Assembly: GCF_037392515.1 (NCBI RefSeq)
Contig: NC_090291.1
Span: 34,166,501-34,230,500 of the forward strand
DNA length: 64,000 nucleotides
Direction of reading: 5' to 3'
Source: Haliotis asinina
Lineage: Eukaryota; Mollusca; Gastropoda; Lepetellida; Haliotidae
The notes beneath the pieces were generated by a model, which made no database searches, was not told the DNA's origin, and saw only the letters and a list, made by a program, of their open reading frames with translations. Positions within the stretch are counted from its first letter, which is position 1. Every line of letters begins with the position of its first letter. A program made the translations under genes and the position numbers. This document shows, piece by piece, positions 1-64,000 of the stretch.

Positions 1-59
1 TTTCTTAACGCCAAAACAATCAACAGTAGAACTGTAGAATGTGGGTTTGGTTCAAATGA

Positions 60-720
60 ACTCAAATCCATTTTGTCTGCACTACATCCCTTATCTACCA
101 TATCTTTCATATAAATCCATCCACTTTGAACACAACCCACCCCTTACCTACCATATCGTTAACCCATCCATTTTGTCCAGACTCCATCTCTAACCATCCG
201 TATCCTTCATTCATCCATCTTGTGAACACTCCACCCCTAACCAACCACATCCCTGTCGTCCACACTCGACCACCACTAACTAATCACATATTTAACCCAT
301 CCATCTTGTCCATACCCTATTTCTAACCAACCACGTGCACATCCTCAACCCATCCATTTTGTGAATGCTCCATTCCTAACCAAACACATCCTTATCCCAT
401 CCTTATTGTCAACACTCAATCCCTAACAAACCACATCTTTAACTCATCCATCTTATCCTAGCTTCATCCATAACCAACCACATCCTTAACCCATCCATTT
501 TGTCCATACTTATCCCCAACAAACAATCACTATCCCTCCTTTTCTTTTCTCAACTAACTCTAACGCTACCCAATCCATCTCCTTCCATCACCTCCCATAA
601 CCAACCCTATTCTAACCACATTCCTTTTCTAACCATTTCATTAATCCTCTTCCCCAAACAACATCACCCTTTCATTTTCCCTCCCTTTCCAAAATGAACC
701 CTATTAGCTCCACACTTACG
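60..720. repeat. Minisatellite, unit about 46 bp
   Basis: About 13 degenerate copies of a unit built on 'CCATCCATTTTGTCC' followed by 'CTAACCAACCACATCC'. Copies vary by substitutions and small indels. Short reading frames here (for example 126-326) only translate the repeat. I see no gene. Confidence 0.85.
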
Positions 721-1696
721 CCGTCGCCACTCCAATCCTAACCAACCCAGCTATGTATGGTACACTGATGTATACTCTTCAAAAAAAGTAGGGGAACCTG
801 AACTTTGAAGTCGATAGAAAGAAATCCCATTGAGGAACGTAACAGTGACATTCACCTTGTGTATGCAGCATCATTTTGTGGTTATCACCACACGCAAACA
901 CAATGCATGGGGTGTCATTTTTCAGGCAGGTTGATAAATCACTGTAGACCATTTTTTCCGATAAAGTTTTTTGCATCAGTGCATGGTCAGGGTTTTCAGG
1001 GTCAAATCACACACTACTGACTGAAAATTGTAAGCCTGAAATATTCATTTCAATCTCCAGTCACCTAACAAGGGAGATAACTGAAGGAACAGCTTTGCTT
1101 TGAGTGAAATCCATGTGGTGAACATCAAAACATCCATTATTATTGTATCAACATTGATTCCATCCCATATGTCTCCCAATTTCGACAATCGTACATTGAA
1201 AGAATCATACACTGGAGAGCATATATTATGTACGATCCACATACAACAGAGAGTATTATGAGCACACCACCCTCGCCATGTTCCCCTTCCATCTTCCATA
1301 CAACTAGGAATTTCCTTGATTCCAAACAAACATCCCTTGCTTGAGAAAAGCATAAATTTGTTCACATCTGCCCTTTCTCAAAAGCTATTTTCCTAAATTC
1401 AATTGCATTTGATATTTTATTCAGCACAAAAAATGCAAAACTGAATATTTAAATCTCTTCTTAAATCTTTGCTCTGTTGTCAATTAACAGCAAGTTTATT
1501 TGACAAATTCCTAAAAATGATATCTTGACTTGGCAATATTTTATACAAATGCTGGAAATTTTACAGCCATTTGTGTCAGAACTGGGTTCAAATATCACAC
1601 TCTCTGCAGGTAAAAAATAGTTCTGTTAACAATCACCAGTCAAATGATGTACACAACTCTTTCCATTTTCTGTCCTCCAGAAATGACAAGTGACAG
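721..1696. other. Non-coding stretch, nothing recognised
   Basis: AT-rich sequence without a convincing exon on either strand. The minus-strand frame 1045-1365 has no recognisable domain and no clear splice sites. It could be intron of the left-hand gene or intergenic DNA. Confidence 0.4.
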
Positions 1697-1854
1697 CTAA
1701 AACAGTCCAACACCTGCTTCAAACACCTGATCCACCAACAAAACCATTTCATCAGGAAAGGTCTGTTTACACTCAGAATCAGTCATGACATAAACGTCAT
1801 GTAGGTGTACTTCAAAGTCTGACAAGTTCTCATTTCCATGATGAAAATAGATGG
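1697..1854 (-). CDS. Candidate terminal exon, unknown protein
   Basis: On the minus strand an acceptor (CTGCAG at 1855-1860) is followed by about 51 open codons and a TAG at 1697-1699. The peptide has good coding character, with pieces such as NENLSDFEVHLHDVY and CKQTFPDEMVLLVD. I do not recognise the family, and it does not resemble the known C-terminus of LRRCC1. It could be the last exon of an unseen gene or chance. Confidence 0.22.
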
Positions 1855-2039
1855 CTGCAGATGAGTCTGGTTTGTGTCTTAGAGTTACATTAATTAATAC
1901 ATACCTTGAAGGGGGAAGGGTTATGTAGTGAAACTATCATTAAATGTATACAATGAATAACATGAACTATATCTAGCTGTAATCACAGAAATTGAAAATT
2001 TTCAGACTGAGGAAGACAGGGTGAAACATAATATTTCCC

Positions 2040-2662
2040 ATGATTCTAATGATTGTGAGAGACAGTAGAGTGGTGGGGTTGTGTGAGTAAGAGACAGTAG
2101 AGTGGTGGGGTTGTGTGAGTAAGAGACAGTAGAGTGGTGGGGTTGTGTGAGTGAGTGACAGTAGAGAGGTGGGGCTGAGTGAATGAGTGACAGTAGAGCG
2201 GTGGGGTTGAGTGAGTGACAGTAGAGTGGTGGGATTGAGTAAGAGAGTAGAGTGGTGGGGTTGTGTGAGTGAGTGACAGCGGAGGGGTTTTGTGAGTGTA
2301 GAGTGGTGGGGTTGAGTGAGTGAGTGTGGTGGGGTTGTGTGAGTGAGTGTAGAGTGGTGGGGTTATGTGAGTGAGAGTAGAGATATAGAGTTGTGTGAGT
2401 GACAGTTGAGTGATGGGGTTGAGTGAGTAAGAGATAGTAGTGTGGTGGTGTGGTGTGAGTAAGAGTAGAGTGATGAGGTTGAGTGAGAGTAGAGTGGTGG
2501 TGGGGTTGTGTGAGTGAGAGTAGAGTGGTGGGGTTGTGTGTGTGAAAGAAGAGTGGTGGGGTTGTGTGAGTGAGTGAGAGTAGAGTGCTGGGGTTGAGTG
2601 ACAGTAGAGAGATGGGGTTGAGTTAGTGACTGAGTGACAGTAGATTGGTAGAGCTTAATTGT
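2040..2662. repeat. GT-rich minisatellite, unit about 30 bp
   Basis: Irregular tandem copies of 'GACAGTAGAGTGGTGGGG' plus 'TTGTGTGAGTGAGT'. The minus-strand frame 2363-2707 (114 codons of His/Thr/Ser-rich peptide) is a translation of this repeat, not a gene. Confidence 0.85.
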
Positions 2663-2690
2663 TTCAACCAAGTCACTGAGTCTGACCGTC
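2656..2690 (+). repeat. Small SINE-A fragment
   Basis: 'TTTCAACCAAGTCACTGAGT' followed by CTGACC matches the central part of the common SINE-A repeat (GTCAACCAAGTCAGCGAGCC) and abuts the minisatellite. Confidence 0.5.
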
Positions 2691-2699
2691 AATTGCCTC

Positions 2700-3410
2700 T
2701 TTTGCAAAGTATGGTTTACAGGTCACATGCAATGAAAAAATCAAACATAATTAAAACACAGTTATCACTTGTTCATGGTATATAAAATGCATTGGTGATT
2801 TTGAAAAAACCCCAAATAAACAGAATTATAAGCGTGTAATCACAAATCAAAAGAGCAATATTTTGTACTCCTGCTGGGTGTGCAGTCAAGTGAAATGGGG
2901 CTTCCCCATTGGCCCCTGGTTCATTTGCTGATACGCTTAGCCGGCTCTTTGTTTATGGCTTGCAAGCCCGATAGGTCATAAATTCAAATTGTAAATGGTC
3001 AGTAATTGAAGTTGTGCATTGCATATTGTCATCAGCAGACAGACGGGCAGACGCAAAGGTGTCAATAAACCAGACATTGTGTTTTCTCTCTGATAGACTC
3101 TGTATATCACAATCAACATGTTCGTTTTATGTAACGAGTAGATTATTTACTTGTTTATGTACACAACTAAGCAAACCTACTCCCTGCGTTATGAGCACAG
3201 TGCAGCATAGCTTTTGAAGCCAGTTTTTCCCCCAGCGCTGGGGGTAAATTAGTGAATAGTTTGAACTCTGATTTCGCAGGCTTTTTTTCATTGTGGTCTT
3301 TTTCAACTTTATAGGGTGAATTGACATTTTTGATGATTTGTGTCTGTAAGTGCACACCGAAAGGTATCAGAATCTGCAAAGTTGTGTTTTACGTTGCATG
3401 TGACCTTTAA
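2700..3410. other. Stretch without recognised genes
   Basis: AT-rich sequence. Overlapping minus-strand frames at 3127-3379 show no domain. No repeat family was recognised. Confidence 0.35.
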
Positions 3411-3875
3411 TGAAGACATATTCTAACCTGGATCACCATGAGATACAAGAATGGGTTCCTGAAGACTAATTCTAACCCAGATCTTCATCAGGTACAAGCA
3501 TGGGTTCCTGAAGAACAGATTTTAACCTGGATCTTCATGATGTACAAGGGTTACTGAAGACTAATTCTAACCCAGATCTTCATCAGCTACAAGCATGGGT
3601 TCCTGAAGAACAGATTTTAACCTGGATCTTCATGATGTACAAGGGTTACTGAAGACTAATTCTAACCCAGATCTTCATCAGCTACAAGCATGGGTTGCTG
3701 AAGACCAGATTTTAACCTGGATCTTCATGACGTACAAGGGTTACTGAAGACTAATTCTAACCCAGATCTTCATGAGGTACAAGCATGGGTTCCTGAAGAC
3801 CAGATTTTAACCTGGATCTTCATGACGTACAAGGGTTACTGAAGACTAATTCTAACCCAGATCTTCACGGGTTGG
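3410..3875. repeat. Tandem repeat derived from a SINE tail
   Basis: About ten units of 47-48 bp arranged as a 95-96 bp dimer. One half reads TTCTAACCCAGATCTTCATC and the other TTTTAACCTGGATCTTCATG, each joined to ACAAGCATGGGTTCCTGAAG. These words are the last 50 bases of SINE-A (CAAGCATGGGTTGCTGAAGG ... ACCTTCACGGG), so the array looks like amplification of one SINE 3' end. Confidence 0.75.
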
Positions 3876-4334
3876 GTTCAACATTACCTGCATGTCCCAA
3901 TGTCACAGTTAAAAAAATATAACAGACAGGTAATTCCCTAGAGGCTGGGCTGGCACATATAAAGCTAATTTTCTTAGTGTTCAAAGAACATTTCCATACT
4001 TTAGCAAAGACATTCCTAGTGATAATGTTTATAATGTGGAATCATTTGGTAATGTTTTTCTAATCATATGCACCACATGACCAGCACAAAACATGTTTTC
4101 TTGCATCATTTTACCTAATGTTCATCACTGTTTACGTTTTCACATCTACTGGTGTTGAGGCAGATAACCAACATGGATTGTTCTTGCATTTCGGTCTTAA
4201 TGAGATTTAATTTTCAGTTTGCCAACATGAAGAAATGACTTCACTTAACCATGAGCTAGAAAATAAAAAGTTATAATTTTGGACCTATCCTTTCATAATA
4301 TGGAGGGGTGGGAAGTCTAATAGAAGCATTCATT

Positions 4335-4440
4335 TATCACGCTAAAGACATGGGTATTATTCCCCACATTGGTACCACGTGTGAAGGTTATTTCTGGTGT
4401 CACCCGCCTTGATATTGCTGGACCATACTCACTCACCAAC
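4335..4440 (+). repeat. Partial tRNA-derived SINE (SINE-C)
   Basis: Contains the SINE-C body with CACGTGTGAAGGTTATTTCT and GGTGTCACCCGCCTTGATAT, ending in CTCACTCACC. The tRNA-like head is degraded. Confidence 0.5.
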
Positions 4441-4460
4441 TGAATGCTTTCATATTAAAT

Positions 4461-4706
4461 GGACCCATGAAGAAGATCTGGGTTAGAATTTATCTTCAGC
4501 AGCCCATGCTTGTCGTAAGAAGCGACTAACAGGATTGGGTGGTCAGGCTCGCTGGCTTGGTTGACACATGTCATTGTATCCCGGCTACGTAGATCATGCT
4601 GTTGATCAGTGAAATATTTAGTTCAGGCTTGATTATTTAGACTGCTGCCATAACACTGGAATATTCTTGAGTGTGACGTAAAAGTAACCTCACTCTTTCA
4701 CTCACT
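4461..4706 (-). repeat. SINE-A copy
   Basis: Full-length but diverged copy in reverse orientation. It includes CATGCTTGTCGTAAGAAGCG, TTGGTTGACACATGTCATTG and a terminal TTCACTCACTCAT. Confidence 0.8.
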
Positions 4707-4709
4707 CAT

Positions 4710-5940
4710 AATGAATGATAAAATGTTTCAATTTATGCCATCATCAGTATCTGTTAATGTGTTTGTCCAGAGCACAAGACTGTACTACTCACTATGTAGT
4801 CTTCTCAACCTTAAATGTGATTGGCTACTCAACTTGATCTAACATAATAATGAGAATGAAAGATACAAGTCGTCCTCAGTGTTAGGCTGCCAATTGATTA
4901 TAACCAATTTGTAAGAAAATCTGTGTTGAAAAACTGACTGACAAGCGAAAGAAGACCTCAAAAAGGTTCCTGAATGGAAGGGATGTTTTAAGTACAACTC
5001 TTGTGGCTTCTGGGCAGTGTGAGCTACTGCCATTGAGTTTTCACCCATGTAAAAGGTTTCTGGTGCATAAAATGTTGATGGCAATATGGGTGGGAAATGT
5101 GCAATGGTAATAACCACGGGAATAGATCCTACATTCTTGAGCAGTAGAGATAAATAACCCTAAATCCTGATGGTGATTCTGAAACAGACGTGTCCAAGAA
5201 CAGCAGTTGCCAAAAATCATGATTATTACCATCCATGACCTGGTATTAAGCCTGTATGTTTTAGTTGTACATTCTACATTCAAGTCTAATCAATCCAACA
5301 TCATCTGTTCCACAGCAAATTGTTGGATTAAAAAGGATGTCAGACTAAATAAATGACACTAAATTATGTTTATTAAATTTGTTACCAAATGATTGTCAGA
5401 TAAACAGACGTCGGATTAATGAGATTTGACTGTATGTGCAGATGATCAATGGTTTGACAGGTGCCAGATCTCCAAAAATAGAACAAACTTCAGGCACATC
5501 TGGGATATATATTGGCTGGCACCAGATTCCACATAGCTATCATAGCAGTGATAATTCTACATTAAAAATTGGGAGATATGATCCCCTAACCATTACCATC
5601 ACTTTGTGGAAAGACGGTCTCCACATCTGATTTTTGCCCCACAGTTTCAACAAATGACTAAGAATTGTGGATTAAGTGGATAAAAAACGAATTGATGTTA
5701 ATAATGTATTGTCCAGTTATGTTATAAATGAAATGAGTCTGGCAATATCATGATGAAGGAACGAGAGAAATTGGCAGCACATGTGGGGAAATAAATCTGA
5801 TCCTTGACATGACGATATCTTTTGACCACTTAGCTGTCCTATGAACCAATAGTAATGACTAGGTGATGAGATCCACTGATGACAGCACTTAACACATGTT
5901 ATAATAAGGATCACACTTAATCACACTCAAGTACAAATTC
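4710..5940. other. Stretch without recognised genes
   Basis: Several short frames are open on both strands (4839-5117, 5041-5283, 5436-5630, 5717-5914). None shows a known domain or well-placed splice sites. Probably intronic or downstream of the LRRCC1 exons. Confidence 0.35.
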
Positions 5941-6228
5941 TAGCACTTTTGTTGGGTTGAGTTTCATCCGGGATTCGAACCTACACCATTTAGGCTCCAT
6001 ATCATCAGCACACAAAATCAGCAATCCAACCCATACAGCCACCACTGCTCTTTTGAGGAGGTGTAATCCTGAACATAATGTTACATTTGACCTTTTTCTT
6101 CATGGCATTGCATATTTATATCTATGAACTTTTATAACTATATATGTAAACAATGTGATTTTCTAAACTGCACAGAGTGTGGGCTGAAAAAAATCATGGA
6201 ACAACAAAAAACACAAGAACTTCCTGAC

Positions 6229-6303
6229 CTGTTGTTTGTTCAAGAGCTGAGCCAGTTGTCCTTCCAGTTGCTGAAGTCGAGATTCCTGGTCCCGAATTCC
6301 ATC
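6229..6303 (-). CDS. LRRCC1: LRRCC1 exon 5 (start of coiled coil)
   Basis: 75 nt, phase 0 at both ends, between acceptor ATGCACAG and donor GTCAGG. It encodes DGIRDQESRLQQLEGQLAQL and LNKQQ, a heptad-type coiled coil aligned with LQNEIKLQKLDDQILQLLNE of the vertebrate protein. Confidence 0.75.
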
Positions 6304-9300
6304 CTGTGCATCATAAAAGGACATGTCACCAGCAGTGAAATAATATGTTGCGGTATTTACTGGACAGATACCACCTGGTGTTACACTCCACTTGGACATA
6401 TAACACCAGGTGTTAAATTGCCCTGAGGCACATTTTACCACGTTTTATATTGAACTAAGGACATATATCCCTGGAGTTTAATTGCAGACACATACCACCT
6501 GGGGTTATATTGAATTAGGGGTATATACCACCTGGGGCTATATTGCACTGAGGACACAAACTACCTGCTGTATTACACCTGGACACATACCACCTGGTGT
6601 TTCACTCCAAACATACACATACTTTCTGTTTTTTTGCTGCACTTGGACACATCAACTGGTTCTGTATTTCACTTTGACACACATGCCACCTGGTGTTATA
6701 CTGCATACAGACCACATGGTGTTATAGTGCACCGAGACACATACCACCTGGGGCTATATTTCACTCAGACACATACCACCTGGTGTTATGTTGCACCTGA
6801 ACAAACCACCTGGTTCTGTATTGCAGTCAGAACACACCACCTGGTGTTACACTGCACTAACAAATAACACCTGGTGTTATATTCCACTCAGAAACATACT
6901 ACTTGGTGTGCTATTGCACTTGATATGTACCACTTGATGATATATTGCAATCAGACACATACCACCTGCTGATATATTGCACTCATACACATACAATCTG
7001 GTATTTAATGTACTAAGGACAAATACCACCTTGTATTATATTGCACTCAGACACATACCATCTGGTATTTAATGCACTAAGGACAATACCACCTTTTATT
7101 ATACTGCACTCAGACACATACTGCCTGGTGTTTAATGCACTAAGGACAAATGCCACCTTGTGTTATATTGCACTCAGACACATACCACCTGGTATTTAAT
7201 GTACTAAGGACAAATACCACCTTGTGTTATATTGCACTCAGACACATACCACCTGGTATTTAATGCACTAATGACAAATACCACCTTGTGTTATATTGCA
7301 CTCAGACACATACTGCCAGGTGTTTTGCTACGTTTGATATCATACTCGCTGTTACATTGCACCAGGCTTAACACCACCTAGTGTTACACAGGAGTAGGCA
7401 ACGTACCACCCAGTGTTACAATGAACATATGTGTTGACATATAACACCTGGTGTTCTCATAAAATAGTTCCACAATCTCAGTATTATAATACAAACAGCC
7501 ACTCTACATACACACTTGTCTCTGTTTTTAAAGCTCTCAAGAGTATTCTCCCTTTAATCACTTCCCATACACTCCATACGAACATCTTGACAGCAATGTT
7601 ACATTACCTGCCAAGACGATGCCAATTATTCAATTAAAAGACTGGTACAAACCTTGACACCCACAGGGCTCTGTTCTATGTCAGTTGAAGAGACAGTTGT
7701 GCTAATCTCTCCCGACACTAGGTGGCGCTGTCTAAATACAGCGAGAGCCTGGTCAATTTTAGGAGTGATAACGTCCGCCAGTTGTGGATCCTAGAACACC
7801 CCAGAGAAATATTAATGGTTGTATACAAACATTGTGACTCCTGGAAGAAAGGTTGATACTATACGATATATGCGAGGTGAAAGATATTAAAAGAACATAG
7901 ATATCAGAGAGGTGTGATTCTTTGAATACAGATGAAATACAGAATTTATAGATTCATTTCAAAATTGGTAAATTAGAAGAAAAATCATCAATCTAAATAT
8001 GAACAATGAACTACGTTTTTTTCAGAACTGCAGTAAAACTGAGATATAAATGCTAATATACTCAAGACACTATAAGTACAGGGAAACTTGAATTTCATGA
8101 AAACATGAAACACTGAAAAGGTGTTACTCAGTGGAGTGAGTGAGTGAGTGAGTGAGTGAGTGAGTGAGTGAGTGAGTGAGTGAGTGAGCGAGCGAGTTGG
8201 CCTTTACGGTGCTTTTAGCAATATTCCTGCAATATCACAGCAGTGGACACCAGAAATGCACTTCACACATTGTACCCATGTGGGGAATGGAACCCGGATC
8301 TTTGATGTGATGAGCAAACACTTTAACCACTAGGCTACCCCATCACCTAAAGCAGTCAGTGTCTCCTGTGATGTCTCTCGGATATAATAATCAGGTTTAA
8401 CGTGATGCAGAAGTGTCAGTCCGATACACCCAAATGTATAGAATGGATGCAGAAAAATAAATACATTGCATTGCGTAGGACACAAAATAATATTCTCAGT
8501 TCAAATTTTGAAACAAACAATATAAATATAAAGTAATTAAAGTAATCAATAATTATTCCAGTACAGTCTTCTACATCATTTCATTACTTTACAGGACACT
8601 CGTAATTCGTGTAGTGACCCTTGAAATAAGTAAGTGGGAGTCCGTGGATCCCAAGTTCTATCGGCCAATCAAAACCATGCATGACACATGCAATGACATG
8701 CAACAAGTACTGTTCCCATAGTAACATGTGCCAGTTCCTCCTGAAAATTTTAAAGGCACTGTTTCACACTACACTTCTCTAAAAATAAATAACAAAATTT
8801 CACTCTAATAGTAACTATCAGCCCTTGGAAGCTACCACATAATTTATTAGATGAAATAATTACATATTTGGATTAAAATTAATAAGTGAATTAATGCAAC
8901 AGTGCATTAAATCGACAACCATGTAATCTACTGGCCGAACAAAATTTCAAGCGAACCCCATTAAGAGCTCTTTGTGTATATCCATCACTCCTTTGGAGAA
9001 AGAACTCCACCCTAGACAAAATGACACTAATTAAATGTCTGGCACATAAACATATGTGCAACTTGTGACTGAAACCTGTTCGGCAAACACTGACAACCCT
9101 GTGTGCACACTTTTGAGAGCAATTGTTAACATTCCATACACGGCAAGTGTTCTGTGCTAGAAAGATGTTCGCTTTAAGGTTTCAAATATCAGTTTCAGAC
9201 AAGTTATAAAGGATAATAAGTCTTGTATTACTGCACCCAAAGTGAGTGCACAGGCCCAAATATATAAAACAGAGGCCAAAATATTGTCGAAAATAGGTGA

Positions 9301-12300
9301 AATTGTGCCTTTAAGTTTCCTTTAACCTATTTCAATAATACCATCATACATATGTTTGTCCACTTTATATATACACATCATCCAGTCATATCATATCACC
9401 TTAATATATACTACCCATCAAATGTTTAGACTCACTAGTGTAAATGTAGCCACCTACTTCAGGCAACTGCAAAATATTCCATACTGTTTAAAGGTATTAT
9501 TTACACATTTATCAATGCATTGCAACACAAATTTGTAACTTTGAAATTATTATTGTCAAGAGTTCAGTAAATAATGAAAATCAGTGAAAATTGGTAAATT
9601 TTAAGTAAAACCTCACCAGCTGTTCACATGCATGATATTTGTACATGCTTTTCAGCAATCTGATGCATGATTCTCCTGCAGTTCATCTGACTAAGGTGCT
9701 GATGGTTCCCCCAAGTTAGTGGAGAAATTAATACTTGATTAACCTTTTGATGGGTAGTATACTTTGTAAGTGACCAGTGTTCATGAATGGTGTTTCACAG
9801 TAACAGGACATTGGTTCTGTGAATTTTCAGAGGTCTGTGTGACCCACTGAAAATTCACAGGACCCATAGGATAAAATTAAACATTGTGCTGAAGCCAGTC
9901 AGACAAGGGAGTCTTTCTTGTAAACATTTCAGATTTAACATTTCCTATAATTGGCACTGAAATTATATAATAACAAACATAAGATTTAAAAGCAACAAAC
10001 AAGGGTCGGATGCCACTAATAAAACTTCAGACAAAGTCGTTGTGAAATATTCAATGAGACACTGGTGCGGGCAGGTTGGTGACTTCTATCTGAAATCTGA
10101 CAGGATTGTCAGAGTGTCAGAGGCTATTTCTGAACACTGTGTGAGTGATGTATTTTATGCCACTTTAAACACATCATCTAGTCATCTCATGACGTCAGCT
10201 TAGTATGAGAGAAAACCAGGAAAAGATGCAAGTCACAGATGTTTACAACTTTTGTGAAACTGATAAAAGTCATCTACAGCTGATAAAGAAGACAAGGATT
10301 CATACCCACAATCACAGGTTTGAGATGGTACCAAGGGAGACAACTCTGTACAGATCACATGGCAGACTGGACCTTAAGCTCCACCTTGATATGTTTAATC
10401 TTTGGTTATCAGTAAAAGTATTCAGAAACAGAGTACATTAAGCCACTTACAGAACTGCTTGAAGAAATCAGATACTCCATGTAGTCCTCTAAACCTGAAA
10501 CCATCAAGGAACTGCATGACATACATGATAAAACCACATGCTAAGAATCTTAGGATCAATGTGAATGTCAGATTCAGCAGATAATGGCTAATCTCAGTTC
10601 ATAACAAATTGCATCATTTGTTTTGTGATTACATTTCCATCATTGTGTTATTATGCATGGAAATATATTACAGCATACAGTCGTTGTCATAACCATCATA
10701 CCAGATACTGGACAATATAATGAGTGGGTGAGTGAGTTAAGTTTTACTCTGCACTCAACATTATTACAGTTGTAAGGCAGCAGTCTGTAAATAGTAAAGT
10801 CTAAACATACAATCCAGTGATTAACAGCATGATCATCAATCTACATAAATGGGAACTGATGTCAGCCGAGTCAGTGAGCCACCCGATCCTGTTAATTGTC
10901 TCTTACAACAAACATGGGTTACAGGAGGCCAATATTCAAACACGGACCTTCATGGGTTCTAATCAATATAAAATAAGAGTACCTCAGTCTGCAATCTTAG
11001 ACTGTTCATTCCAGCAACATTAGCTAGTCTGATAACAAGGCTAATGAGCCCATAAATGTTATGCTTACAGCCTTGTTTGGGCTCACAGACAAAATAATTT
11101 TTAGCACAGAATGTTCAAGCTGGCAGTCATACAACACACCGATCCTGGGTCCTGTTCTACACAGTTTCTAAGCTGAAACAATATTAAACCTGGACACTTC
11201 ACACCGTGACCGTGATTCTATGATGCAGTGCTTCTAGTTCATTTTCTCTCCAATTTGTTGCTGAAACACATCCCTCTGCTGTTGTTTTAAATTTCACATA
11301 GCAAAGATGGTATATTGTTGGTGAGAAACATGTAATCTTGGAGGCACTGTGTAGATTCAGGTTTTTATATCCAACCAGGGCCCCGTTTCACAAAACTCTC
11401 GTAAGCCTAAGGTCTCGTAACTTTTCTTGTAGCCTTTGCACCTCCTATGTTACAGTATGCCAGGTACAAATGCTACAAGAAAAGTTACGAGACCTTAGGC
11501 TTACAGGAGTTTTATAAAACGGGCCCCAGGAATCTTCATAAACAGGTTCTTGAAAAGGTTCCATGATTATCCACAGTAGGATACAAGAGTTGTAAACTGA
11601 TGTATACAATCATAAGCCTCTTACCACAAGACAGTCCTATACAGACATATCATCATACCACTAGAAATTACCATTCCAAGTACATATTTGTTAGCTTAAA
11701 TAATTAACAATAGTAAGAGGTGACAAAAAGGATGACTGCTGACTTTGTTGAAAAATGTCATCACATTCCAACTGCGGAGATCAATGCTCATGCTGTTGAT
11801 CACTGGATTGTCTGTTCCTGACTTGATTATTTATAGAATGCTGCCATAAAGCTAAAATACTTCTGAGAGTGGCATTAAACAACAACCAATCAATTGTCAA
11901 TAAATGATAACATGAGTGAGTGAGTGAGTTTAGTTTTACGTCGCACTTAGCAATATTCCAGCTATATGGCGACGGTCTGTAAATAATCGAGTCTGGACCA
12001 GACAATCCAGTGATCAATAACATGAGCATCGATCTGCGCAATGGGGAACCGATGACATGTGTCAACCAAGTCAGCTAGTCTGACCACCCGATCCCGTTAG
12101 TCGCCTCTTACGACAAGCATAGTCACCTTTTATGGCAAGCATGGGTTGCTGAAGGCCTATTCTACCCCGGGACCTTCACGGGTCTGATAACATGAAACAG
12201 TATTGAGATGGTTTATATTTCACCTACTGTGTAATATGTTATGGTTACCTGGGATATCGTTGAGGACCTCGGTCACGTCTGCCGGCTGTCCAAGCCTGTC

Positions 12301-15300
12301 CTTGCCATCCAGACATTTCACCTGAGGAAGTGCACTGAACACCTTTGATGGATAGCCTGACCACAAAGCACAAAACTCAAAAACTACTTTCCTCAAACAA
12401 ATGAATCTTTAACTTTTGATGACAAGCATTCCATAAGCTTTCATAATGATAAATATATATTCTAGCTTGACATTGTAGGATACTTGAATCTGATTGGTTG
12501 ACTAACTGATTCCTAACTGGATATAACTGTCTTCAAAGCAACCCCCATAGAAAACTTCAAAATCAATACTGAAACAATATGTTCTTTCTGTAATGCACAG
12601 ACTGAAGAAATCTTGAGCAAAGCACATAACATCCATGCCCCCTGTAAATGCAATAAAATGTGCTGAACCCCGTCTGACAAGGGAATCTGTTTCTTGTAAA
12701 TTTATCACCACCTGTCCAAGTTTTAATTTACTAAGCTACACACAAATTATCTATTTATTTTCAAACTTCATCAAATAAACAAAATAAGTTGACAAGAGTG
12801 CCTGTGTCAATTTGGTTTCACTTTCTGCACTGTTATACATTTCAGTATGTCTAAAACATAAGGTGAACTACATGACATCTAAGGCATGAACCCATCCTTA
12901 CCTGGCTGATGGCACACTGGATTGCCTGAGCCATCCTGATACAACACCAGGTGTCGAAGATTGAAGCAGCCGATCAGAGCCTGTGTTACATGTGGCAGGG
13001 ACCGCAGTTTGTTTCCATGGAGTTCAATGTGGGACAGCTTATACTGGGGGCCAGAGAGTTGGCTGAATCCTTCGACATTCCCAATCTGGTTGTAGCTCAA
13101 GTTTATTTTGACAAGAGACCTGCATAAAAGTGAACAAATTTCATCTTTTATATTCAGGAGTAACAAAATGGTTACCTCTTTCATTTGTCACAGGATGTTG
13201 TTTAAAACAATTTTCACTCAATCTTAAAAATTCAGAAAAGGGGGTGAGTGAATGAGTGAGTGAGTTTTAGATTTATGCCGCACTCAGCAATATCCTAGCT
13301 ATATGGTGGTGGTCCGTAAATAAGTAAGTCTTGACCAAACACTCCAGTCATCAATAGCATGAGCATCGATCTACACAACAGGGAACCGATGACATGTGTC
13401 AGCCAAGTCAGCGATCCTGACCACCAGATCCCGTTAGTCTCCTCTTACAACAAGCATAGTCACCTTTTATGGCAAGCATGGGTTCCTGAAGGACTACTCT
13501 ACCCGGACCTTCACGGGTCAGCTGCAAATTAGATGTTGTTCCAGTTGACCAAGATCTGTTATGGATAAACCTTCTTTAATCTTTTTACACACAACCTTTC
13601 GGGGTCATTCCAGATCCCTTCATGCCAGATTCCTATATGGTCATTCTAGATCCCTTCACCAGGTGAACTGAAGGGATCTGGAAATACCCAAGAAAAGGTG
13701 GGTGTAAAAGATTGAAAAAGGTTGTGACTACAAGGAGTAATGTCAAACAAGTGTCAAAGAAGTCAGAGAGCCATGAGTTGCCTCCTACGACAAGCATGGG
13801 TTACTGAAGTGTTGGTTATTACCAAACAGCTTGTACCATATCCTACCAAATTCCTGTTTCATCACATGAAACAATACAAATGCAATATCATAATATAGAA
13901 ATAGATCATATTTAACACATAAAGACTAGTAATTCATCAAACCTGTTACTGATAAATTTCATTTTTCAATCCTGTCTGCTTCTTGAGCACCTTTATCAGG
14001 CTATTCTGAACAATGCCACACACTTTTGGCCAAACGGTCTGTCATGGAACATAAGCTGTATCAGAAATGTCAAGTCTTTGCTGGACTGTCTTTTGCTTTC
14101 GATGGGTACAAAAAGTTAATAAACTCTTTCCTCATTCCTGTTGCTTAACCATATTTTCAGCAACATGACAAAGGAAAGGAGTTCCTGGACCAGTATTTTC
14201 CACATATAAAGTGTCTGTATACGTTAACCATTTCAATAAATATTTGAAAAGAACCAATGGATGACAATATAACGAATGATAACAAGACCAAAATTCCCAT
14301 TAAGGCAACAAAGTAACATTTGTTAAACTGTTATTCGATTGGTCACTCGCATTTTGCTCAGCATAACCCGGATAGTTGAGTGCTATTCAAATCCTGTATA
14401 AAAAGCTACTAGTACCTCCTCAGTATGCAGTGAAATACAACAATACATATAAGTTGTATTGAAAAAGATCCGCTAAATTTATTCATGAGAGAAAACAAGA
14501 TAAATGCATTTCAAGATGTTCTTTATTACATAATAGACACTCAATTGACTTTTCATCATTTGACAAAATTTGTCAGCTTTTTAGAGGATGTAAATGTACA
14601 TTGGTGCACATTGTTTTTCAGTGACAGTAAAATATATTCATTGAAGCAATGCCCAAAATATTTTGGTTTAAGAAATGATTAAATTGCAAAACTTTTCTCA
14701 TAGTGTCCATGTGCAAATCTACAGTGTTTATTATATAGTCGATCATATAACTGACATGTATTCATTTTTTGGATGAGGCATGAAGGGGAAAATATTTCTT
14801 TTTGAAGATGAAGGAGTAGAGTACTTGCTCGAGCAATGACTTATTTCAACATGGACGGTAGTGATAGTAACTGGACTGTTGATTTTTTTTGTAGTCTTAT
14901 ACGTCTATGCAAACACATTTTATAAAAGACTCACAAACATTATATTTTTCATTGTACTTTGAGCATTGACTGACACTGACATATTTAACTGAAATTTGAT
15001 ACATTTATATATAACTTTATCATGTCTGATACATGATATGCAGGTGTGTGTCTGTCAGCAGAGTGCTCATGGGATGGAAAGCACTCTCATCAAAGTCATT
15101 AAATTAACTGCCTTTGAAATCTTCTATGAGTTCATTGACGGACATCTATGATTGTTTACTAACAATAAAAAACAAGGTAAAGCAGTTCAGGGATTTAATC
15201 ACCAATTAGCAGCTACCTGGATAACAATAAACTAAGTATGTTTAAACAACAGCTTATATTATCATTACATTGGACCCAGTAGCATCAACAATGACTCAAG

Positions 15301-16276
15301 TTTTAGAAATCACTCTATATTTGAGATGATTTGTGCGTCAGCTATGCAGGTTGTCTGCATCAGGGCAAACACTGTAGGTGCCTCGCTCATGGAATGTGGT
15401 TTTGACTCCCTGATGAGATTCAACCCAGGAAACTAAAAAAAATGTACTTTTCCCGAAAAGAATAATCCCAAATATACTACATGTACATGATATCTTTTAC
15501 CACTGTCTAAATGTGATCCTATTCACTTCATTGAGTATAAAGAATAAACTGAAATTATAAAACAAGTGGGTGTTGAACATGGAAAAATATAATGCATTAT
15601 ATATATCATGAACAAGTGAAAACTGCGTTTTATGTATGTTTGATTTTTTTGGTTGCATGTGACCTTTAAGCTGCACATGTGATAAACATTTGTATAAGAC
15701 CTTCCATGGTTTTGAAGTGCATACATATTTAACAAGTCTGAAAGTGTAATATATTTACAAAATGACCATCAGAAAATTCACTTGCCAGTCTGACCACAGT
15801 GCCTGTGGTGATTTACAGGATTTCTACTAGACACAGGCTAACGGGCCAGAGGCTTTTTCTGCACACTCATGCGTATTGTCTAAAAATGCGTAGCAAACTT
15901 TTTCTAAGAGTCCTAACAAGTATTAACATTAACAACCTCATGAAGGCAAAAGAATACATCCATAAATGTACAAAAATAATGTATCCTACCTAAGGTTAGA
16001 TAATCCACTGACTTCTGCGATAAGGTTGCAGGAGAGGTTGAGCGTCCTGAGGGACACAAGGCCTTCTAAACCCTCAATCCTGGTGATCTGATTGGACGAC
16101 AAGTCCAGATGTCTCAGTTGCTGCAGCTGGGACAGATTGTGGATCTGTTGGATGTAATTACTGTGTAAGTTCAGCACCAGGAGATGGGGACGAAGGGGTA
16201 CATCTCGGATGTCATGTACTCCAGAGTCAATTAAACACAACTCATTGGAATCCAAATCTACTCTCCCTGATGCCAT
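6229..16276 (-). CDS. LRRCC1: LRRCC1-like centrosomal leucine-rich repeat protein (5' part)
   Basis: Multi-exon gene read right to left. The first two exons encode an N-terminal leucine-rich repeat array with motifs LVLNLHSNYIQQIHNL, LRHLDLSSNQITRIEGL, LRTLNLSCNLIAEVSGL and LVKINLSYNQIGNVEG. An LRR cap follows, with the family hallmark GNPVCHQPGYP (vertebrate form DNPVCRLPGYR). Exon 4 carries VITPKIDQAL, matching the conserved VVTAPIDELV segment. Exon 5 starts the coiled coil (RLQQLEGQLAQLLNKQQ). In vertebrates LRRCC1 is a centriolar/centrosomal protein that supports spindle poles and ciliogenesis; that function is carried over by homology. Phases join cleanly for exons 1-2-3 and 4-5. Exon 3 ends in phase 1 and exon 4 begins in phase 0, so a small exon (length 2 mod 3) is probably missing between them. 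Most of the coiled coil is not in the window. Confidence 0.85.
6370..7460. repeat. Minisatellite, unit about 32 bp (66 bp dimers to the right)
   Basis: Long array of 'CACATACCACCTGGTGTTAT' plus 'ATTGCACTCAGA' type units, increasingly homogeneous toward 7000-7320, where a two-unit repeat alternates with 'TTTAATGCACTAAGGACAAA'. It lies in the intron between LRRCC1 exons 5 and 4. Frames such as 6482-6727 are translations of the repeat. Confidence 0.9.
7653..7790 (-). CDS. LRRCC1: LRRCC1 exon 4 (linker)
   Basis: 138 nt, phase 0 at both ends, between acceptor GTTCTAG and donor GTTTGT. It encodes DPQLADVITPKIDQALAVF, followed by a Ser/Thr-rich segment. The ITPKIDQAL stretch matches the vertebrate VTAPIDEL linker motif. 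Confidence 0.7.
8128..8345 (-). repeat. tRNA-derived SINE (SINE-C) with (GAGT)n tract
   Basis: A GAGT microsatellite (8138-8196) leads into AGCAATATTCCTGCAATATC, then CCCATGTGGGGAATGGAACC and ACTTTAACCACTAGGCTACC. Reverse-complemented, the right end is a tRNA-like head: GGTAGCCTAGTGGTTAAAG is an A box, and GGTTCCATTCCCC fits a B box. Confidence 0.75.
8350..10715. other. Intronic stretch, nothing recognised
   Basis: AT-rich DNA inside the large LRRCC1 intron. No coding exon, known repeat family or RNA gene was recognised. The frames at 9356-9538, 10205-10441 and 10402-10584 lack domain features. The missing small LRRCC1 exon should lie somewhere in 7791-12248. Confidence 0.4.
10718..10958 (+). 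repeat. SINE-A copy, strongly diverged
   Basis: From GAGTGGGTGAGTGAGTTAAG through AATCCAGTGATTAACAGCAT to ACGGACCTTCATGGGTTC. It has many substitutions against the consensus, so it is an older copy. Confidence 0.8.
11378..11527. mobile_element. Palindromic MITE (hairpin family 1)
   Basis: Arms of about 65 bp: GGGCCCCGTTTCACAAAACT ... AAGCCTAAGGTCTCGTAAC returns inverted as GTTACGAGACCTTAGGCTTA ... AAACGGGCCCC. The loop is about 20 bp. No coding capacity. A second family member is at 18902-19050. Confidence 0.85.
11765..11885 (-). repeat. SINE-A fragment
   Basis: Reverse-oriented piece: TGCTGTTGATCACTGGATTG, CTTGATTATTTATAGAATGC, GCTAAAATACTTCTGAGAGT. It lies just left of a forward copy. Confidence 0.7.
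11911..12184 (+). repeat. SINE-A copy, near consensus
   Basis: Complete: GAGTGAGTGAGTGAGTTTAG, GCAATATTCCAGCTATATGG, GAGTCTGGACCAGACAATCC, CCCCGGGACCTTCACGGGTC. It lies in the intron 65 bp from LRRCC1 exon 3. Confidence 0.9.
12249..12356 (-). CDS. LRRCC1: LRRCC1 exon 3 (LRR cap)
   Basis: 108 nt between acceptor GTGGTCAG and donor GTAACC, too short to stand out as a frame. It encodes GYPSKVFSALPQVKCLDG, then ADVTEVLND, matching the family pattern GYR..LQTLPQLRILD..N ... VNLTEIN. Confidence 0.88.
12902..13119 (-). CDS. LRRCC1: LRRCC1 exon 2 (LRRs 4-5 and cap)
   Basis: Acceptor TTTATGCAG precedes GTCTCTTGTC. The 218 nt exon encodes SLVKINLSYNQIGNVEGF, then YKLSHIELHGNKLRSL and FNLRHLVLYQDGSGNPVCHQ. 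It ends CCAG before donor GTAAGG. Confidence 0.9.
13243..13518 (+). repeat. SINE-A copy
   Basis: Complete, moderately diverged, from GTGAGTGAATGAGTGAGTGA to ACCCGGACCTTCACGGGTC. It lies about 125 bp upstream of LRRCC1 exon 2. Confidence 0.88.
13575..13725 (-). ncRNA. Degenerate hammerhead-like repeat
   Basis: Minus strand reads CACCTGGTGAAGGGATCTAG, then GATCTGGAATGACCCCGAAA, GGTTGTGTG and, further on, TTTATCCATAA. It is a decayed version of the motif at 63455-63610. The core CTGATGA is changed to CTGGTGA, and the stem appears duplicated. Confidence 0.35.
13900..15985. other. LRRCC1 intron 1, nothing recognised
   Basis: AT-rich intronic DNA between exon 1 and exon 2. Open frames (14485-14682, 15523-15735, 15799-15993) show no domain or homologue I recognise. 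Confidence 0.5.
15990..16276 (-). CDS. LRRCC1: LRRCC1 exon 1 (start codon, LRRs 1-3)
   Basis: ATG at 16274-16276 begins MASGRVDLDSNELCLIDSG. The exon is 287 nt, ending CTTAG before donor GTAGGA (phase 2). The split AG plus G of the next exon gives arginine, linking SNLR to SLVKIN. LRR consensus LxxLxLxxN is clear in three repeats. Confidence 0.9.
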
Positions 16277-17429
16277 GTTTGTCTGGTCAAGTCTTCTGGA
16301 TACACTTTTTGGGTTTAGTAAATCAGATTTTTTAATAGCAATTCATCTCACGATGTTGATGGGATATCTGTCACATTTCACTGACAATTTAAACGATCTG
16401 CCATCAGTTATTGTGGAGAAGGTTTCACACCTGAAACATAACAAAATCATGGACTCAGATTAAAGGACCTTTCATAAATTATGGCAAAGTGAGTGGTGAT
16501 GATTTGTATGGAGAAGCATGTACAACATTGGGCCATTGTCTGAATGCTAACTGGGAACACCCCTGCATGTCATGTATAAAATCAATACTCCACCCCATCC
16601 CATAATTTTAAGCACAATATTTTGATTTTTTCTTGTACAAAAAAAAAAGATGATACACGCATGCATGTACACACATACACACACCAGTATATGTGTACAA
16701 AATTTATAATGAAAGATAACATGGTCAACTGCTGAATCTTGATTACTGGATGTTTGTATGTTTATAAGGTCTAAAGTACCCTAGCTATTGACAGACTTGG
16801 GACATTCATAATGTCCATTTAGGGAACATTCATAATGTCCATCTTGATCGACCATGTCTAATTAACGCAAATTCCTTATCATAAATGTTAAGTATGTTTC
16901 AATTCAAACATCAGCTCTCCTGAGATTTTACGTGAACACAAAGTCTTTGATCACAAGAATCTAATTTGCATAACACAGTATTCTGTTCCTGAGTATTTCA
17001 GGATTTCGACTCAGCATCTGTGTATGCGGCATTTATGAAAATAAGACAAGGATTTTTTTATTTAAACTTTAATGCATTAGTTCATGTTCTGTGATTAACA
17101 TTCGCCTTGGATGAAAGTCAAATTACTCATGAATATGCCATATAAAGTACAGAATGATTACTTGGAACCTATATATATTCAGAAGTAAGTGTCCGTTTAC
17201 CACAAGCGTGGGACGCATGCGAAATAACTGTTAACATCACGACGGTAAGCTGATCGAAAATAGGACAATAACAACACACATGGTTATCGTTCCTCTCGGA
17301 ACCACTGGCGTTTGTCGTGACATTTGTCTGACAGAAGTGACAATGGGAGTATCTTTATCAATAAATATAACTTATTCGCTAAAATTTCAAAACTATTTTA
17401 CAAAAAAGATATCACTAAGCAGTACTCAC

Positions 17430-17600
17430 GCTTCCACATTGCCGGGTCAAGCGCATGTTTATACTTGCCGCGGTACGAGAATCGCCAAAAAGTTGCATTA
17501 TACTTTCCTAGAAACAAGTAATGTAAATATGTAAGCTCCAAGCGTCGGTTTGTACGCGTTATTCATGAAAGAATTTCAATGGTTCGTTGTGCACAAATGG
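17430..17600 (-). promoter_or_regulatory. Possible LRRCC1 5' untranslated exon and promoter region
   Basis: On the minus strand, GTACCGCGGCAAGTATAAAC and CCGGCAATGTGGAAGC end at a good donor, GTGAGT (17429-17424). This is about 1.15 kb upstream of the coding start. CpGs are more frequent here than nearby. A matching acceptor could be TGTATCCAG, about 20 nt before the ATG. Right-hand limit is approximate. Confidence 0.3.
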
Positions 17601-18314
17601 TCGCAAGCAAAGAATTTCCTTTCTTTTATGCCGATATTCGTTGAGCAGCATTGAAAATCATAAGCATATCAGGACCAGGCGATTCTGGGTTCGAATCCCA
17701 GTTTGGTTTGTTCTCTTATAATTCGTTCTCTTATGATTCGTGAAAGTGATAATATAGAAAGGTAGAATGTGTGAGGTCCATTTACGTTGTTCCCCCATTT
17801 GATATCTGACTCTGTCACATGAGTGCTACAAGAGTGCTGGCAATTAGGTACAGTACTGTGCGTGTGAAAAACTACTAACAGTGATGAGGTAACAAATGTA
17901 ACAGAGGTGTTCCTATATGGTAGATGCAAGTCGAACTCTTGTGAATGTTCTCAGGAATTTATTCCAGGGCTGGTGGTCTGGGATATGGAGATCCCCAGTT
18001 GGCTGTCTATATAACTGGACTAACAATGTGTCATGAATGATAAAACATACATCAATTGGAAATTGTTAATTGGTGCTGGTCTGTGTTGACAAAGGATGGA
18101 TTCAAGCCTGAAGTAAATCTGGGCGGAGCTGTATTACTGATAGGTAATTAGCAGTAATTGGTAATTAAGCACTAATTAGTAATGCAGAAAAGGAGGACTA
18201 GGAGGTAACAGCACTGACTGGCCATGGTCGTGGGGGTCAGCTGGATAAATAACAACACAAGTGGTTAAAATAGTCACAAGCGTTAAACAGGTTGTTAATT
18301 ATTATTGTTTAAAG

Positions 18315-18740
18315 TCAAGCTCTGCAATATCCCAGCTATATGCCGGCGGTCTGTAAATTATGTAATCGTGTCTGGACTAGACAATCCGGTGATCAACAAC
18401 ACGCGCACAGATATACGCAGTGGGGAAACGGTAACTTGTGTCAGCCAAGTCATCGAGTTTGTAAGTCGCCATTTACAAGCATAGGTTACTGAAGACCAAT
18501 TCTAACCCGCATTTTCACGGGACAACCTGATCCCGTATGTCGCCTCTCACGAAAAGCATGGATGACTGAAGACCAATTCTAACCCGCATTTTCACGGGAC
18601 CACCTGATGCCGTTAGTCGCCTCTCACGAAAAGCACGGGTCACTGAAGACCCGCATTTTCACGGGACAACCTGATCCCGTTAGATCCCGAAAAGCATGGA
18701 TCACTGAAGACCTAACCCAGATATTCGCGGGTTCAGTCCT
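18315..18740 (+). repeat. SINE-A copy with tandemly amplified tail
   Basis: Begins GCAATATCCCAGCTATATGC, loses the GAGT head, and then repeats its 3' segment four times (about 80 bp unit: ACCTGATCCCGTTAGTCGCC ... GAAGACCAATTCTAACCCGC ... TTTTCACGGGA). Same process as at 3410-3875. Confidence 0.8.
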
Positions 18741-18901
18741 CTGGACCTCTAGACACAATTATGATATTTTGAGACTCAATAATAATAAATAATAGTAGTA
18801 GTTAAAGGCCTGGTTAAACGCTTGTGCCGAATGGTTTCTAAACTAAAATGGTTTCTTTACTGGTTCATACGCATGCAATGTATAAAACTGTCATTGGTTC
18901 C

Positions 18902-19050
18902 GGGGCCCGTTTCACAAAGCTCTCGTAAGCCTGAGATCTCGTAACGTTTCTCGTAGCATTCGTACCGCCTATACTGTAACATAGGAAGTAGGAATGCTAC
19001 GAGAAACGTTACCAGACCTTAGGCTTACTAGACTTTTGTGAAAGGGGGCC
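18902..19050. mobile_element. Palindromic MITE (hairpin family 1)
   Basis: GGGGCCCGTTTCACAAAGCT ... TCTCGTAACGTTTCTCGTAG inverts to CTACGAGAAACGTTACCAGA ... TTTTGTGAAAGGGGGCC. Same family as 11378-11527, with about 65 bp arms. Confidence 0.85.
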
Positions 19051-19054
19051 AAGA

Positions 19055-20440
19055 GCGATATCTTCTCGATTACCAGATGGCAACTCAATTCTCTACACGC
19101 AGAAACAGCCATCATATTAACAGCTCTTAAATATATAGAAATTCCTATTATATGCAGTAGCGGGTAGGGGGAGAGACTAACACCCAGTCTCTGAAATGAA
19201 CATATTTTAAAACGTTCATATTGAAAACAAATAATATAATGGAGCTCTGAGACATTCTTCATTTTCAGAGACTAAACAAATCTGCAGAGCGATAATGTCT
19301 TGGAATTTCCTGAAGCTATGGAAATCTAGACTTGCCACATTTTCTAGACCTGCGTGGGCTTTCTTGGATATATATACTTCAGGGTCTGTACGACAGACTA
19401 GTGGGGGGATAATGTTGGTGGAGGGGTGCACACAACACAGCGCTACTGGTGGTTACAGTTGACAGCCATTTATTCCAGTTAAAATGAACGGTTGAGGTCA
19501 CCCTGAAAACATACCTACATCTAACTCACCATTTTATATCACATACACACGATTATACATTCACACCATATATTTAGACTGGTAGAGACCAACTGCATAT
19601 GTCATATTTAATATAAATAGGTAATTGATATTCAATGACGAAATTTAGATAAATTTCACTTAAATTACACACCCAACCGACTGTGTTGATAGTTGGAGAA
19701 CAATAAATACACTTAGTTATACACGGATGCATTAATATAACACTTCTGTAAGGAGTACACTATATACAATACCATAAATACATATACAATACATGTACTA
19801 ACCTGATAAATATACTCCTCACTAAATCCCAGAAATGTTCCAGAAAACATCCAAAATATTGATCTGATCCTCCTCTTTAAATGATCTGTGTTGACTGCCA
19901 ACAAACTATGTGTGACATAAACCTTTAAAACTTAGCAGACAATAGGTGGACAGCTGACCAGAGAAACTGGGGCAGAAGGACGAAAGACGCATGTGCAGAG
20001 TGTAAGCGAAGGGTCAGAACCTGGCCTGACCCAGTAGAGTGGCTATTGGTAATTTGAGTGATTGTGGGTGCATGGATATATATAACTGAGAGGGTTTGTT
20101 ATATTTTATTTGTACACCTAAACGATGGCACCTATACACTGTATATTAACTATATACAAGTACTGAAAATTGAAACTAACAATAAACCATGAAACTAACA
20201 ATGATTAAAAGGATGACTTGGCCACATATAAACACCTTGAATGTAAACATTTGTGCAATTTTTTCAGATTAACCTTCGTGCTTTCGTACTGTTAAAAACT
20301 ATCTTTTAAACACCCACTTTAAATCGAAATATTTGATTTATATAATGATCTTGCTACAGGCCAAATGACCACTGTTATTGCTTGCCATGCTAGAATTTCT
20401 TGTAACAAGATGGCCGATTTTGCTGTCAACGCACCACCCA
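19055..20440. other. Stretch without recognised genes
   Basis: AT-rich sequence. The minus-strand frames 18969-19262, 19216-19431 and 19713-19904 show no domain. No repeat recognised. Confidence 0.35.
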
Positions 20441-20819
20441 GCAAATCCCAATGGCCCCAAGTTTGGTGATCTACCTTCAGTTGTTGTCAATCTGTAGCCT
20501 ATTTTTATCATTAGGAGTGTGGAAGAAACTGAATTGGCATCAGAATGCGCGAATACGAGAAAATGAGGATACTCTTGACCGATCAGAAGCATATTCTCGT
20601 AAGAACAATCTTCCGCTAGTTAGCATCCCTGCTAACGTTAAAGAGTCTACAGTGTTCTCTCAGGATCAGTTTATGTAAGAGATTTTATGTGTGATACTCT
20701 AAAGAAAGTATCAGACACACCGTTTCTTAAGAATGTGAAGAATTTCATTACACCATATCTTGCAATATTACTTTCGAAGGGGAAATATAAATAGTTATTC
20801 AAGTATCTAAGAAAAGAAA

Positions 20820-22150
20820 TAGTAATGAACCTGCAATTACAGAGGTTTCTTTGCCTAATAGTGTGAGCAAACTCTTTGTAACCCTAATTAATAACAGAAT
20901 CGATGAATATGTTAAAAGTATTGGTTTTACTGGTGTAAAGGTTAGGAAAAAACACTCGATAATTAATGACATATTTATTCTTCAACCATTTACTCAAATG
21001 CTTACAGCAAAGAAACACAGTATTGCGCACATGCTGATTTTAAAAAGGGTTTTCAACTGGTAGGAAATGAAAATGTATTCGTGTCTTTTTTTCTGAGAAA
21101 TGATATACATTGAAATACATTTAAGGTTCTCTAATCTCTGTACGACAAAATGAAATCTGCAGCTGTAATTGAAGTGACAAAACTATCGAATTATTTCAAT
21201 TCTTCTGCAGGGGTTAGACAAGGATGTGCACCTATTCCCTTGCAGTTTTCCATGTTCATCAATGAACTGTCTGAATCTGTGAGTGAAGCTTTTGATGCTG
21301 GGATATTTACATCAGACATGTATAATATATCAGATCATCTCGTGTTAGTTGCGGATACACCTGTTAAGCTGCAAAAACAACACCATTTTTTTCTACGGAT
21401 ATTGCCATAAATGGGGCTTGGAAATACATACTGACAAATACTGGTTTTAGAAATAGTGGGCAATTTTCAAGAGTTGAGATATGAATATATAACAGTATAG
21501 ATAAGAGACATAAAAGTATCCAGGTAGTATAATGACACTTAAACTTATATGGACATGATCATGCACTAATTTAGCACAACACGCGAGGAAAGCTCATAAA
21601 AAGTCGTTTTCAGAAATATGATATAAATATTCGTTAAGCATTCAAGATATTTGACACAGATACAGGCCTATATTTTCGAAGATCCCTTAGCGCGAAGATA
21701 GTCGTAAGTGCCATGCCTTAATACTAATATATGACTATCTTAACGCTAAGAGAACTTCGAAAATCCAGGCCCAGGTTAAGAACAGTTGTCATGGCATCAT
21801 ATAGGAACCAAAAACAATGCTGTCTTATGTTGAAACAAACGTGCCATAGAAGACGTACAAACTGGGCTCCGGATATTATGCAACTATCGTTCACTTACGG
21901 TTTTCGCCATGCATGTGTGGATACAATAGGGAGTAGTTATTTTTAAAGCTACTAAAGGAAAGATTAATTGACTGTGCCAAGCAGGACTGGCATGCAGAAC
22001 CCGCTGACACAGACTCCTTACTTTAAAATCTACTATTAAACCATCTCTTAATTCAGAATTGTACATATATGATCTTAATAATATAAAATATCGGAAGATA
22101 CTGCATATTTTTAGAAGTTGTTACAATTGCCTAGGAGTACAATGTATTTA
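20820..22150 (+). mobile_element. Decayed LINE (non-LTR retrotransposon) reverse transcriptase region
   Basis: Reverse-transcriptase fragments in several frames: SKLFVTLINNRIDEYVKSIG with RKKHSIINDIFIL near 20860-20990, and the conserved SAGVRQGCAPIPLQFSMFIN near 21205-21265. Downstream C-terminal linker pieces include CCLMLKQTCHRRRTNWA, LSFTYGFRHACV and KERLIDCAKQDWHAEP near 21820-22010. Several frameshifts and stops break the frame, and a palindromic MITE (21665-21771) lies inside. The catalytic YADD box is changed (LVADT near 21350). Confidence 0.75.
21665..21771. mobile_element. Palindromic MITE (hairpin family 2)
   Basis: GGCCTATATTTTCGAAGATC ... CTTAGCGCGAAGATAGTCGT pairs with ACTATCTTAACGCTAAGAGA ... 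CTTCGAAAATCCAGGCC. It interrupts the LINE at 20820-22150, so it inserted later. Confidence 0.75.
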
Positions 22151-22329
22151 GAAAAGGTATTTGTGATTAGGAAAGTCCTCATTCTAAATCTTTTAGTATT
22201 GTAACCGAAACCATGTTATATATGTTTTTCAAGAAGAAACTTGACATAGGAGTAAAACTGCTTTTCTGAAAATATCCACACGCATTGAATAAATGTGAAC
22301 AGAAAAGTGTTGCATAAGGCTGTTTTATT

Positions 22330-23120
22330 TTCAAAATTTGCGGAAAAACATCCAAACCACATAAACGTTGCGTTCGTGGACCAATTTCACCGGTTCACCC
22401 ACACGCCGCCGGCTGTAGAAACGTGGTGCACATAATCCTGTATTTATGCAAACGGTCCCTCGCTTCTAAAGGGGTGTAAGAATCCACTTCAACGGGTGCT
22501 CATACAGATCATATAACGCCAGTAGACCGAATACAGCTCAACGTAACAACGCCATTGGCAGATTGCAACTCGTCCAGACGTGGCAAGGCACTTTGGTGTA
22601 TCCCTGTAATATGCGCGTTGTGGACCCGGTACAATCACACCAACAGAGCTGACGAAAGACCAAGGTCAAGGAGACCAAGGGCGACAACTGCAGCACAAGG
22701 TCGATACATCGTGCTGCTAAGACACTTACGAGACCGCACTACGACAGCGACGTTTACAGCTACGCAGATCCCTGGGTTACGCAGAATTTCTGATCAAACA
22801 GTACGCAACAGATTCAGGGAGGCCGGACCGTTTGCAGGAAAACCTGTTCGTGTCATTTATTGACCGCAGGCCATCCAGCGGTCCGTCTACATTGGTGTCA
22901 GCAGAAGGTGAGATGAGCTCGTGCAAGATGGAGAACTGTATTGTTCACTGATGAGTTTCGTTTTCTACTCATATGTGGACGCACGCGTGTCTACTGACGC
23001 ACGGGTGACTGTTTTGCTCCCAAAATTGTGCAGCAGGTTGCCACATTTGGAGAAGAGAGTGTCATGGTGTGGGCTGGTATTCATCACGGTGGTAGGACGC
23101 CTCTCGTGCATGTGGTAGGC
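22330..23120 (+). mobile_element. Tc1-like DNA transposon, truncated
   Basis: Helix-turn-helix half of a Tc1-type transposase at 22555-22863: ADERPRSRRPRATTAAQGRY, then RHLRDRTTTATFTATQIPGL and ISDQTVRNRFREAG. It resumes after a frame change near 22930 with TVLFTDEF, IVQQVATFGEESVMVWAGI and HHGGRTPLVHV. The second and third catalytic acids are absent, and terminal inverted repeats were not found. Confidence 0.75.
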
Positions 23121-23451
23121 ACACTGAGACCCGATCCTCTAGCCTTACGTTCTGTATTTTGGGTCAGCTGACCTTGAAAACAAAAAACCATTGAATGGAA
23201 TTGAAGCTTAAACAGTACAATTCTTTGAAGCTTAAACAGTACAGTAGCCGAGGGCTCAGGTCCATGTATCCATGTAGGAAGTAAACGTTTAGTGACGTCC
23301 AGTCCTCCTTATGCTGATCTGCCTTCAAGTATTGACGATCTGTAGATTGTTTTAGATGTTGGATTGTCTATGGTGTTACACTACATGCTGGCTTTACATC
23401 TGTGATCGATTTAATGCAGTTCGTTGATGTGCTATTGTTATTGTTATTGTT

Positions 23452-23542
23452 ATTTTGAGTGTGTGTATGAGATTGTGTGTGTGTGAGATTGTGTGTGTGT
23501 GCGTGTGCGTGTGTGCGTGCGTGCGTGTGTGTGTGTGTGACG
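23452..23542. repeat. (TG)n / (CG TG)n microsatellite
   Basis: Alternating TG with CG interruptions. The cysteine/valine frame 23455-23652 and the Thr/His frame opposite are translations of it. It lies about 135 bp beyond the G1 stop codon. Confidence 0.9.
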
Positions 23543-23673
23543 CGCATAACTCTCTAACAATCAGTGACGAAGTTAGGGAAGAAACTTGTTCAACCAATAC
23601 AATTGCTGTGTCATATGAGATAAGAAAACACAGGCCTCTGTCACCAAAGTAATGAAGACCACCTTCTCGTTGG

Positions 23674-23790
23674 TTAAGACATCAACTCGATCATACTAAC
23701 AGAGACGTCGTCTACAAATAAAAAGCTGTCAGGAATTGCTCCAGGGTCTCTCTCCTTGAAGTTGTGAGTGCTCACACCATCGATCACTAA
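23674..23790 (-). CDS. G1 exon 6: galectin domain, last strands and stop
   Basis: 117 nt, acceptor TTTATTCCAG, stop TAA at 23674-23676. It encodes LVIDGVSTHNFKERDPGAIP and DVSVSMIELMS. The VxxGxxxHxFxxR ... GDVxVSxIEL pattern is the galectin C-terminal signature. Confidence 0.85.
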   Translation of the reverse strand, partial: LVIDGVSTHNFKERDPGAIPDSFLFVDDVSVSMIELMS

Positions 23791-26700
23791 CTGGAATAAA
23801 CCAGTCATTATTTTACTGCTAATGTTTTATCCAAACATCGTACACAAAGTGAAAAACAGTGTTAGAATTCTAATTATGTTCTTGAATTTGTTTTCTCCAG
23901 TATAATGCTCTTCCATGACAAAGAAAACAAAATTAAATATACACTGTATAGTTGCCACAGTGATGAACACAAATTGTCACACTCTGTGACACTAGAATAT
24001 GAAATGAAACCGCAGTGATATATGGGGCGATTGAGTAGTCCAGTGCTTAAAGTGTTTCACTCGTCACGCCAAAGATCCGGGTTTGATTTCCCACATGGGT
24101 AGATTGTGTCAAGCACCCTGATCTTGATGAAATATTACCGAAAGGAGCGTAAAACCAAACTCATCCACTCATTCAATGATATGCATACTCTAATACACTC
24201 TTTGCAATTTACATTTCATGTATAAATCATCTACACCCTTTAGTTTACATTCAAAAGCTACTTAATAATGTATGCATCCTCACTGTTATATTCCATACAT
24301 ACCCCGTATTCTCCATCTCCGAGAGTTATTTGAACCTCCATTGTTTTTTCAACAGCCAAATTCAGATCGAAACTCTCCTTTGTTCCCCAGTTATCATCTA
24401 TCTTTGTGTTGACAACGGTCATGTTACTGTCTCCCTTGTAGTCGAGGCGGAACTCTACGTAGAATAACGTGTCAGCTTGTTTCTTTATCCCGATACCCCA
24501 TCTGCAGTTGAATGATAACAGATGAAACGACTCAGTTCGTATTTGTACACTATTTCAACTGCTTAATTTAACAAGTTTCACTTATGGTCTAACAAAAAAT
24601 TGTTCAGCAATGTCCATAAATTTGCTCTTCACTTTCTTGTCATCATGATAATGTCCATAAATTTGCTCTTCACCTACTTGCCATCGCGATATTGTCCATA
24701 TATATGCTCTTCACTTTCTTGCCATCGTGATAATGTCCTTAAATATGCTCTTAACTTTCTTGCCATCGTGATAATGTCCATAAATATGCTCTTCACTTTC
24801 TTGCCATCGTGATAATGTCCATAAATATGCTCTTCACTTTCTTGCCATCGTGATAATGTCCATAAATATGCTCTTCACTTTCTTGCCATCGTGATAATGT
24901 CCTTAAATATGTTCTTCACCTACCTGCCATCGCGATATTGTCCATATATATGTTCTTCACTTTCTTGCCATCGTGATAATGTTCATAAATATGCTCTTCA
25001 CTTTCTTGCCATCGTGATAATGTCCTTAAATGTGCTCTTCACTTTCTTGCCATCGTGATCAATTATATTGCTAAATGTATTTCACCTGTATTGTGCCTTA
25101 CGTTATAATTCGCTCATAATCCATGGTTTCGTCCTTGTTAACCTATTAACGGCATCTTTACGGTTCAGTTTCGGTCAGATATACAGACGAAATATAACTT
25201 ATATTCAATATAAATATTTTGGCCAGATTTACATGTTGTATACCGAACATATACAGACGACGGTTTAAATATGACTGAATGTCTAAATTAGTTTAACAAT
25301 GTGATTCAAACTGTGTATGCGTTACCTTGTAACCTCGGTTGCTTTCCCATTGACTACCAGCCGGAACTTGCTGGATGGACCACACGGAAATGAATACCTG
25401 CCTTTGATCTGCAACAGACATACCAGCACATTTCATTATTCCCTGTTTCATAAGAACTGATGTGATTTTCTTATAATTTTGTGTATGATTTTAAGAAACA
25501 TGTATTAGAGCTGTTTAAGTCAAAGGATCTCTTAAGGGTGTAGTGTAAATACTGTGATGCATCGCATAAATTGAATGTTCAGTTACTATGTTTTAAGCGT
25601 TTGGAAGGTCGTCACCAACTGTTATGCTCGAAGTGTGATGCAGGACCTGCTGAAGATGAGTTTTATTTCCTTCTGCTATATCCTCATTATAAGTCATGTA
25701 GAGAACTGTTTGTACCGCCATGTTATTATAGGTCATGTAGAGAACTGTTTGTACCGCCATGTTATTATAAGTCATGTAGAGAACTGTTTGTACCGCCATG
25801 TTATTATTAGTCATATAGAGAACTGTTTGTACCGCCATGTTATTATAAGTCATGTAGAGAACTGTTTGTACCGCCATGTTATTATAAGAATCCACCCCAT
25901 GATGAATTTGTCTAATTAATATCAATAACAAATTCTGTGCACATAAAGAAGACATGACTGTACCTCAAGTGAAATGTATCATGTTAAACAGACTTTTTTA
26001 TAATTTGTATTTATTCTAAGTATTTACACGGTTTTGCATAAAAGTGGAGGAGAATAGTGCATGGCAGTTTGACCAAATCTTAATGAAGTAATGTGTATGA
26101 CAATTAATGACCGCGTTACACATTGTTAACTTACAACATTCAGTGAGCTATTTTTGTAAGGTATGGAATGTTTGTGGGTAGGTATTCTGAAGTTGAAAAA
26201 GATTTGTGTTGACAGAATAATTACTGGGTTTACGGGGTTATAGGAGGGCCAACAAGAACGTTCTATTTGGGCTTTGCATTTTGTGCGATATCCAACTTTC
26301 CAGGCGCCTCGAGTTGGAACACACGTTGGTGCTTTGTTGAGTAGTCTTGCATTGTATATCAGTATATGTTGCCCATTGCATGTTTCTTGTATCTTAGTAC
26401 TATGGGCCATGAGGAGTCAAATGCAAAAAATCAGCTTGTCACTTCACTCTTGTGATGTGACTTTGTATGTTTTCTTGTGTACATCTATCTTTGATTTAAT
26501 TCAAAATATATTGCATATATTCAAATATGATCGGAATTACTGGACCTTTAAAAAGAGAATCTAAAAGAGATCTAAATTTGTGTTATGCTGCCGTTTGCTT
26601 GCCCTGTCAACACAAGTCAGACCGAGACTTGACCAGCCGTCAGATATGTATGGTGCTGGGTACCAGTTAAACCAGAAAACAGGGCTTGATGTGTGTAGGG

Positions 26701-29700
26701 TCTGTGTTTACGTATACCAAGGATCCTTAAATACTCAGAATATCTTACCGGGTCGTACCACCGGCTCTGTCCACAAAGACCGACCAAACTCTCCCATGCT
26801 CCAGATGACTGACAGGTGCTGGTGACATTGTTGTAGCAGGCTCTGTAGTCAGGGTCACATGAGTAGGTCGCCACAGATCCCTCGTAGTGACCGTCATACG
26901 TGATGTTGGCGTCGCTCACTTCCGGGGGATGACCACAACCCTGGAACTCTTCACACAAACGATTATATGTCTAAAAATTACAGTCAGCAGTCGTGTTTTA
27001 AGAACTTCAATATGTCATCTGTCAATCCCCGATTAATAGACTAGTTTGACTAGTTATCAAAGTAACACAACACCAAGTCCGGAAGGGAATATTGTTTTTT
27101 TCATGAACATTCCTAAGATTTCATTACTCCAAGAATGCTTAAAAGACACAGAACAGCACAGATGTTCACGCTCATATCTTTTGTTTGGATCACCGTTCTA
27201 CCCACAGGGGTTCGAATGTCTGTTTGGATAATAATTTTCAAAAACAAAATCTAGATTTTTACAGTCGTATATTGTTTTTATGTGTTGTGTTTAGCATATA
27301 TTTCAAATTTGAACGAAATCGGTGAAGAAATGAATTTTAGAAAATTCTACTGCTGTAGCAGTAGATGTTTCTAAAAAATAATAATTTCATCACCGATTTC
27401 GTTCAAATATTTGAACACAGAATATACTTTCATGTAATAAGTGTAGCAGTAGAACTTTCTAACAAACCATTTCTTCGCCGATTTCGTTTTAATTTGAATT
27501 ATATGTCAATCATAACGTAAGAAAAGAATATACGGTTATAAAAATCAAGATTTTTATTTTTGAAAATTATTGTGCGAACAGAGATTCAAAACCCTGTGAT
27601 TCTACTCACGTTTTTGGTCTTTACACTGCTTTTGTGTGTTGCCTCTGCTACTGTTGGCTGATAGTGTCTTTTATAAGTTCAAAAACTTATTTAAGTCAAT
27701 TTATCAGGAACGCAATAAGGCAACCAGTTAAAATCATGGACAGTCTCGCTAACTAGAACTTTAAAACTATCTTGGTATATGCATCCCGTAAAGTTAGTTG
27801 AGATGGTGGAAGAACACTGGTTACCTGGAGCACATCTTGCAAGACCAAGTCGAGTTACCTCACAGCGGGTGTTGGGACACATCACTATAGCGCATCGTCC
27901 AGAGAGAGACTATGAAGAAAAGAACCCGTTCACAAATATACTGACCACGTTCAAACAACAATTGTTCGCGTTGTGTTTTCCTGTGTATATCAATCCAACG
28001 AGGGTAGGTATTGCTTCTCCGACTTTTAATTCCACTTTTAACATATTTTTAAATCACACATCGAAAAATGAGAAATAGATTGCCATTGGGCACCCATTCA
28101 GTGAAATTATGAATATAAATCTCCGTAATTGGAACACGATGAAATCTATTGACCAATACAGCGAGGCTGACCAGTTGATCCCCTCAGTGACATCTAAGGT
28201 AAAGGTTGATAAAGGTTAATCACTCTTAATCACCTGCATTGCCCGAGCAGAGTTTATTTGAATACCTACCACAGTGAGGGTGTTTAAACGGCTTAGCATC
28301 AGTCATGCTAATAGGACACTTCGAAGAACAGTGGACATAACTTAAGAGAAGATAATTCCTTTCCCGCCTTTTCACAAGGCCTTGTTACCAAATCAGACAT
28401 AAATCTGTCGCAGAATTCCAAAACTTACAACAAGCATATTTGGACATACTTAATGGAAATGTTTATACTCATTCACAAAATAAAAGCTGCTTTTTTCACA
28501 AGGTCATGGAATCTGTACCAAAACAACATCGTGAGATCTGTACCAGCTTCCTACGTTTGTCGTTGACAAAATAGGTAACACTGAAATATAGCAATTATGC
28601 AAAACATCCCCCAACATCTCAAAATTTCATATAAACGTATCCAATAAAACACGTTCATATTTACATTCCACTTCCATATACATCTCACAGTAATTTCTGC
28701 TAAAGGCAAAATCGATTGTACATTCCCGGTTATGTCATGATCCCGTGTTTATGAATCATTATGAAAGCGTGGTCTTGGTAAGTGTGCACATTCTGCACCT
28801 TCGATCACGCCCTGCATTAACAAATGGAAGTCTAGTCCTGTTTTACCTGAACAAAAGCACGTGGAAGTATGATACATGGCCAAATTAGGATTAGCATAAA
28901 ACAAATGCCCATATGGAAATACCCTGCATGGGTTTTCCATTTGACATTTCAGTTTTTAAAAAAAAAAAACTGAACAGAGGCTTGCATGTAAGAGAAATCT
29001 TGATTAAAAGAGCGTGTTCGATTGTAACTCAAACGTTGTGAAACAGAGACATCGGATCTTGGAGCTCTTGACAAACTGCTCCACGTTGAGCTGCATTCAT
29101 CCTTGTTGTCCTCAGCCTTGCTCGACATGGAGGAAAAGTCATCCTTGTTGTCATCAGCCTTGCTCAACATAGGGGGACGTCATTTTTGTTGTCATCAGCC
29201 TTGCTCGACATAGGGGAACGCATCCTTGTCATCAGCCTTGCTCGACATAGGGGAAGTCATCTTTGTTGTCATCAGCCTTGCTCGACATAGGGGAAGTCAT
29301 CCTTGTTGTCATCAGCCTTGCTCGACATAGGAGAATGTCATTCTTGTTGTCATCAGCCTTGCTCGACATAGGGGAAGTCATCCTTGTTGTCATCAGTCTT
29401 GCTCGACATAGGGGAAAGTCATCCTTGTTGTCATCAGCCTTGCTCGACATAGGGGGAAGTAGTCATCCTTGTTGTCATCAGCCTTGCTCAACATAGGGGG
29501 AAGCCATCCTTGTTGTCATCAGCCCTGCTCGATATTTGGGGAGGTCATCCTTGTTGTCATCAGCGTTGCTCGACATCGGGAGAAGTCATCTCTGTTGTCA
29601 TCAACCTTGCTCGACATAGGGGGAAGTCATCCTTAACTTGTCATCAGTCTTGATCGACATCGGGGGAAAGCTACCCCTATTGTTATACAGCCTTGCTCGA

Positions 29701-30805
29701 CATTGTGGGAAAGCCATCACTATTGACACCAGCTTTGCTTGACATTGCGAGAAAGATACAGCCTATTGTCATACAGCCTTGGAGAGATCTTGTTTGCCTC
29801 TGAATGGTTGTGAATAGATCTAAAATGGAAAGACATACGGCGGCCTCGTTGGTCTGTGTACTTTAGTATCTTGTCATTTTTATCGTGAAGCAGAATGATG
29901 AACGTAATAAATCCTTTAAATATGTATGTAAGCTAGATTAATATTATTAACAGTGACTTTATTTCCACAATGAATGATATTATTTGTGTCCTTAAAACAC
30001 ATAACAAATGTGCTTTCCCTAACTATGTCGGTTTTCTTAGGAAATCTGTCCCCATCACTACGGACCGTCGAAGCTCAAATATACATTCCCTTTGCAATTC
30101 ATCGTGAACCTCACATGGATCTAAATATATTATTAAGCTATATTCAAATGTCATCACCACACGCAGGTGTGACTAAATTTTATGGAAAAAAACCATTAGA
30201 CAAGAATGGAACAATTTTGATATCCTTTCTGTGTATGACAAAGTTTAGATTTAGATGTAGAATTAGTGAGTAATTCTTGGTTTTGTAATTTTAAGAAGAT
30301 TCTACATTTTATCACGATTTTATCAAAAGAATGAATGTTTACACCTCCAAGAAACTGGAAAAAACATTATTAAGGTAAATGTTGCAGACATTCAGAAGTC
30401 ACTGAGATAACACGTACTTGGCAGAGTGCCAACAACATAACACCTTTAAACAAGGAGGTCTGAACTGAAAGACTAAAATCTGCTGTGAACACCTACCTTT
30501 GGCCAGTGTTGAATATCACTGAATAGGAATCCCGTTCTGTCAACGAGGTTAGCAGTATCACTACTGTTACTGTTGAGGAGGCAGGTGCGCGTTTTCTTCT
30601 CAAATCCAAAGGACAGACATACTGAGGACATGAGACATTCTGATGCACAGGCGTAGAGAGACTGACTCCAGAACTTTCTGAACACCTGGTGTTCCATGTT
30701 CCTGTCACGCTGAACTACAGACTCCACGTCCAGACAGTTGTCACCATTGACGAACCTCATTATTCCTAAAATCAGTAAAACGACTTCGTCATGATAAGAC
30801 CACAT
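23674..30805 (-). CDS. G1: secreted PAN-CCP-galectin chimeric lectin-like protein (complete)
   Basis: Six exons (30805-30497, 27909-27825, 26948-26749, 25408-25326, 24501-24303, 23790-23674) total 993 nt, 330 residues, and every junction is in phase. Domains in order: signal peptide (about 1-21), PAN/apple-like module (24-103), cysteine-rich linker (104-131), CCP/sushi-like module (132-198), and galectin-type beta-sandwich (199-330). The galectin call rests on DTLFYVEFRLDYKGDSN, VVNTKIDDNWG, FDLNLAVEKTMEVQITLGDG and LVIDGVSTHNF ... DDVSVSMIEL, matching strands of the family. The standard HxNxR/VxN/WxxExR sugar site is mostly changed (YxExR, VxN, WxxKxS). Secretion and a carbohydrate or protein recognition role are inferred. 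Neighbouring copies G1b, G2 and G3 share exon structure and intron sequence, so the family arose by tandem duplication. I know of no described protein with this order. Confidence 0.85.
24022..24170 (+). repeat. tRNA-derived SINE (SINE-C)
   Basis: In G1 intron 5. A-box region GATTGAGTAGTCCAGTGCTTA and B-box region CCGGGTTTGATTTCCCAC give a tRNA-like head. The body has CAAGCACCCTGATCTTGATG and the tail CCAAACTCATCCACTC. Confidence 0.7.
24303..24501 (-). CDS. G1 exon 5: galectin domain, sugar-site strands
   Basis: 199 nt, acceptor AACTGCAG, donor GTATGT. It encodes WGIGIKKQADTLFYVEFRLD, YKGDSNMTVVNTKIDDNWGT and NLAVEKTMEVQITLGDGEYG. This exon corresponds to the one that carries the carbohydrate-binding residues in vertebrate galectin genes. 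Confidence 0.85.
24600..25064. repeat. Minisatellite, 41 bp unit, about 11 copies
   Basis: Unit GATAATGTCCATAAATATGC + TCTTCACTTTCTTGCCATCGT in G1 intron 4. Copies differ by a few bases. The frame 24600-24812 is a repeat translation. Confidence 0.92.
25326..25408 (-). CDS. G1 exon 4: galectin domain, first strands
   Basis: 83 nt, phase 0 in and phase 2 out, acceptor GTTGCAG, donor GTAACG. It encodes IKGRYSFPCGPSSKFRLVVN and GKATEVT(R). Aligned with the first sheet of galectins (ITVxGxxxxxxxRF). Confidence 0.82.
25540..26030 (+). mobile_element. LINE 3' fragment with internal coding minisatellite
   Basis: Frame at 25571-25810 encodes the zinc-knuckle-like C-terminus of a LINE polyprotein: KRLEGRHQLLCSKCDAGPAE, DEFYFLLLYPHYKSCRELFV. 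A 39 bp, 13-codon unit (25684-25893, five copies, encoding YKSCRELFVPPCY) is expanded inside it, with a stop in the fourth copy. The fragment then reads KNPPHDEFV. It sits in G1 intron 3, opposite in strand to G1. Confidence 0.65.
26749..26948 (-). CDS. G1 exon 3: CCP/sushi-like module
   Basis: 200 nt between acceptor TGTGAAG and donor GTAAGA. It encodes EFQGCGHPPEVSDANITYDG, then YEGSVATYSCDPDYRACYNN, ending LCGQSRWYDP. The CGHPP start, 'G..VATYSCDPDY' and 'TCQSSGAWESLVGLCG' are classic CCP features (C..P ... Y.C..GY ... C...G.W....P.C), with an extra cysteine in RACYN. Confidence 0.88.
27203..27598. mobile_element. Long palindromic MITE
   Basis: In G1 intron 2. The ends are inverted: CACAGGGGTTCGAATGTCTG ... 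AATAATTTTCAAAAAC on the left against ATAATTTTCAAAAATA (minus) ... CACAGGG on the right. Inside are further inverted units around CACCGATTTCGTTCAAAT and GTAGCAGTAGA. No coding capacity. Confidence 0.75.
27825..27909 (-). CDS. G1 exon 2: short cysteine-rich module
   Basis: 85 nt between acceptor CTTCATAG and donor GTAACC, phase 0 in and phase 1 out. It encodes SLSGRCAIVMCPNTRCEVTR and LGLARCAP with four cysteines (C-x4-C-x4-C-x9-C). G2 and G3 have an 88 nt version with one extra residue before the third cysteine. Confidence 0.85.
28090..28210 (+). repeat. Ancient SINE-A relic in G1 intron 1
   Basis: ATTATGAATATAAATCTCCG and CAATACAGCGAGGCTGACCA resemble the SINE-A core. The equivalent relic lies in G3 intron 1 at about 62420-62560, in the same place relative to exon 2. 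The insertion therefore looks older than the gene duplication. Confidence 0.45.
29090..29725. repeat. Minisatellite, about 40 bp unit, about 15 copies
   Basis: Unit CATCCTTGTTGTCATCAGCC + TTGCTCGACATAGGGGAAGT in G1 intron 1, decaying toward both ends. Frames on both strands (28949-29170, 29232-29450, 29263-29496) are repeat translations. Confidence 0.92.
29770..30470. other. G1 intron 1, no feature recognised
   Basis: The plus-strand frame 29974-30273 (99 codons) has no domain I recognise. It could be a mobile-element scrap. Confidence 0.35.
30497..30805 (-). CDS. G1 exon 1: signal peptide + PAN/apple-like domain
   Basis: 309 nt, ends CCAAAG before donor GTAGGT. Starts MWSYHDEVVLLILGIMRFVN, a short hydrophobic signal segment with cleavage probably after VNG. 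The module has the PAN pattern: SLYACASECLMSSVCLSFGF then KTRTCLLNSNSSDTANL, with five cysteines. The start is chosen because G2 has the same MWSY start with the same exon length. Confidence 0.88.
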
Positions 30806-30809
30806 TTCA

Positions 30810-31495
30810 GTACCTCGAACGTCAACTGTCTAGCTGCTGCTGACATGCCCGAGATATCACAGCAATCAATATATTGTGAGGCATGTCAAATCTTCGGATG
30901 ACTTTATATCAAATAAGTAGGCACAGATGAGAACATACAGAATCATTCATACGTGTAAATTAACAACCTGCCCGTGATCACATCTACTTCAAACAGTCAT
31001 CGAGCGTTTCTCATTCGCATGTCTTTGTCTTTGCTTGTATTTGTATCTGTTTGTGTCTATGTAAATTTACAACCTGCGCTTGATCACAACTGCTTCAAAT
31101 TGCGTTATTACCTGGCACAATGATAAAGGTAATATGCTTACCATCACGATACATCCATATATGATACATACATGTATAATAGTCTCCCATAAGTGACTTA
31201 TCATTAGAGAAATTCCATTAGACTTGCATGCTAATTAACTCTTGCAGGAATAATTTTCATAAATTTAGTTTCGGTCGAATTGCCTTCAGTACTTATCTAT
31301 CTACCAGCAAATCACTTCAGCTACAAACACATAATTTCCATTCAACTTTCCGATGATTTTACGAAAACTGCAACTATTTAAACACATGTTTTAGACATAC
31401 CAATCAGGTTTATCATGGCTGTCTATGGGATAGATTAAGTTGTACTTGCACATGATGCTTCCTCAGGTGTCATTCGATAACTAATCAATTAAAAT
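30810..31495. promoter_or_regulatory. Upstream region of G1
   Basis: AT-rich sequence just 5' of the G1 start codon. No clear TATA or initiator could be assigned. The G1 promoter is expected here by position only. Confidence 0.2.
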
Positions 31496-31496
31496 A

Positions 31497-31660
31497 TGAG
31501 TGAGTGAGTTAATATTTAACGTCACATCGGCAATATCTCAGCCATATCGTGACGAGAACAGTTAATACTGAAATGAAATATATATCTATTATAAAACCTG
31601 TCAACGAAGGACAGTAAAACAACTAGAATATCACAGATGAGAATATAAAACTAGTAACTA
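31497..31660 (+). repeat. SINE-B copy
   Basis: GAGTGAGTTAATATTTAACG, TCACATCGGCAATATCTCAG, CCATATCGTGACGAGAACA, then TGTCAACGAAGGACAGTAAA. A second family with a GAGT head, distinct from SINE-A. Other copies at 36139 and, degenerate, at 33124. Confidence 0.75.
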
Positions 31661-31878
31661 TACCTAAAACAATTTATCTATAGAGGACAATACAAGATAA
31701 AAATGGGCTAGAGATTAAAATACGAAAGAAAGCTTTCTGCACGCAGCCGACGATGATTTCCAAGATGTTTTTGCAAATATAAAAAAATAAAATGACGTCT
31801 CCCCGATTATGAAAATTACTGTTGCAACAGTTAATTACCATTTAAATCAATGGAAACTTCACTAATGATTAATGAGTA

Positions 31879-32134
31879 ACTTTAATTACACGCCTTACTC
31901 AGCAATATTCCAGCTATATGGGGACGGTCTATAAATATTCTAGTCTGGACCAGACAATCCAGTGATCAACAGCATGAGCATCGATCTACGCAATTGGGAA
32001 CCGATGACATGTCAACCAAGTCAGCGAGCCTGACCACCCGATCCCGTTAGTCGCCTCTTACGACAAGCATAGTCACCTTTTGTGGAAGCATGGATTGCTG
32101 AATGCCTATTCTACCCGTGACCTTTACGGGTCTC
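31879..32134 (+). repeat. SINE-A copy
   Basis: From GTAACTTTAATTACACGCCT to TACCCGTGACCTTTACGGGTC. The head is degraded, the body near consensus. Confidence 0.88.
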
Positions 32135-32840
32135 ACTAACGATGACTTACATATGGTCACATTCGTTACTACTCGTGTCATTCCGGCAAACCGGATTGCG
32201 ACTCGTACCCCTCTCGTGGCCATGTTTACGACTGGTCGTGTCTAAGCGCAAACGGACCATGGCGATGAAAAGATCTAGTACTATTATCAAGGAAAGATAA
32301 TTCTGGATTTCCAAACATTGCTGTTAGAACATCCAACATCCAGTGGGCAAAACAGCAAAACGGTCATTCCCCTTGCAAATATGTTTCAGTGTTGAAAGTT
32401 GTTCATCCTTTAGCTCAAAGTTTATGTTTAAATTGTCCTTGCTAAGTTTAGCGAAGTTTCAAAGTTCAACGGTTCCGCGATTTTTATGCTTTGAAATGCG
32501 TTTTACTATGCGCGATTTGATTGGTTTGCCATGATTCTTGGCAATAATCTCGTGCGAGAGAGGTACGAGTCTTCTTGTAGGTCACGGAAAGAGACGAGTA
32601 GTTACGAATACTAATGAGCTACTGTACTAATGATTTAGTCAGAGTTTTACTTGTTCTCTCAGACTGTATAACGAAAATGAAAAAGGTTATTGGGTCAGTA
32701 TTGGGTTATTGGGTCGAGGGTTAATAGGAGAATGCATCCGATCGATAAGATTGTTTTTGTAACTCTGGGAAGTCTGATTCCACTGAATTCTCGTCTTTAA
32801 TTAAGCATTTATTTATTAGGATTGTTTCAATGTCACGACA
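32135..32840. other. Stretch without recognised genes
   Basis: The frame 32343-32534 has no domain. A short inverted pair (ACTCGTACCCCTCTCG near 32190 and its counterpart CGAGAGAGGTACGAGT near 32555) suggests the ends of a roughly 400 bp palindromic element. Confidence 0.35.
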
Positions 32841-33123
32841 GTAAGGCTCACGAGTGGTTCGGTTGAGGACAAGAACTCCACTATACTAACAGAGACGTGA
32901 TTAGATTTTGCCCCAGATATTCTTTCAGGTAAGTTGCAAACGCTGGCAAAACTGAAATACATCAGCTATTTGTATAATTCTCTGTAAATGTTTTAACTAT
33001 TATCATGTACAAAGTGTTGACAACATATTTCAGAAAAACAAATATATATTCCAGATAAAATTACTAAAATATTTATATATCGTCATTATGGTCAAAATAA
33101 TGAAAAATGTATTTGTATTGCGA

Positions 33124-33285
33124 ACTGAGTGAGTGAGTGAGTTGAGTAATTTAGTTATGAACGAGTTAGTTAAGAGTTTTAGTCATGTTGGCATTTGCGA
33201 TATATAAAGTTAGAATATTTTTTAAAATGTCTACAAATGACAGTAAAACCAACTAAAATATCATAGATAAATGTGTAATAATGTA
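33124..33285 (+). repeat. SINE-B copy, degenerate
   Basis: GAGTGAGTGAGTTGAGTAAT head, then GTCTACAAATGACAGTAAAA and CCAACTAAAATATCATAG, matching the 3' half of SINE-B. Confidence 0.5.
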
Positions 33286-33365
33286 GGGATGAAGTAAATA
33301 ACGCATATTCTACGAATTCCAACACTTGCAGAGATAAACACACTTGGGCTGTCAAGGAGACAATG

Positions 33366-33500
33366 TGAGGTTGGGGTAGCTTAGAGGTTAAAGCGCTCGC
33401 TTATCATGTGTAAGTCCCGGGTTCGATTCCTAGACAGGCACTATGTGTGAAGCCAATTTCTGGTACCCCCGCCATGATATTGCTGAACTCCCTCACTGAC
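33366..33500 (+). repeat. tRNA-derived SINE (SINE-C), clear tRNA head
   Basis: GGGGTAGCTTAGAGGTTAAA (A box TAGCTTAGAGG) and CCCGGGTTCGATTCC (B box GGTTCGATTCC) are 30-35 bp apart, as in a polymerase III promoter. The body GTGTGAAGCCAATTTCTGGT follows. It is a SINE, not a functional tRNA: the anticodon arm does not fold properly. Confidence 0.78.
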
Positions 33501-34758
33501 ACATGTTTCCTTTAATTACGTACATGAAAACTAACATTATTAAAAGACACACCATGGATGACAGTAATCAGCTGTGATGGAAAAATATATCACTGAAGCA
33601 GGGCATGCTTGACCATGATTCTTTCATCACATGGGGTACAGCACGGAGGCTCCACGGCTTTTAATATCATGTATTCGGGAGGTTATATGCATTGACCAAT
33701 ACGGTGTCGTTATTTATAAGATGGCCTTTTCAATTCTGGACTGACAACCCAAGTTGTCTACACCGTTACCTGGATCTTTTTCATACTGGAGTCAGTCAGA
33801 TGTGTATTGTCACCTATAAATCCTGCGTTGAAACTGGTTTTTGGCCATGATAATTTAAGCTTAGTTCGGTATGGCTATACTTTTACATACAGGATATAAA
33901 CCAGTATTCTGAAGCTAACATTCAACTGATATATCCACCCTATGTTTTCCCACAGTGAAACGAAAATCGGTATGAATGAATGAATAGGAATGGAAATCCA
34001 TGTTCTCAGGTTGTCCCACTGAAACTTCTCTGGAAAACATGTCTCGCTGAATACATATTTGTGATAAAGGTCTTAGACATTAAAACATCCGTGAACATCC
34101 GTTGGTTTGGGGAAAACAGAAACGACACCTTCAGAATCCAGAACTGGTGTCGTATATCTGAAAAAGGTACAGAAATATACTGATTAAATATCAGTGAAGA
34201 AACCAATTATTTTATATTCATCCTACATGGACGAATACATAAGTCACATTCCGTCCTTTTTCGTGTGCATTTTATATCAGATTCTGCATATAACATTATC
34301 TTTCAGCATAATTATATCAAACTGAGTCAGCTGAATGTCTTACATAGCAAGCGTTTGGTACTCTATAACTTTAATAGGGCGCTGAACAAATTGACAGATT
34401 GACATGCATTTCTGTTACTCTGTTTTTCGACATAATTTCCTATTGATGTCCTCAAAATCTTTAGGAAAAATAAACTCATAGAAACGAACAAGGGAACACA
34501 TGAAAGTACAAGACTAATGTTCCTTTGCTTTTTTTCCAGAAAAGAATAAAGGGACACTTGTACATTTATTTGTTTCCATGAGTATATATAGCGCATTTGT
34601 GTCTGGTTACAACTGACAAATTGGAGATTCTCCTGTGTGAGGTGATTTTGGTCATCGCTTCCCCAATCCGGGAAGAAACATGAAAGTAATCGAAATACTT
34701 TTTTCAGATCCACAATAGGGAGTATGGAAGTGTACTTCCTGATGCACTGGAAAAGATA

Positions 34759-34846
34759 TTTACACCTGGAACACATCTTGCACGACCAAGTCGAGTTAAC
34801 TCACCCCGACTGATTTCTTGACATGTCCTTTGTGTGGATCCACCAG
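34759..34846 (-). pseudogene. G1b exon 2 relic
   Basis: Between acceptor CCTTATAG and donor GTGTAA. Encodes SLPGGSTQRTCQEISRGELT and RLGRARCVP in frame. Two of the four cysteines of the functional exon are replaced. Confidence 0.6.
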
Positions 34847-35517
34847 GCAGTGACTATAAGGAAGATCGATTACAACTGAGCAGACGACATTTGGTTGAAA
34901 TGGAGCCTCACCTTATGTCTGTTGTAGATAGTAGCTTATTACGTATTCTAGGATCAAAGATGTTTTATTTCTGTAATTGAATTTTTTGACAAATCAAATC
35001 GTTTATTTGCATAGTACAGTTTTCAAAATGTATTTCAGTCTAATGACACGGACACGATAACGATTAAACATGATCCTAGGTCTGAAAGCAAAGAAGGAAG
35101 GAACTTCTTCTCTCAAAAGGTTTCTGATACAGCTGGAATTAAAACCATGTTTGATGTATGTCACTGTATGCCACTTGCAAACATCGATGTTCATGATATA
35201 ACCCCCTGGATTGACTTCATTTTTAAAGGCAACGTTATACAAATGGTATGTTACTGCGTGCAGGGAAATCGATCGTTGGACTGTCAGTGAGTGCAACCGC
35301 CAACGTGAAGCTAAAATATTGCATTATTTAACAGCAAACATAGCCATATTGACTTACATGGCTCTTTGTTTCAACTCATGCACCATTTTCTTCTCTGTGG
35401 TGAAATGAGGTATGTAGGTTCGCAATTATATGTTGCCTTTCCAATGGTTTGTGAGTATTAGAAGATTCTATTTGTACCTCTAATTAAAGAGATAGAACAT
35501 CTACCGTGGGCACCAAC

Positions 35518-35871
35518 CTTTGGGTAGTGTCGAATATCACTAAAGAGGATTCCCGTTCTGTCAACAACGTTAGCAGTATCGCTATTGTTACTGTTGAGGA
35601 GGCAGGTGCTCGTTTTCTTCACAAATCCAAAGGACAGACATACTGAGGTCATGAGGCATTCTGATGCACAGGCGTAGAGAGACTGACTCCAGAAGTTTCT
35701 GAACACCAGGTGTTCCATGTACTTGTCACGCTGAACTACAGAATCCATGTCCAAACGGTAGTTACCGTACAGTAACTTTCTGTACTTGTCTCCAGGAACG
35801 CCACATTCCACATCCAAACAGTTGTCACCGTGGACTGACTGACGATATAATTCCAAAGATGATGAAAACAC
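35518..35871 (-). pseudogene. G1b PAN/apple exon with internal duplication
   Basis: LYACASECLMTSVCLSFGFV and TSTCLLNSNNSDTANVVDRT align to G1 and G2. The hydrophobic leader FIIFGIISSVS is visible but in another frame than the PAN domain. The extra 'GDNCLDVE' copy precedes the normal one. Confidence 0.75.
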
Positions 35872-36138
35872 ATTTGCTATGGTTAGACGACATGTGCATA
35901 GCCTTGATCGCCAAGTGTCAATTAGTGGCTAACGCATCTTACTTTAATTGTGTTAACAACGTAAACTGCCTAGTTACCATGCGCGTTCATATGTTTTGAT
36001 ATAAAAGCTTGGAAACATCAATATAAGCAGATCATTTAAATTTCGGTATGCTGTTCAATTAAGCTCATATTCAACGTTGCTCATTTTTGTGTGGTCTTGA
36101 GAACGAAGCAATGTGATTTTTACGTTTACTAGTCTAGT

Positions 36139-36290
36139 GTGAGTGAGTTAATATTTAACGTCACATCGGCAATATCTCAGCCATATCGTGACAAGAACAT
36201 TAAACATTTAAATGGAATATATGCATATTGTAAAATTCTGTCAACGAAGGACACTAAAACAAGTAGAATATCACAATTTGAATAAAAAAA
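36139..36290 (+). repeat. SINE-B copy
   Basis: GTGAGTGAGTTAATATTTAA, ATCTCAGCCATATCGTGACA, GTCAACGAAGGACACTAAAA. About 90% like the copy at 31497 by eye. Confidence 0.75.
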
Positions 36291-36764
36291 TAGCATGGGA
36301 AGTTAATATTTATATCACTATTTAGACAATATTTCAATAGTCTAGAAATGACAATCGTTAAACATCTATATAATGTTCAGTCTATTCTGCACCACCTTCG
36401 TCATTTTAAGCGTCGAAACAGTATTCTTGTGACATACAATTGCATGCACACGTACGTGTTGTACTGTTGTACTCAAGAAAGCTTATTGTCTTGTCTGACA
36501 GCGACGTCCTCACACTCTGTAGCCACAAGTCCCTAGCTGAACACGAGTAAAGGGAAGATTAGCTGGAGAGTTCCAGAATGTTGAAGACTTCCATCGAGGA
36601 CCGACAACCCAGGGTCAGTTTGTGATGCCAGTAATGGCTTTGGTACACGAGACTCTTTCAAGACAATCACTTGATATCAAGTTCGTGTCACAGGTTAAAA
36701 AGGACACTTTTCGAGGCAAAAGAGTACCTATGTATCCTTATTCTTAATGCACTCAGAAACATTC

Positions 36765-36868
36765 CAGCAACGAGTATATGTCGGCAGTCTGTAAATAATC
36801 GAGTCAGGAGCATCAATATACAGTCTTATCAACAGCATGAGGATCGATCTGCGCAGTCGAGAAAATAA
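36765..36868 (+). repeat. SINE-A fragment
   Basis: ATTCCAGCAACGAGTATATG, GTCTGTAAATAATCGAGTCA, AACAGCATGAGGATCGATCT. Truncated at both ends. Confidence 0.65.
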
Positions 36869-36999
36869 TCATGAACCAGAATAGCTATGTTATTTTGAAC
36901 TTCTATGCAGAAGTTCAGGGACCCCGATGCTTCGCAGCAATGAAAAAGAAAACTGTTCGGAAAAATATTTTCTTTGAAACAATGCTTCTGGTATCGTTG

Positions 37000-37268
37000 T
37001 CAAGCAAGTACTTCGATACAGCTTCTTGTATCGTTGTCAAGCAAGTACTTCGATACAGCTTCTTGTATCGTTGTCAAGCAAGTACTTCGATACAGCTTCT
37101 TGTATCGTTGTCAAGCAAGTACTTCGATACAGATTCTTGTATCGTTGTCAAGCAAGCACTTCGATACAGCTTCTTGTATCGTTGTCAAGCAAGTACTTCG
37201 ATACAGCTTCTTGAATCGTTGTCAAGCAAGCACTTCGATACAGCTTCTTGTATCGTTGTCAAGCAAGT
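37000..37268. repeat. Minisatellite, 37 bp unit, about 7 copies
   Basis: Unit ACTTCGATACAGCTTCTTGT + ATCGTTGTCAAGCAAGT. Because 37 is not a multiple of three, all three plus frames stay open and give overlapping false proteins (36871-37308, 36974-37270, 37026-37214). Confidence 0.93.
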
Positions 37269-37309
37269 GAATTGTGAAGATGAACTATTTCAAACATATT
37301 TATGTTGAC

Positions 37310-38235
37310 TATAGTGCCTCGGCACTGTCTTAAACATGTTGGTACTGTTACCCTCAATGTTAATTGGTATCTGAGTGTACATATTGTTAAGTGGCGTTTT
37401 ATAATGTACGTGGTTTGGGCACACCAGGTATCTTCAGAGTCGTGTAGTTATTAACAAACATAACATGATACAGTCGGAATGTGGACAATCGATTCTTCTT
37501 TTCCAGATGCGGAAACGTTGAGAGTTCCGTTGCTTTTTAGTTCACACGTGAATCGGTTAATCCATGGAACAAATTATATTGGTAATTGCAAGATAACACC
37601 AAAAATGCTATACTCTAGTACAGACAGAAACACAACAAGTACCAGGTATATGTGTACAGATAACACAGTGTGATATGACAACAGTAACAAACGTAACTAG
37701 CATAGTCATACAATGAAATGACACCAAAGACTCCCTCCAGAGAGATGACACGAGTATATGAACGGCCGCTGAAGCAATGAACCACTGCACACGCACGCCT
37801 TTCTCAATGAAAACGTAGCAGCTTTTCCAAGGTCCAAATATTAGGAATTCAAGAGGTAATGTTTTTAACTGTTAAGCACCCGATAGCAACCCGACACGCA
37901 TTTCCTTCCAAGTTTGCCATTAGTGTAGTGTTGCAGGAAAGTATACCTAATACGACTCAGTGTAAAATTATATTAAGATATCACTCTTAAGATCCAAAGA
38001 CTTTTCAAATCTAAAAACGTGTCAGAGGCAATAGAAGACAAATTTCGAACTGTGACTTATGTACACAATTACCTATTCATATCTTTACGTGTCATTCCAG
38101 TAAATTAACCAGAAATCAGTCCGTGACGTTTGATGTGAAACTAACACATAACGAAGAAATTAAACATAACTGTCAACAACTGTTCTTTGAATGTAAATAA
38201 GGTTACAAATCCCTACACAATACAGTGACATAACA
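37310..38235. other. Stretch without recognised genes
   Basis: No domain, RNA gene or familiar repeat. Short frames 37479-37673 and 37608-37796 have no support. Confidence 0.35.
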
Positions 38236-38237
38236 TA

Positions 38238-38511
38238 ATGAGTGAGTGAGTTTAGTTTTACGTCACACTCAGCAATACTCCAGTCATATAGCGGCGGTCT
38301 GTAAATAATCGAGTCTGGACCAGACAATCCAGTGATCAACAGCATAACCATACCATCGATCTGCGCAATTGGGAACCGATGATATGTTTTAACCAAGTCA
38401 GCGAGCCTAACCACCCGATCCCGTTAATCGCCTCTCACGACAAGTAAAGTCGTCCTTTATGACAAATATGGATTGTAGAAGGCCTATTCTACCCCGGGAC
38501 CTTCAAGGGTC
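38238..38511 (+). repeat. SINE-A copy
   Basis: Complete, GAGTGAGTGAGTTTAGTTTT to CCCGGGACCTTCAAGGGTC, with a few substitutions and a small insertion at CATAACCATACCATCGATCT. Confidence 0.9.
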
Positions 38512-38664
38512 GACAGAACAAAGTGAGTGACAATGCAAATACGGTACTGATTTAATATAATCATTGACCATAAAAATAGTAAACACTCTGACTGTAACTT
38601 TCACCCGTTGCAATCCTTATATATAATGTAGCTTTTTCACGAACGTTATTTTGGGTTAGAGTGA

Positions 38665-38931
38665 TGAATGAGTGAGTTTAGTTTTACGCCGCACTTAGCA
38701 ATATTACAGCTATATGGCAGCGGTCTGTAAATAATCGAGTCTGGACCAGACAATCCAGTGATCAGCAACATGAGCATCGATCAGCGCAATTGGGAACCAA
38801 TGACATGTGCCAACCAAGTCAGCGAGCCTGACCACCTGATCCCGTTAGTCGCCTCTTACGACAAGCATAGTCGCCTTTTATGGCAAGCATGGGTTGCTGA
38901 AGGCCTATTCTACCCCGGGACCTTCACGGGC
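38665..38931 (+). repeat. SINE-A copy, close to consensus
   Basis: GAATGAGTGAGTTTAGTTTT to CCGGGACCTTCACGGG. Among the least diverged copies in the window, so probably young. Confidence 0.92.
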
Positions 38932-39399
38932 ATTTTGGGTTAGACAATTCTGGAAAGGATAAGTACATACGAAGATGAACAAATTCTTTGATACAACAGG
39001 AGCGACGTTCAGATGTAAGTTCTAACACTGTTATCAAACGAAGACCATGTCCTGCTTATGGACTGAGATTAACCTGACAATCTCAACCATGAACACACTA
39101 TACAACATGGAGACAACTAGGTCGACTCAAACACCAGGTCTGTACAAGCGCACATCGCTTAACGCTGTTGGAATCGTAACGTCGCTCCTATTGTAATCAG
39201 ATAGTGCTTTCCTTTATTTTAAAGTCTTCTCAAAAACGTTTTGTTGATAAGGCTCATACGACTGTGACACCCTAGTGACACCAGTGCTCTCAGTCATACA
39301 TTAAAATCAATCGGGAAATTCATAACTTTCTTTTACAACTGTCAAGAACACCCAATCCACAGATATTGAACAGAACGACTACAAAGTGTCCTGCATCTG

Positions 39400-39663
39400 T
39401 GAGTGAGTGAACTTAGTTTTACACCGCGCTCAACAATATTCCAGCTATATGGAAGCGGTCTGTAAATAATCGAGACAGTCTAGTGATCAACAACATGTGC
39501 ATCGAACTGCGCAGTTGGGAACCGATGACGTGTGTCAACCAATTGCAAGTCAGCGAGCCTGACCACCTGATCCCGTTAGTCGTCTCTTGCGACACGCATA
39601 GTCGCCTTTTATGGCAAGCATGGGTTGATGAAGGCCTATTCTACCTCGGGACATTCACGGGTC
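39400..39663 (+). repeat. SINE-A copy
   Basis: GTGAGTGAGTGAACTTAGTT to CTCGGGACATTCACGGGTC. Ends about 225 bp from the G2 stop codon. Confidence 0.9.
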
Positions 39664-39888
39664 TCCTGCATGCATGAAATAACTAAATGTTATGTTGACC
39701 TGCCCATTATGTTACTCTTATCACACTTTGACAAACAGTCACTTCTTATATCGGGTCATAAAGTTGGTGTTTAAGAGCATAAACACGTTCAAGGTTGGTG
39801 TTTTTAATACAATCACTATGTCGCATGAGACAAGAAAACATGTCCGATGATCAAAATTATGAAGATAAAGTGTTCTCCAGTTGTTCGG

Positions 39889-40005
39889 TTAAGACATCAA
39901 CTCCATCATACCAACAGAGACGTCGCCCCAAACTAAAACTTGGTCAGGCTTAGCCCCAGGTTCTCTCTCGGTGAGGTTATGAATGTAGGCACCATCGATT
40001 ACGAA
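39889..40005 (-). CDS. G2 exon 6: galectin domain, last strands and stop
   Basis: 117 nt, acceptor TTATTCCAG, stop TAA at 39889-39891. FVIDGAYIHNLTEREPGAKP and VWGDVSVGMMELMS. Confidence 0.85.
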   Translation of the reverse strand, partial: FVIDGAYIHNLTEREPGAKPDQVLVWGDVSVGMMELMS

Positions 40006-43000
40006 CTGGAATAAACCGGGCATGACGTAGTTTCACAAGGTGAATGTAAGTACAGGTTCATGAAATTCTTTTTCTCCAGTAAGTTTTCTTTCTTGTGATT
40101 GGGATCATTATAAGTTTACACCGTTTAGGCATCACGAGGACAATCACTGGAATATTAAATGAAACTGCGGTGTATTTCACACTGTTCTCGATTTGCTTTC
40201 AATATTATAAATACACAAATACAGCGTTTGCAATTTACATTCCATGTATAAATCCTCTTGAGCTTTTAGTTTCCATTCAACTGCGCTTTTAACCACGTAC
40301 ACTAGAAACTGTCTAAACCGGCACTCATTGGGACTGAAGAAGTAATGATAGAGCTGCTGGTAAATGTACAAGGTATGGATGGGGCTGAGCTTTTATGCAG
40401 GCGTAGAAATCATGCCGGATTGGACAGATACCGGTTTGGGCAGCTTCCACTGTATTTATCATCGGTCTTTCTCGTTTATATTCCATACATACCCTGTATA
40501 CGCCATCTTGGAGGGTTATTTGAATCTCCATTGTTTTGCCAACAGCCATTGTGAGATGGAAAGAAAACTCACTTCTGCTACCATCATCTAACTTTTTGTT
40601 GATGACAGCCGTGTTATTCATCCCACTGTAGTCTAAGCGAAACTCTACGTAAAATAACGTGTCAACTTGTTTTTTCACCCCGACCCTCCATCTGCAAATG
40701 AAGGACAACAGAAATGAATCAGTTTGTATTATAAAACCTTTCGTAAACGTTCAAACCAAAAATGGTTCAGCAGTGACTGTATTAGTTGTTCACTGGGGCA
40801 GGGATTGATGTACCCTCTATATTTATGTTCCCTGAGCCCGAAGGGTGAGGGGAACATAAACAAACATCAAGGGTACATTAACCCAAGGGCCCCGAGGGTC
40901 AAGTGAACAACGTATTTATCTTACCGAACACCTCAATATTATAACTTCTTTAAGTGGCATTACAGAAGTTGGTGTAAGGAGGATGAAGACTTTATGGACA
41001 GACAACTTCTTTCTTGCAATGGATGCCATGTTTCGGTGAAGATTCTAACACCGTTATCAAGCAAAAGATAAAATCATATGCACAGGGAGAAATATATACA
41101 TGGCAGGGATATGAGTTTATACAGAAGATGGGGTGATGTATAGTGTGTTGATATGAGGCTTGTTGTGATAAGAAATTACAAAGCCAGTGGGCAAGGGTGG
41201 GTTATTCTTGATTAGGTTTGATTAGTTGATCGTAAACCGTAGGGGTGTAATAACCTTGACCTCTGTTGATTGTCGGGCTAAGCCGTTTGACGTTGATTGC
41301 CTGTTAGAGGTTCCTTGTCTTGTGATCTGAGCGGTTGGTTTCTAGGATGCTGATTTTGTTCCAAAGCATGGCATGGTTTGGGTTGACTTGGATGTGATCG
41401 GAAATGGCTGATTTGGAGGGGTTTTTTTTCTTGACAGATGTCTGATGTTGCTTGATTCGTCGGTTGAGGGGCCGGGGCGTTTCTATTATGTACGAATCAC
41501 CACATTCGCATTGAATGTGGTAGACAACGCTTGGAGGTTCTTCTTTGTTACTTGTGGCTGGTTTACCGTTGGCTTGTTGGATATGCTGAATTGATCTGCC
41601 TCTCTGGAACACAGCATCTATGTTGATTTCCTTCTTAAGTAGTCTGTGGATATGGTGGCTGATAGTATTGACATATGGTATGCTGATGATGAACGGGGCT
41701 GATTGTTGATGAGGTAGTTTTTTGCTTTGGGTTCAGGGTGCTCTTGACTGTTCTGTTGATAAGGTTAGCTGGGTACTGACTAAGATTTGTGAACACATGA
41801 TGAAGGTGTTCTAACTCGATTTCAAGGGCATGGGTTGCTCTTTGCTCTTCTGGCGAGGGTGCCGATTATACCTCTCTTCACTTGTAGTGGATGATTAGAT
41901 AAGAAGTGTAGATATTGATCCGTGTGGGTTGGTTTTCTGTAGACACTTGCGTTGAGTTTGTTGTCGTCTTTTTCTACTTGGGCGTCTAGGAATGGTAGCT
42001 TGTTGTCAGTTTCTTGTTCCACTGTGAATTTCATACGTTGATGTTGGGCATTGAGGTGATTGAGAAGGCAGCTAGTGGTGTTGATTATGACAAAGCTGTC
42101 GTCAACTTTCCGGAACCAGCATATTGGTGTGACGGGTCAGGTGAGGAGGACCTTTTCTTCGAGTTCTGTAGTGTAGATCTCGGTGATTATAGGGGAGAGA
42201 GTTGAGCCCATGGGTGGACCGTGAGTTTGTTGGTAGAATTTATCAGACTAGGTAAAGGATGTTGAGCTTGTACAGGAGTGGATGAGATGGATGATGCTTT
42301 CCACAGAGTCTAGGTCAGCGTGGATGTCGTCTGCGTTTCTTCTAATGATGGTTAGGGCTTCGTCTGTTTGTACATTTGTGAAAAGATCAACCACATCATA
42401 ACTGATAAGTTTGCCTGGCTGGGTGATAGCTATAGTCCTGATCTTCTTGCAAAATTCCGTGGAGTCTGAGATAAAGGATTTAGCTGATTTGCCTAGTGGA
42501 GCTAGAAGGCTGGCGAGATGCTTGGTGGTATTGTAATGGACTGTTTCTGGAACAGACTAGGAGGCGGGTTTTGATGGGGGTCTTGATGGTGGCTCGGACG
42601 TAGGGTGGTGTAGGATGGGGATATGTTTTCCAGCGCAATATCGGCATCAGACACGAATGGTTTAATTCTTAGCCCAAGAGTCGGAAAAAGAGAAGTCTTC
42701 TTCTTGTAAACATCCTCATAAAGAGGACTAAAGACACAGTTAGAAGAAGGATTACACTCGCTAGAATATAGCTTTGTGGTATATTGTAAGGATAATTTTT
42801 ACGGCGTTGTGTAAGAGATGGTTCATCAGCTTCAACATAGTGACTGTTAACAGAAGTTCGAAAGACCCAAGACAAAGTCTAAGACCTTGGTGGTGGAGAT
42901 AATCAAGAAGTTTTAGATTGCCATTTAAAGAGTGCTATTTAAAGATAGTTTATGCGGCTTATATTTTCTACAAAAGTCTAGAAAATTAGTTTTGGACTTG

Positions 43001-46000
43001 GAAAATGTAAAGCCGTTTTCATGACACCATTCATTTATTTTATTGATAAGCACAACTGCCTTGTTATTCATTGGTATGCATGTTTGTTTTTACCACGACA
43101 AGAAATATTCAACTCATTCAGAAAAAATGATCCATCGACTGAATCGTTTAAAACCTTGGATAAACTGTTGATACTGCCCTGTGGCACACCATCATCCTGA
43201 TTATAATAGTCTTACAGGGTTGAACCTACTCGGACTTCAAACTGTCTGCTGCTTAAAAACTGAGATATAACAAGAGGCGATTAACGGGATCGATTGGTCA
43301 GGCTTGCTGAGGGGCGGTATGGATCCCATGTAATGAAACAGTAAATTGTTCATTATAATCTTCACCATTGTCTGAGTTAAAATTGATTCTTTTCTTCTCC
43401 TGTTGTTTCTGATACTTTTGAAACTCAGGGACATTATTTGATGAAGATGAATGTTTAGCTAAAGTTTAGTTGCAATGTCTATTTTATTAGTTAATATAGT
43501 TTCACTGTCCTTCAGATGATGAACAGTAGATTTGGAATCTTTGCCCTTTACTCTTTGACCACATTCCACACCATTGACAGAGGTGTACGTGAATGTATTT
43601 TGCAAACATTATTTCGCCAAGGCTGACGCTTTTTTTGTTTAAAAGCACGTCTAGCCTTGGCGTCAGTACTTGTAACATTCTCTAAGTAATGGGCAGTAAA
43701 TGGTTTGCGAAACTATTTTTCAGTTTTCTCCCTACTCTGTCTTGCCTGTTTACATTCATTATTAAACCATGGTTTACGAAGATGTGGAATTGCAGGAGGA
43801 TTGTGGAATTGCTCTGTCAGCAATGTCATTAAGAATATCCGAAAGCGTCATGATAATGAACCCACTCATCGATAGGAGCACCTACATGTGTTGCAGGATA
43901 GTTACTTAACCGTTTAGTTACTATGCTGCTTGGGGTTACTTATACCTCACGCCAGTTATTTGAGTGAGTGAGTCAGTTAATGTAGTACAGTTCAGTATGA
44001 TTTGTTTATTATTCTCTGCTTTTGTCCTTGTTCATCTGTTCATGATGTGTTAGCCTGTTTAGTCTGTTCTATTTATCCCGCCCCCTACTTAAACATGCAA
44101 TATTAAGGTGAACAAGCGAGCGAGCGAGCGAGTTTAGTTTTACGTCGCACTTAGCAATATTCCAGCTATATAACGACGGTCTGTAAATAATCGAGTCTGG
44201 ACCAGACAATCCAGTGATCAACAACATGAGCATCGATCTGCGCAATTGGGAACCGATGACATGTGTCGATCAAGTCAGCGAGCCTGACCACCCGATCCCG
44301 TTAGTCACCTCTTACGACAAGCATAGTCGCCTTTTATGGCAAGCATGGGTTTATTAAGGTGAACAACCTCACACCACATCTCCATATCTGTCTGTGCATA
44401 CTTATGTGTAATGAACTAATACATTTTGTACCAGGAGCCGTTGGCCCACACCTGTAGTGAAATAAAGCACGTGAATGATATCTTTACATTTTAATTTTGG
44501 ATAGATATTTCATTGTTACTGTTCGTTAAACTATAATTTGTTCACCAATTATTGTTCTTGTCCTTGTACAGCTATTTACGATATCTTTAAGTTTTAATTT
44601 TTGTTGACGGTTGAAATAAAATATGTAACAAAATCTGTCAATTATTTAAATAATTTAATTCAAAGTGTGCAGTCTTTACCTTGTAGCCTCGGTTGCTTTC
44701 CCACTGATTACCAGCCGGAACTTGTTGGATGGACCACACGGAAATGAATACTTGCCCGTTTTCTGCAACAGTCATAACGCCACATTTCATATTTTGCTGT
44801 TTCACAAGACAGATGCAATTTTGTTGTGTATGATTTGTTTAAGGGTTACTAATCCTGACTTAATTTGATATATACTCCAGATATTATGTCAAAATAATCA
44901 GAAGTACTAGACATGGAAAAACAGAAATCATATTTGTGTGTTTAACTAGCCATGTCAGAACAAGACATAAAAGACCCAAAGCGCCCAGGTAGACCAACGA
45001 TCAGTTATGTATGTTGCTTGGTACCAGTCCAGGTGACCCGTGAAGGTCCCGGGGTAGAATGGGCCTTCAGCAACCCATGCTTGCCATAAAAGGCAACTAT
45101 GCTTGTCGTAAGAGGCGACTAACGGGATCGATTGCTCAGGCTCGCTGACTTGGTTGACACATGTCATCAGTTCCCAATTACGCAGATCACTGGATTGTCT
45201 GGTCCAGACTCGATTATTTACAGACCGTCGCCGTATGGCTGGTATAGTGCTGAGTGCGGCGTAAAACTAAACTCACCCACTCACCAGTCCAGGTTTCGCA
45301 CTAGGAATACTAGGACTAGGAGAGGATGTGTGTACGGTCTGTGTTCATGTATACCAAAGATCCTTAAATACTCAGACAAAAATAATATCTTACCGTATCG
45401 TGCCACCTGTACTGTCCACAAAGACCGACTAAACTCTCCCATGCTCCAGATGACTGACAGGTGCTGGTGACATTGTTGTAGCAGGCTCTGTAGTCAGGGT
45501 CACAGGAGTAAGTCGCCACAGATCCCTCGTAGTGACCGTCATGCTTGATGTTGGCGCCGCTCACTTCCGGTGGATGACCACAACCCTGGAACTCTTCACA
45601 CACAAAAATCTTTAATTATAATCCACGCTAAAGTGTCAAAAAATGTGGAACTTTAATCTCATTATGCATGTATTCCAAACCACATGTCAGCTTTGCTAGA
45701 AATCAAAGTAGCAAAACACAAAGTCCTCAATGGAATATATTTTCAAACAGTATTCTGGTGTTTTCATTACTCCAAGAATGTTTAAATGGTACAGAGCAGC
45801 ACACGGAGATGTTCACTCGCACACCTTTTGTTTCAATGAAACATTGCAGCTTTACCAGTCTACATTCCAACGATGTCTTTACTGCCTGTTGTTTCAGCAC
45901 CTGCATGTCGTTGATCGTGGCGTTTAATTGTACAAAATGTAACTTACTTAAGTCAGTTTATCAGGAACGCGGTTAAGCAACCACTTTAAATCATGTACAG

Positions 46001-47733
46001 TATCGCTATAGTCTGGTAGAAAATGTTTCAGGGCGGTGTTTGGTAACTTTACTTTAAAACTATAAGTGCTATCCGTTTCCAATTCGGTATGAGATTTTAT
46101 AATTCTTCTATCATTGAGGATTTTAATCGTGATTATTTATCACTCGATAATAAGAAAGTTGTCTTTAAGAGCTGTCATTATTTCAAGTCAAAACAACACC
46201 TCACATGTCAAGAGTGTTGAGCTACATTTTCTGCCCGTCTATAACTGGAACTGCAAAACTCTCCCGGTATGTGCATTGGCTAAACGCAGTTGAGACACTG
46301 AAAGAGCACTGGTTACCTGGAACACACCTTGCAAGACCCAGTCGAGTAACGTCACAGCGGGTGTTGTTGGGACATATCAATTCAGCGCAGTGCCCAGAGA
46401 GAGACTAGGAACAAAACAATCCATGCACAAAATATACTTGTTAAGATACAGGGCGGTGATAGAGAAAACATTGTTGAAGTTGTATTGTCCAATGGAAGTA
46501 TTTGTGGGACGTAACAAATGACGTGCAGCAGAAAGGTCAAGGTGACAGCAGTATTTTGTATGAACATCAATGGTTGCCTGGTCTGAAATAATATTCTGAA
46601 TATTCTGACATTCTTCCAGCAAAGCAAAAAAGAAAAAAAACCAAAAGAAAGAAACAAAACAAAAACAAACAAAACAAAACAAATAACCAAACAAAAAAAC
46701 CAAACCAAACCAAAACTAAAAAAACAAAAAAAAAACAATACAAACAAAGCAGCTAAGTCCGGGGAACATGCTATCTCACACGTCGATCCAGTTTGTCCCA
46801 CAAATGGTCAACTGGGTTCAGAGCTGCTGATCTCCTGGACATTCATTTAAGAATCTGAACGTTGTGCTGAGCAAGAAAAACGCTGGTTAATCAGTGACTT
46901 CAAGTCTTTCAAAAAGCAGGTGTTTCTGAAGATCAGTTCAGACCCACTAGTCATGGGGCCCTGCCAGCAGATCAAACGCAATTCTGTTGCCGAATTCCAC
47001 AACAAACGACAAGCATATTTGGTATTTTAATTGGAACCGGTACTTCATGTACATGGACGATGTTCTAAGTAACACTGATGATGTCTATATGATCCTTACA
47101 CCAGCCTGTACAAAGAAGGTAGCTGTTGCTTTATACATGTACTCATGTAGCATGATGGGAAATGCAAACTCGTCGTGGGTCTGGATAAAATTATGATTTG
47201 CACAGACAAACATGTTGTCACATATGTAAGTGTCCTGCACGTGGCTTTCATCTGATATTTCATTTTTTAAAAAAAAAAAAAAATCCGACGAATATGTCTG
47301 TTACGACGAATATGTCAGACATTCAGAATCCAGGGAGATAGCATGGGGTTTGCAGTGTGGTGACAACATAACGCCCTGTAACAAGATGGCCTGAAATTGA
47401 AAAAAAGCTACTGTGAACACCTACCTTTGGCCAGTGTTGAATATCACTGAAGAGGAATCCCGTTCTGTCAACAACGTTAGCAATATCACTACTGTTACTG
47501 TTGAGTAGGCAAGTGCGCGTTTTCTTCTCAAATCCAAAGGACAGACATGCTGAAGACATGAGACATTCTGATGCACAGGTGTAGAGAGACTGACTCAAGA
47601 ACTTTCTGAACACCTGGTGTTCCATGTACTTATCATACTGAACTACAGAATCCATGTCCAAACAGTTGTCACCACTGACGAACTTCATGATTCCAAAAAT
47701 TAGTAAAACAACTTCTCTCCAGTAAGACCACAT
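39889..47733 (-). CDS. G2: secreted PAN-CCP-galectin chimeric lectin-like protein (complete)
   Basis: Paralogue of G1 with identical architecture. Exons 47733-47425, 46404-46317, 45593-45394, 44762-44680, 40691-40493 and 40005-39889 sum to 996 nt, 331 residues, in phase at every junction and free of stops. Domains: signal peptide, PAN/apple-like, four-cysteine module, CCP-like, galectin-type. Intron 4 is about 3.9 kb and is filled by a Penelope-like element, a LINE and a SINE; intron 5 holds a pogo-type MITE. The galectin site is altered differently from G1: YxExR, then IxN, and the tryptophan position is serine (KKLDDGSRSEFSF). Secretion is read from the leader; ligand is unknown. Confidence 0.85.
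40300..40452. mobile_element. Pogo/Tigger-type MITE
   Basis: Flanked by TA on both sides. Left end CACTAGAAACTGTCTAAACC; right end inverted CAGTGGAAGCTGCCCAAACC with TATCTGTCCAATCCGGC. The GTCTAAACCGG / GTCCAATCCGG words are typical pogo-family ends. Non-coding. It lies 40 bp downstream of G2 exon 5. Confidence 0.75.
40493..40691 (-). CDS. G2 exon 5: galectin domain, sugar-site strands
   Basis: 199 nt, acceptor ATTTGCAG, donor GTATGT. WRVGVKKQVDTLFYVEFRLD, YSGMNNTAVINKKLDDGSRS, TMAVGKTMEIQITLQDGVYR. The usual tryptophan of the galectin signature is replaced. Confidence 0.84.
40930..42640 (-). mobile_element. Penelope-like retroelement, broken
   Basis: Reverse-transcriptase motifs on the minus strand near 42640-41800 include LISYDVVDLFTNV, HGPPMGSTLSPIITEIY and SVYRKPTHTDQYLHFLSNHP. 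A GIY-YIG endonuclease-type segment follows (VVYHIQCECGDSYIIETPRP, LNRRIKQHQ; 41612-41304). RT followed by GIY-YIG is the hallmark of Penelope-like elements. The copy is 5' truncated and broken in several places. Downstream of the coding part, near 41040-41075, a degenerate hammerhead-like stem (CGGTG ... CACCGAAAC) is present. It sits in G2 intron 4 on the same strand as G2. Confidence 0.85.
42645..43870 (-). mobile_element. LINE fragment (jockey/CR1-like), broken
   Basis: Minus-strand pieces typical of the endonuclease-RT linker: LRKPWFNNECKQARQSREK, NVTSTDAKARRAFKQKKRQP and PLSMVWNVVKRVKGKDSKST (43800-43530). An RT tail piece lies at 43075-42930: NKAVVLINKINEWCHENGFT then FSKSKTNFLDFCRKYKPHKL. 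The catalytic middle of the RT is largely deleted, and a SINE-A scrap is inserted near 43270. In G2 intron 4. Confidence 0.7.
43266..43310 (-). repeat. SINE-A scrap inside the LINE
   Basis: AAGAGGCGATTAACGGGATC and GATTGGTCAGGCTTGCTGA match the reverse strand of the SINE-A centre. Confidence 0.6.
44112..44352 (+). repeat. SINE-A copy with GAGC head
   Basis: GAGCGAGCGAGCGAGTTTAG, then consensus body to CTTTTATGGCAAGCATGGGT. The last 45 bp are missing. In G2 intron 4. Confidence 0.9.
44680..44762 (-). CDS. G2 exon 4: galectin domain, first strands
   Basis: 83 nt, acceptor GTTGCAG, donor GTAAAG. KTGKYSFPCGPSNKFRLVIS and GKATEAT(R). Confidence 0.82.
45033..45288 (-). repeat. SINE-A copy, reverse orientation
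   Basis: ACCCGTGAAGGTCCCGGGGT to AAACTCACCCACTCACC. Near consensus; lies in G2 intron 3, so it has the same strand as the gene. Confidence 0.9.
45394..45593 (-). CDS. G2 exon 3: CCP/sushi-like module
   Basis: 200 nt. EFQGCGHPPEVSGANIKHDG, YEGSVATYSCDPDYRACYNN, VTSTCQSSGAWESLVGLCGQ, YRWHDT. Nearly identical to G1, including the central NNVTSTCQSS. Confidence 0.87.
46317..46404 (-). CDS. G2 exon 2: short cysteine-rich module
   Basis: 88 nt between acceptor GTTCCTAG and donor GTAACC. SLSGHCAELICPNNTRCDVT then RLGLARCVP, four cysteines and one N-glycosylation motif (NNT). Confidence 0.84.
46620..46740. repeat. A/C-rich low-complexity tract
   Basis: AAACAAAACAAAAACAAACA-type sequence. The Phe-rich minus frames 46377-46703 and 46382-46801 translate it. 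It lies in G2 intron 1. Confidence 0.9.
46745..46860 (-). mobile_element. Tc1-like transposase C-terminal scrap
   Basis: Minus strand encodes RSAALNPVDHLWDKLDRRVR, the highly conserved segment around the third catalytic acid of Tc1 transposases (SPDLNPIEHLWD). The expected E is D here. The rest of the element is gone. Confidence 0.65.
47425..47733 (-). CDS. G2 exon 1: signal peptide + PAN/apple-like domain
   Basis: 309 nt. Start MWSYWREVVLLIFGIMKFVS, donor GTAGGT after CCAAAG. Core SLYTCASECLMSSACLSFGF and KTRTCLLNSNSSDIANVVDR. An in-frame ATG 14 codons upstream exists, but the MWSY start is shared with G1 and gives a better leader. Confidence 0.88.
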
Positions 47734-47779
47734 TTTCACCAGCTGGAACTTCAAATGCGAAGTTGCTACATTCACGCTT

Positions 47780-49120
47780 TATTTCTGTTGAAACCTTTTA
47801 CCCCCGCGGCCTTACTTTTCATGACAGGTATTCAGATTTAATAATTAAGCTGAGAACATCAGTACATCAACAATGATCTCAGGTGGGGAATTATCCTCGA
47901 CAACAATCTGTTCAATACAAACGGTATTCTATTGAGCTAATTGAAATGTCAGAACTGATAAAATCATTCCACGAACCAATAATGAATTTATTATTTAACA
48001 AGACAGTTCACTGGAACAAACAAAGTACACTGTGAATAGTCAATCACTAATCAGGTGCGTGTGTTCACCCGGTGGTTGTAGTACATGAGACAAATGTACC
48101 GGGGTAAAATAAAGTCATGGCTGAAATACTGCCCATATCACTTTAGAATTTACCTCACTCGTTCATTCGTCAGTACTAAGGATCTTAATATTTACAGTGT
48201 TAACGCAATGATGTCAGCCATACGGAGGGCAATTACGATATACCTCAGAGTAATCTATACAAGTAATGAAACAAACTACGGTAATGATTTTAAAACAGTC
48301 GTCAAGTGGTAGACACTAATACACAAAGCTCCTGGACAAGAACGACAGTGTGATATCAACATAATAACATCATCATAATGCAATATAAATTACATCAACG
48401 TCTCTTAATGGATAATCTCATTATCACTAGTATGGTGATCTACCTTCGGTTGCTGGCGATCTTTAGCCCATTTATATATTATGTTGTTAACTAACAGTCT
48501 ATTATTATGAATACTCTTTAAACATATTAATTTTCTAAAAGTGGACATACTGTTTAATGCAAGAATTTTTTTCTATTTTCTCTGATCAACTGAGAACCAG
48601 TTCCATAAGTTAGTACAACGCCAAACAATCGGCACCCTGTGTCAGAAGTTGATACTGACTGGATGATAAAGACAATGTTATATTTAGCATTTTCCAAAAT
48701 ACCGTTTTAGGTGTACGTTTTAGTCCTCATCCTCCAAATCTCAAATGCGTTTTCCCTCAGTCAGTGTGTGTATGAACACAAATTACGAACAGCTACCTAA
48801 CACGGGTCAGTGGGGGAAAAAGGTGTACACAGTAAAATCTTAAATCAAATCTTTTATGAAACATGTAAAAAGAAGTATGTTGAAGAAGAATTTTTTCTTC
48901 AGTCAGATTTGTAAAAACTGCTTATGTTCTGCAAACTACTGAGAGTTAATAAAATAAGCTGAGTTTGACATCACATGAACGAGCACCACGTGACCTGACG
49001 TCATTGTTGGGAGTTAATTCATTGCTTCTGTACTGTGTAGATAACTTGCGTTCGCCATGGCATCACCTGACAATAAAACCTCTAAAACATTCATTGTTCA
49101 CACAATGACCTTACTCATTC
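47780..49120. other. Region upstream of G2, no gene recognised
   Basis: AT-rich. A repeated word (ATGGTGATCTACCTTCGGTT, 48430-48470) also occurs near 20465, 53775 and 63165 and is probably a mobile-element end. The frame 48085-48312 shows no domain. The G2 promoter should lie near 47740-48100 by position. Confidence 0.3.
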
Positions 49121-49125
49121 GCACA

Positions 49126-49185
49126 TACAGTGAAAGCTGTCAAAACCGGCGTCTGTCCAATCCGGCAAGTTGTCAACATTGGCGT
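49126..49185 (+). mobile_element. Single pogo/Tigger terminal repeat
   Basis: TA then CAGTGAAAGCTGTCAAAACC and GGCGTCTGTCCAATCCGGC, the same ends as the MITE at 40300. No matching partner was found within 1 kb, so it may be the left end of a larger decayed element. Confidence 0.5.
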
Positions 49186-49739
49186 AAAGTCCCGTTCGTT
49201 TGTGTACACCTATGACCACATATTAGATAATTCACGACTCGAGCATATGTTTATATGTAATTATTTGCATATACTAATGAATAGGAGTGTTATAATAATA
49301 ATAATCTAGGAGTGTTATAATAAACATCGTATTATTTCATGTTACCCTCGGGTTTCTTTGAAACATTTCTTTAAGTCTTTCGACAGGCAGTTATTCTTAT
49401 ATGAATTGTGAAAGGAGTGAGTTGAAGCTGAAGGTTGTGAAAATGTTTGCAATACTTTAACACCAGACAATTAGCCTAGAACTAAGACTAACCTTGTTTT
49501 CTGCACAACTAATGTTATGCTTTTCTTTGAATTCTCTAGTGTGTGTGGTGATGGTTTGCTTAGTTTTTGTTGTCGTTATCACATTTGGTTTAAGAAGCAC
49601 TTTACTCATGAATCTTTTGATTGGTATTTAGCATACAATTAGTACTCTGTTAGTGATACTGATGAATATTTTGGTCAAGACTATCTTATATTACACATTC
49701 TCCCTGGATGTGCTTCGTTGTTTCGCGCAAAAGCTAAAG

Positions 49740-50115
49740 ATGACCGCTAATTTTGTTGTAGCAATCTCTGTTCAGCCTTTCGAAATTCATTGGAGAAACA
49801 GTTACTTTCAGTTCTACCTTCGAATTCGTGATGGACATTGGTCCCTATTACAGTACAGCATACGTTAAGAGCAGCATCCTCGTGGTGGGGGCTGGACAAC
49901 GATAGTAGCTCTTCGGCCCGCGCGCACCTGGGATAGACTCTGTCCACATATGGTCGTAAAACAATTGTTTGCCGTGGGTTCCGCACTTGTGTCGGTGGAG
50001 AACGGGTTCCGGTGGTTGAGTGTAATAGGGACCAGAAACAGCGTTCCTTTTGCCCAACACACCACTTCGACCCTCACTTCACCTAGACTGTTCCCCACTG
50101 TATAATTGATCATGC
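49740..50115 (-). other. Open minus-strand region of unknown origin
   Basis: Two overlapping frames (49865-50113, 49848-50060) are open over a GC-richer patch (HMWTESIPGARGPKSYYR in one). It resembles transposase-like sequence in composition, but I cannot assign a family. Confidence 0.25.
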
Positions 50116-50295
50116 CAAACCCTGTGCGTGTTGAATATTATTGCACATTTACTTATTTTTGGGCCTTGGGCATTATGAATTGCCTATAAACCGAAGGAGA
50201 TGGCCTATGGGTCAGTCTGGTAAAAATGACCAGATGATGTTGGTCTACCATGTAATTGTTATAGGCCGAGCCATTCTGACATTAAATTAGTAGAT

Positions 50296-51560
50296 ACGAG
50301 GGGATGTCAATAAGTTTTGAGCCTTGAGCATTTTTCATACCCAGGTGTCACAGCCTATAGTACGACAATGAACCTTGGGGTGTAGCTGATGTGATAAATA
50401 AGTTTTGGTATCCTACTCTCAGAAGTTATAGAACAGCTCACACTGACAAAAAGAGACCCCCCTTACGGCAGTGAAAATGAATAAAATTTGAGTATAGAGC
50501 AGTAATTAAGCTTTTAGTTCTTGAAGGAAACTCGACGAAGAACGTTGAAGAAAGGCTTTCAGCAGTTTATGGGAAGTCTTCCCCTTTATCTGCTACCAGC
50601 AAACGATGGGTCAATGAATTTAAGCATGGTAGAGAGAGTCTTGAAGATGACCCCCGTCCAGGTCGCCCAACAACAAGCACTAGTCAGGAAAACATTGACA
50701 GAGTGCATAGACTTGTGCTGGAAAATCGTCGAATCACACTGCACGAGACCCCAGGCATTTCACACGGATCCATCGAGACAATTCTTCATGAACATCTCGT
50801 CATGTCTAAGGTGTGCGCAAGATGGGTGCCATGAATGCTTACAGATGAAATGAAGCAAACAAGGGTTACCATAAGCAACTCCATGCTAACCAGATACAAC
50901 AAGAATCCAGAAGATTTTCACTTTAGGCTAGTAACCTGTGATGAAACCTGGATCCACCACTATGATTTGGAGAGCAAACAAGAATCCATGGAATGGAAAC
51001 ATGTCACTTCTCCCAGGACCAAAAAAGCCTCCAGATCAGTGCAGAAGGTAATGGCGACAGTCTTCTGGGACAGCAAAGGATTACTTACCGAAAGGAAGAA
51101 CAATGAATGGGGAATATTGCGCTAACTTGTTGAGGCAAGTGCGACAGTCCAGCAAGGAGAAGCGCCGGGGCAAGACGTGGTATTCTTCTACATCAAGACA
51201 ATGCTCCAGTACACACCTCTCGCGTTGCAGCTGCTGCTGTCCAGGAATGCGGGTACGAAATCTTGCCGCATCCCCCCTACTCTCCAAACCTGGCATCAAG
51301 TGATTACCATCTGTTCCCAGATCTCAAGAAACACTTGCGTGGTCGTAGATTTCAGGATGATAATGAGCTTATTGTTGCTACTGGGGCTTGGTTTGAGGAC
51401 CAAAATGGCGCCTTCTACAGGGATGGCATCAGCGACTGGCAGAAAAGATGGAACAAGTGTCTTGACTCACAAAGGGACTATGTTGAAAAATAAATGTGGT
51501 TCATACCAATATTTTGTGTTTTTCTATGCAAGACTCAAAACTTATTGACATCCCCTCGTA
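50296..51560 (+). mobile_element. Mariner transposon (DD34D) with both terminal repeats
   Basis: Inverted ends CGAGGGGATGTCAATAAGTT + TTGAGCC at 50298 and CTCAAAACTTATTGACATCC + CCTCG at 51558 are flanked by TA. The transposase runs in plus frames from about 50510: TSKRWVNEFKHGRESLEDDP, RPGRPTTSTSQENIDRVHRL, then CDETWIHHYDLESKQESMEW (first acid), QDNAPVHTSRVAAAAVQECG (second) and PPYSPNLASSDYHLFPDLKK (third). Thirty-four residues separate the last two acids. It ends WNKCLDSQRDYVEK and TAA at 51490-51492. About four lesions are visible: an early stop near the start, a stop after KVCARWVP, and frame changes near 50735 and 51090-51190. So it is recent but inactive. Confidence 0.92.
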
Positions 51561-51589
51561 AATGCAGCTGTTTATGTCTTTTAGCAGCC

Positions 51590-51736
51590 CTGAATCCATG
51601 GTGTCTGCATCTTGGATATCCGGCGCTACAAGACATCGTCCTGGTTGACACTCCCGGGTGGGTGGGGAGCAGGGTTGCTGAACCGTATTCTTCTCATTAT
51701 GGCACCACCACTATCTGGTTTATCAAGAGTCTATGT
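51590..51736 (+). pseudogene. Possible GTPase-like fragment
   Basis: Open frame reading PALQDIVLVDTPGWVGSRVA and EPYSSHYGTTTIWFIKSLC. The LVDTPG word resembles the G3 motif of dynamin/septin-like GTPases. It ends at TATGTAAGTGAG, which is both a good donor and the head of the SINE inserted next to it. The stretch 52030-52260 is open only in pieces. Low support. Confidence 0.25.
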
Positions 51737-52007
51737 AAGTGAGTGAGTGAGTTTAGTTTTACGCCGCACTCAGCAATATTCCACCTATATGATGGCGGTC
51801 TGTAAATAATCGAGTCTGGACCTGACAATCCAGTCACCAACAACATGAGCATCGATCTGCGCAACTGAAAACCAATGACATGTGTCAACCAAGTCAGCAA
51901 GCCTTAACCTCTCGATCCCTTTAATCGCCTCTTACGACAAGCATAGTCATCTTTTATGGCAAGCATGGGTTGCTGAAGAAATTTTCTACCCCGGGACCTT
52001 CACGGGT
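51737..52007 (+). repeat. SINE-A copy
   Basis: GTAAGTGAGTGAGTGAGTTT to CCCCGGGACCTTCACGGGT, lightly diverged. Confidence 0.92.
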
Positions 52008-52907
52008 GGAGTTTATATGAAAAATAGAGATGCAATTAAAATGTCGATGAATCTTTGAAAAGTGTTTCCCCCAATTTTGATTCCTGGGCTCGTTTTCTGG
52101 TGACTGAGGCTACTGATTTTCTACTGGTTTCATTCGAAACAGAGCTCGTTGTCTCGTTGAAATGTGCGAGAGAGATACTGCTGCAGAACTACATGACTAG
52201 GGTGTGACAACAGTCGAACCTTTTGCCGTCAAGAGAGAAGGTATCATGGGTGAAAGTCAGAGGAACCCTTAACATCAACTTCAGTCATACCACCAACTTC
52301 CAAAGTAACTCAGTCCTGCTCGATCTCAGACAGAATCAGCCCGCAACATCGCCACAAATGTGCGACAAACAGCCAAGCACTCGGAGGTTCCTTTAGGGAG
52401 CACTTTTGTGGTGACACTGTCTTCTCAGGATATATGGACACGCTTTTCCTCCTCGCATATCTCCAATAACCATGACTCAACTGGCCAATGTACTTCAGTG
52501 AAATTGCAGAGGGTTTAAAATAGCTTCAGTGAAATACAGTTACTCATACAAGATTTTTAACCATCAGCATTATGTCTGCAGGATGCATATCTTTAAAATA
52601 CAGTGGAAACCTGATAAAGTAAAATTTCAAAGGACTCGCCAGAATTGTTTATTTGCAAATGACAGTTATATGCAGGTATGATTTACATGCACATGTATAT
52701 GTATACATCATAATAACAGACAACATTTTAAGTACTATGTTTTATTTCATAAACTTTAAATGAGGTAAGCAATACATTCATAATACAAAGTAATAAAAAG
52801 CAAACAAGATATTCCAGTCACAACTCCCCAAAAGCTGTCATGAGGGATTGTCTCTCGCCAAAAAGTGTTTCCATGTCCTTCTCTGCAACATCGTTGGCCA
52901 CCATGTT

Positions 52908-53075
52908 TATAATAATCGAGTCGGGACCAGACAATCCAGTGACCGATCTGCGCAATTGGGAACCGCTGACATGTGTCTACCAAGTCAGCGAGTCTGACCA
53001 CCCGATCCCGTTAATCGCCTCTTACGACAAGCCCTTTTGTGGCAAGCATGGATGGCTCAAGGCCTATTCTACCCC
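52908..53075 (+). repeat. SINE-A fragment, forward
   Basis: AATAATCGAGTCGGGACCAG to AAGGCCTATTCTACCCCTG, with 5' head missing. Confidence 0.8.
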
Positions 53076-53082
53076 TGCAGAA

Positions 53083-53178
53083 GTGAAAATGTCTGGTCCA
53101 TACTCGATTATATACAGACCGCCGCCATAGGGCTGAAATATTGCTGAGTACGGCGTAAAACTAAACTCACTCACTCTT
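53083..53178 (-). repeat. SINE-A fragment, reverse
   Basis: GAAAATGTCTGGTCCATACT to ACTAAACTCACTCACTC. It faces the forward fragment, making a tail-to-tail pair. Confidence 0.8.
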
Positions 53179-53894
53179 TTCATGTCCTTCTCTGCAGCAT
53201 AGTTGGTCACCATATTATTGCCTGGCATGTCAGTATCTCCATCTTGTGAAATCACGTGACGTCTGATGTTTTCTAGGGGTGCTGTTGTGGCATTAAGAGT
53301 AGGTGGTAGAGGCGGAGGCATTTCGTCTACATCTTCATCACAGGGCAGCTGGATCCTGGTCCCGAAATCGATAATGTTCTGGACAATGTCTTGCTCACTG
53401 GCAGGGCAACTGGCTACCACGTCACCATCCACATGGCATAGTGCGCAAGGGTGATGTTGTTGACAACTGAGGTAGCAGAAGGCACATCATCCTCAGTGAT
53501 CATCGTCTTTGGTGTTGGCGTGGTCAGAGATCTGGAAACCTGCGTGAAAGTAGCACTTGTTGATCGCCTGGTGTTGGACGTAGTCTCAAGCCTGTCGTTC
53601 ATGGTGCATGGCACCACGAACTGTTATGCATATGCAATCCCTGTCAATGGCGCTGAAGAACTTGGTCGCCAGCTACTTTCTGTAGTGGACCTTTAAGTTG
53701 TTGATGATGCCTTGGTGCATCGGCTGAGTGTTAGGTGTTGTATTTGGAGGCAAAATGAGGTCCTCATGGCCCCTAGTATGGTGATATACCTTCAGTTGTT
53801 GGTGAACTAGAGCTTGTTGTTTGTATATTGTAATGAATGGTTAAAATATTTTAGATTAAATTACTAGTTATAATATTAGTTGCGATAATTTAGT

Positions 53895-53975
53895 TCATCA
53901 CCTGATGAAGGAGTAAGCATTAACTCCGAAACGTTGTGTCATATAAAGAAGTTGATATCCATAAAAATCTTCATT
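53895..53975 (+). ncRNA. Hammerhead-ribozyme-like motif
   Basis: CACCTGATGAAGGAGTAAGC followed by ATTAACTCCGAAACGTTGTG. The conserved cores CTGATGA and GAAAC flank a stem (GGAGT / ACTCC). Similar cores occur at 63455-63610. Hammerhead motifs are known from Penelope-like elements and retrozymes. One extra A sits between CTGATGA and the stem, and the other stems are not clearly closed, so activity is uncertain. Confidence 0.45.
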
Positions 53976-54429
53976 CTGATAATTTAGTTGCTTTACTGTC
54001 CTTCGTTTGCAGTTAATAGTCACGACTTGGCTGGAATAATGGCGATGTGACTATTTGTTAAACTTCCAATCAACGAAGACATGTAATACAACTGAAACTG
54101 TACTTTGTCAGTAACTACTTTTTCAAAACACTTTAAAGGAAGTGCCAAGGCAGTACAAAATAAAGTGGCAGTATATATTTAGTGGCAAATACTGTGACAA
54201 TGTGGTAAAAATGCAACAATAAATACAATGACGATGATATGCACCCATTCCAAATTAATCTCAAAAACGTTGTGCTGGAAAGACTGTTTCTAATTTAAGA
54301 TATAGCACACCAAATACGATATGCGCATGCGCAGGCAACCAGGGAAGCATTACACGGTGGTGGGTGGTTGTTGTCATGTTCTGATTCTCAATCAACCCCC
54401 CTATCCCCACCCACCCCATACACACCTCC

Positions 54430-56725
54430 TCCTCACCTTCTTCTACGTAGGAGATATTAAGTCCTACGTAGGAGATAGTGACACCAAAAAAAATTTTAAC
54501 CGTGGTCCCAATACTCTGTCGTACGGCGGCGTATTAGGGCCAAGGTGAAAAAGTTTTTGGGTGTCACTGGACTTATTATCACCTACGTAGGAGTTAAGAA
54601 TACTATCTTCAACGTAGGAATTACTATCTCCTACGTAGGAGTTAGTAAGTCCTACGTAGGTGATATTAAGTCCTACGTAGATGATAATAAGTCCTACCTA
54701 GGAGATAGTAAGTCCTACGTAGGTGATATTAAGTCCTACCTAGGAGATAGTAAGTCCTACGTAGGTGATATTAAGTCCTACGTAGATGATAATAAGTCCT
54801 ACCTAGGAGATAGTAAGTCCTACGTAGGTGATATTAAGTCCTACCTAGGAGATAGTAAGTCCTACGTAGGTGATATTAAGTCCTACGTAGATGATAATAA
54901 GTCCTACCTAGGAGATAGTAAGTCCTACGTAGGTGATATTAAGTCCTACCTAGGAGATAGTAAGTCCTACGTAGGTGATATTAAGTCCTACCTAGGAGAT
55001 AGTAAGTCCTACGTAGGTGATATTAAGTCCTACCTAGGAGATAGTAAGTCCTACGTAGATGATAATAAGTTCTACGTAGATGATAATAAGTCCTACCTAG
55101 GAGATAGTAAGTCCTACGTAGGTGATATTAAGTCCTACGTAGATGATAATAAGTCCTACCTAGGAGATAGTAAGTCCTACGTAGGTGATATTAAGTCCTA
55201 CGTAGATGATAATAAGTCCTACCTAGGAGATAGTAAGTCCTACGTAGGTGATATTAAGTCCTACGTAGATGATATTAAGTCCTACCTAGGAGATAGTAAG
55301 TCCTACGTAGGTGATATTAAGTCCTACGTAGATGATAATAAGTCCTACCTAGGAGATAGTAAGTCCTACGTAGATGATAATAAGTTCTACGTAGATGATA
55401 ATAAGTCCTACCTAGGAGATAGTAAGTCCTACGTAGATGATAATAAGTCCTACCTAGGAGATAGTAAGTCCTACGTAGGTGATATTAAGTCCTACCTAGG
55501 AGATAGTAAGTCCTACGTAGATGATAATAAGTTCTACGTAGATGATAATAAGTCCTACCTAGGAGATAGTAAGTCCTACGTAGGTGATATTAAGTCCTAC
55601 GTAGATGATAATAAGTCCTACCTAGGAGATAGTAAGTCCTACGTAGGTGATATTAAGTCCTACGTAGATGATAATAAGTCCTACCTAGGAGATAGTAAGT
55701 CCTACGTAGGTGATATTAAGTCCTACGTAGATGATAATAAGTCCTACCTAGGAGATAGTAAGTCCTACGTAGATGATAATAAGTCCTACCTAGGAGATAG
55801 TAAGTCCTACGTAGGTGATATTAAGTCCTACGTAGGTGATATTAAGTCCTACGTAGATGATAATAAGTCCTACCTAGGAGATAGTAAGTCCTACGTAGAT
55901 GATAATAAGTCCTACCTAGGAGATAGTAAGTCCTACGTAGGTGATATTAAGTCCTACGTAGGTGATATTAAGTCCTACGTAGATGATAATAAGTCCTACC
56001 TAGGAGATAGTAAGTCCTACGTAGATGATAATAAGTCCTACCTAGGAGATAGTAAGTCCTACGTAGGTGATATTAAGTCCTACGTAGGTGATATTAAGTC
56101 CTACGTAGATGATAATAAGTCCTACCTAGGAGATAGTAAGTCCTACGTAGATGATAATAAGTCCTACCTAGGAGATAGTAAGTCCTACGTAGGTGATATT
56201 AAGTCCTACGTAGGTGATATTAAGTCCTACGTAGATGATAATAAGTCCTACCTAGGAGATAGTAAGTCCTACGTAGATGATAATAAGTCCTACCTAGGAG
56301 ATAGTAAGTCCTACGTAGGTGATATTAAGTCCTACGTAGATGATATTAAGTCCTACCTAGGAGATAGTAAGTCCTACGTAGGTGATATTAAGTCCTACGT
56401 AGATGATAATAAGTCCTACCTAGGAGATAGTAAGTCCTACGTAGATGATAATAAGTTCTACGTAGATGATAATAAGTCCTACCTAGGAGATAGTAAGTCC
56501 TACGTAGGTGATATTAAGTCCTACCTAGGAGATAGTAAGTCCTACGTAGGTGATATTAAGTCCTACGTAGATGATAATAAGTCCTACCTAGGAGATAGTA
56601 AGTCCGACTTACTAAGTCCTACGTAGGAGATGTTAAGTACTAAGTCCTACGTAGGAGATTCTAAGTAGTAAGTCCTACGTAGGAGATACTAAGTCCTGCG
56701 TAGGAGATGCTAAGTCTGAGATAAC
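54430..56725. repeat. Highly regular 21 bp minisatellite, about 100 units
   Basis: Three unit types, A (AAGTCCTACGTAGGTGATAT+T), B (AAGTCCTACGTAGATGATAA+T) and C (AAGTCCTACCTAGGAGATAG+T), alternate in C-A, C-A-B, C-B and longer higher-order patterns with almost no other mutation. Each unit has a self-complementary core (CCTACGTAGG or CCTAGG). Because 21 is seven codons, one plus frame (54545-56626) stays open for 693 codons as KSYVGDI / KSYVDDN / KSYLGDS heptads. The array edges (54430-54650, 56600-56725) are more diverged. Confidence 0.97.
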
Positions 56726-56779
56726 CGATTCAGAGCCAAGCATGATATATATAGCACCGTAAAAAGTGCAAACATAACC

Positions 56780-59700
56780 CCGCCCACATTGTGATTTCTA
56801 TAGAGAGCACCGGAAGTGGGAAAACTCAACCGAAATCTGACAACAAATCGTACGAGATCTCAGTCGCGGGATACATCAACGGTGGAGACATGCACTTATA
56901 CACAGTAATCAGCAGCGTCAACTGTCAATCAACCAAGACTCACTCGGCCAGGGTGACAGGACACTGTCCACTGGAGAGAACAGTACGGCCAAAGCGCGCT
57001 CTCTCACGTGAGTACGTATCAAGCTGGTAATGCTTAATAAACGTGCTAGGCTTGCTCCAAATGGCAGCAGAGCAAATCTCTTCAATGGGCAGTGCCGATG
57101 CAAATGCTTTGGAAGCGGCGACTGCCCCGACCGAGTGAGCCTTCAACCCCTCAGGGTCTTGCCCTTAGCCTGGTAAACAGCACAGATGACCGAAACTAGC
57201 CAGCGAGATAGGGTCTGTTTAATAGCCAGTAACGCTGCCTTCCCACCGCCGTAACAGCAGAACAGATGGGTACCCGTAGGGATCCCTTGTGTTCCTTTGA
57301 TATAGACCTTGAGGGTCTTACGGACATCCAGTGGGTGTGTGCTCGTTGCAGAGGTCTCCGATGTAGAAGGCTGGGTGAGAGCAGGAAGTTCGATAGCAGC
57401 TGTCACATGGAAAGCGTGATCGATCGAGGCGAATACTGACACTGTCTAGATGAAAGACAATCAGCGCCGGGTCTGTAGACATGGCATGTAAATCACCATC
57501 CCTTCTCCCAGATGTTACCGCCACCAGAAATACGGCATTCCATGTTAACAGCTGAATGGAAATAGCCGATAGACGTGAGAAAGTAGGACCGGACAGTCAA
57601 TCAAGCATGATTGACAAATCCCAAGGTGGGCTGGTACGCCTGACAGCAGGTCGAACACGATCCACACCAGGTAAAAAACACTGCACGAGAGGGTGCTGCC
57701 CCAGAAGAGCACCATCGATATGGGTGTGAAAGGTTAAAATACCGGTGGAGTAGCCACGAATGGTCGAAGCCACCAAGCCTTCTTCCAAAGGTGTTTGAGA
57801 TAGCGCACTGAGCAACCAATCGTTCAGGTAAGGGTGACAACGTCTTCCTTGTGATCTGGCTAGAGTAGCCAGCACTAACATGAGTTTGGTAAACACCCTT
57901 GGGGCCGTGATCACACACGAACTGATAACACACCCCGTCGTAAGAGAACTGGAGGAACTGCTTGAACGAGGGGTGTATCGGCACATGAAAATACGCATCA
58001 TAGAGGTCGATCAAAGTAAGCCAGTCTGTGGGCTGAACAGATGAGATCACCGAGCGAAGTGTCTCCATCTTGAAGGATGGAACTTCTATCATGCAGTTCA
58101 ACCATTTGAGGTTGAGAATGGGACGGAACCCGGCGTCCTTCTTCGGAATGATGAAGTACGTGGAGTAGAAACCCATCTGTTCCTCGCCCGGGGGTACACG
58201 CTCTATTGCGGACTTGTCCAGCAAAACCCGAACCTCGTATCGCAGAATACCTGCCTTGATCGAAACAGTACGGCAGCGGAGTGCGCCTTATGCTGACAAA
58301 CTGGAGCAGGCCTCGCTTCCACAGTAGTAGATGGCCAACACAAATGGTGGACAGCACCCAAGGATTTCGCATTGCCATCTCCCATTCTGGTAGGTAGGGC
58401 GTGAGTAATCCTGAGCAACACTGGAAGTGACTGGGACTGCCCCGCGGGAACCACCAGGGTGTCTAACGGGCAGTTGGGCAGACCCCCCGCGACCGTGAAA
58501 AGGTTGCTGGGAGCTAGACAAAGAGGTTCGCTTAAATTGGCGGCGTGACTCCTCTTCCTACTCCTGCCAAGCGGCCGAAGCCAGCCCGCAGACTCAGACG
58601 TAGGCTGCGTCCCGGAAGTTCACTACGGGAGTGTAGGGGCGAGAAACCCGTGGCTGCTCCAGCAAGGTTTTCGAGTCTTAAAAAGACGTCGCAGCTGCTG
58701 CAGCCTCCCGAATGACCTGCTGTGCCCCGGAAACAATATTGCTCCCAGCCACAACGGAAGGGCCATCACGGTCTGCTGTGTTGCTGCCGAGTAATGAGAC
58801 GTCGACAGCCACAGCTTGCACATCCCCATAACTGCGCACATCACCGTAGACGCTGCCGCCTTCGATGAGTCGTGCGTCAGGTGGGCCTGCACTTCGGACA
58901 GCTAAGAGAACTACATTTGGGGAGACGTCCCCAGAGTTCTCTCCCGCCTCCAGAGCTGACCTCTGTAAAGAGGAGAGGTAAGGCGTATGGACCACAACCC
59001 TAACCTTCTATATGGCATTCCGACAGACCTCCTCATAGGTCCGGTATGCCTGTCGCAGGGGGGCAGCCAACTGGGCGAACAAAGTGAATACACACTCATC
59101 CATGACCGGTACCAGGAAAAGAGAATCGTCCCCTTGCTGGTAACGCCGAACAAGCCCTGGTAAATCAAAGCACAGGCGGGTACCAGCAAGGAAGGGATCC
59201 ATCTTGTCCCGCACAAAGGAAGGGAGTATAAGGAGATGCATCTGCAAGGGCTGCCCAGGAGCAAACGCCTCGCTCGGCAGGTGGAACTTAGCTGAGTCCG
59301 GGCGGCTAGTCGGGACTGCAGCCTGGGGAATAGCTTGTGCGATACGCTGATGCACCTCCCTGAAGGCCGAGGAAAAGCGGAAAGCTGCCTCGGACTCCTC
59401 GACCTCCCCAACATCCATAGCCTCAATCTCTGACCCCGAGGCCAAGCCGGAATCCTCTCAAAAAGAGGACCCATACCCGGACCCAGTGGATGATCGAACC
59501 ACAGTGGGGAAGGAAGAGCCCAAGGCACCTTCCACTCCAGTCACCAAAATACCATCCGAACCCCCGTCCAAAGACGCAGGAGGAAGCGCGAACGAAACTG
59601 TTGGTACTACAAGTGGAACACGCCGTAAAGGCCTGAAAGCCAAAATGCCAAGCATAAGCTGGCGGCCTACACAGCAGCACATAATTAACACGTACAAAAC

Positions 59701-59870
59701 TTTGGAAATTACGAGGATACGCGCGACATGAACTAATTTGTACTAGACGTAATACTTCAACACGCGGGGGCGCCGACTTCCCGCCATGGGAACACGTGCG
59801 TAACCCACGGGAAAGCCAGCACAAATTCAACTCCTGGTTTAAATAAAACGTTCTGTTTCACTATTAACGA
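56780..59870 (-). mobile_element. DIRS-type (tyrosine-recombinase) retroelement, fossil
   Basis: Minus-strand order is gag-like region (about 59530-58900), reverse transcriptase with RNase H (about 58520-57600), and tyrosine recombinase (about 57450-56900). RT is identified by YFIIPKKDAGFRPILNLKWL and TLIDLYDAYFHVPIHPSFKQ, the recombinase by HPLDVRKTLKVYIKGTQGIP and KQTLSRWLVSVICAVYQAKG. This domain order and sequence style are those of DIRS1-like elements. The copy is broken in several places, and the split repeats expected at its ends were not identified. Domains are still easy to recognise, which suggests moderate age. Confidence 0.85.
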
Positions 59871-60112
59871 ACGAATAAACCATACATACAGTCGAGGAAG
59901 ATATCTTCGAAGTACGCACTGAGTTGAACTCTCACTTTGTCTTTACTTTTTTTCCAGCACACACGTCTTATCAGAACGGTGACAGCAGAAGAAATGATGA
60001 TACAGGCTTGGATGCTTACCTGCGCATGCGCGTCAGAGGGGTGACTCCACGTGGTGAGGGGCCGTACAACAAGAACAGGAACCAAAAAGACTTTTTCTTT
60101 ATTGTACAATAT

Positions 60113-60118
60113 TTTATT
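60113..60118 (-). promoter_or_regulatory. Candidate polyadenylation signal of G3
   Basis: AATAAA on the minus strand, about 195 nt after the G3 stop. A second AATAAA lies at 60098-60103. Confidence 0.4.
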
Positions 60119-60311
60119 AAAACATTGATACAACGGTCACGTGGCATCTTCCGGCAGCAGAAAATGCATATATGTACTCCAAGGACGATCTCTATGGGAA
60201 AGAATTAGAACACATTCAACCTTGGAGTTAGTAATACAATTACTGTCTCGTGTGAGAAACATGTCTGTTGGCCAAGTGATCAAGGTAATCTGTTGTTTTC
60301 GAGGAGTTCGA

Positions 60312-60428
60312 CTAAGATACCCATTCCATCTTACTAACAGAGACGTCGCCCCAAAATGAAAGGTGGTCAGGCATTGCTCCAGGGACTTTCTCCGTGAAGT
60401 TGTGAATACTGGCACCATCGATTACTAA
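60312..60428 (-). CDS. G3 exon 6: galectin domain, last strands and stop
   Basis: 117 nt, acceptor TTATTCCAG, stop TAG at 60312-60314. LVIDGASIHNFTEKVPGAMP and WGDVSVSKMEWVS. Confidence 0.83.
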   Translation of the reverse strand, partial: LVIDGASIHNFTEKVPGAMPDHLSFWGDVSVSKMEWVS

Positions 60429-62243
60429 CTGGAATAAACCAGCCAATACCTTATTTTACATTGGCAATAACAAATTGTCACGCACTGGAATATTAAATGA
60501 AACTGCTGCGTATTTCCTATTGTTCTCGGCTTACTTTCAATGGGAAATACCCTAATACAAAGTTCGCATATATATATACCTTAAATTTAACCATGTATAT
60601 ATCCGTAATGCTTGTCATTTACATTCTATACACACCCTGTATACTCCATCTTGGACGGTTATTTGAATCCCCATTGTTTTTCCAACAGCCATTGTGAGAT
60701 CGAAACGGTACTCTGTCCCCCACACGCCATCAATCACAGAGTTGATAATGACCGTGTTTCTGATCCCGTTGTGGCCCACGCGAAACTCTAAGTAGAATAA
60801 TGTGTCGCCTTGTTTCTGTAGCTTGACGCCCCATCTGCAAATGAGTGAAAAGAGTATTGAAACAGTTCATATTTGCACACTAGTTCCACAACTTCCGTTG
60901 TTCAGCAATGTCCTTAAATATAAATGTCCATTTATTTATGATGTTCTTATGTTTCGATTTGGGTCTCATGTGCCACAAACACCTCTCCTATCTCATGTAC
61001 TTCACAACTGAAGTATAATTAAATGTGTAAATTACTTTGATAATTTAATTCAAAGTATCAACTTCTACCTTGTCGATTCTGTCGCTGCACCATTCATTAT
61101 CAGCTGAAACATACTGGATGGACTACACGGAAAAGAATACAAGCCTCTTCTCTGCAACAGACATAACAAACGTTTCATGATTCGCCGTTTCACAAATATA
61201 GATGTGATTTTGTAGTGTATGATTGCTTTAAGGGGACTAACCCTAATTTAATTTCTTATATATTCGATACATTTTGTGTTTAAAACAAGTCATCTAGATT
61301 GACCACAGATCAGTGATACATGTTGCTAGGTACTAGTCTAACAAGGAATCCGCACTTAGAGGTGGCAGGGTTGGGGGTGTTTAGTACCTGTTCAAGTATA
61401 TCACATCTGTGCAAGAACCTTAAATATTCAGACAAAAATAAAATCTTACCGGATCGTGATACCTGAACTGCCCACAAAGATCTTCTAGACTCTCCCACGT
61501 TTCCGATGACTGACAGGTGCTGGTGACATTGTTGTAGCAGGCTCTGAAGTCAGGGTCACATGAGTAGGTCGCCACAGCTCCCTCGTAGTGACCATCATAC
61601 TTGATGTTGGCGCCGCTCACTTCCGGGGGATGACCACAACCCTGGAACTCTTCACACAAAAAATCACAAAGTCTAGGTATTTGAATCTTCGTCAGCATGT
61701 CAACAGTCTTGTTTTTGGAAGTACAGTCTTTCGCGATGCGTGTCTTGCACCTGCTATATCAGCTGGTGTAGAACTCAAAGTATCAAAAAACCAAAAAGTC
61801 CGGAAAGGGAATCATTTTTCCAAAAGCATTTAGCAAGTTTTGATAGATCCAAGAATGCTTGTATGAACGAAGAACAGTACACGGACTTGTTCACATTGAA
61901 TTTTTGATTCGATGAAAATTTGCAGCTTCACCTGTCTACTCATGACTGATGCATCTATGTGCAGCCATTGCTATTTCCTGCCTTAAAATGTCGCACTGTA
62001 CATAGTGTAACTTGCAAATGTCAGTGTATACACCAGGGACGTGATGTAGCAGCTAGCCCAAATCATATACACCATCGCCTAATGAAACTATGCAAAACTA
62101 ACCTCCTGAATGCACCCGCAAAAGGTAGTCGACACATTGAAAGAACATTGGTTACCTGGAGCACAGCTTGCAAGACCAAGTCTGGTTACTTCACAACGGG
62201 TGCCGCTTTGACACACCAGTCGAGCGCATCGTCCAGAGAGAGA
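60312..62243 (-). CDS. G3: PAN-CCP-galectin family member, 5' exon outside the window
   Basis: Exons 2-6 are present and in phase: 62243-62156, 61649-61450, 61151-61069, 60834-60636, 60428-60312 (687 nt). The PAN exon is not seen up to 64000 and should lie beyond the right edge; intron 1 is 2.6 kb in G1 and 1 kb in G2. No stops or damaged splice sites. G3 is the most divergent copy and the only one whose galectin domain keeps the WxxExR half of the sugar-binding signature (VWGTEYRFD), with IxN before it; the HxNxR half is YxExR as in G1 and G2. Intron relics shared with G1 show common descent. Confidence 0.82.
60636..60834 (-). CDS. G3 exon 5: galectin domain, sugar-site strands
   Basis: 199 nt, acceptor ATTTGCAG, donor GTGTGT. 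WGVKLQKQGDTLFYLEFRVG, NTVIINSVIDGVWGTEYRFD, AVGKTMGIQITVQDGVYR. Confidence 0.83.
61069..61151 (-). CDS. G3 exon 4: galectin domain, first strands
   Basis: 83 nt, acceptor GTTGCAG, donor GTAGAA. RRGLYSFPCSPSSMFQLIMN and GAATEST(R). Confidence 0.8.
61450..61649 (-). CDS. G3 exon 3: CCP/sushi-like module
   Basis: 200 nt, donor GTAAGA. EFQGCGHPPEVSGANIKYDG, YEGAVATYSCDPDFRACYNN, SSETWESLEDLCGQFRYHDP. Confidence 0.87.
62156..62243 (-). CDS. G3 exon 2: short cysteine-rich module
   Basis: 88 nt between acceptor CTTCCTAG and donor GTAACC. SLSGRCARLVCQSGTRCEVT then RLGLASCAP, four cysteines. Confidence 0.83.
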
Positions 62244-62419
62244 CTAGGAAGAAAAGAATTCATACAGACGAAACGTAAGTTATGGTTTCCAATGTATATA
62301 TAAATCAAAGGACAGATTGACAGATCTCCAAGCTCAATCTTTAGACAACAGAAGATGTCGTTCGTCTAAACTTTAATTCCGCCTTTCACAGCAATTGTCA
62401 ACTACACATGGGAACATGA

Positions 62420-62560
62420 GAAATTGGTTGGCACCAGGCATCCACTGGATGACATCATGAGCATAAGTCTGAGGGACTGGCACACTATGAAACCTATTGA
62501 CCCAATGAGAGAGACCGACCACTTGACGTGACGTCTTTCAACAAGCATGGATTGCTAACG
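62420..62560 (+). repeat. Ancient SINE-A relic in G3 intron 1
   Basis: TGACATCATGAGCATAAGTC, AATGAGAGAGACCGACCACT and CAACAAGCATGGATTGCTAA match the SINE-A body loosely. The same relic is found in G1 intron 1 (28090-28210). Confidence 0.5.
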
Positions 62561-62564
62561 ATCG

Positions 62565-63450
62565 ATTCTATCGCTTTTGCGAAGGGCTCCTTGTTGACAG
62601 ATCAAACATGATTTCAAAACACTCATGTTTTGAATTTCCTTTCTTAATGGAAATGACACATTCACAAAATAAACAATGGTGCCTATTACACAACGTCATG
62701 GAAACAGTTTTTGATGTAAAGTGAAGTCAGAGATTCCTTGATAATGTTTACACGTTCCTAACTTTGGTGTCTACAAACAAGTTAAAGGACTGTTGGTTTA
62801 AACTCATGTAACAGTCACTGAAAAATATCATTTTTCCAAACAATGCCATAATATTTCTAATCAAAGCATGTGTTTCCGAACTAATGCGTCCACGTTTGCA
62901 ATAAAATCAGCAAAACCCTTTCAACGTTCATAAGTTATCTCTGCTAAAAGCAAAATTGATTGTATATTTCAGCTATATCATAAGCATGTGATTAAGAAGA
63001 TAATACCAAGTGCTCCCGCCATGAACAAATAAAAAGACCAGTCACGTTTTACAGGGAATGCATGTTTTATTGTACTTATTTATTGTAACGGTCAACATTT
63101 AGATTTGACAAAAACATTGTCGCAGTTGGAAATGCCCTGCATGTGTCTGAACTGAGGCTCAAGTATGGTGACCTACCTCTACTTGCTGGTGATCTCTAGC
63201 CCGTTGTGTTATAGTGTATTGTCCGTCAAAGGTTGTTTAATTTCACAGTTGTATGGCAGTCTTAATTCTCTATCTGTGATAATCTAGTTTTATTTCTCTG
63301 AATCTTAATGCATAGATCCAAATAGGAAATGCATGCGGCGGTCTTGCCTCCTATGTTTCAAGTTCGGGTTAGTAAATCGTTGGAAGGGAATCGGTTCACT
63401 GGTATCTTTGTAGTATTGTTATTGTGAAGTAGCCAGAATCACCAAGATCG
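62565..63450. other. G3 intron 1, no gene recognised
   Basis: Parts (62590-62780) align by eye with G1 intron 1 at 28380-28580, confirming duplication of intron DNA. A repeated word at 63163-63205 is shared with 48430, 53775 and 20465. Confidence 0.4.
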
Positions 63451-63454
63451 TTTA

Positions 63455-63612
63455 TGGATAAACACAACGTTTCGGGGTCATTTTAGACCCCTTCATCAGG
63501 TGAACTGACAGTTGATGCTATAATAGCATCAAGACACCTAATCGGGGTGATGATAGCATCAACTGTCACTTCACATGATAAAGGGGTCTGAAATGACCCC
63601 GAAACGTATGTC
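63455..63612. ncRNA. Inverted pair of hammerhead-like motifs
   Basis: Minus strand 63505-63455 reads CACCTGATGAAGGGGTCTAA then ATGACCCCGAAACGTTGTGT and a perfect small hairpin GTTTATCCATAAAC. Plus strand 63565-63605 reads ACATGATAAAGGGGTCTGAA then ATGACCCCGAAACGT. The two face each other around TTGATGCTATAATAGCATCA, making a long palindrome. The left unit has an intact CTGATGA ... GAAAC core with a GGGGTC/GACCCC stem. Confidence 0.5.
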
Positions 63613-64000
63613 AAAGAATTAAAAGAATCACAGCTTCCTGTATGAAAGATTATGAATGCTATTGCGTCTATTCCATTTTATGTTGCCCTTGAGATTGCAA
63701 TGTTGCACTTTCATTGCTCTTCCTTTGCAGCAATTTGTATTGTTTGGTACACATAGTAAATTTTATCAAGTAACTGTTAATCGGAGACCATCCAGTGTTT
63801 GTTACTGGTTTTACAAAGTATTTGAACAACGGTAACCCTCAGGGCGAGAACTGATATCAATCATCAAAATATCATGAAGTTCCATTAAACCACCACGAAC
63901 GCTGCCGCCATTTTCCACGTCTAAACATTGAAAACTATTGAAATCCACCAGTTGGCCACTAGCTCTCTACACGGGTCAAGATCGGTTGAGATCACTGAAC

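Follow-up and report, generated by a model that had tools for sequence, protein, structure and literature searches.

The minus strand of the 64-kb window (the whole stretch of DNA that was analysed) carries two complete genes, G1 and G2, exons 2–6 of a third, G3, and one decayed copy. I propose, at a probability of about 55%, that these form a tandem family whose products are secreted mosaic proteins for adhesive recognition with altered specificity, in which a leader is followed by a PAN domain, a four-cysteine module, one CCP/Sushi domain and a C-terminal galectin-type domain. The mosaic looks genuine as well as unusual, though related proteins from abalone and freshwater snails have been published.

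Gene array and exon structure

G1 (23674–30805, minus strand) and G2 (39889–47733, minus strand) each possess a single open frame over six exons, encoding 330 and 331 amino acids respectively. Five exons (2–6) of G3 are found in the window (60312–62243, minus strand), exon 1 presumably lying past its right edge. The originally predicted limits, 23674 and 62243, are where G1 exon 6 ends and G3 exon 2 begins. Exons 1–6 measure 309, 85/88/88 (G1/G2/G3), 200, 83, 199 and 117 nt, identical across the copies bar one codon in exon 2, and the junction phases are, in order, 0, 1, 0, 2 and 0. Because the exon lengths are equal while the introns vary widely (2587/876/1340/824/512 nt in G1, 1020/723/631/3988/487 nt in G2 and 506/298/234/207 nt in G3), the likeness of the genes is above chance. 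The same-strand tandem of the original prediction, with two complete genes and a third entering from the right edge, shared phases and near-equal exon lengths, is thus borne out.

All junctions are predictions. I ranked donors by percentile among all GTs of the strand, using a generic weight matrix. The exon 2 donor, CAG|GTAACC, is shared by G1, G2 and G3 in both position and phase and lies at the 98.8 percentile, with the remaining 11 donors at 89.5–99.7; that of exon 1 is strong (99.7 percentile), with no stop upstream of it, and the exon 3 acceptor is AAG. Ending exon 2 at CAG|GTAACC reproduces the G1 protein of 330 residues that had been predicted. Other strong exon 2 donors are present in single genes, for example GAG|GTTAGT in G3 and AAG|GTGTGT in G2. 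A model with exon 2 extended by 57 nt was dropped because its donor is weak, at just 3.9, 10.7 and 2.2 percent of the strand GTs against 98.8 for CAG|GTAACC. A longer exon 2 form may exist, since these 57 nt are open in frame and 67–72% identical across all three genes.

The decayed copy had been expected to share all six exons, but tblastn shows that only two pieces are retained. These are a PAN exon (35500–35835, minus strand; PAN_1 E 9.9e-07 on 35461–35928), in which the domain start is partly doubled and no in-frame leader methionine precedes the domain, and, downstream of it as in the genes, an exon 2 scrap (34740–34811, minus strand; tblastn E 0.001, with a 41-nt match to G1 at 92.7%). 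No significant tblastn match to a CCP or galectin piece was obtained for this copy.

Domain identity and the galactose site

Pfam identifies PAN_1, Sushi and Gal-bind_lectin above the curated cut-offs in both the G1 and G2 chains, and Sushi and Gal-bind_lectin in G3 (exons 2–6), which confirms the PAN, CCP and galectin modules that had been read by eye in one chain. Reversed G1 and reversed G3, two of the three models, matched no Pfam family at E up to 1.

Exon 1 (309 nt, donor phase 0; 30497–30805 in G1 and 47425–47733 in G2, both minus strand, as are all exons below) encodes the putative leader, a hydrophobic stretch recognized by inspection only, and the PAN domain. The PAN_1 match is partial, covering profile positions 21–64 of 76 in the spliced G1 model (E 1.4e-06) and 13–61 in G2 (E 1.6e-06). 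When the PDB was searched with the PAN alignment, the single match was to a non-PAN protein (E 0.41), and the PAN identity is therefore taken from Pfam by itself. AlphaFold, given this exon in isolation, predicts an all-helical structure unlike a PAN (pLDDT 48.7). Exon 2 (donor phase 1) encodes the four-cysteine module (27825–27909 in G1, 85 nt; 46317–46404 in G2 and 62156–62243 in G3, 88 nt each), for which no Pfam family was matched in G1. Exon 3 (200 nt, donor phase 0) encodes the CCP/Sushi domain, at 26749–26948 in G1 (E 1.6e-06), 45394–45593 in G2 (E 6.9e-07) and 61450–61649 in G3 (E 3.6e-06). The match is full-length (1–56 of 56) in all three models, with the four-cysteine pattern and its tryptophan, plus one extra cysteine. 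In the PDB, the G2 CCP matches complement regulators of the CD55/CR1/C4BP kind, with E values of 7.3e-09 for a multi-repeat chain and 1.9e-04 for a single-stretch match.

The galectin domain starts in exon 4 (83 nt, donor phase 2), has its core in exon 5 (199 nt, donor phase 0) and ends, with the stop codon, in exon 6 (117 nt). These exons lie at 25326–25408, 24303–24501 and 23674–23790 in G1, at 44680–44762, 40493–40691 and 39889–40005 in G2, and at 61069–61151, 60636–60834 and 60312–60428 in G3. The Gal-bind_lectin match extends over all three exons, as the predicted placement required, spanning residues 205–326 of G1 (E 6.8e-09), 204–325 of G2 (E 3.4e-06) and 111–226 of G3 (E 4.9e-15), or profile positions 6–130, 4–128 and 14–132 of 132. 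Searching the PDB with the G3 galectin region retrieved 78 sequences at E up to 0.01, and those among the 60 listed are galectins or congerins by name, bar a "Placental protein 13-like" entry and a viral "putative fiber protein". A profile of the model with the 57-nt-longer exon 2 retrieved 44 at the same threshold, with the matches in the galectin part. For exon 5 by itself, AlphaFold predicts five strands (pLDDT 48.8).

The galactose-binding residues are in part replaced. Taking the register from the PDB search alignment of the G3 galectin region, with positions following galectin-1 numbering, the equivalents of the canonical contacts (His, Asn, Arg, Asn, Trp, Glu, Arg; HxNxR, N and WGxExR) are Y E R N W K S in G1, Y E R N S E S in G2 and Y E R N W E R in G3. 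Three of the seven contacts are thus kept in G1, three in G2 and five in G3; the His and the Asn of HxNxR are substituted in all three genes, and WGxExR is intact only in G3, as WGTEYR in exon 5. The His/Asn/Arg register shifts in one HMMER alignment (4hl0, first repeat), but the His and Asn are missing either way.

Divergence, relatives and possible function

Whole-CDS dN/dS is 0.57 for G1–G2 (95% bootstrap interval 0.39–0.80), 0.58 for G1–G3 (0.38–0.89) and 0.43 for G2–G3 (0.30–0.60). All intervals are below 1, showing that purifying selection acts on the frame. The copies diverge most in the galectin exons, with 57–64% amino acid identity against 80–86% elsewhere, and this part evolves faster than the whole CDS (dN/dS 0.76, 0.66 and 0.45 for the same pairs). 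Positive selection there is not a supported reading, as dN/dS is below 1 throughout.

The predicted proteins would probably be exported through the ordinary secretory route, given the leader-like stretch, the N-glycosylation sequons and the many cysteines. The well-conserved PAN and CCP domains may serve as adhesion or docking modules. G1 and G2 contain 15 cysteines each, and G3 contains 10 in exons 2–6; the odd number in the complete chains leaves at least one cysteine without an in-chain partner, so that a covalent, disulfide-linked dimer is likely, and such a dimer would present a multivalent galectin face. As the usual His and Asn are missing in all three copies, the more divergent galectin domain would be expected to recognise a protein, or a ligand that is not a plain beta-galactoside. 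I would extend this, as a speculative and on balance improbable scenario, to a distinct recognition family with a galectin fold drawn into the secretory pathway behind the PAN, cysteine and CCP modules, loss of the galactose site and copy-by-copy diversification yielding a small set of multivalent heads for differing non-galactose targets.

Galectins are usually made in the cytosol without a signal peptide, though this is not universal. Typical galectins, including molluscan tandem-repeat (PMC8878817, PMC5877582, PMC4795696) and sponge (PMC13084444) ones, share the galectin domain, matched over its full extent, with G1–G3. They lack a leader or added modules and keep HFNPR and WGxExR, whereas the His and Asn are replaced here. 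A signal peptide, comparable to the leader-like stretch of G1 and G2 noted by inspection, is borne by a few galectins from two sponges (PMC13084444). Closer in plan, the excerpted shell-matrix proteome of Haliotis laevigata tabulates proteins of the nacre and prismatic matrix (the CLC_3878 group and idb_982) that join a signal sequence, Sushi and galectin in one chain, as predicted for G1 and G2, but add chitin-binding type II repeats, FA58C or fucolectin/tachylectin-4/pentraxin domains; PAN is not named for them in that text (PMC6003135). The Biomphalaria GREPs, of the VIgL family, are plasma proteins that likewise carry N-terminal modules and a galectin domain, these modules being IgSF1 and IgSF2 instead of PAN, cysteine module and CCP (PMC5433772). 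The original prediction, that galectins, which usually lack signal peptides, are not fused to PAN or sushi modules, was therefore too strong, given the secreted or signal-peptide-bearing galectins of these three sources (PMC6003135, PMC5433772, PMC13084444). Its statement that the combination is undescribed is also too strong in view of the published secreted relatives (PMC6003135, PMC5433772); the exact PAN, cysteine module, CCP and galectin chain was not found in the excerpts searched from open-licence PMC. Profiles of the longer model gave 30 pattern matches in a viral contig collection and 38 in a genome contig collection, none confirmed, and the G3 CCP exon matched no viral contig; as animal genomes are absent from both collections, the nulls do not bear on how widely the family is spread.

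The function could be more specific than adhesive recognition. By analogy with GREPs, one of which was retrieved from plasma through its binding to schistosome larval proteins (PMC5433772), the family may act in soluble immune recognition, its members being plasma lectins that dock through N-terminal domains and carry a galectin as head. The shared plan of leader, disulfide-rich N-terminal modules and C-terminal galectin, and the concentration of divergence in the galectin exons, make this possible, but no Ig family is matched by Pfam in G1–G3 at E up to 1, positive selection is not seen, and one paper regards GREPs as restricted to Heterobranchia (PMC8878817). Automated search detects the Ig domains of mollusc VIgLs poorly (PMC9334734). 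A structural role is somewhat more doubtful: in an extracellular-matrix, shell-matrix or mucus protein, the degenerate galectin fold would be a protein–protein module, with PAN and CCP aiding cross-linking. The abalone matrix proteins (PMC6003135), the loss of His and Asn in every copy with WGxExR kept in just one, and the odd cysteine number are consistent with this. However, no chitin-binding family (Pfam, E up to 1) and none of the other lectin domains of the abalone proteins was matched in G1–G3, and G3 retains five of the seven contacts.

A gamete or egg-coat recognition family, also suggested originally, is very unlikely, as it draws on nothing more specific than the presence, in tandem, of several genes for a secreted adhesive protein, and dN/dS gives no sign of positive selection. 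It is equally improbable that the gene models are artefactual, joining the PAN exon of one gene to the CCP and galectin exons of another that are never spliced together. While the junctions are predictions, G1 intron 1 is long (2587 nt) and the decayed copy has its PAN exon almost alone, the order, spacing pattern and compatible phases repeat in G1 and G2, the exon 1 donor is strong with an open frame ahead of it, and the exon 2 scrap follows the PAN exon in the decayed copy. If the secreted mosaic lectin is made as predicted, galectin domains would have reached such proteins along a path distinct from that of the IgSF-galectin GREPs, and their sugar site would have been partly rewritten between adjoining copies. 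The family would then offer a compact, expressible test case for specificity change at a galectin site, and this mollusc-like genome a candidate family for extracellular recognition or matrix roles.

Intron sequence and other elements of the window

Scans for tRNAs and Rfam families gave no matches in the window. Comparing the introns of the copies by tblastx, with exons masked, revealed short conserved blocks, many with stops, among the matches listed. One stop-free block of 42 amino acids (28177–28052 against 62525–62400) was rejected as a missed exon, as it resembles a repeat of the window found in other open reading frames. Similar repeats are present, for example, in those at 38163–38423 and 52759–53010.

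Gene models and the exon 2 boundary

A tblastn search of the window with PAN, Cys, CCP and galectin pieces returned three exon sets, plus a fourth that has decayed; every one lies on the minus strand. The predicted gene models are G1 (30805–23674, 330 aa) and G2 (47733–39889, 331 aa), and exons 2–6 of a third copy, G3 (62243–60312, 228 aa), whose first exon would fall outside the window. Search and exon modelling thus reproduce the two complete genes and the third running off the edge that were originally predicted, and the 330-residue G1 is obtained with CAG|GTAACC as the exon 2 donor. Exon 1 is 309 nt in both G1 and G2, exon 2 is 85, 88 and 88 nt in G1, G2 and G3, and exons 3, 4, 5 and 6 are 200, 83, 199 and 117 nt in all three genes; the phases following exons 1–5 are 0, 1, 0, 2, 0 in the corrected models, bearing out the near-equal lengths and the phases of the original prediction. 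Introns span 207 to 3988 nt across copies, and inter-copy DNA identity is ∼74–87% in exons, with large intron stretches lacking alignment. At the level of gene prediction, the family holds up.

The decayed set, a pseudogene, consists of a PAN exon (35835–35500, minus strand), whose start is partly doubled with no in-frame Met ahead, and an exon 2 scrap (34811–34740, minus strand) located by tblastn, which found no significant CCP or galectin piece for it in the window. The sharing of six exons therefore holds for G1, G2 and, as exons 2–6 in the window, G3, but not for the pseudogene.

The CAG|GTAACC donor occupies an identical place and phase in all three genes, and scores at the 98.8 percentile with a generic weight matrix. 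The GTTTT donor 57 nt downstream was dropped as the close of exon 2 (3.9, 10.7 and 2.2 percentile, among the worst scores of the strand). Further strong donors lie inside exon 2, each in single genes. The 57-nt extension past CAG|GTAACC (27824–27768, 46316–46260 and 62155–62099, minus strand) is open in frame, 67–72% identical among the three genes, and conserves two Cys codons. Because of this and of the other donors, an alternative, longer exon 2 is possible. The exon 3 acceptor is AAG.

Domain assignments and the sugar-contact site

Pfam searches of the spliced models place PAN, Sushi and galectin domains in one chain in G1 and G2, as had been proposed. All matches exceed the curated cut-offs: PAN_1 in G1 and G2, the copies whose exon 1 is present (E 1.4e-06 and 1.6e-06), Sushi (1.6e-06, 6.9e-07 and 3.6e-06 in G1, G2 and G3), and Gal-bind_lectin (6.8e-09, 3.4e-06 and 4.9e-15), the last spanning residues 205–326, 204–325 and 111–226, which correspond to exons 4–6. 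The exon 2 Cys module matched no Pfam family, and reversed G1 and G3 sequences (two of the three models) matched none at E up to 1. Searched against the PDB, the galectin region of G3 gave 78 sequences at E up to 0.01; of these, the 60 listed carry galectin or congerin names, except for one "Placental protein 13-like" entry and one viral "putative fiber protein". Together with the Pfam spans in 3/3 models, this supports exons 4–6 as a galectin domain. PDB matches to the G2 CCP are complement regulators; for PAN, the PDB gave no support, its single match (E 0.41) being unrelated. Exon 5 and the PAN exon, each folded by itself with three rows, gave an all-strand and an all-helix model, respectively, both poor (mean pLDDT 48.8 and 48.7); no reading is taken from either, and the all-helix model is no help to the PAN assignment.

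The galactose-site register was obtained from the HMMER alignment of G3 to a galectin-1 chain, ungapped from Arg48 to Arg73 in galectin-1 numbering. At the seven contact positions, this register gives Y E R N W K S for G1, Y E R N S E S for G2 and Y E R N W E R for G3. The same register follows from the second repeat of 4hl0, while the first aligned in a different one, with His and Asn absent there too. The domain thus belongs to the galectin family, but 0/3 copies keep the canonical site. HFNPRF, VCN and WGxExR are described, in the excerpted source, as motifs central to galactose binding (PMC13084444).

G1 and G2 possess 15 Cys each, and exons 2–6 of G3 possess 10, at matching positions. The odd count leaves at least one Cys unpaired within its own chain, which suggests a covalent dimer. 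N-glycosylation sequons are present in each of the three.

Divergence, precedent and predicted role

Whole-CDS dN/dS is 0.57 for G1–G2 (330 codons; 95% bootstrap 0.39–0.80), 0.58 for G1–G3 (227 codons; 0.38–0.89) and 0.43 for G2–G3 (228 codons; 0.30–0.60); as these intervals lie below 1, the reading frames are under constraint. In the same pair order, galectin exons 4–6 show 64, 57 and 60% amino acid identity and dN/dS of 0.76, 0.66 and 0.45, against 86, 82 and 80% and 0.38, 0.41 and 0.36 in the exons before them. The galectin exons change faster than the preceding exons; two of their dN/dS intervals include 1 (0.46–1.26 and 0.41–1.11), one excludes it (0.29–0.71), and pairwise comparison of the three copies found no positive selection.

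Excerpts of the literature describe molluscan galectins as mostly leaderless and of tandem-repeat type (PMC4795696, PMC8878817, PMC5877582). The PAN + CCP + galectin combination was not found in searches of open-licence PMC papers. Secreted Sushi + galectin proteins are tabulated for the shell matrix of Haliotis laevigata, where, as a difference from G1–G3, they carry chitin-binding repeats (PMC6003135). The galectin-related proteins (GREPs) of Biomphalaria, present in plasma, likewise possess a galectin domain, but its partners are IgSF domains rather than PAN, Cys and CCP modules (PMC5433772); an excerpted review holds GREPs to be restricted to Heterobranchia (PMC8878817). For limpet mucus, the excerpt reports Sushi with C-type lectin and mentions no galectin (PMC7333891). 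The mosaic appears uncommon, yet as a predicted secreted molluscan-type mosaic lectin it has precedent. Its most likely role, judged from sequence, would be extracellular recognition or adhesion with altered specificity; an immune role and a matrix role are both close rivals to this.

Other features of the window

A reverse transcriptase fragment (57604–58287, minus strand; RVT_1, E 7.1e-07) adjoins G3, and falls within 56001–60000, where GC is close to 50%, as in no other 4-kb bin. At 50481–51490 on the plus strand are pieces of a mariner-like transposase (HTH_48 of Mos1 transposase, and DDE_3), and a 21-bp tandem repeat array at 54629–56605, for which periods 42 and 63 were scored, is open for 708 codons on the plus strand. 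Leucine-rich-repeat exons of another gene, sharing the strand of the family, are found at 12882–13187 and 15989–16342 (minus strand; LRR_4, with E values of 6.4e-05, not reaching the cut-off, and 1.1e-16); the start of this gene may resemble LRRCC1. 22-nt doublets of the TAGTCACCTCTTACGACAAGCA type, like a putative dispersed SINE tail, recur at 12098–12142, 38846–38890, 44302–44346 and 45077–45121.
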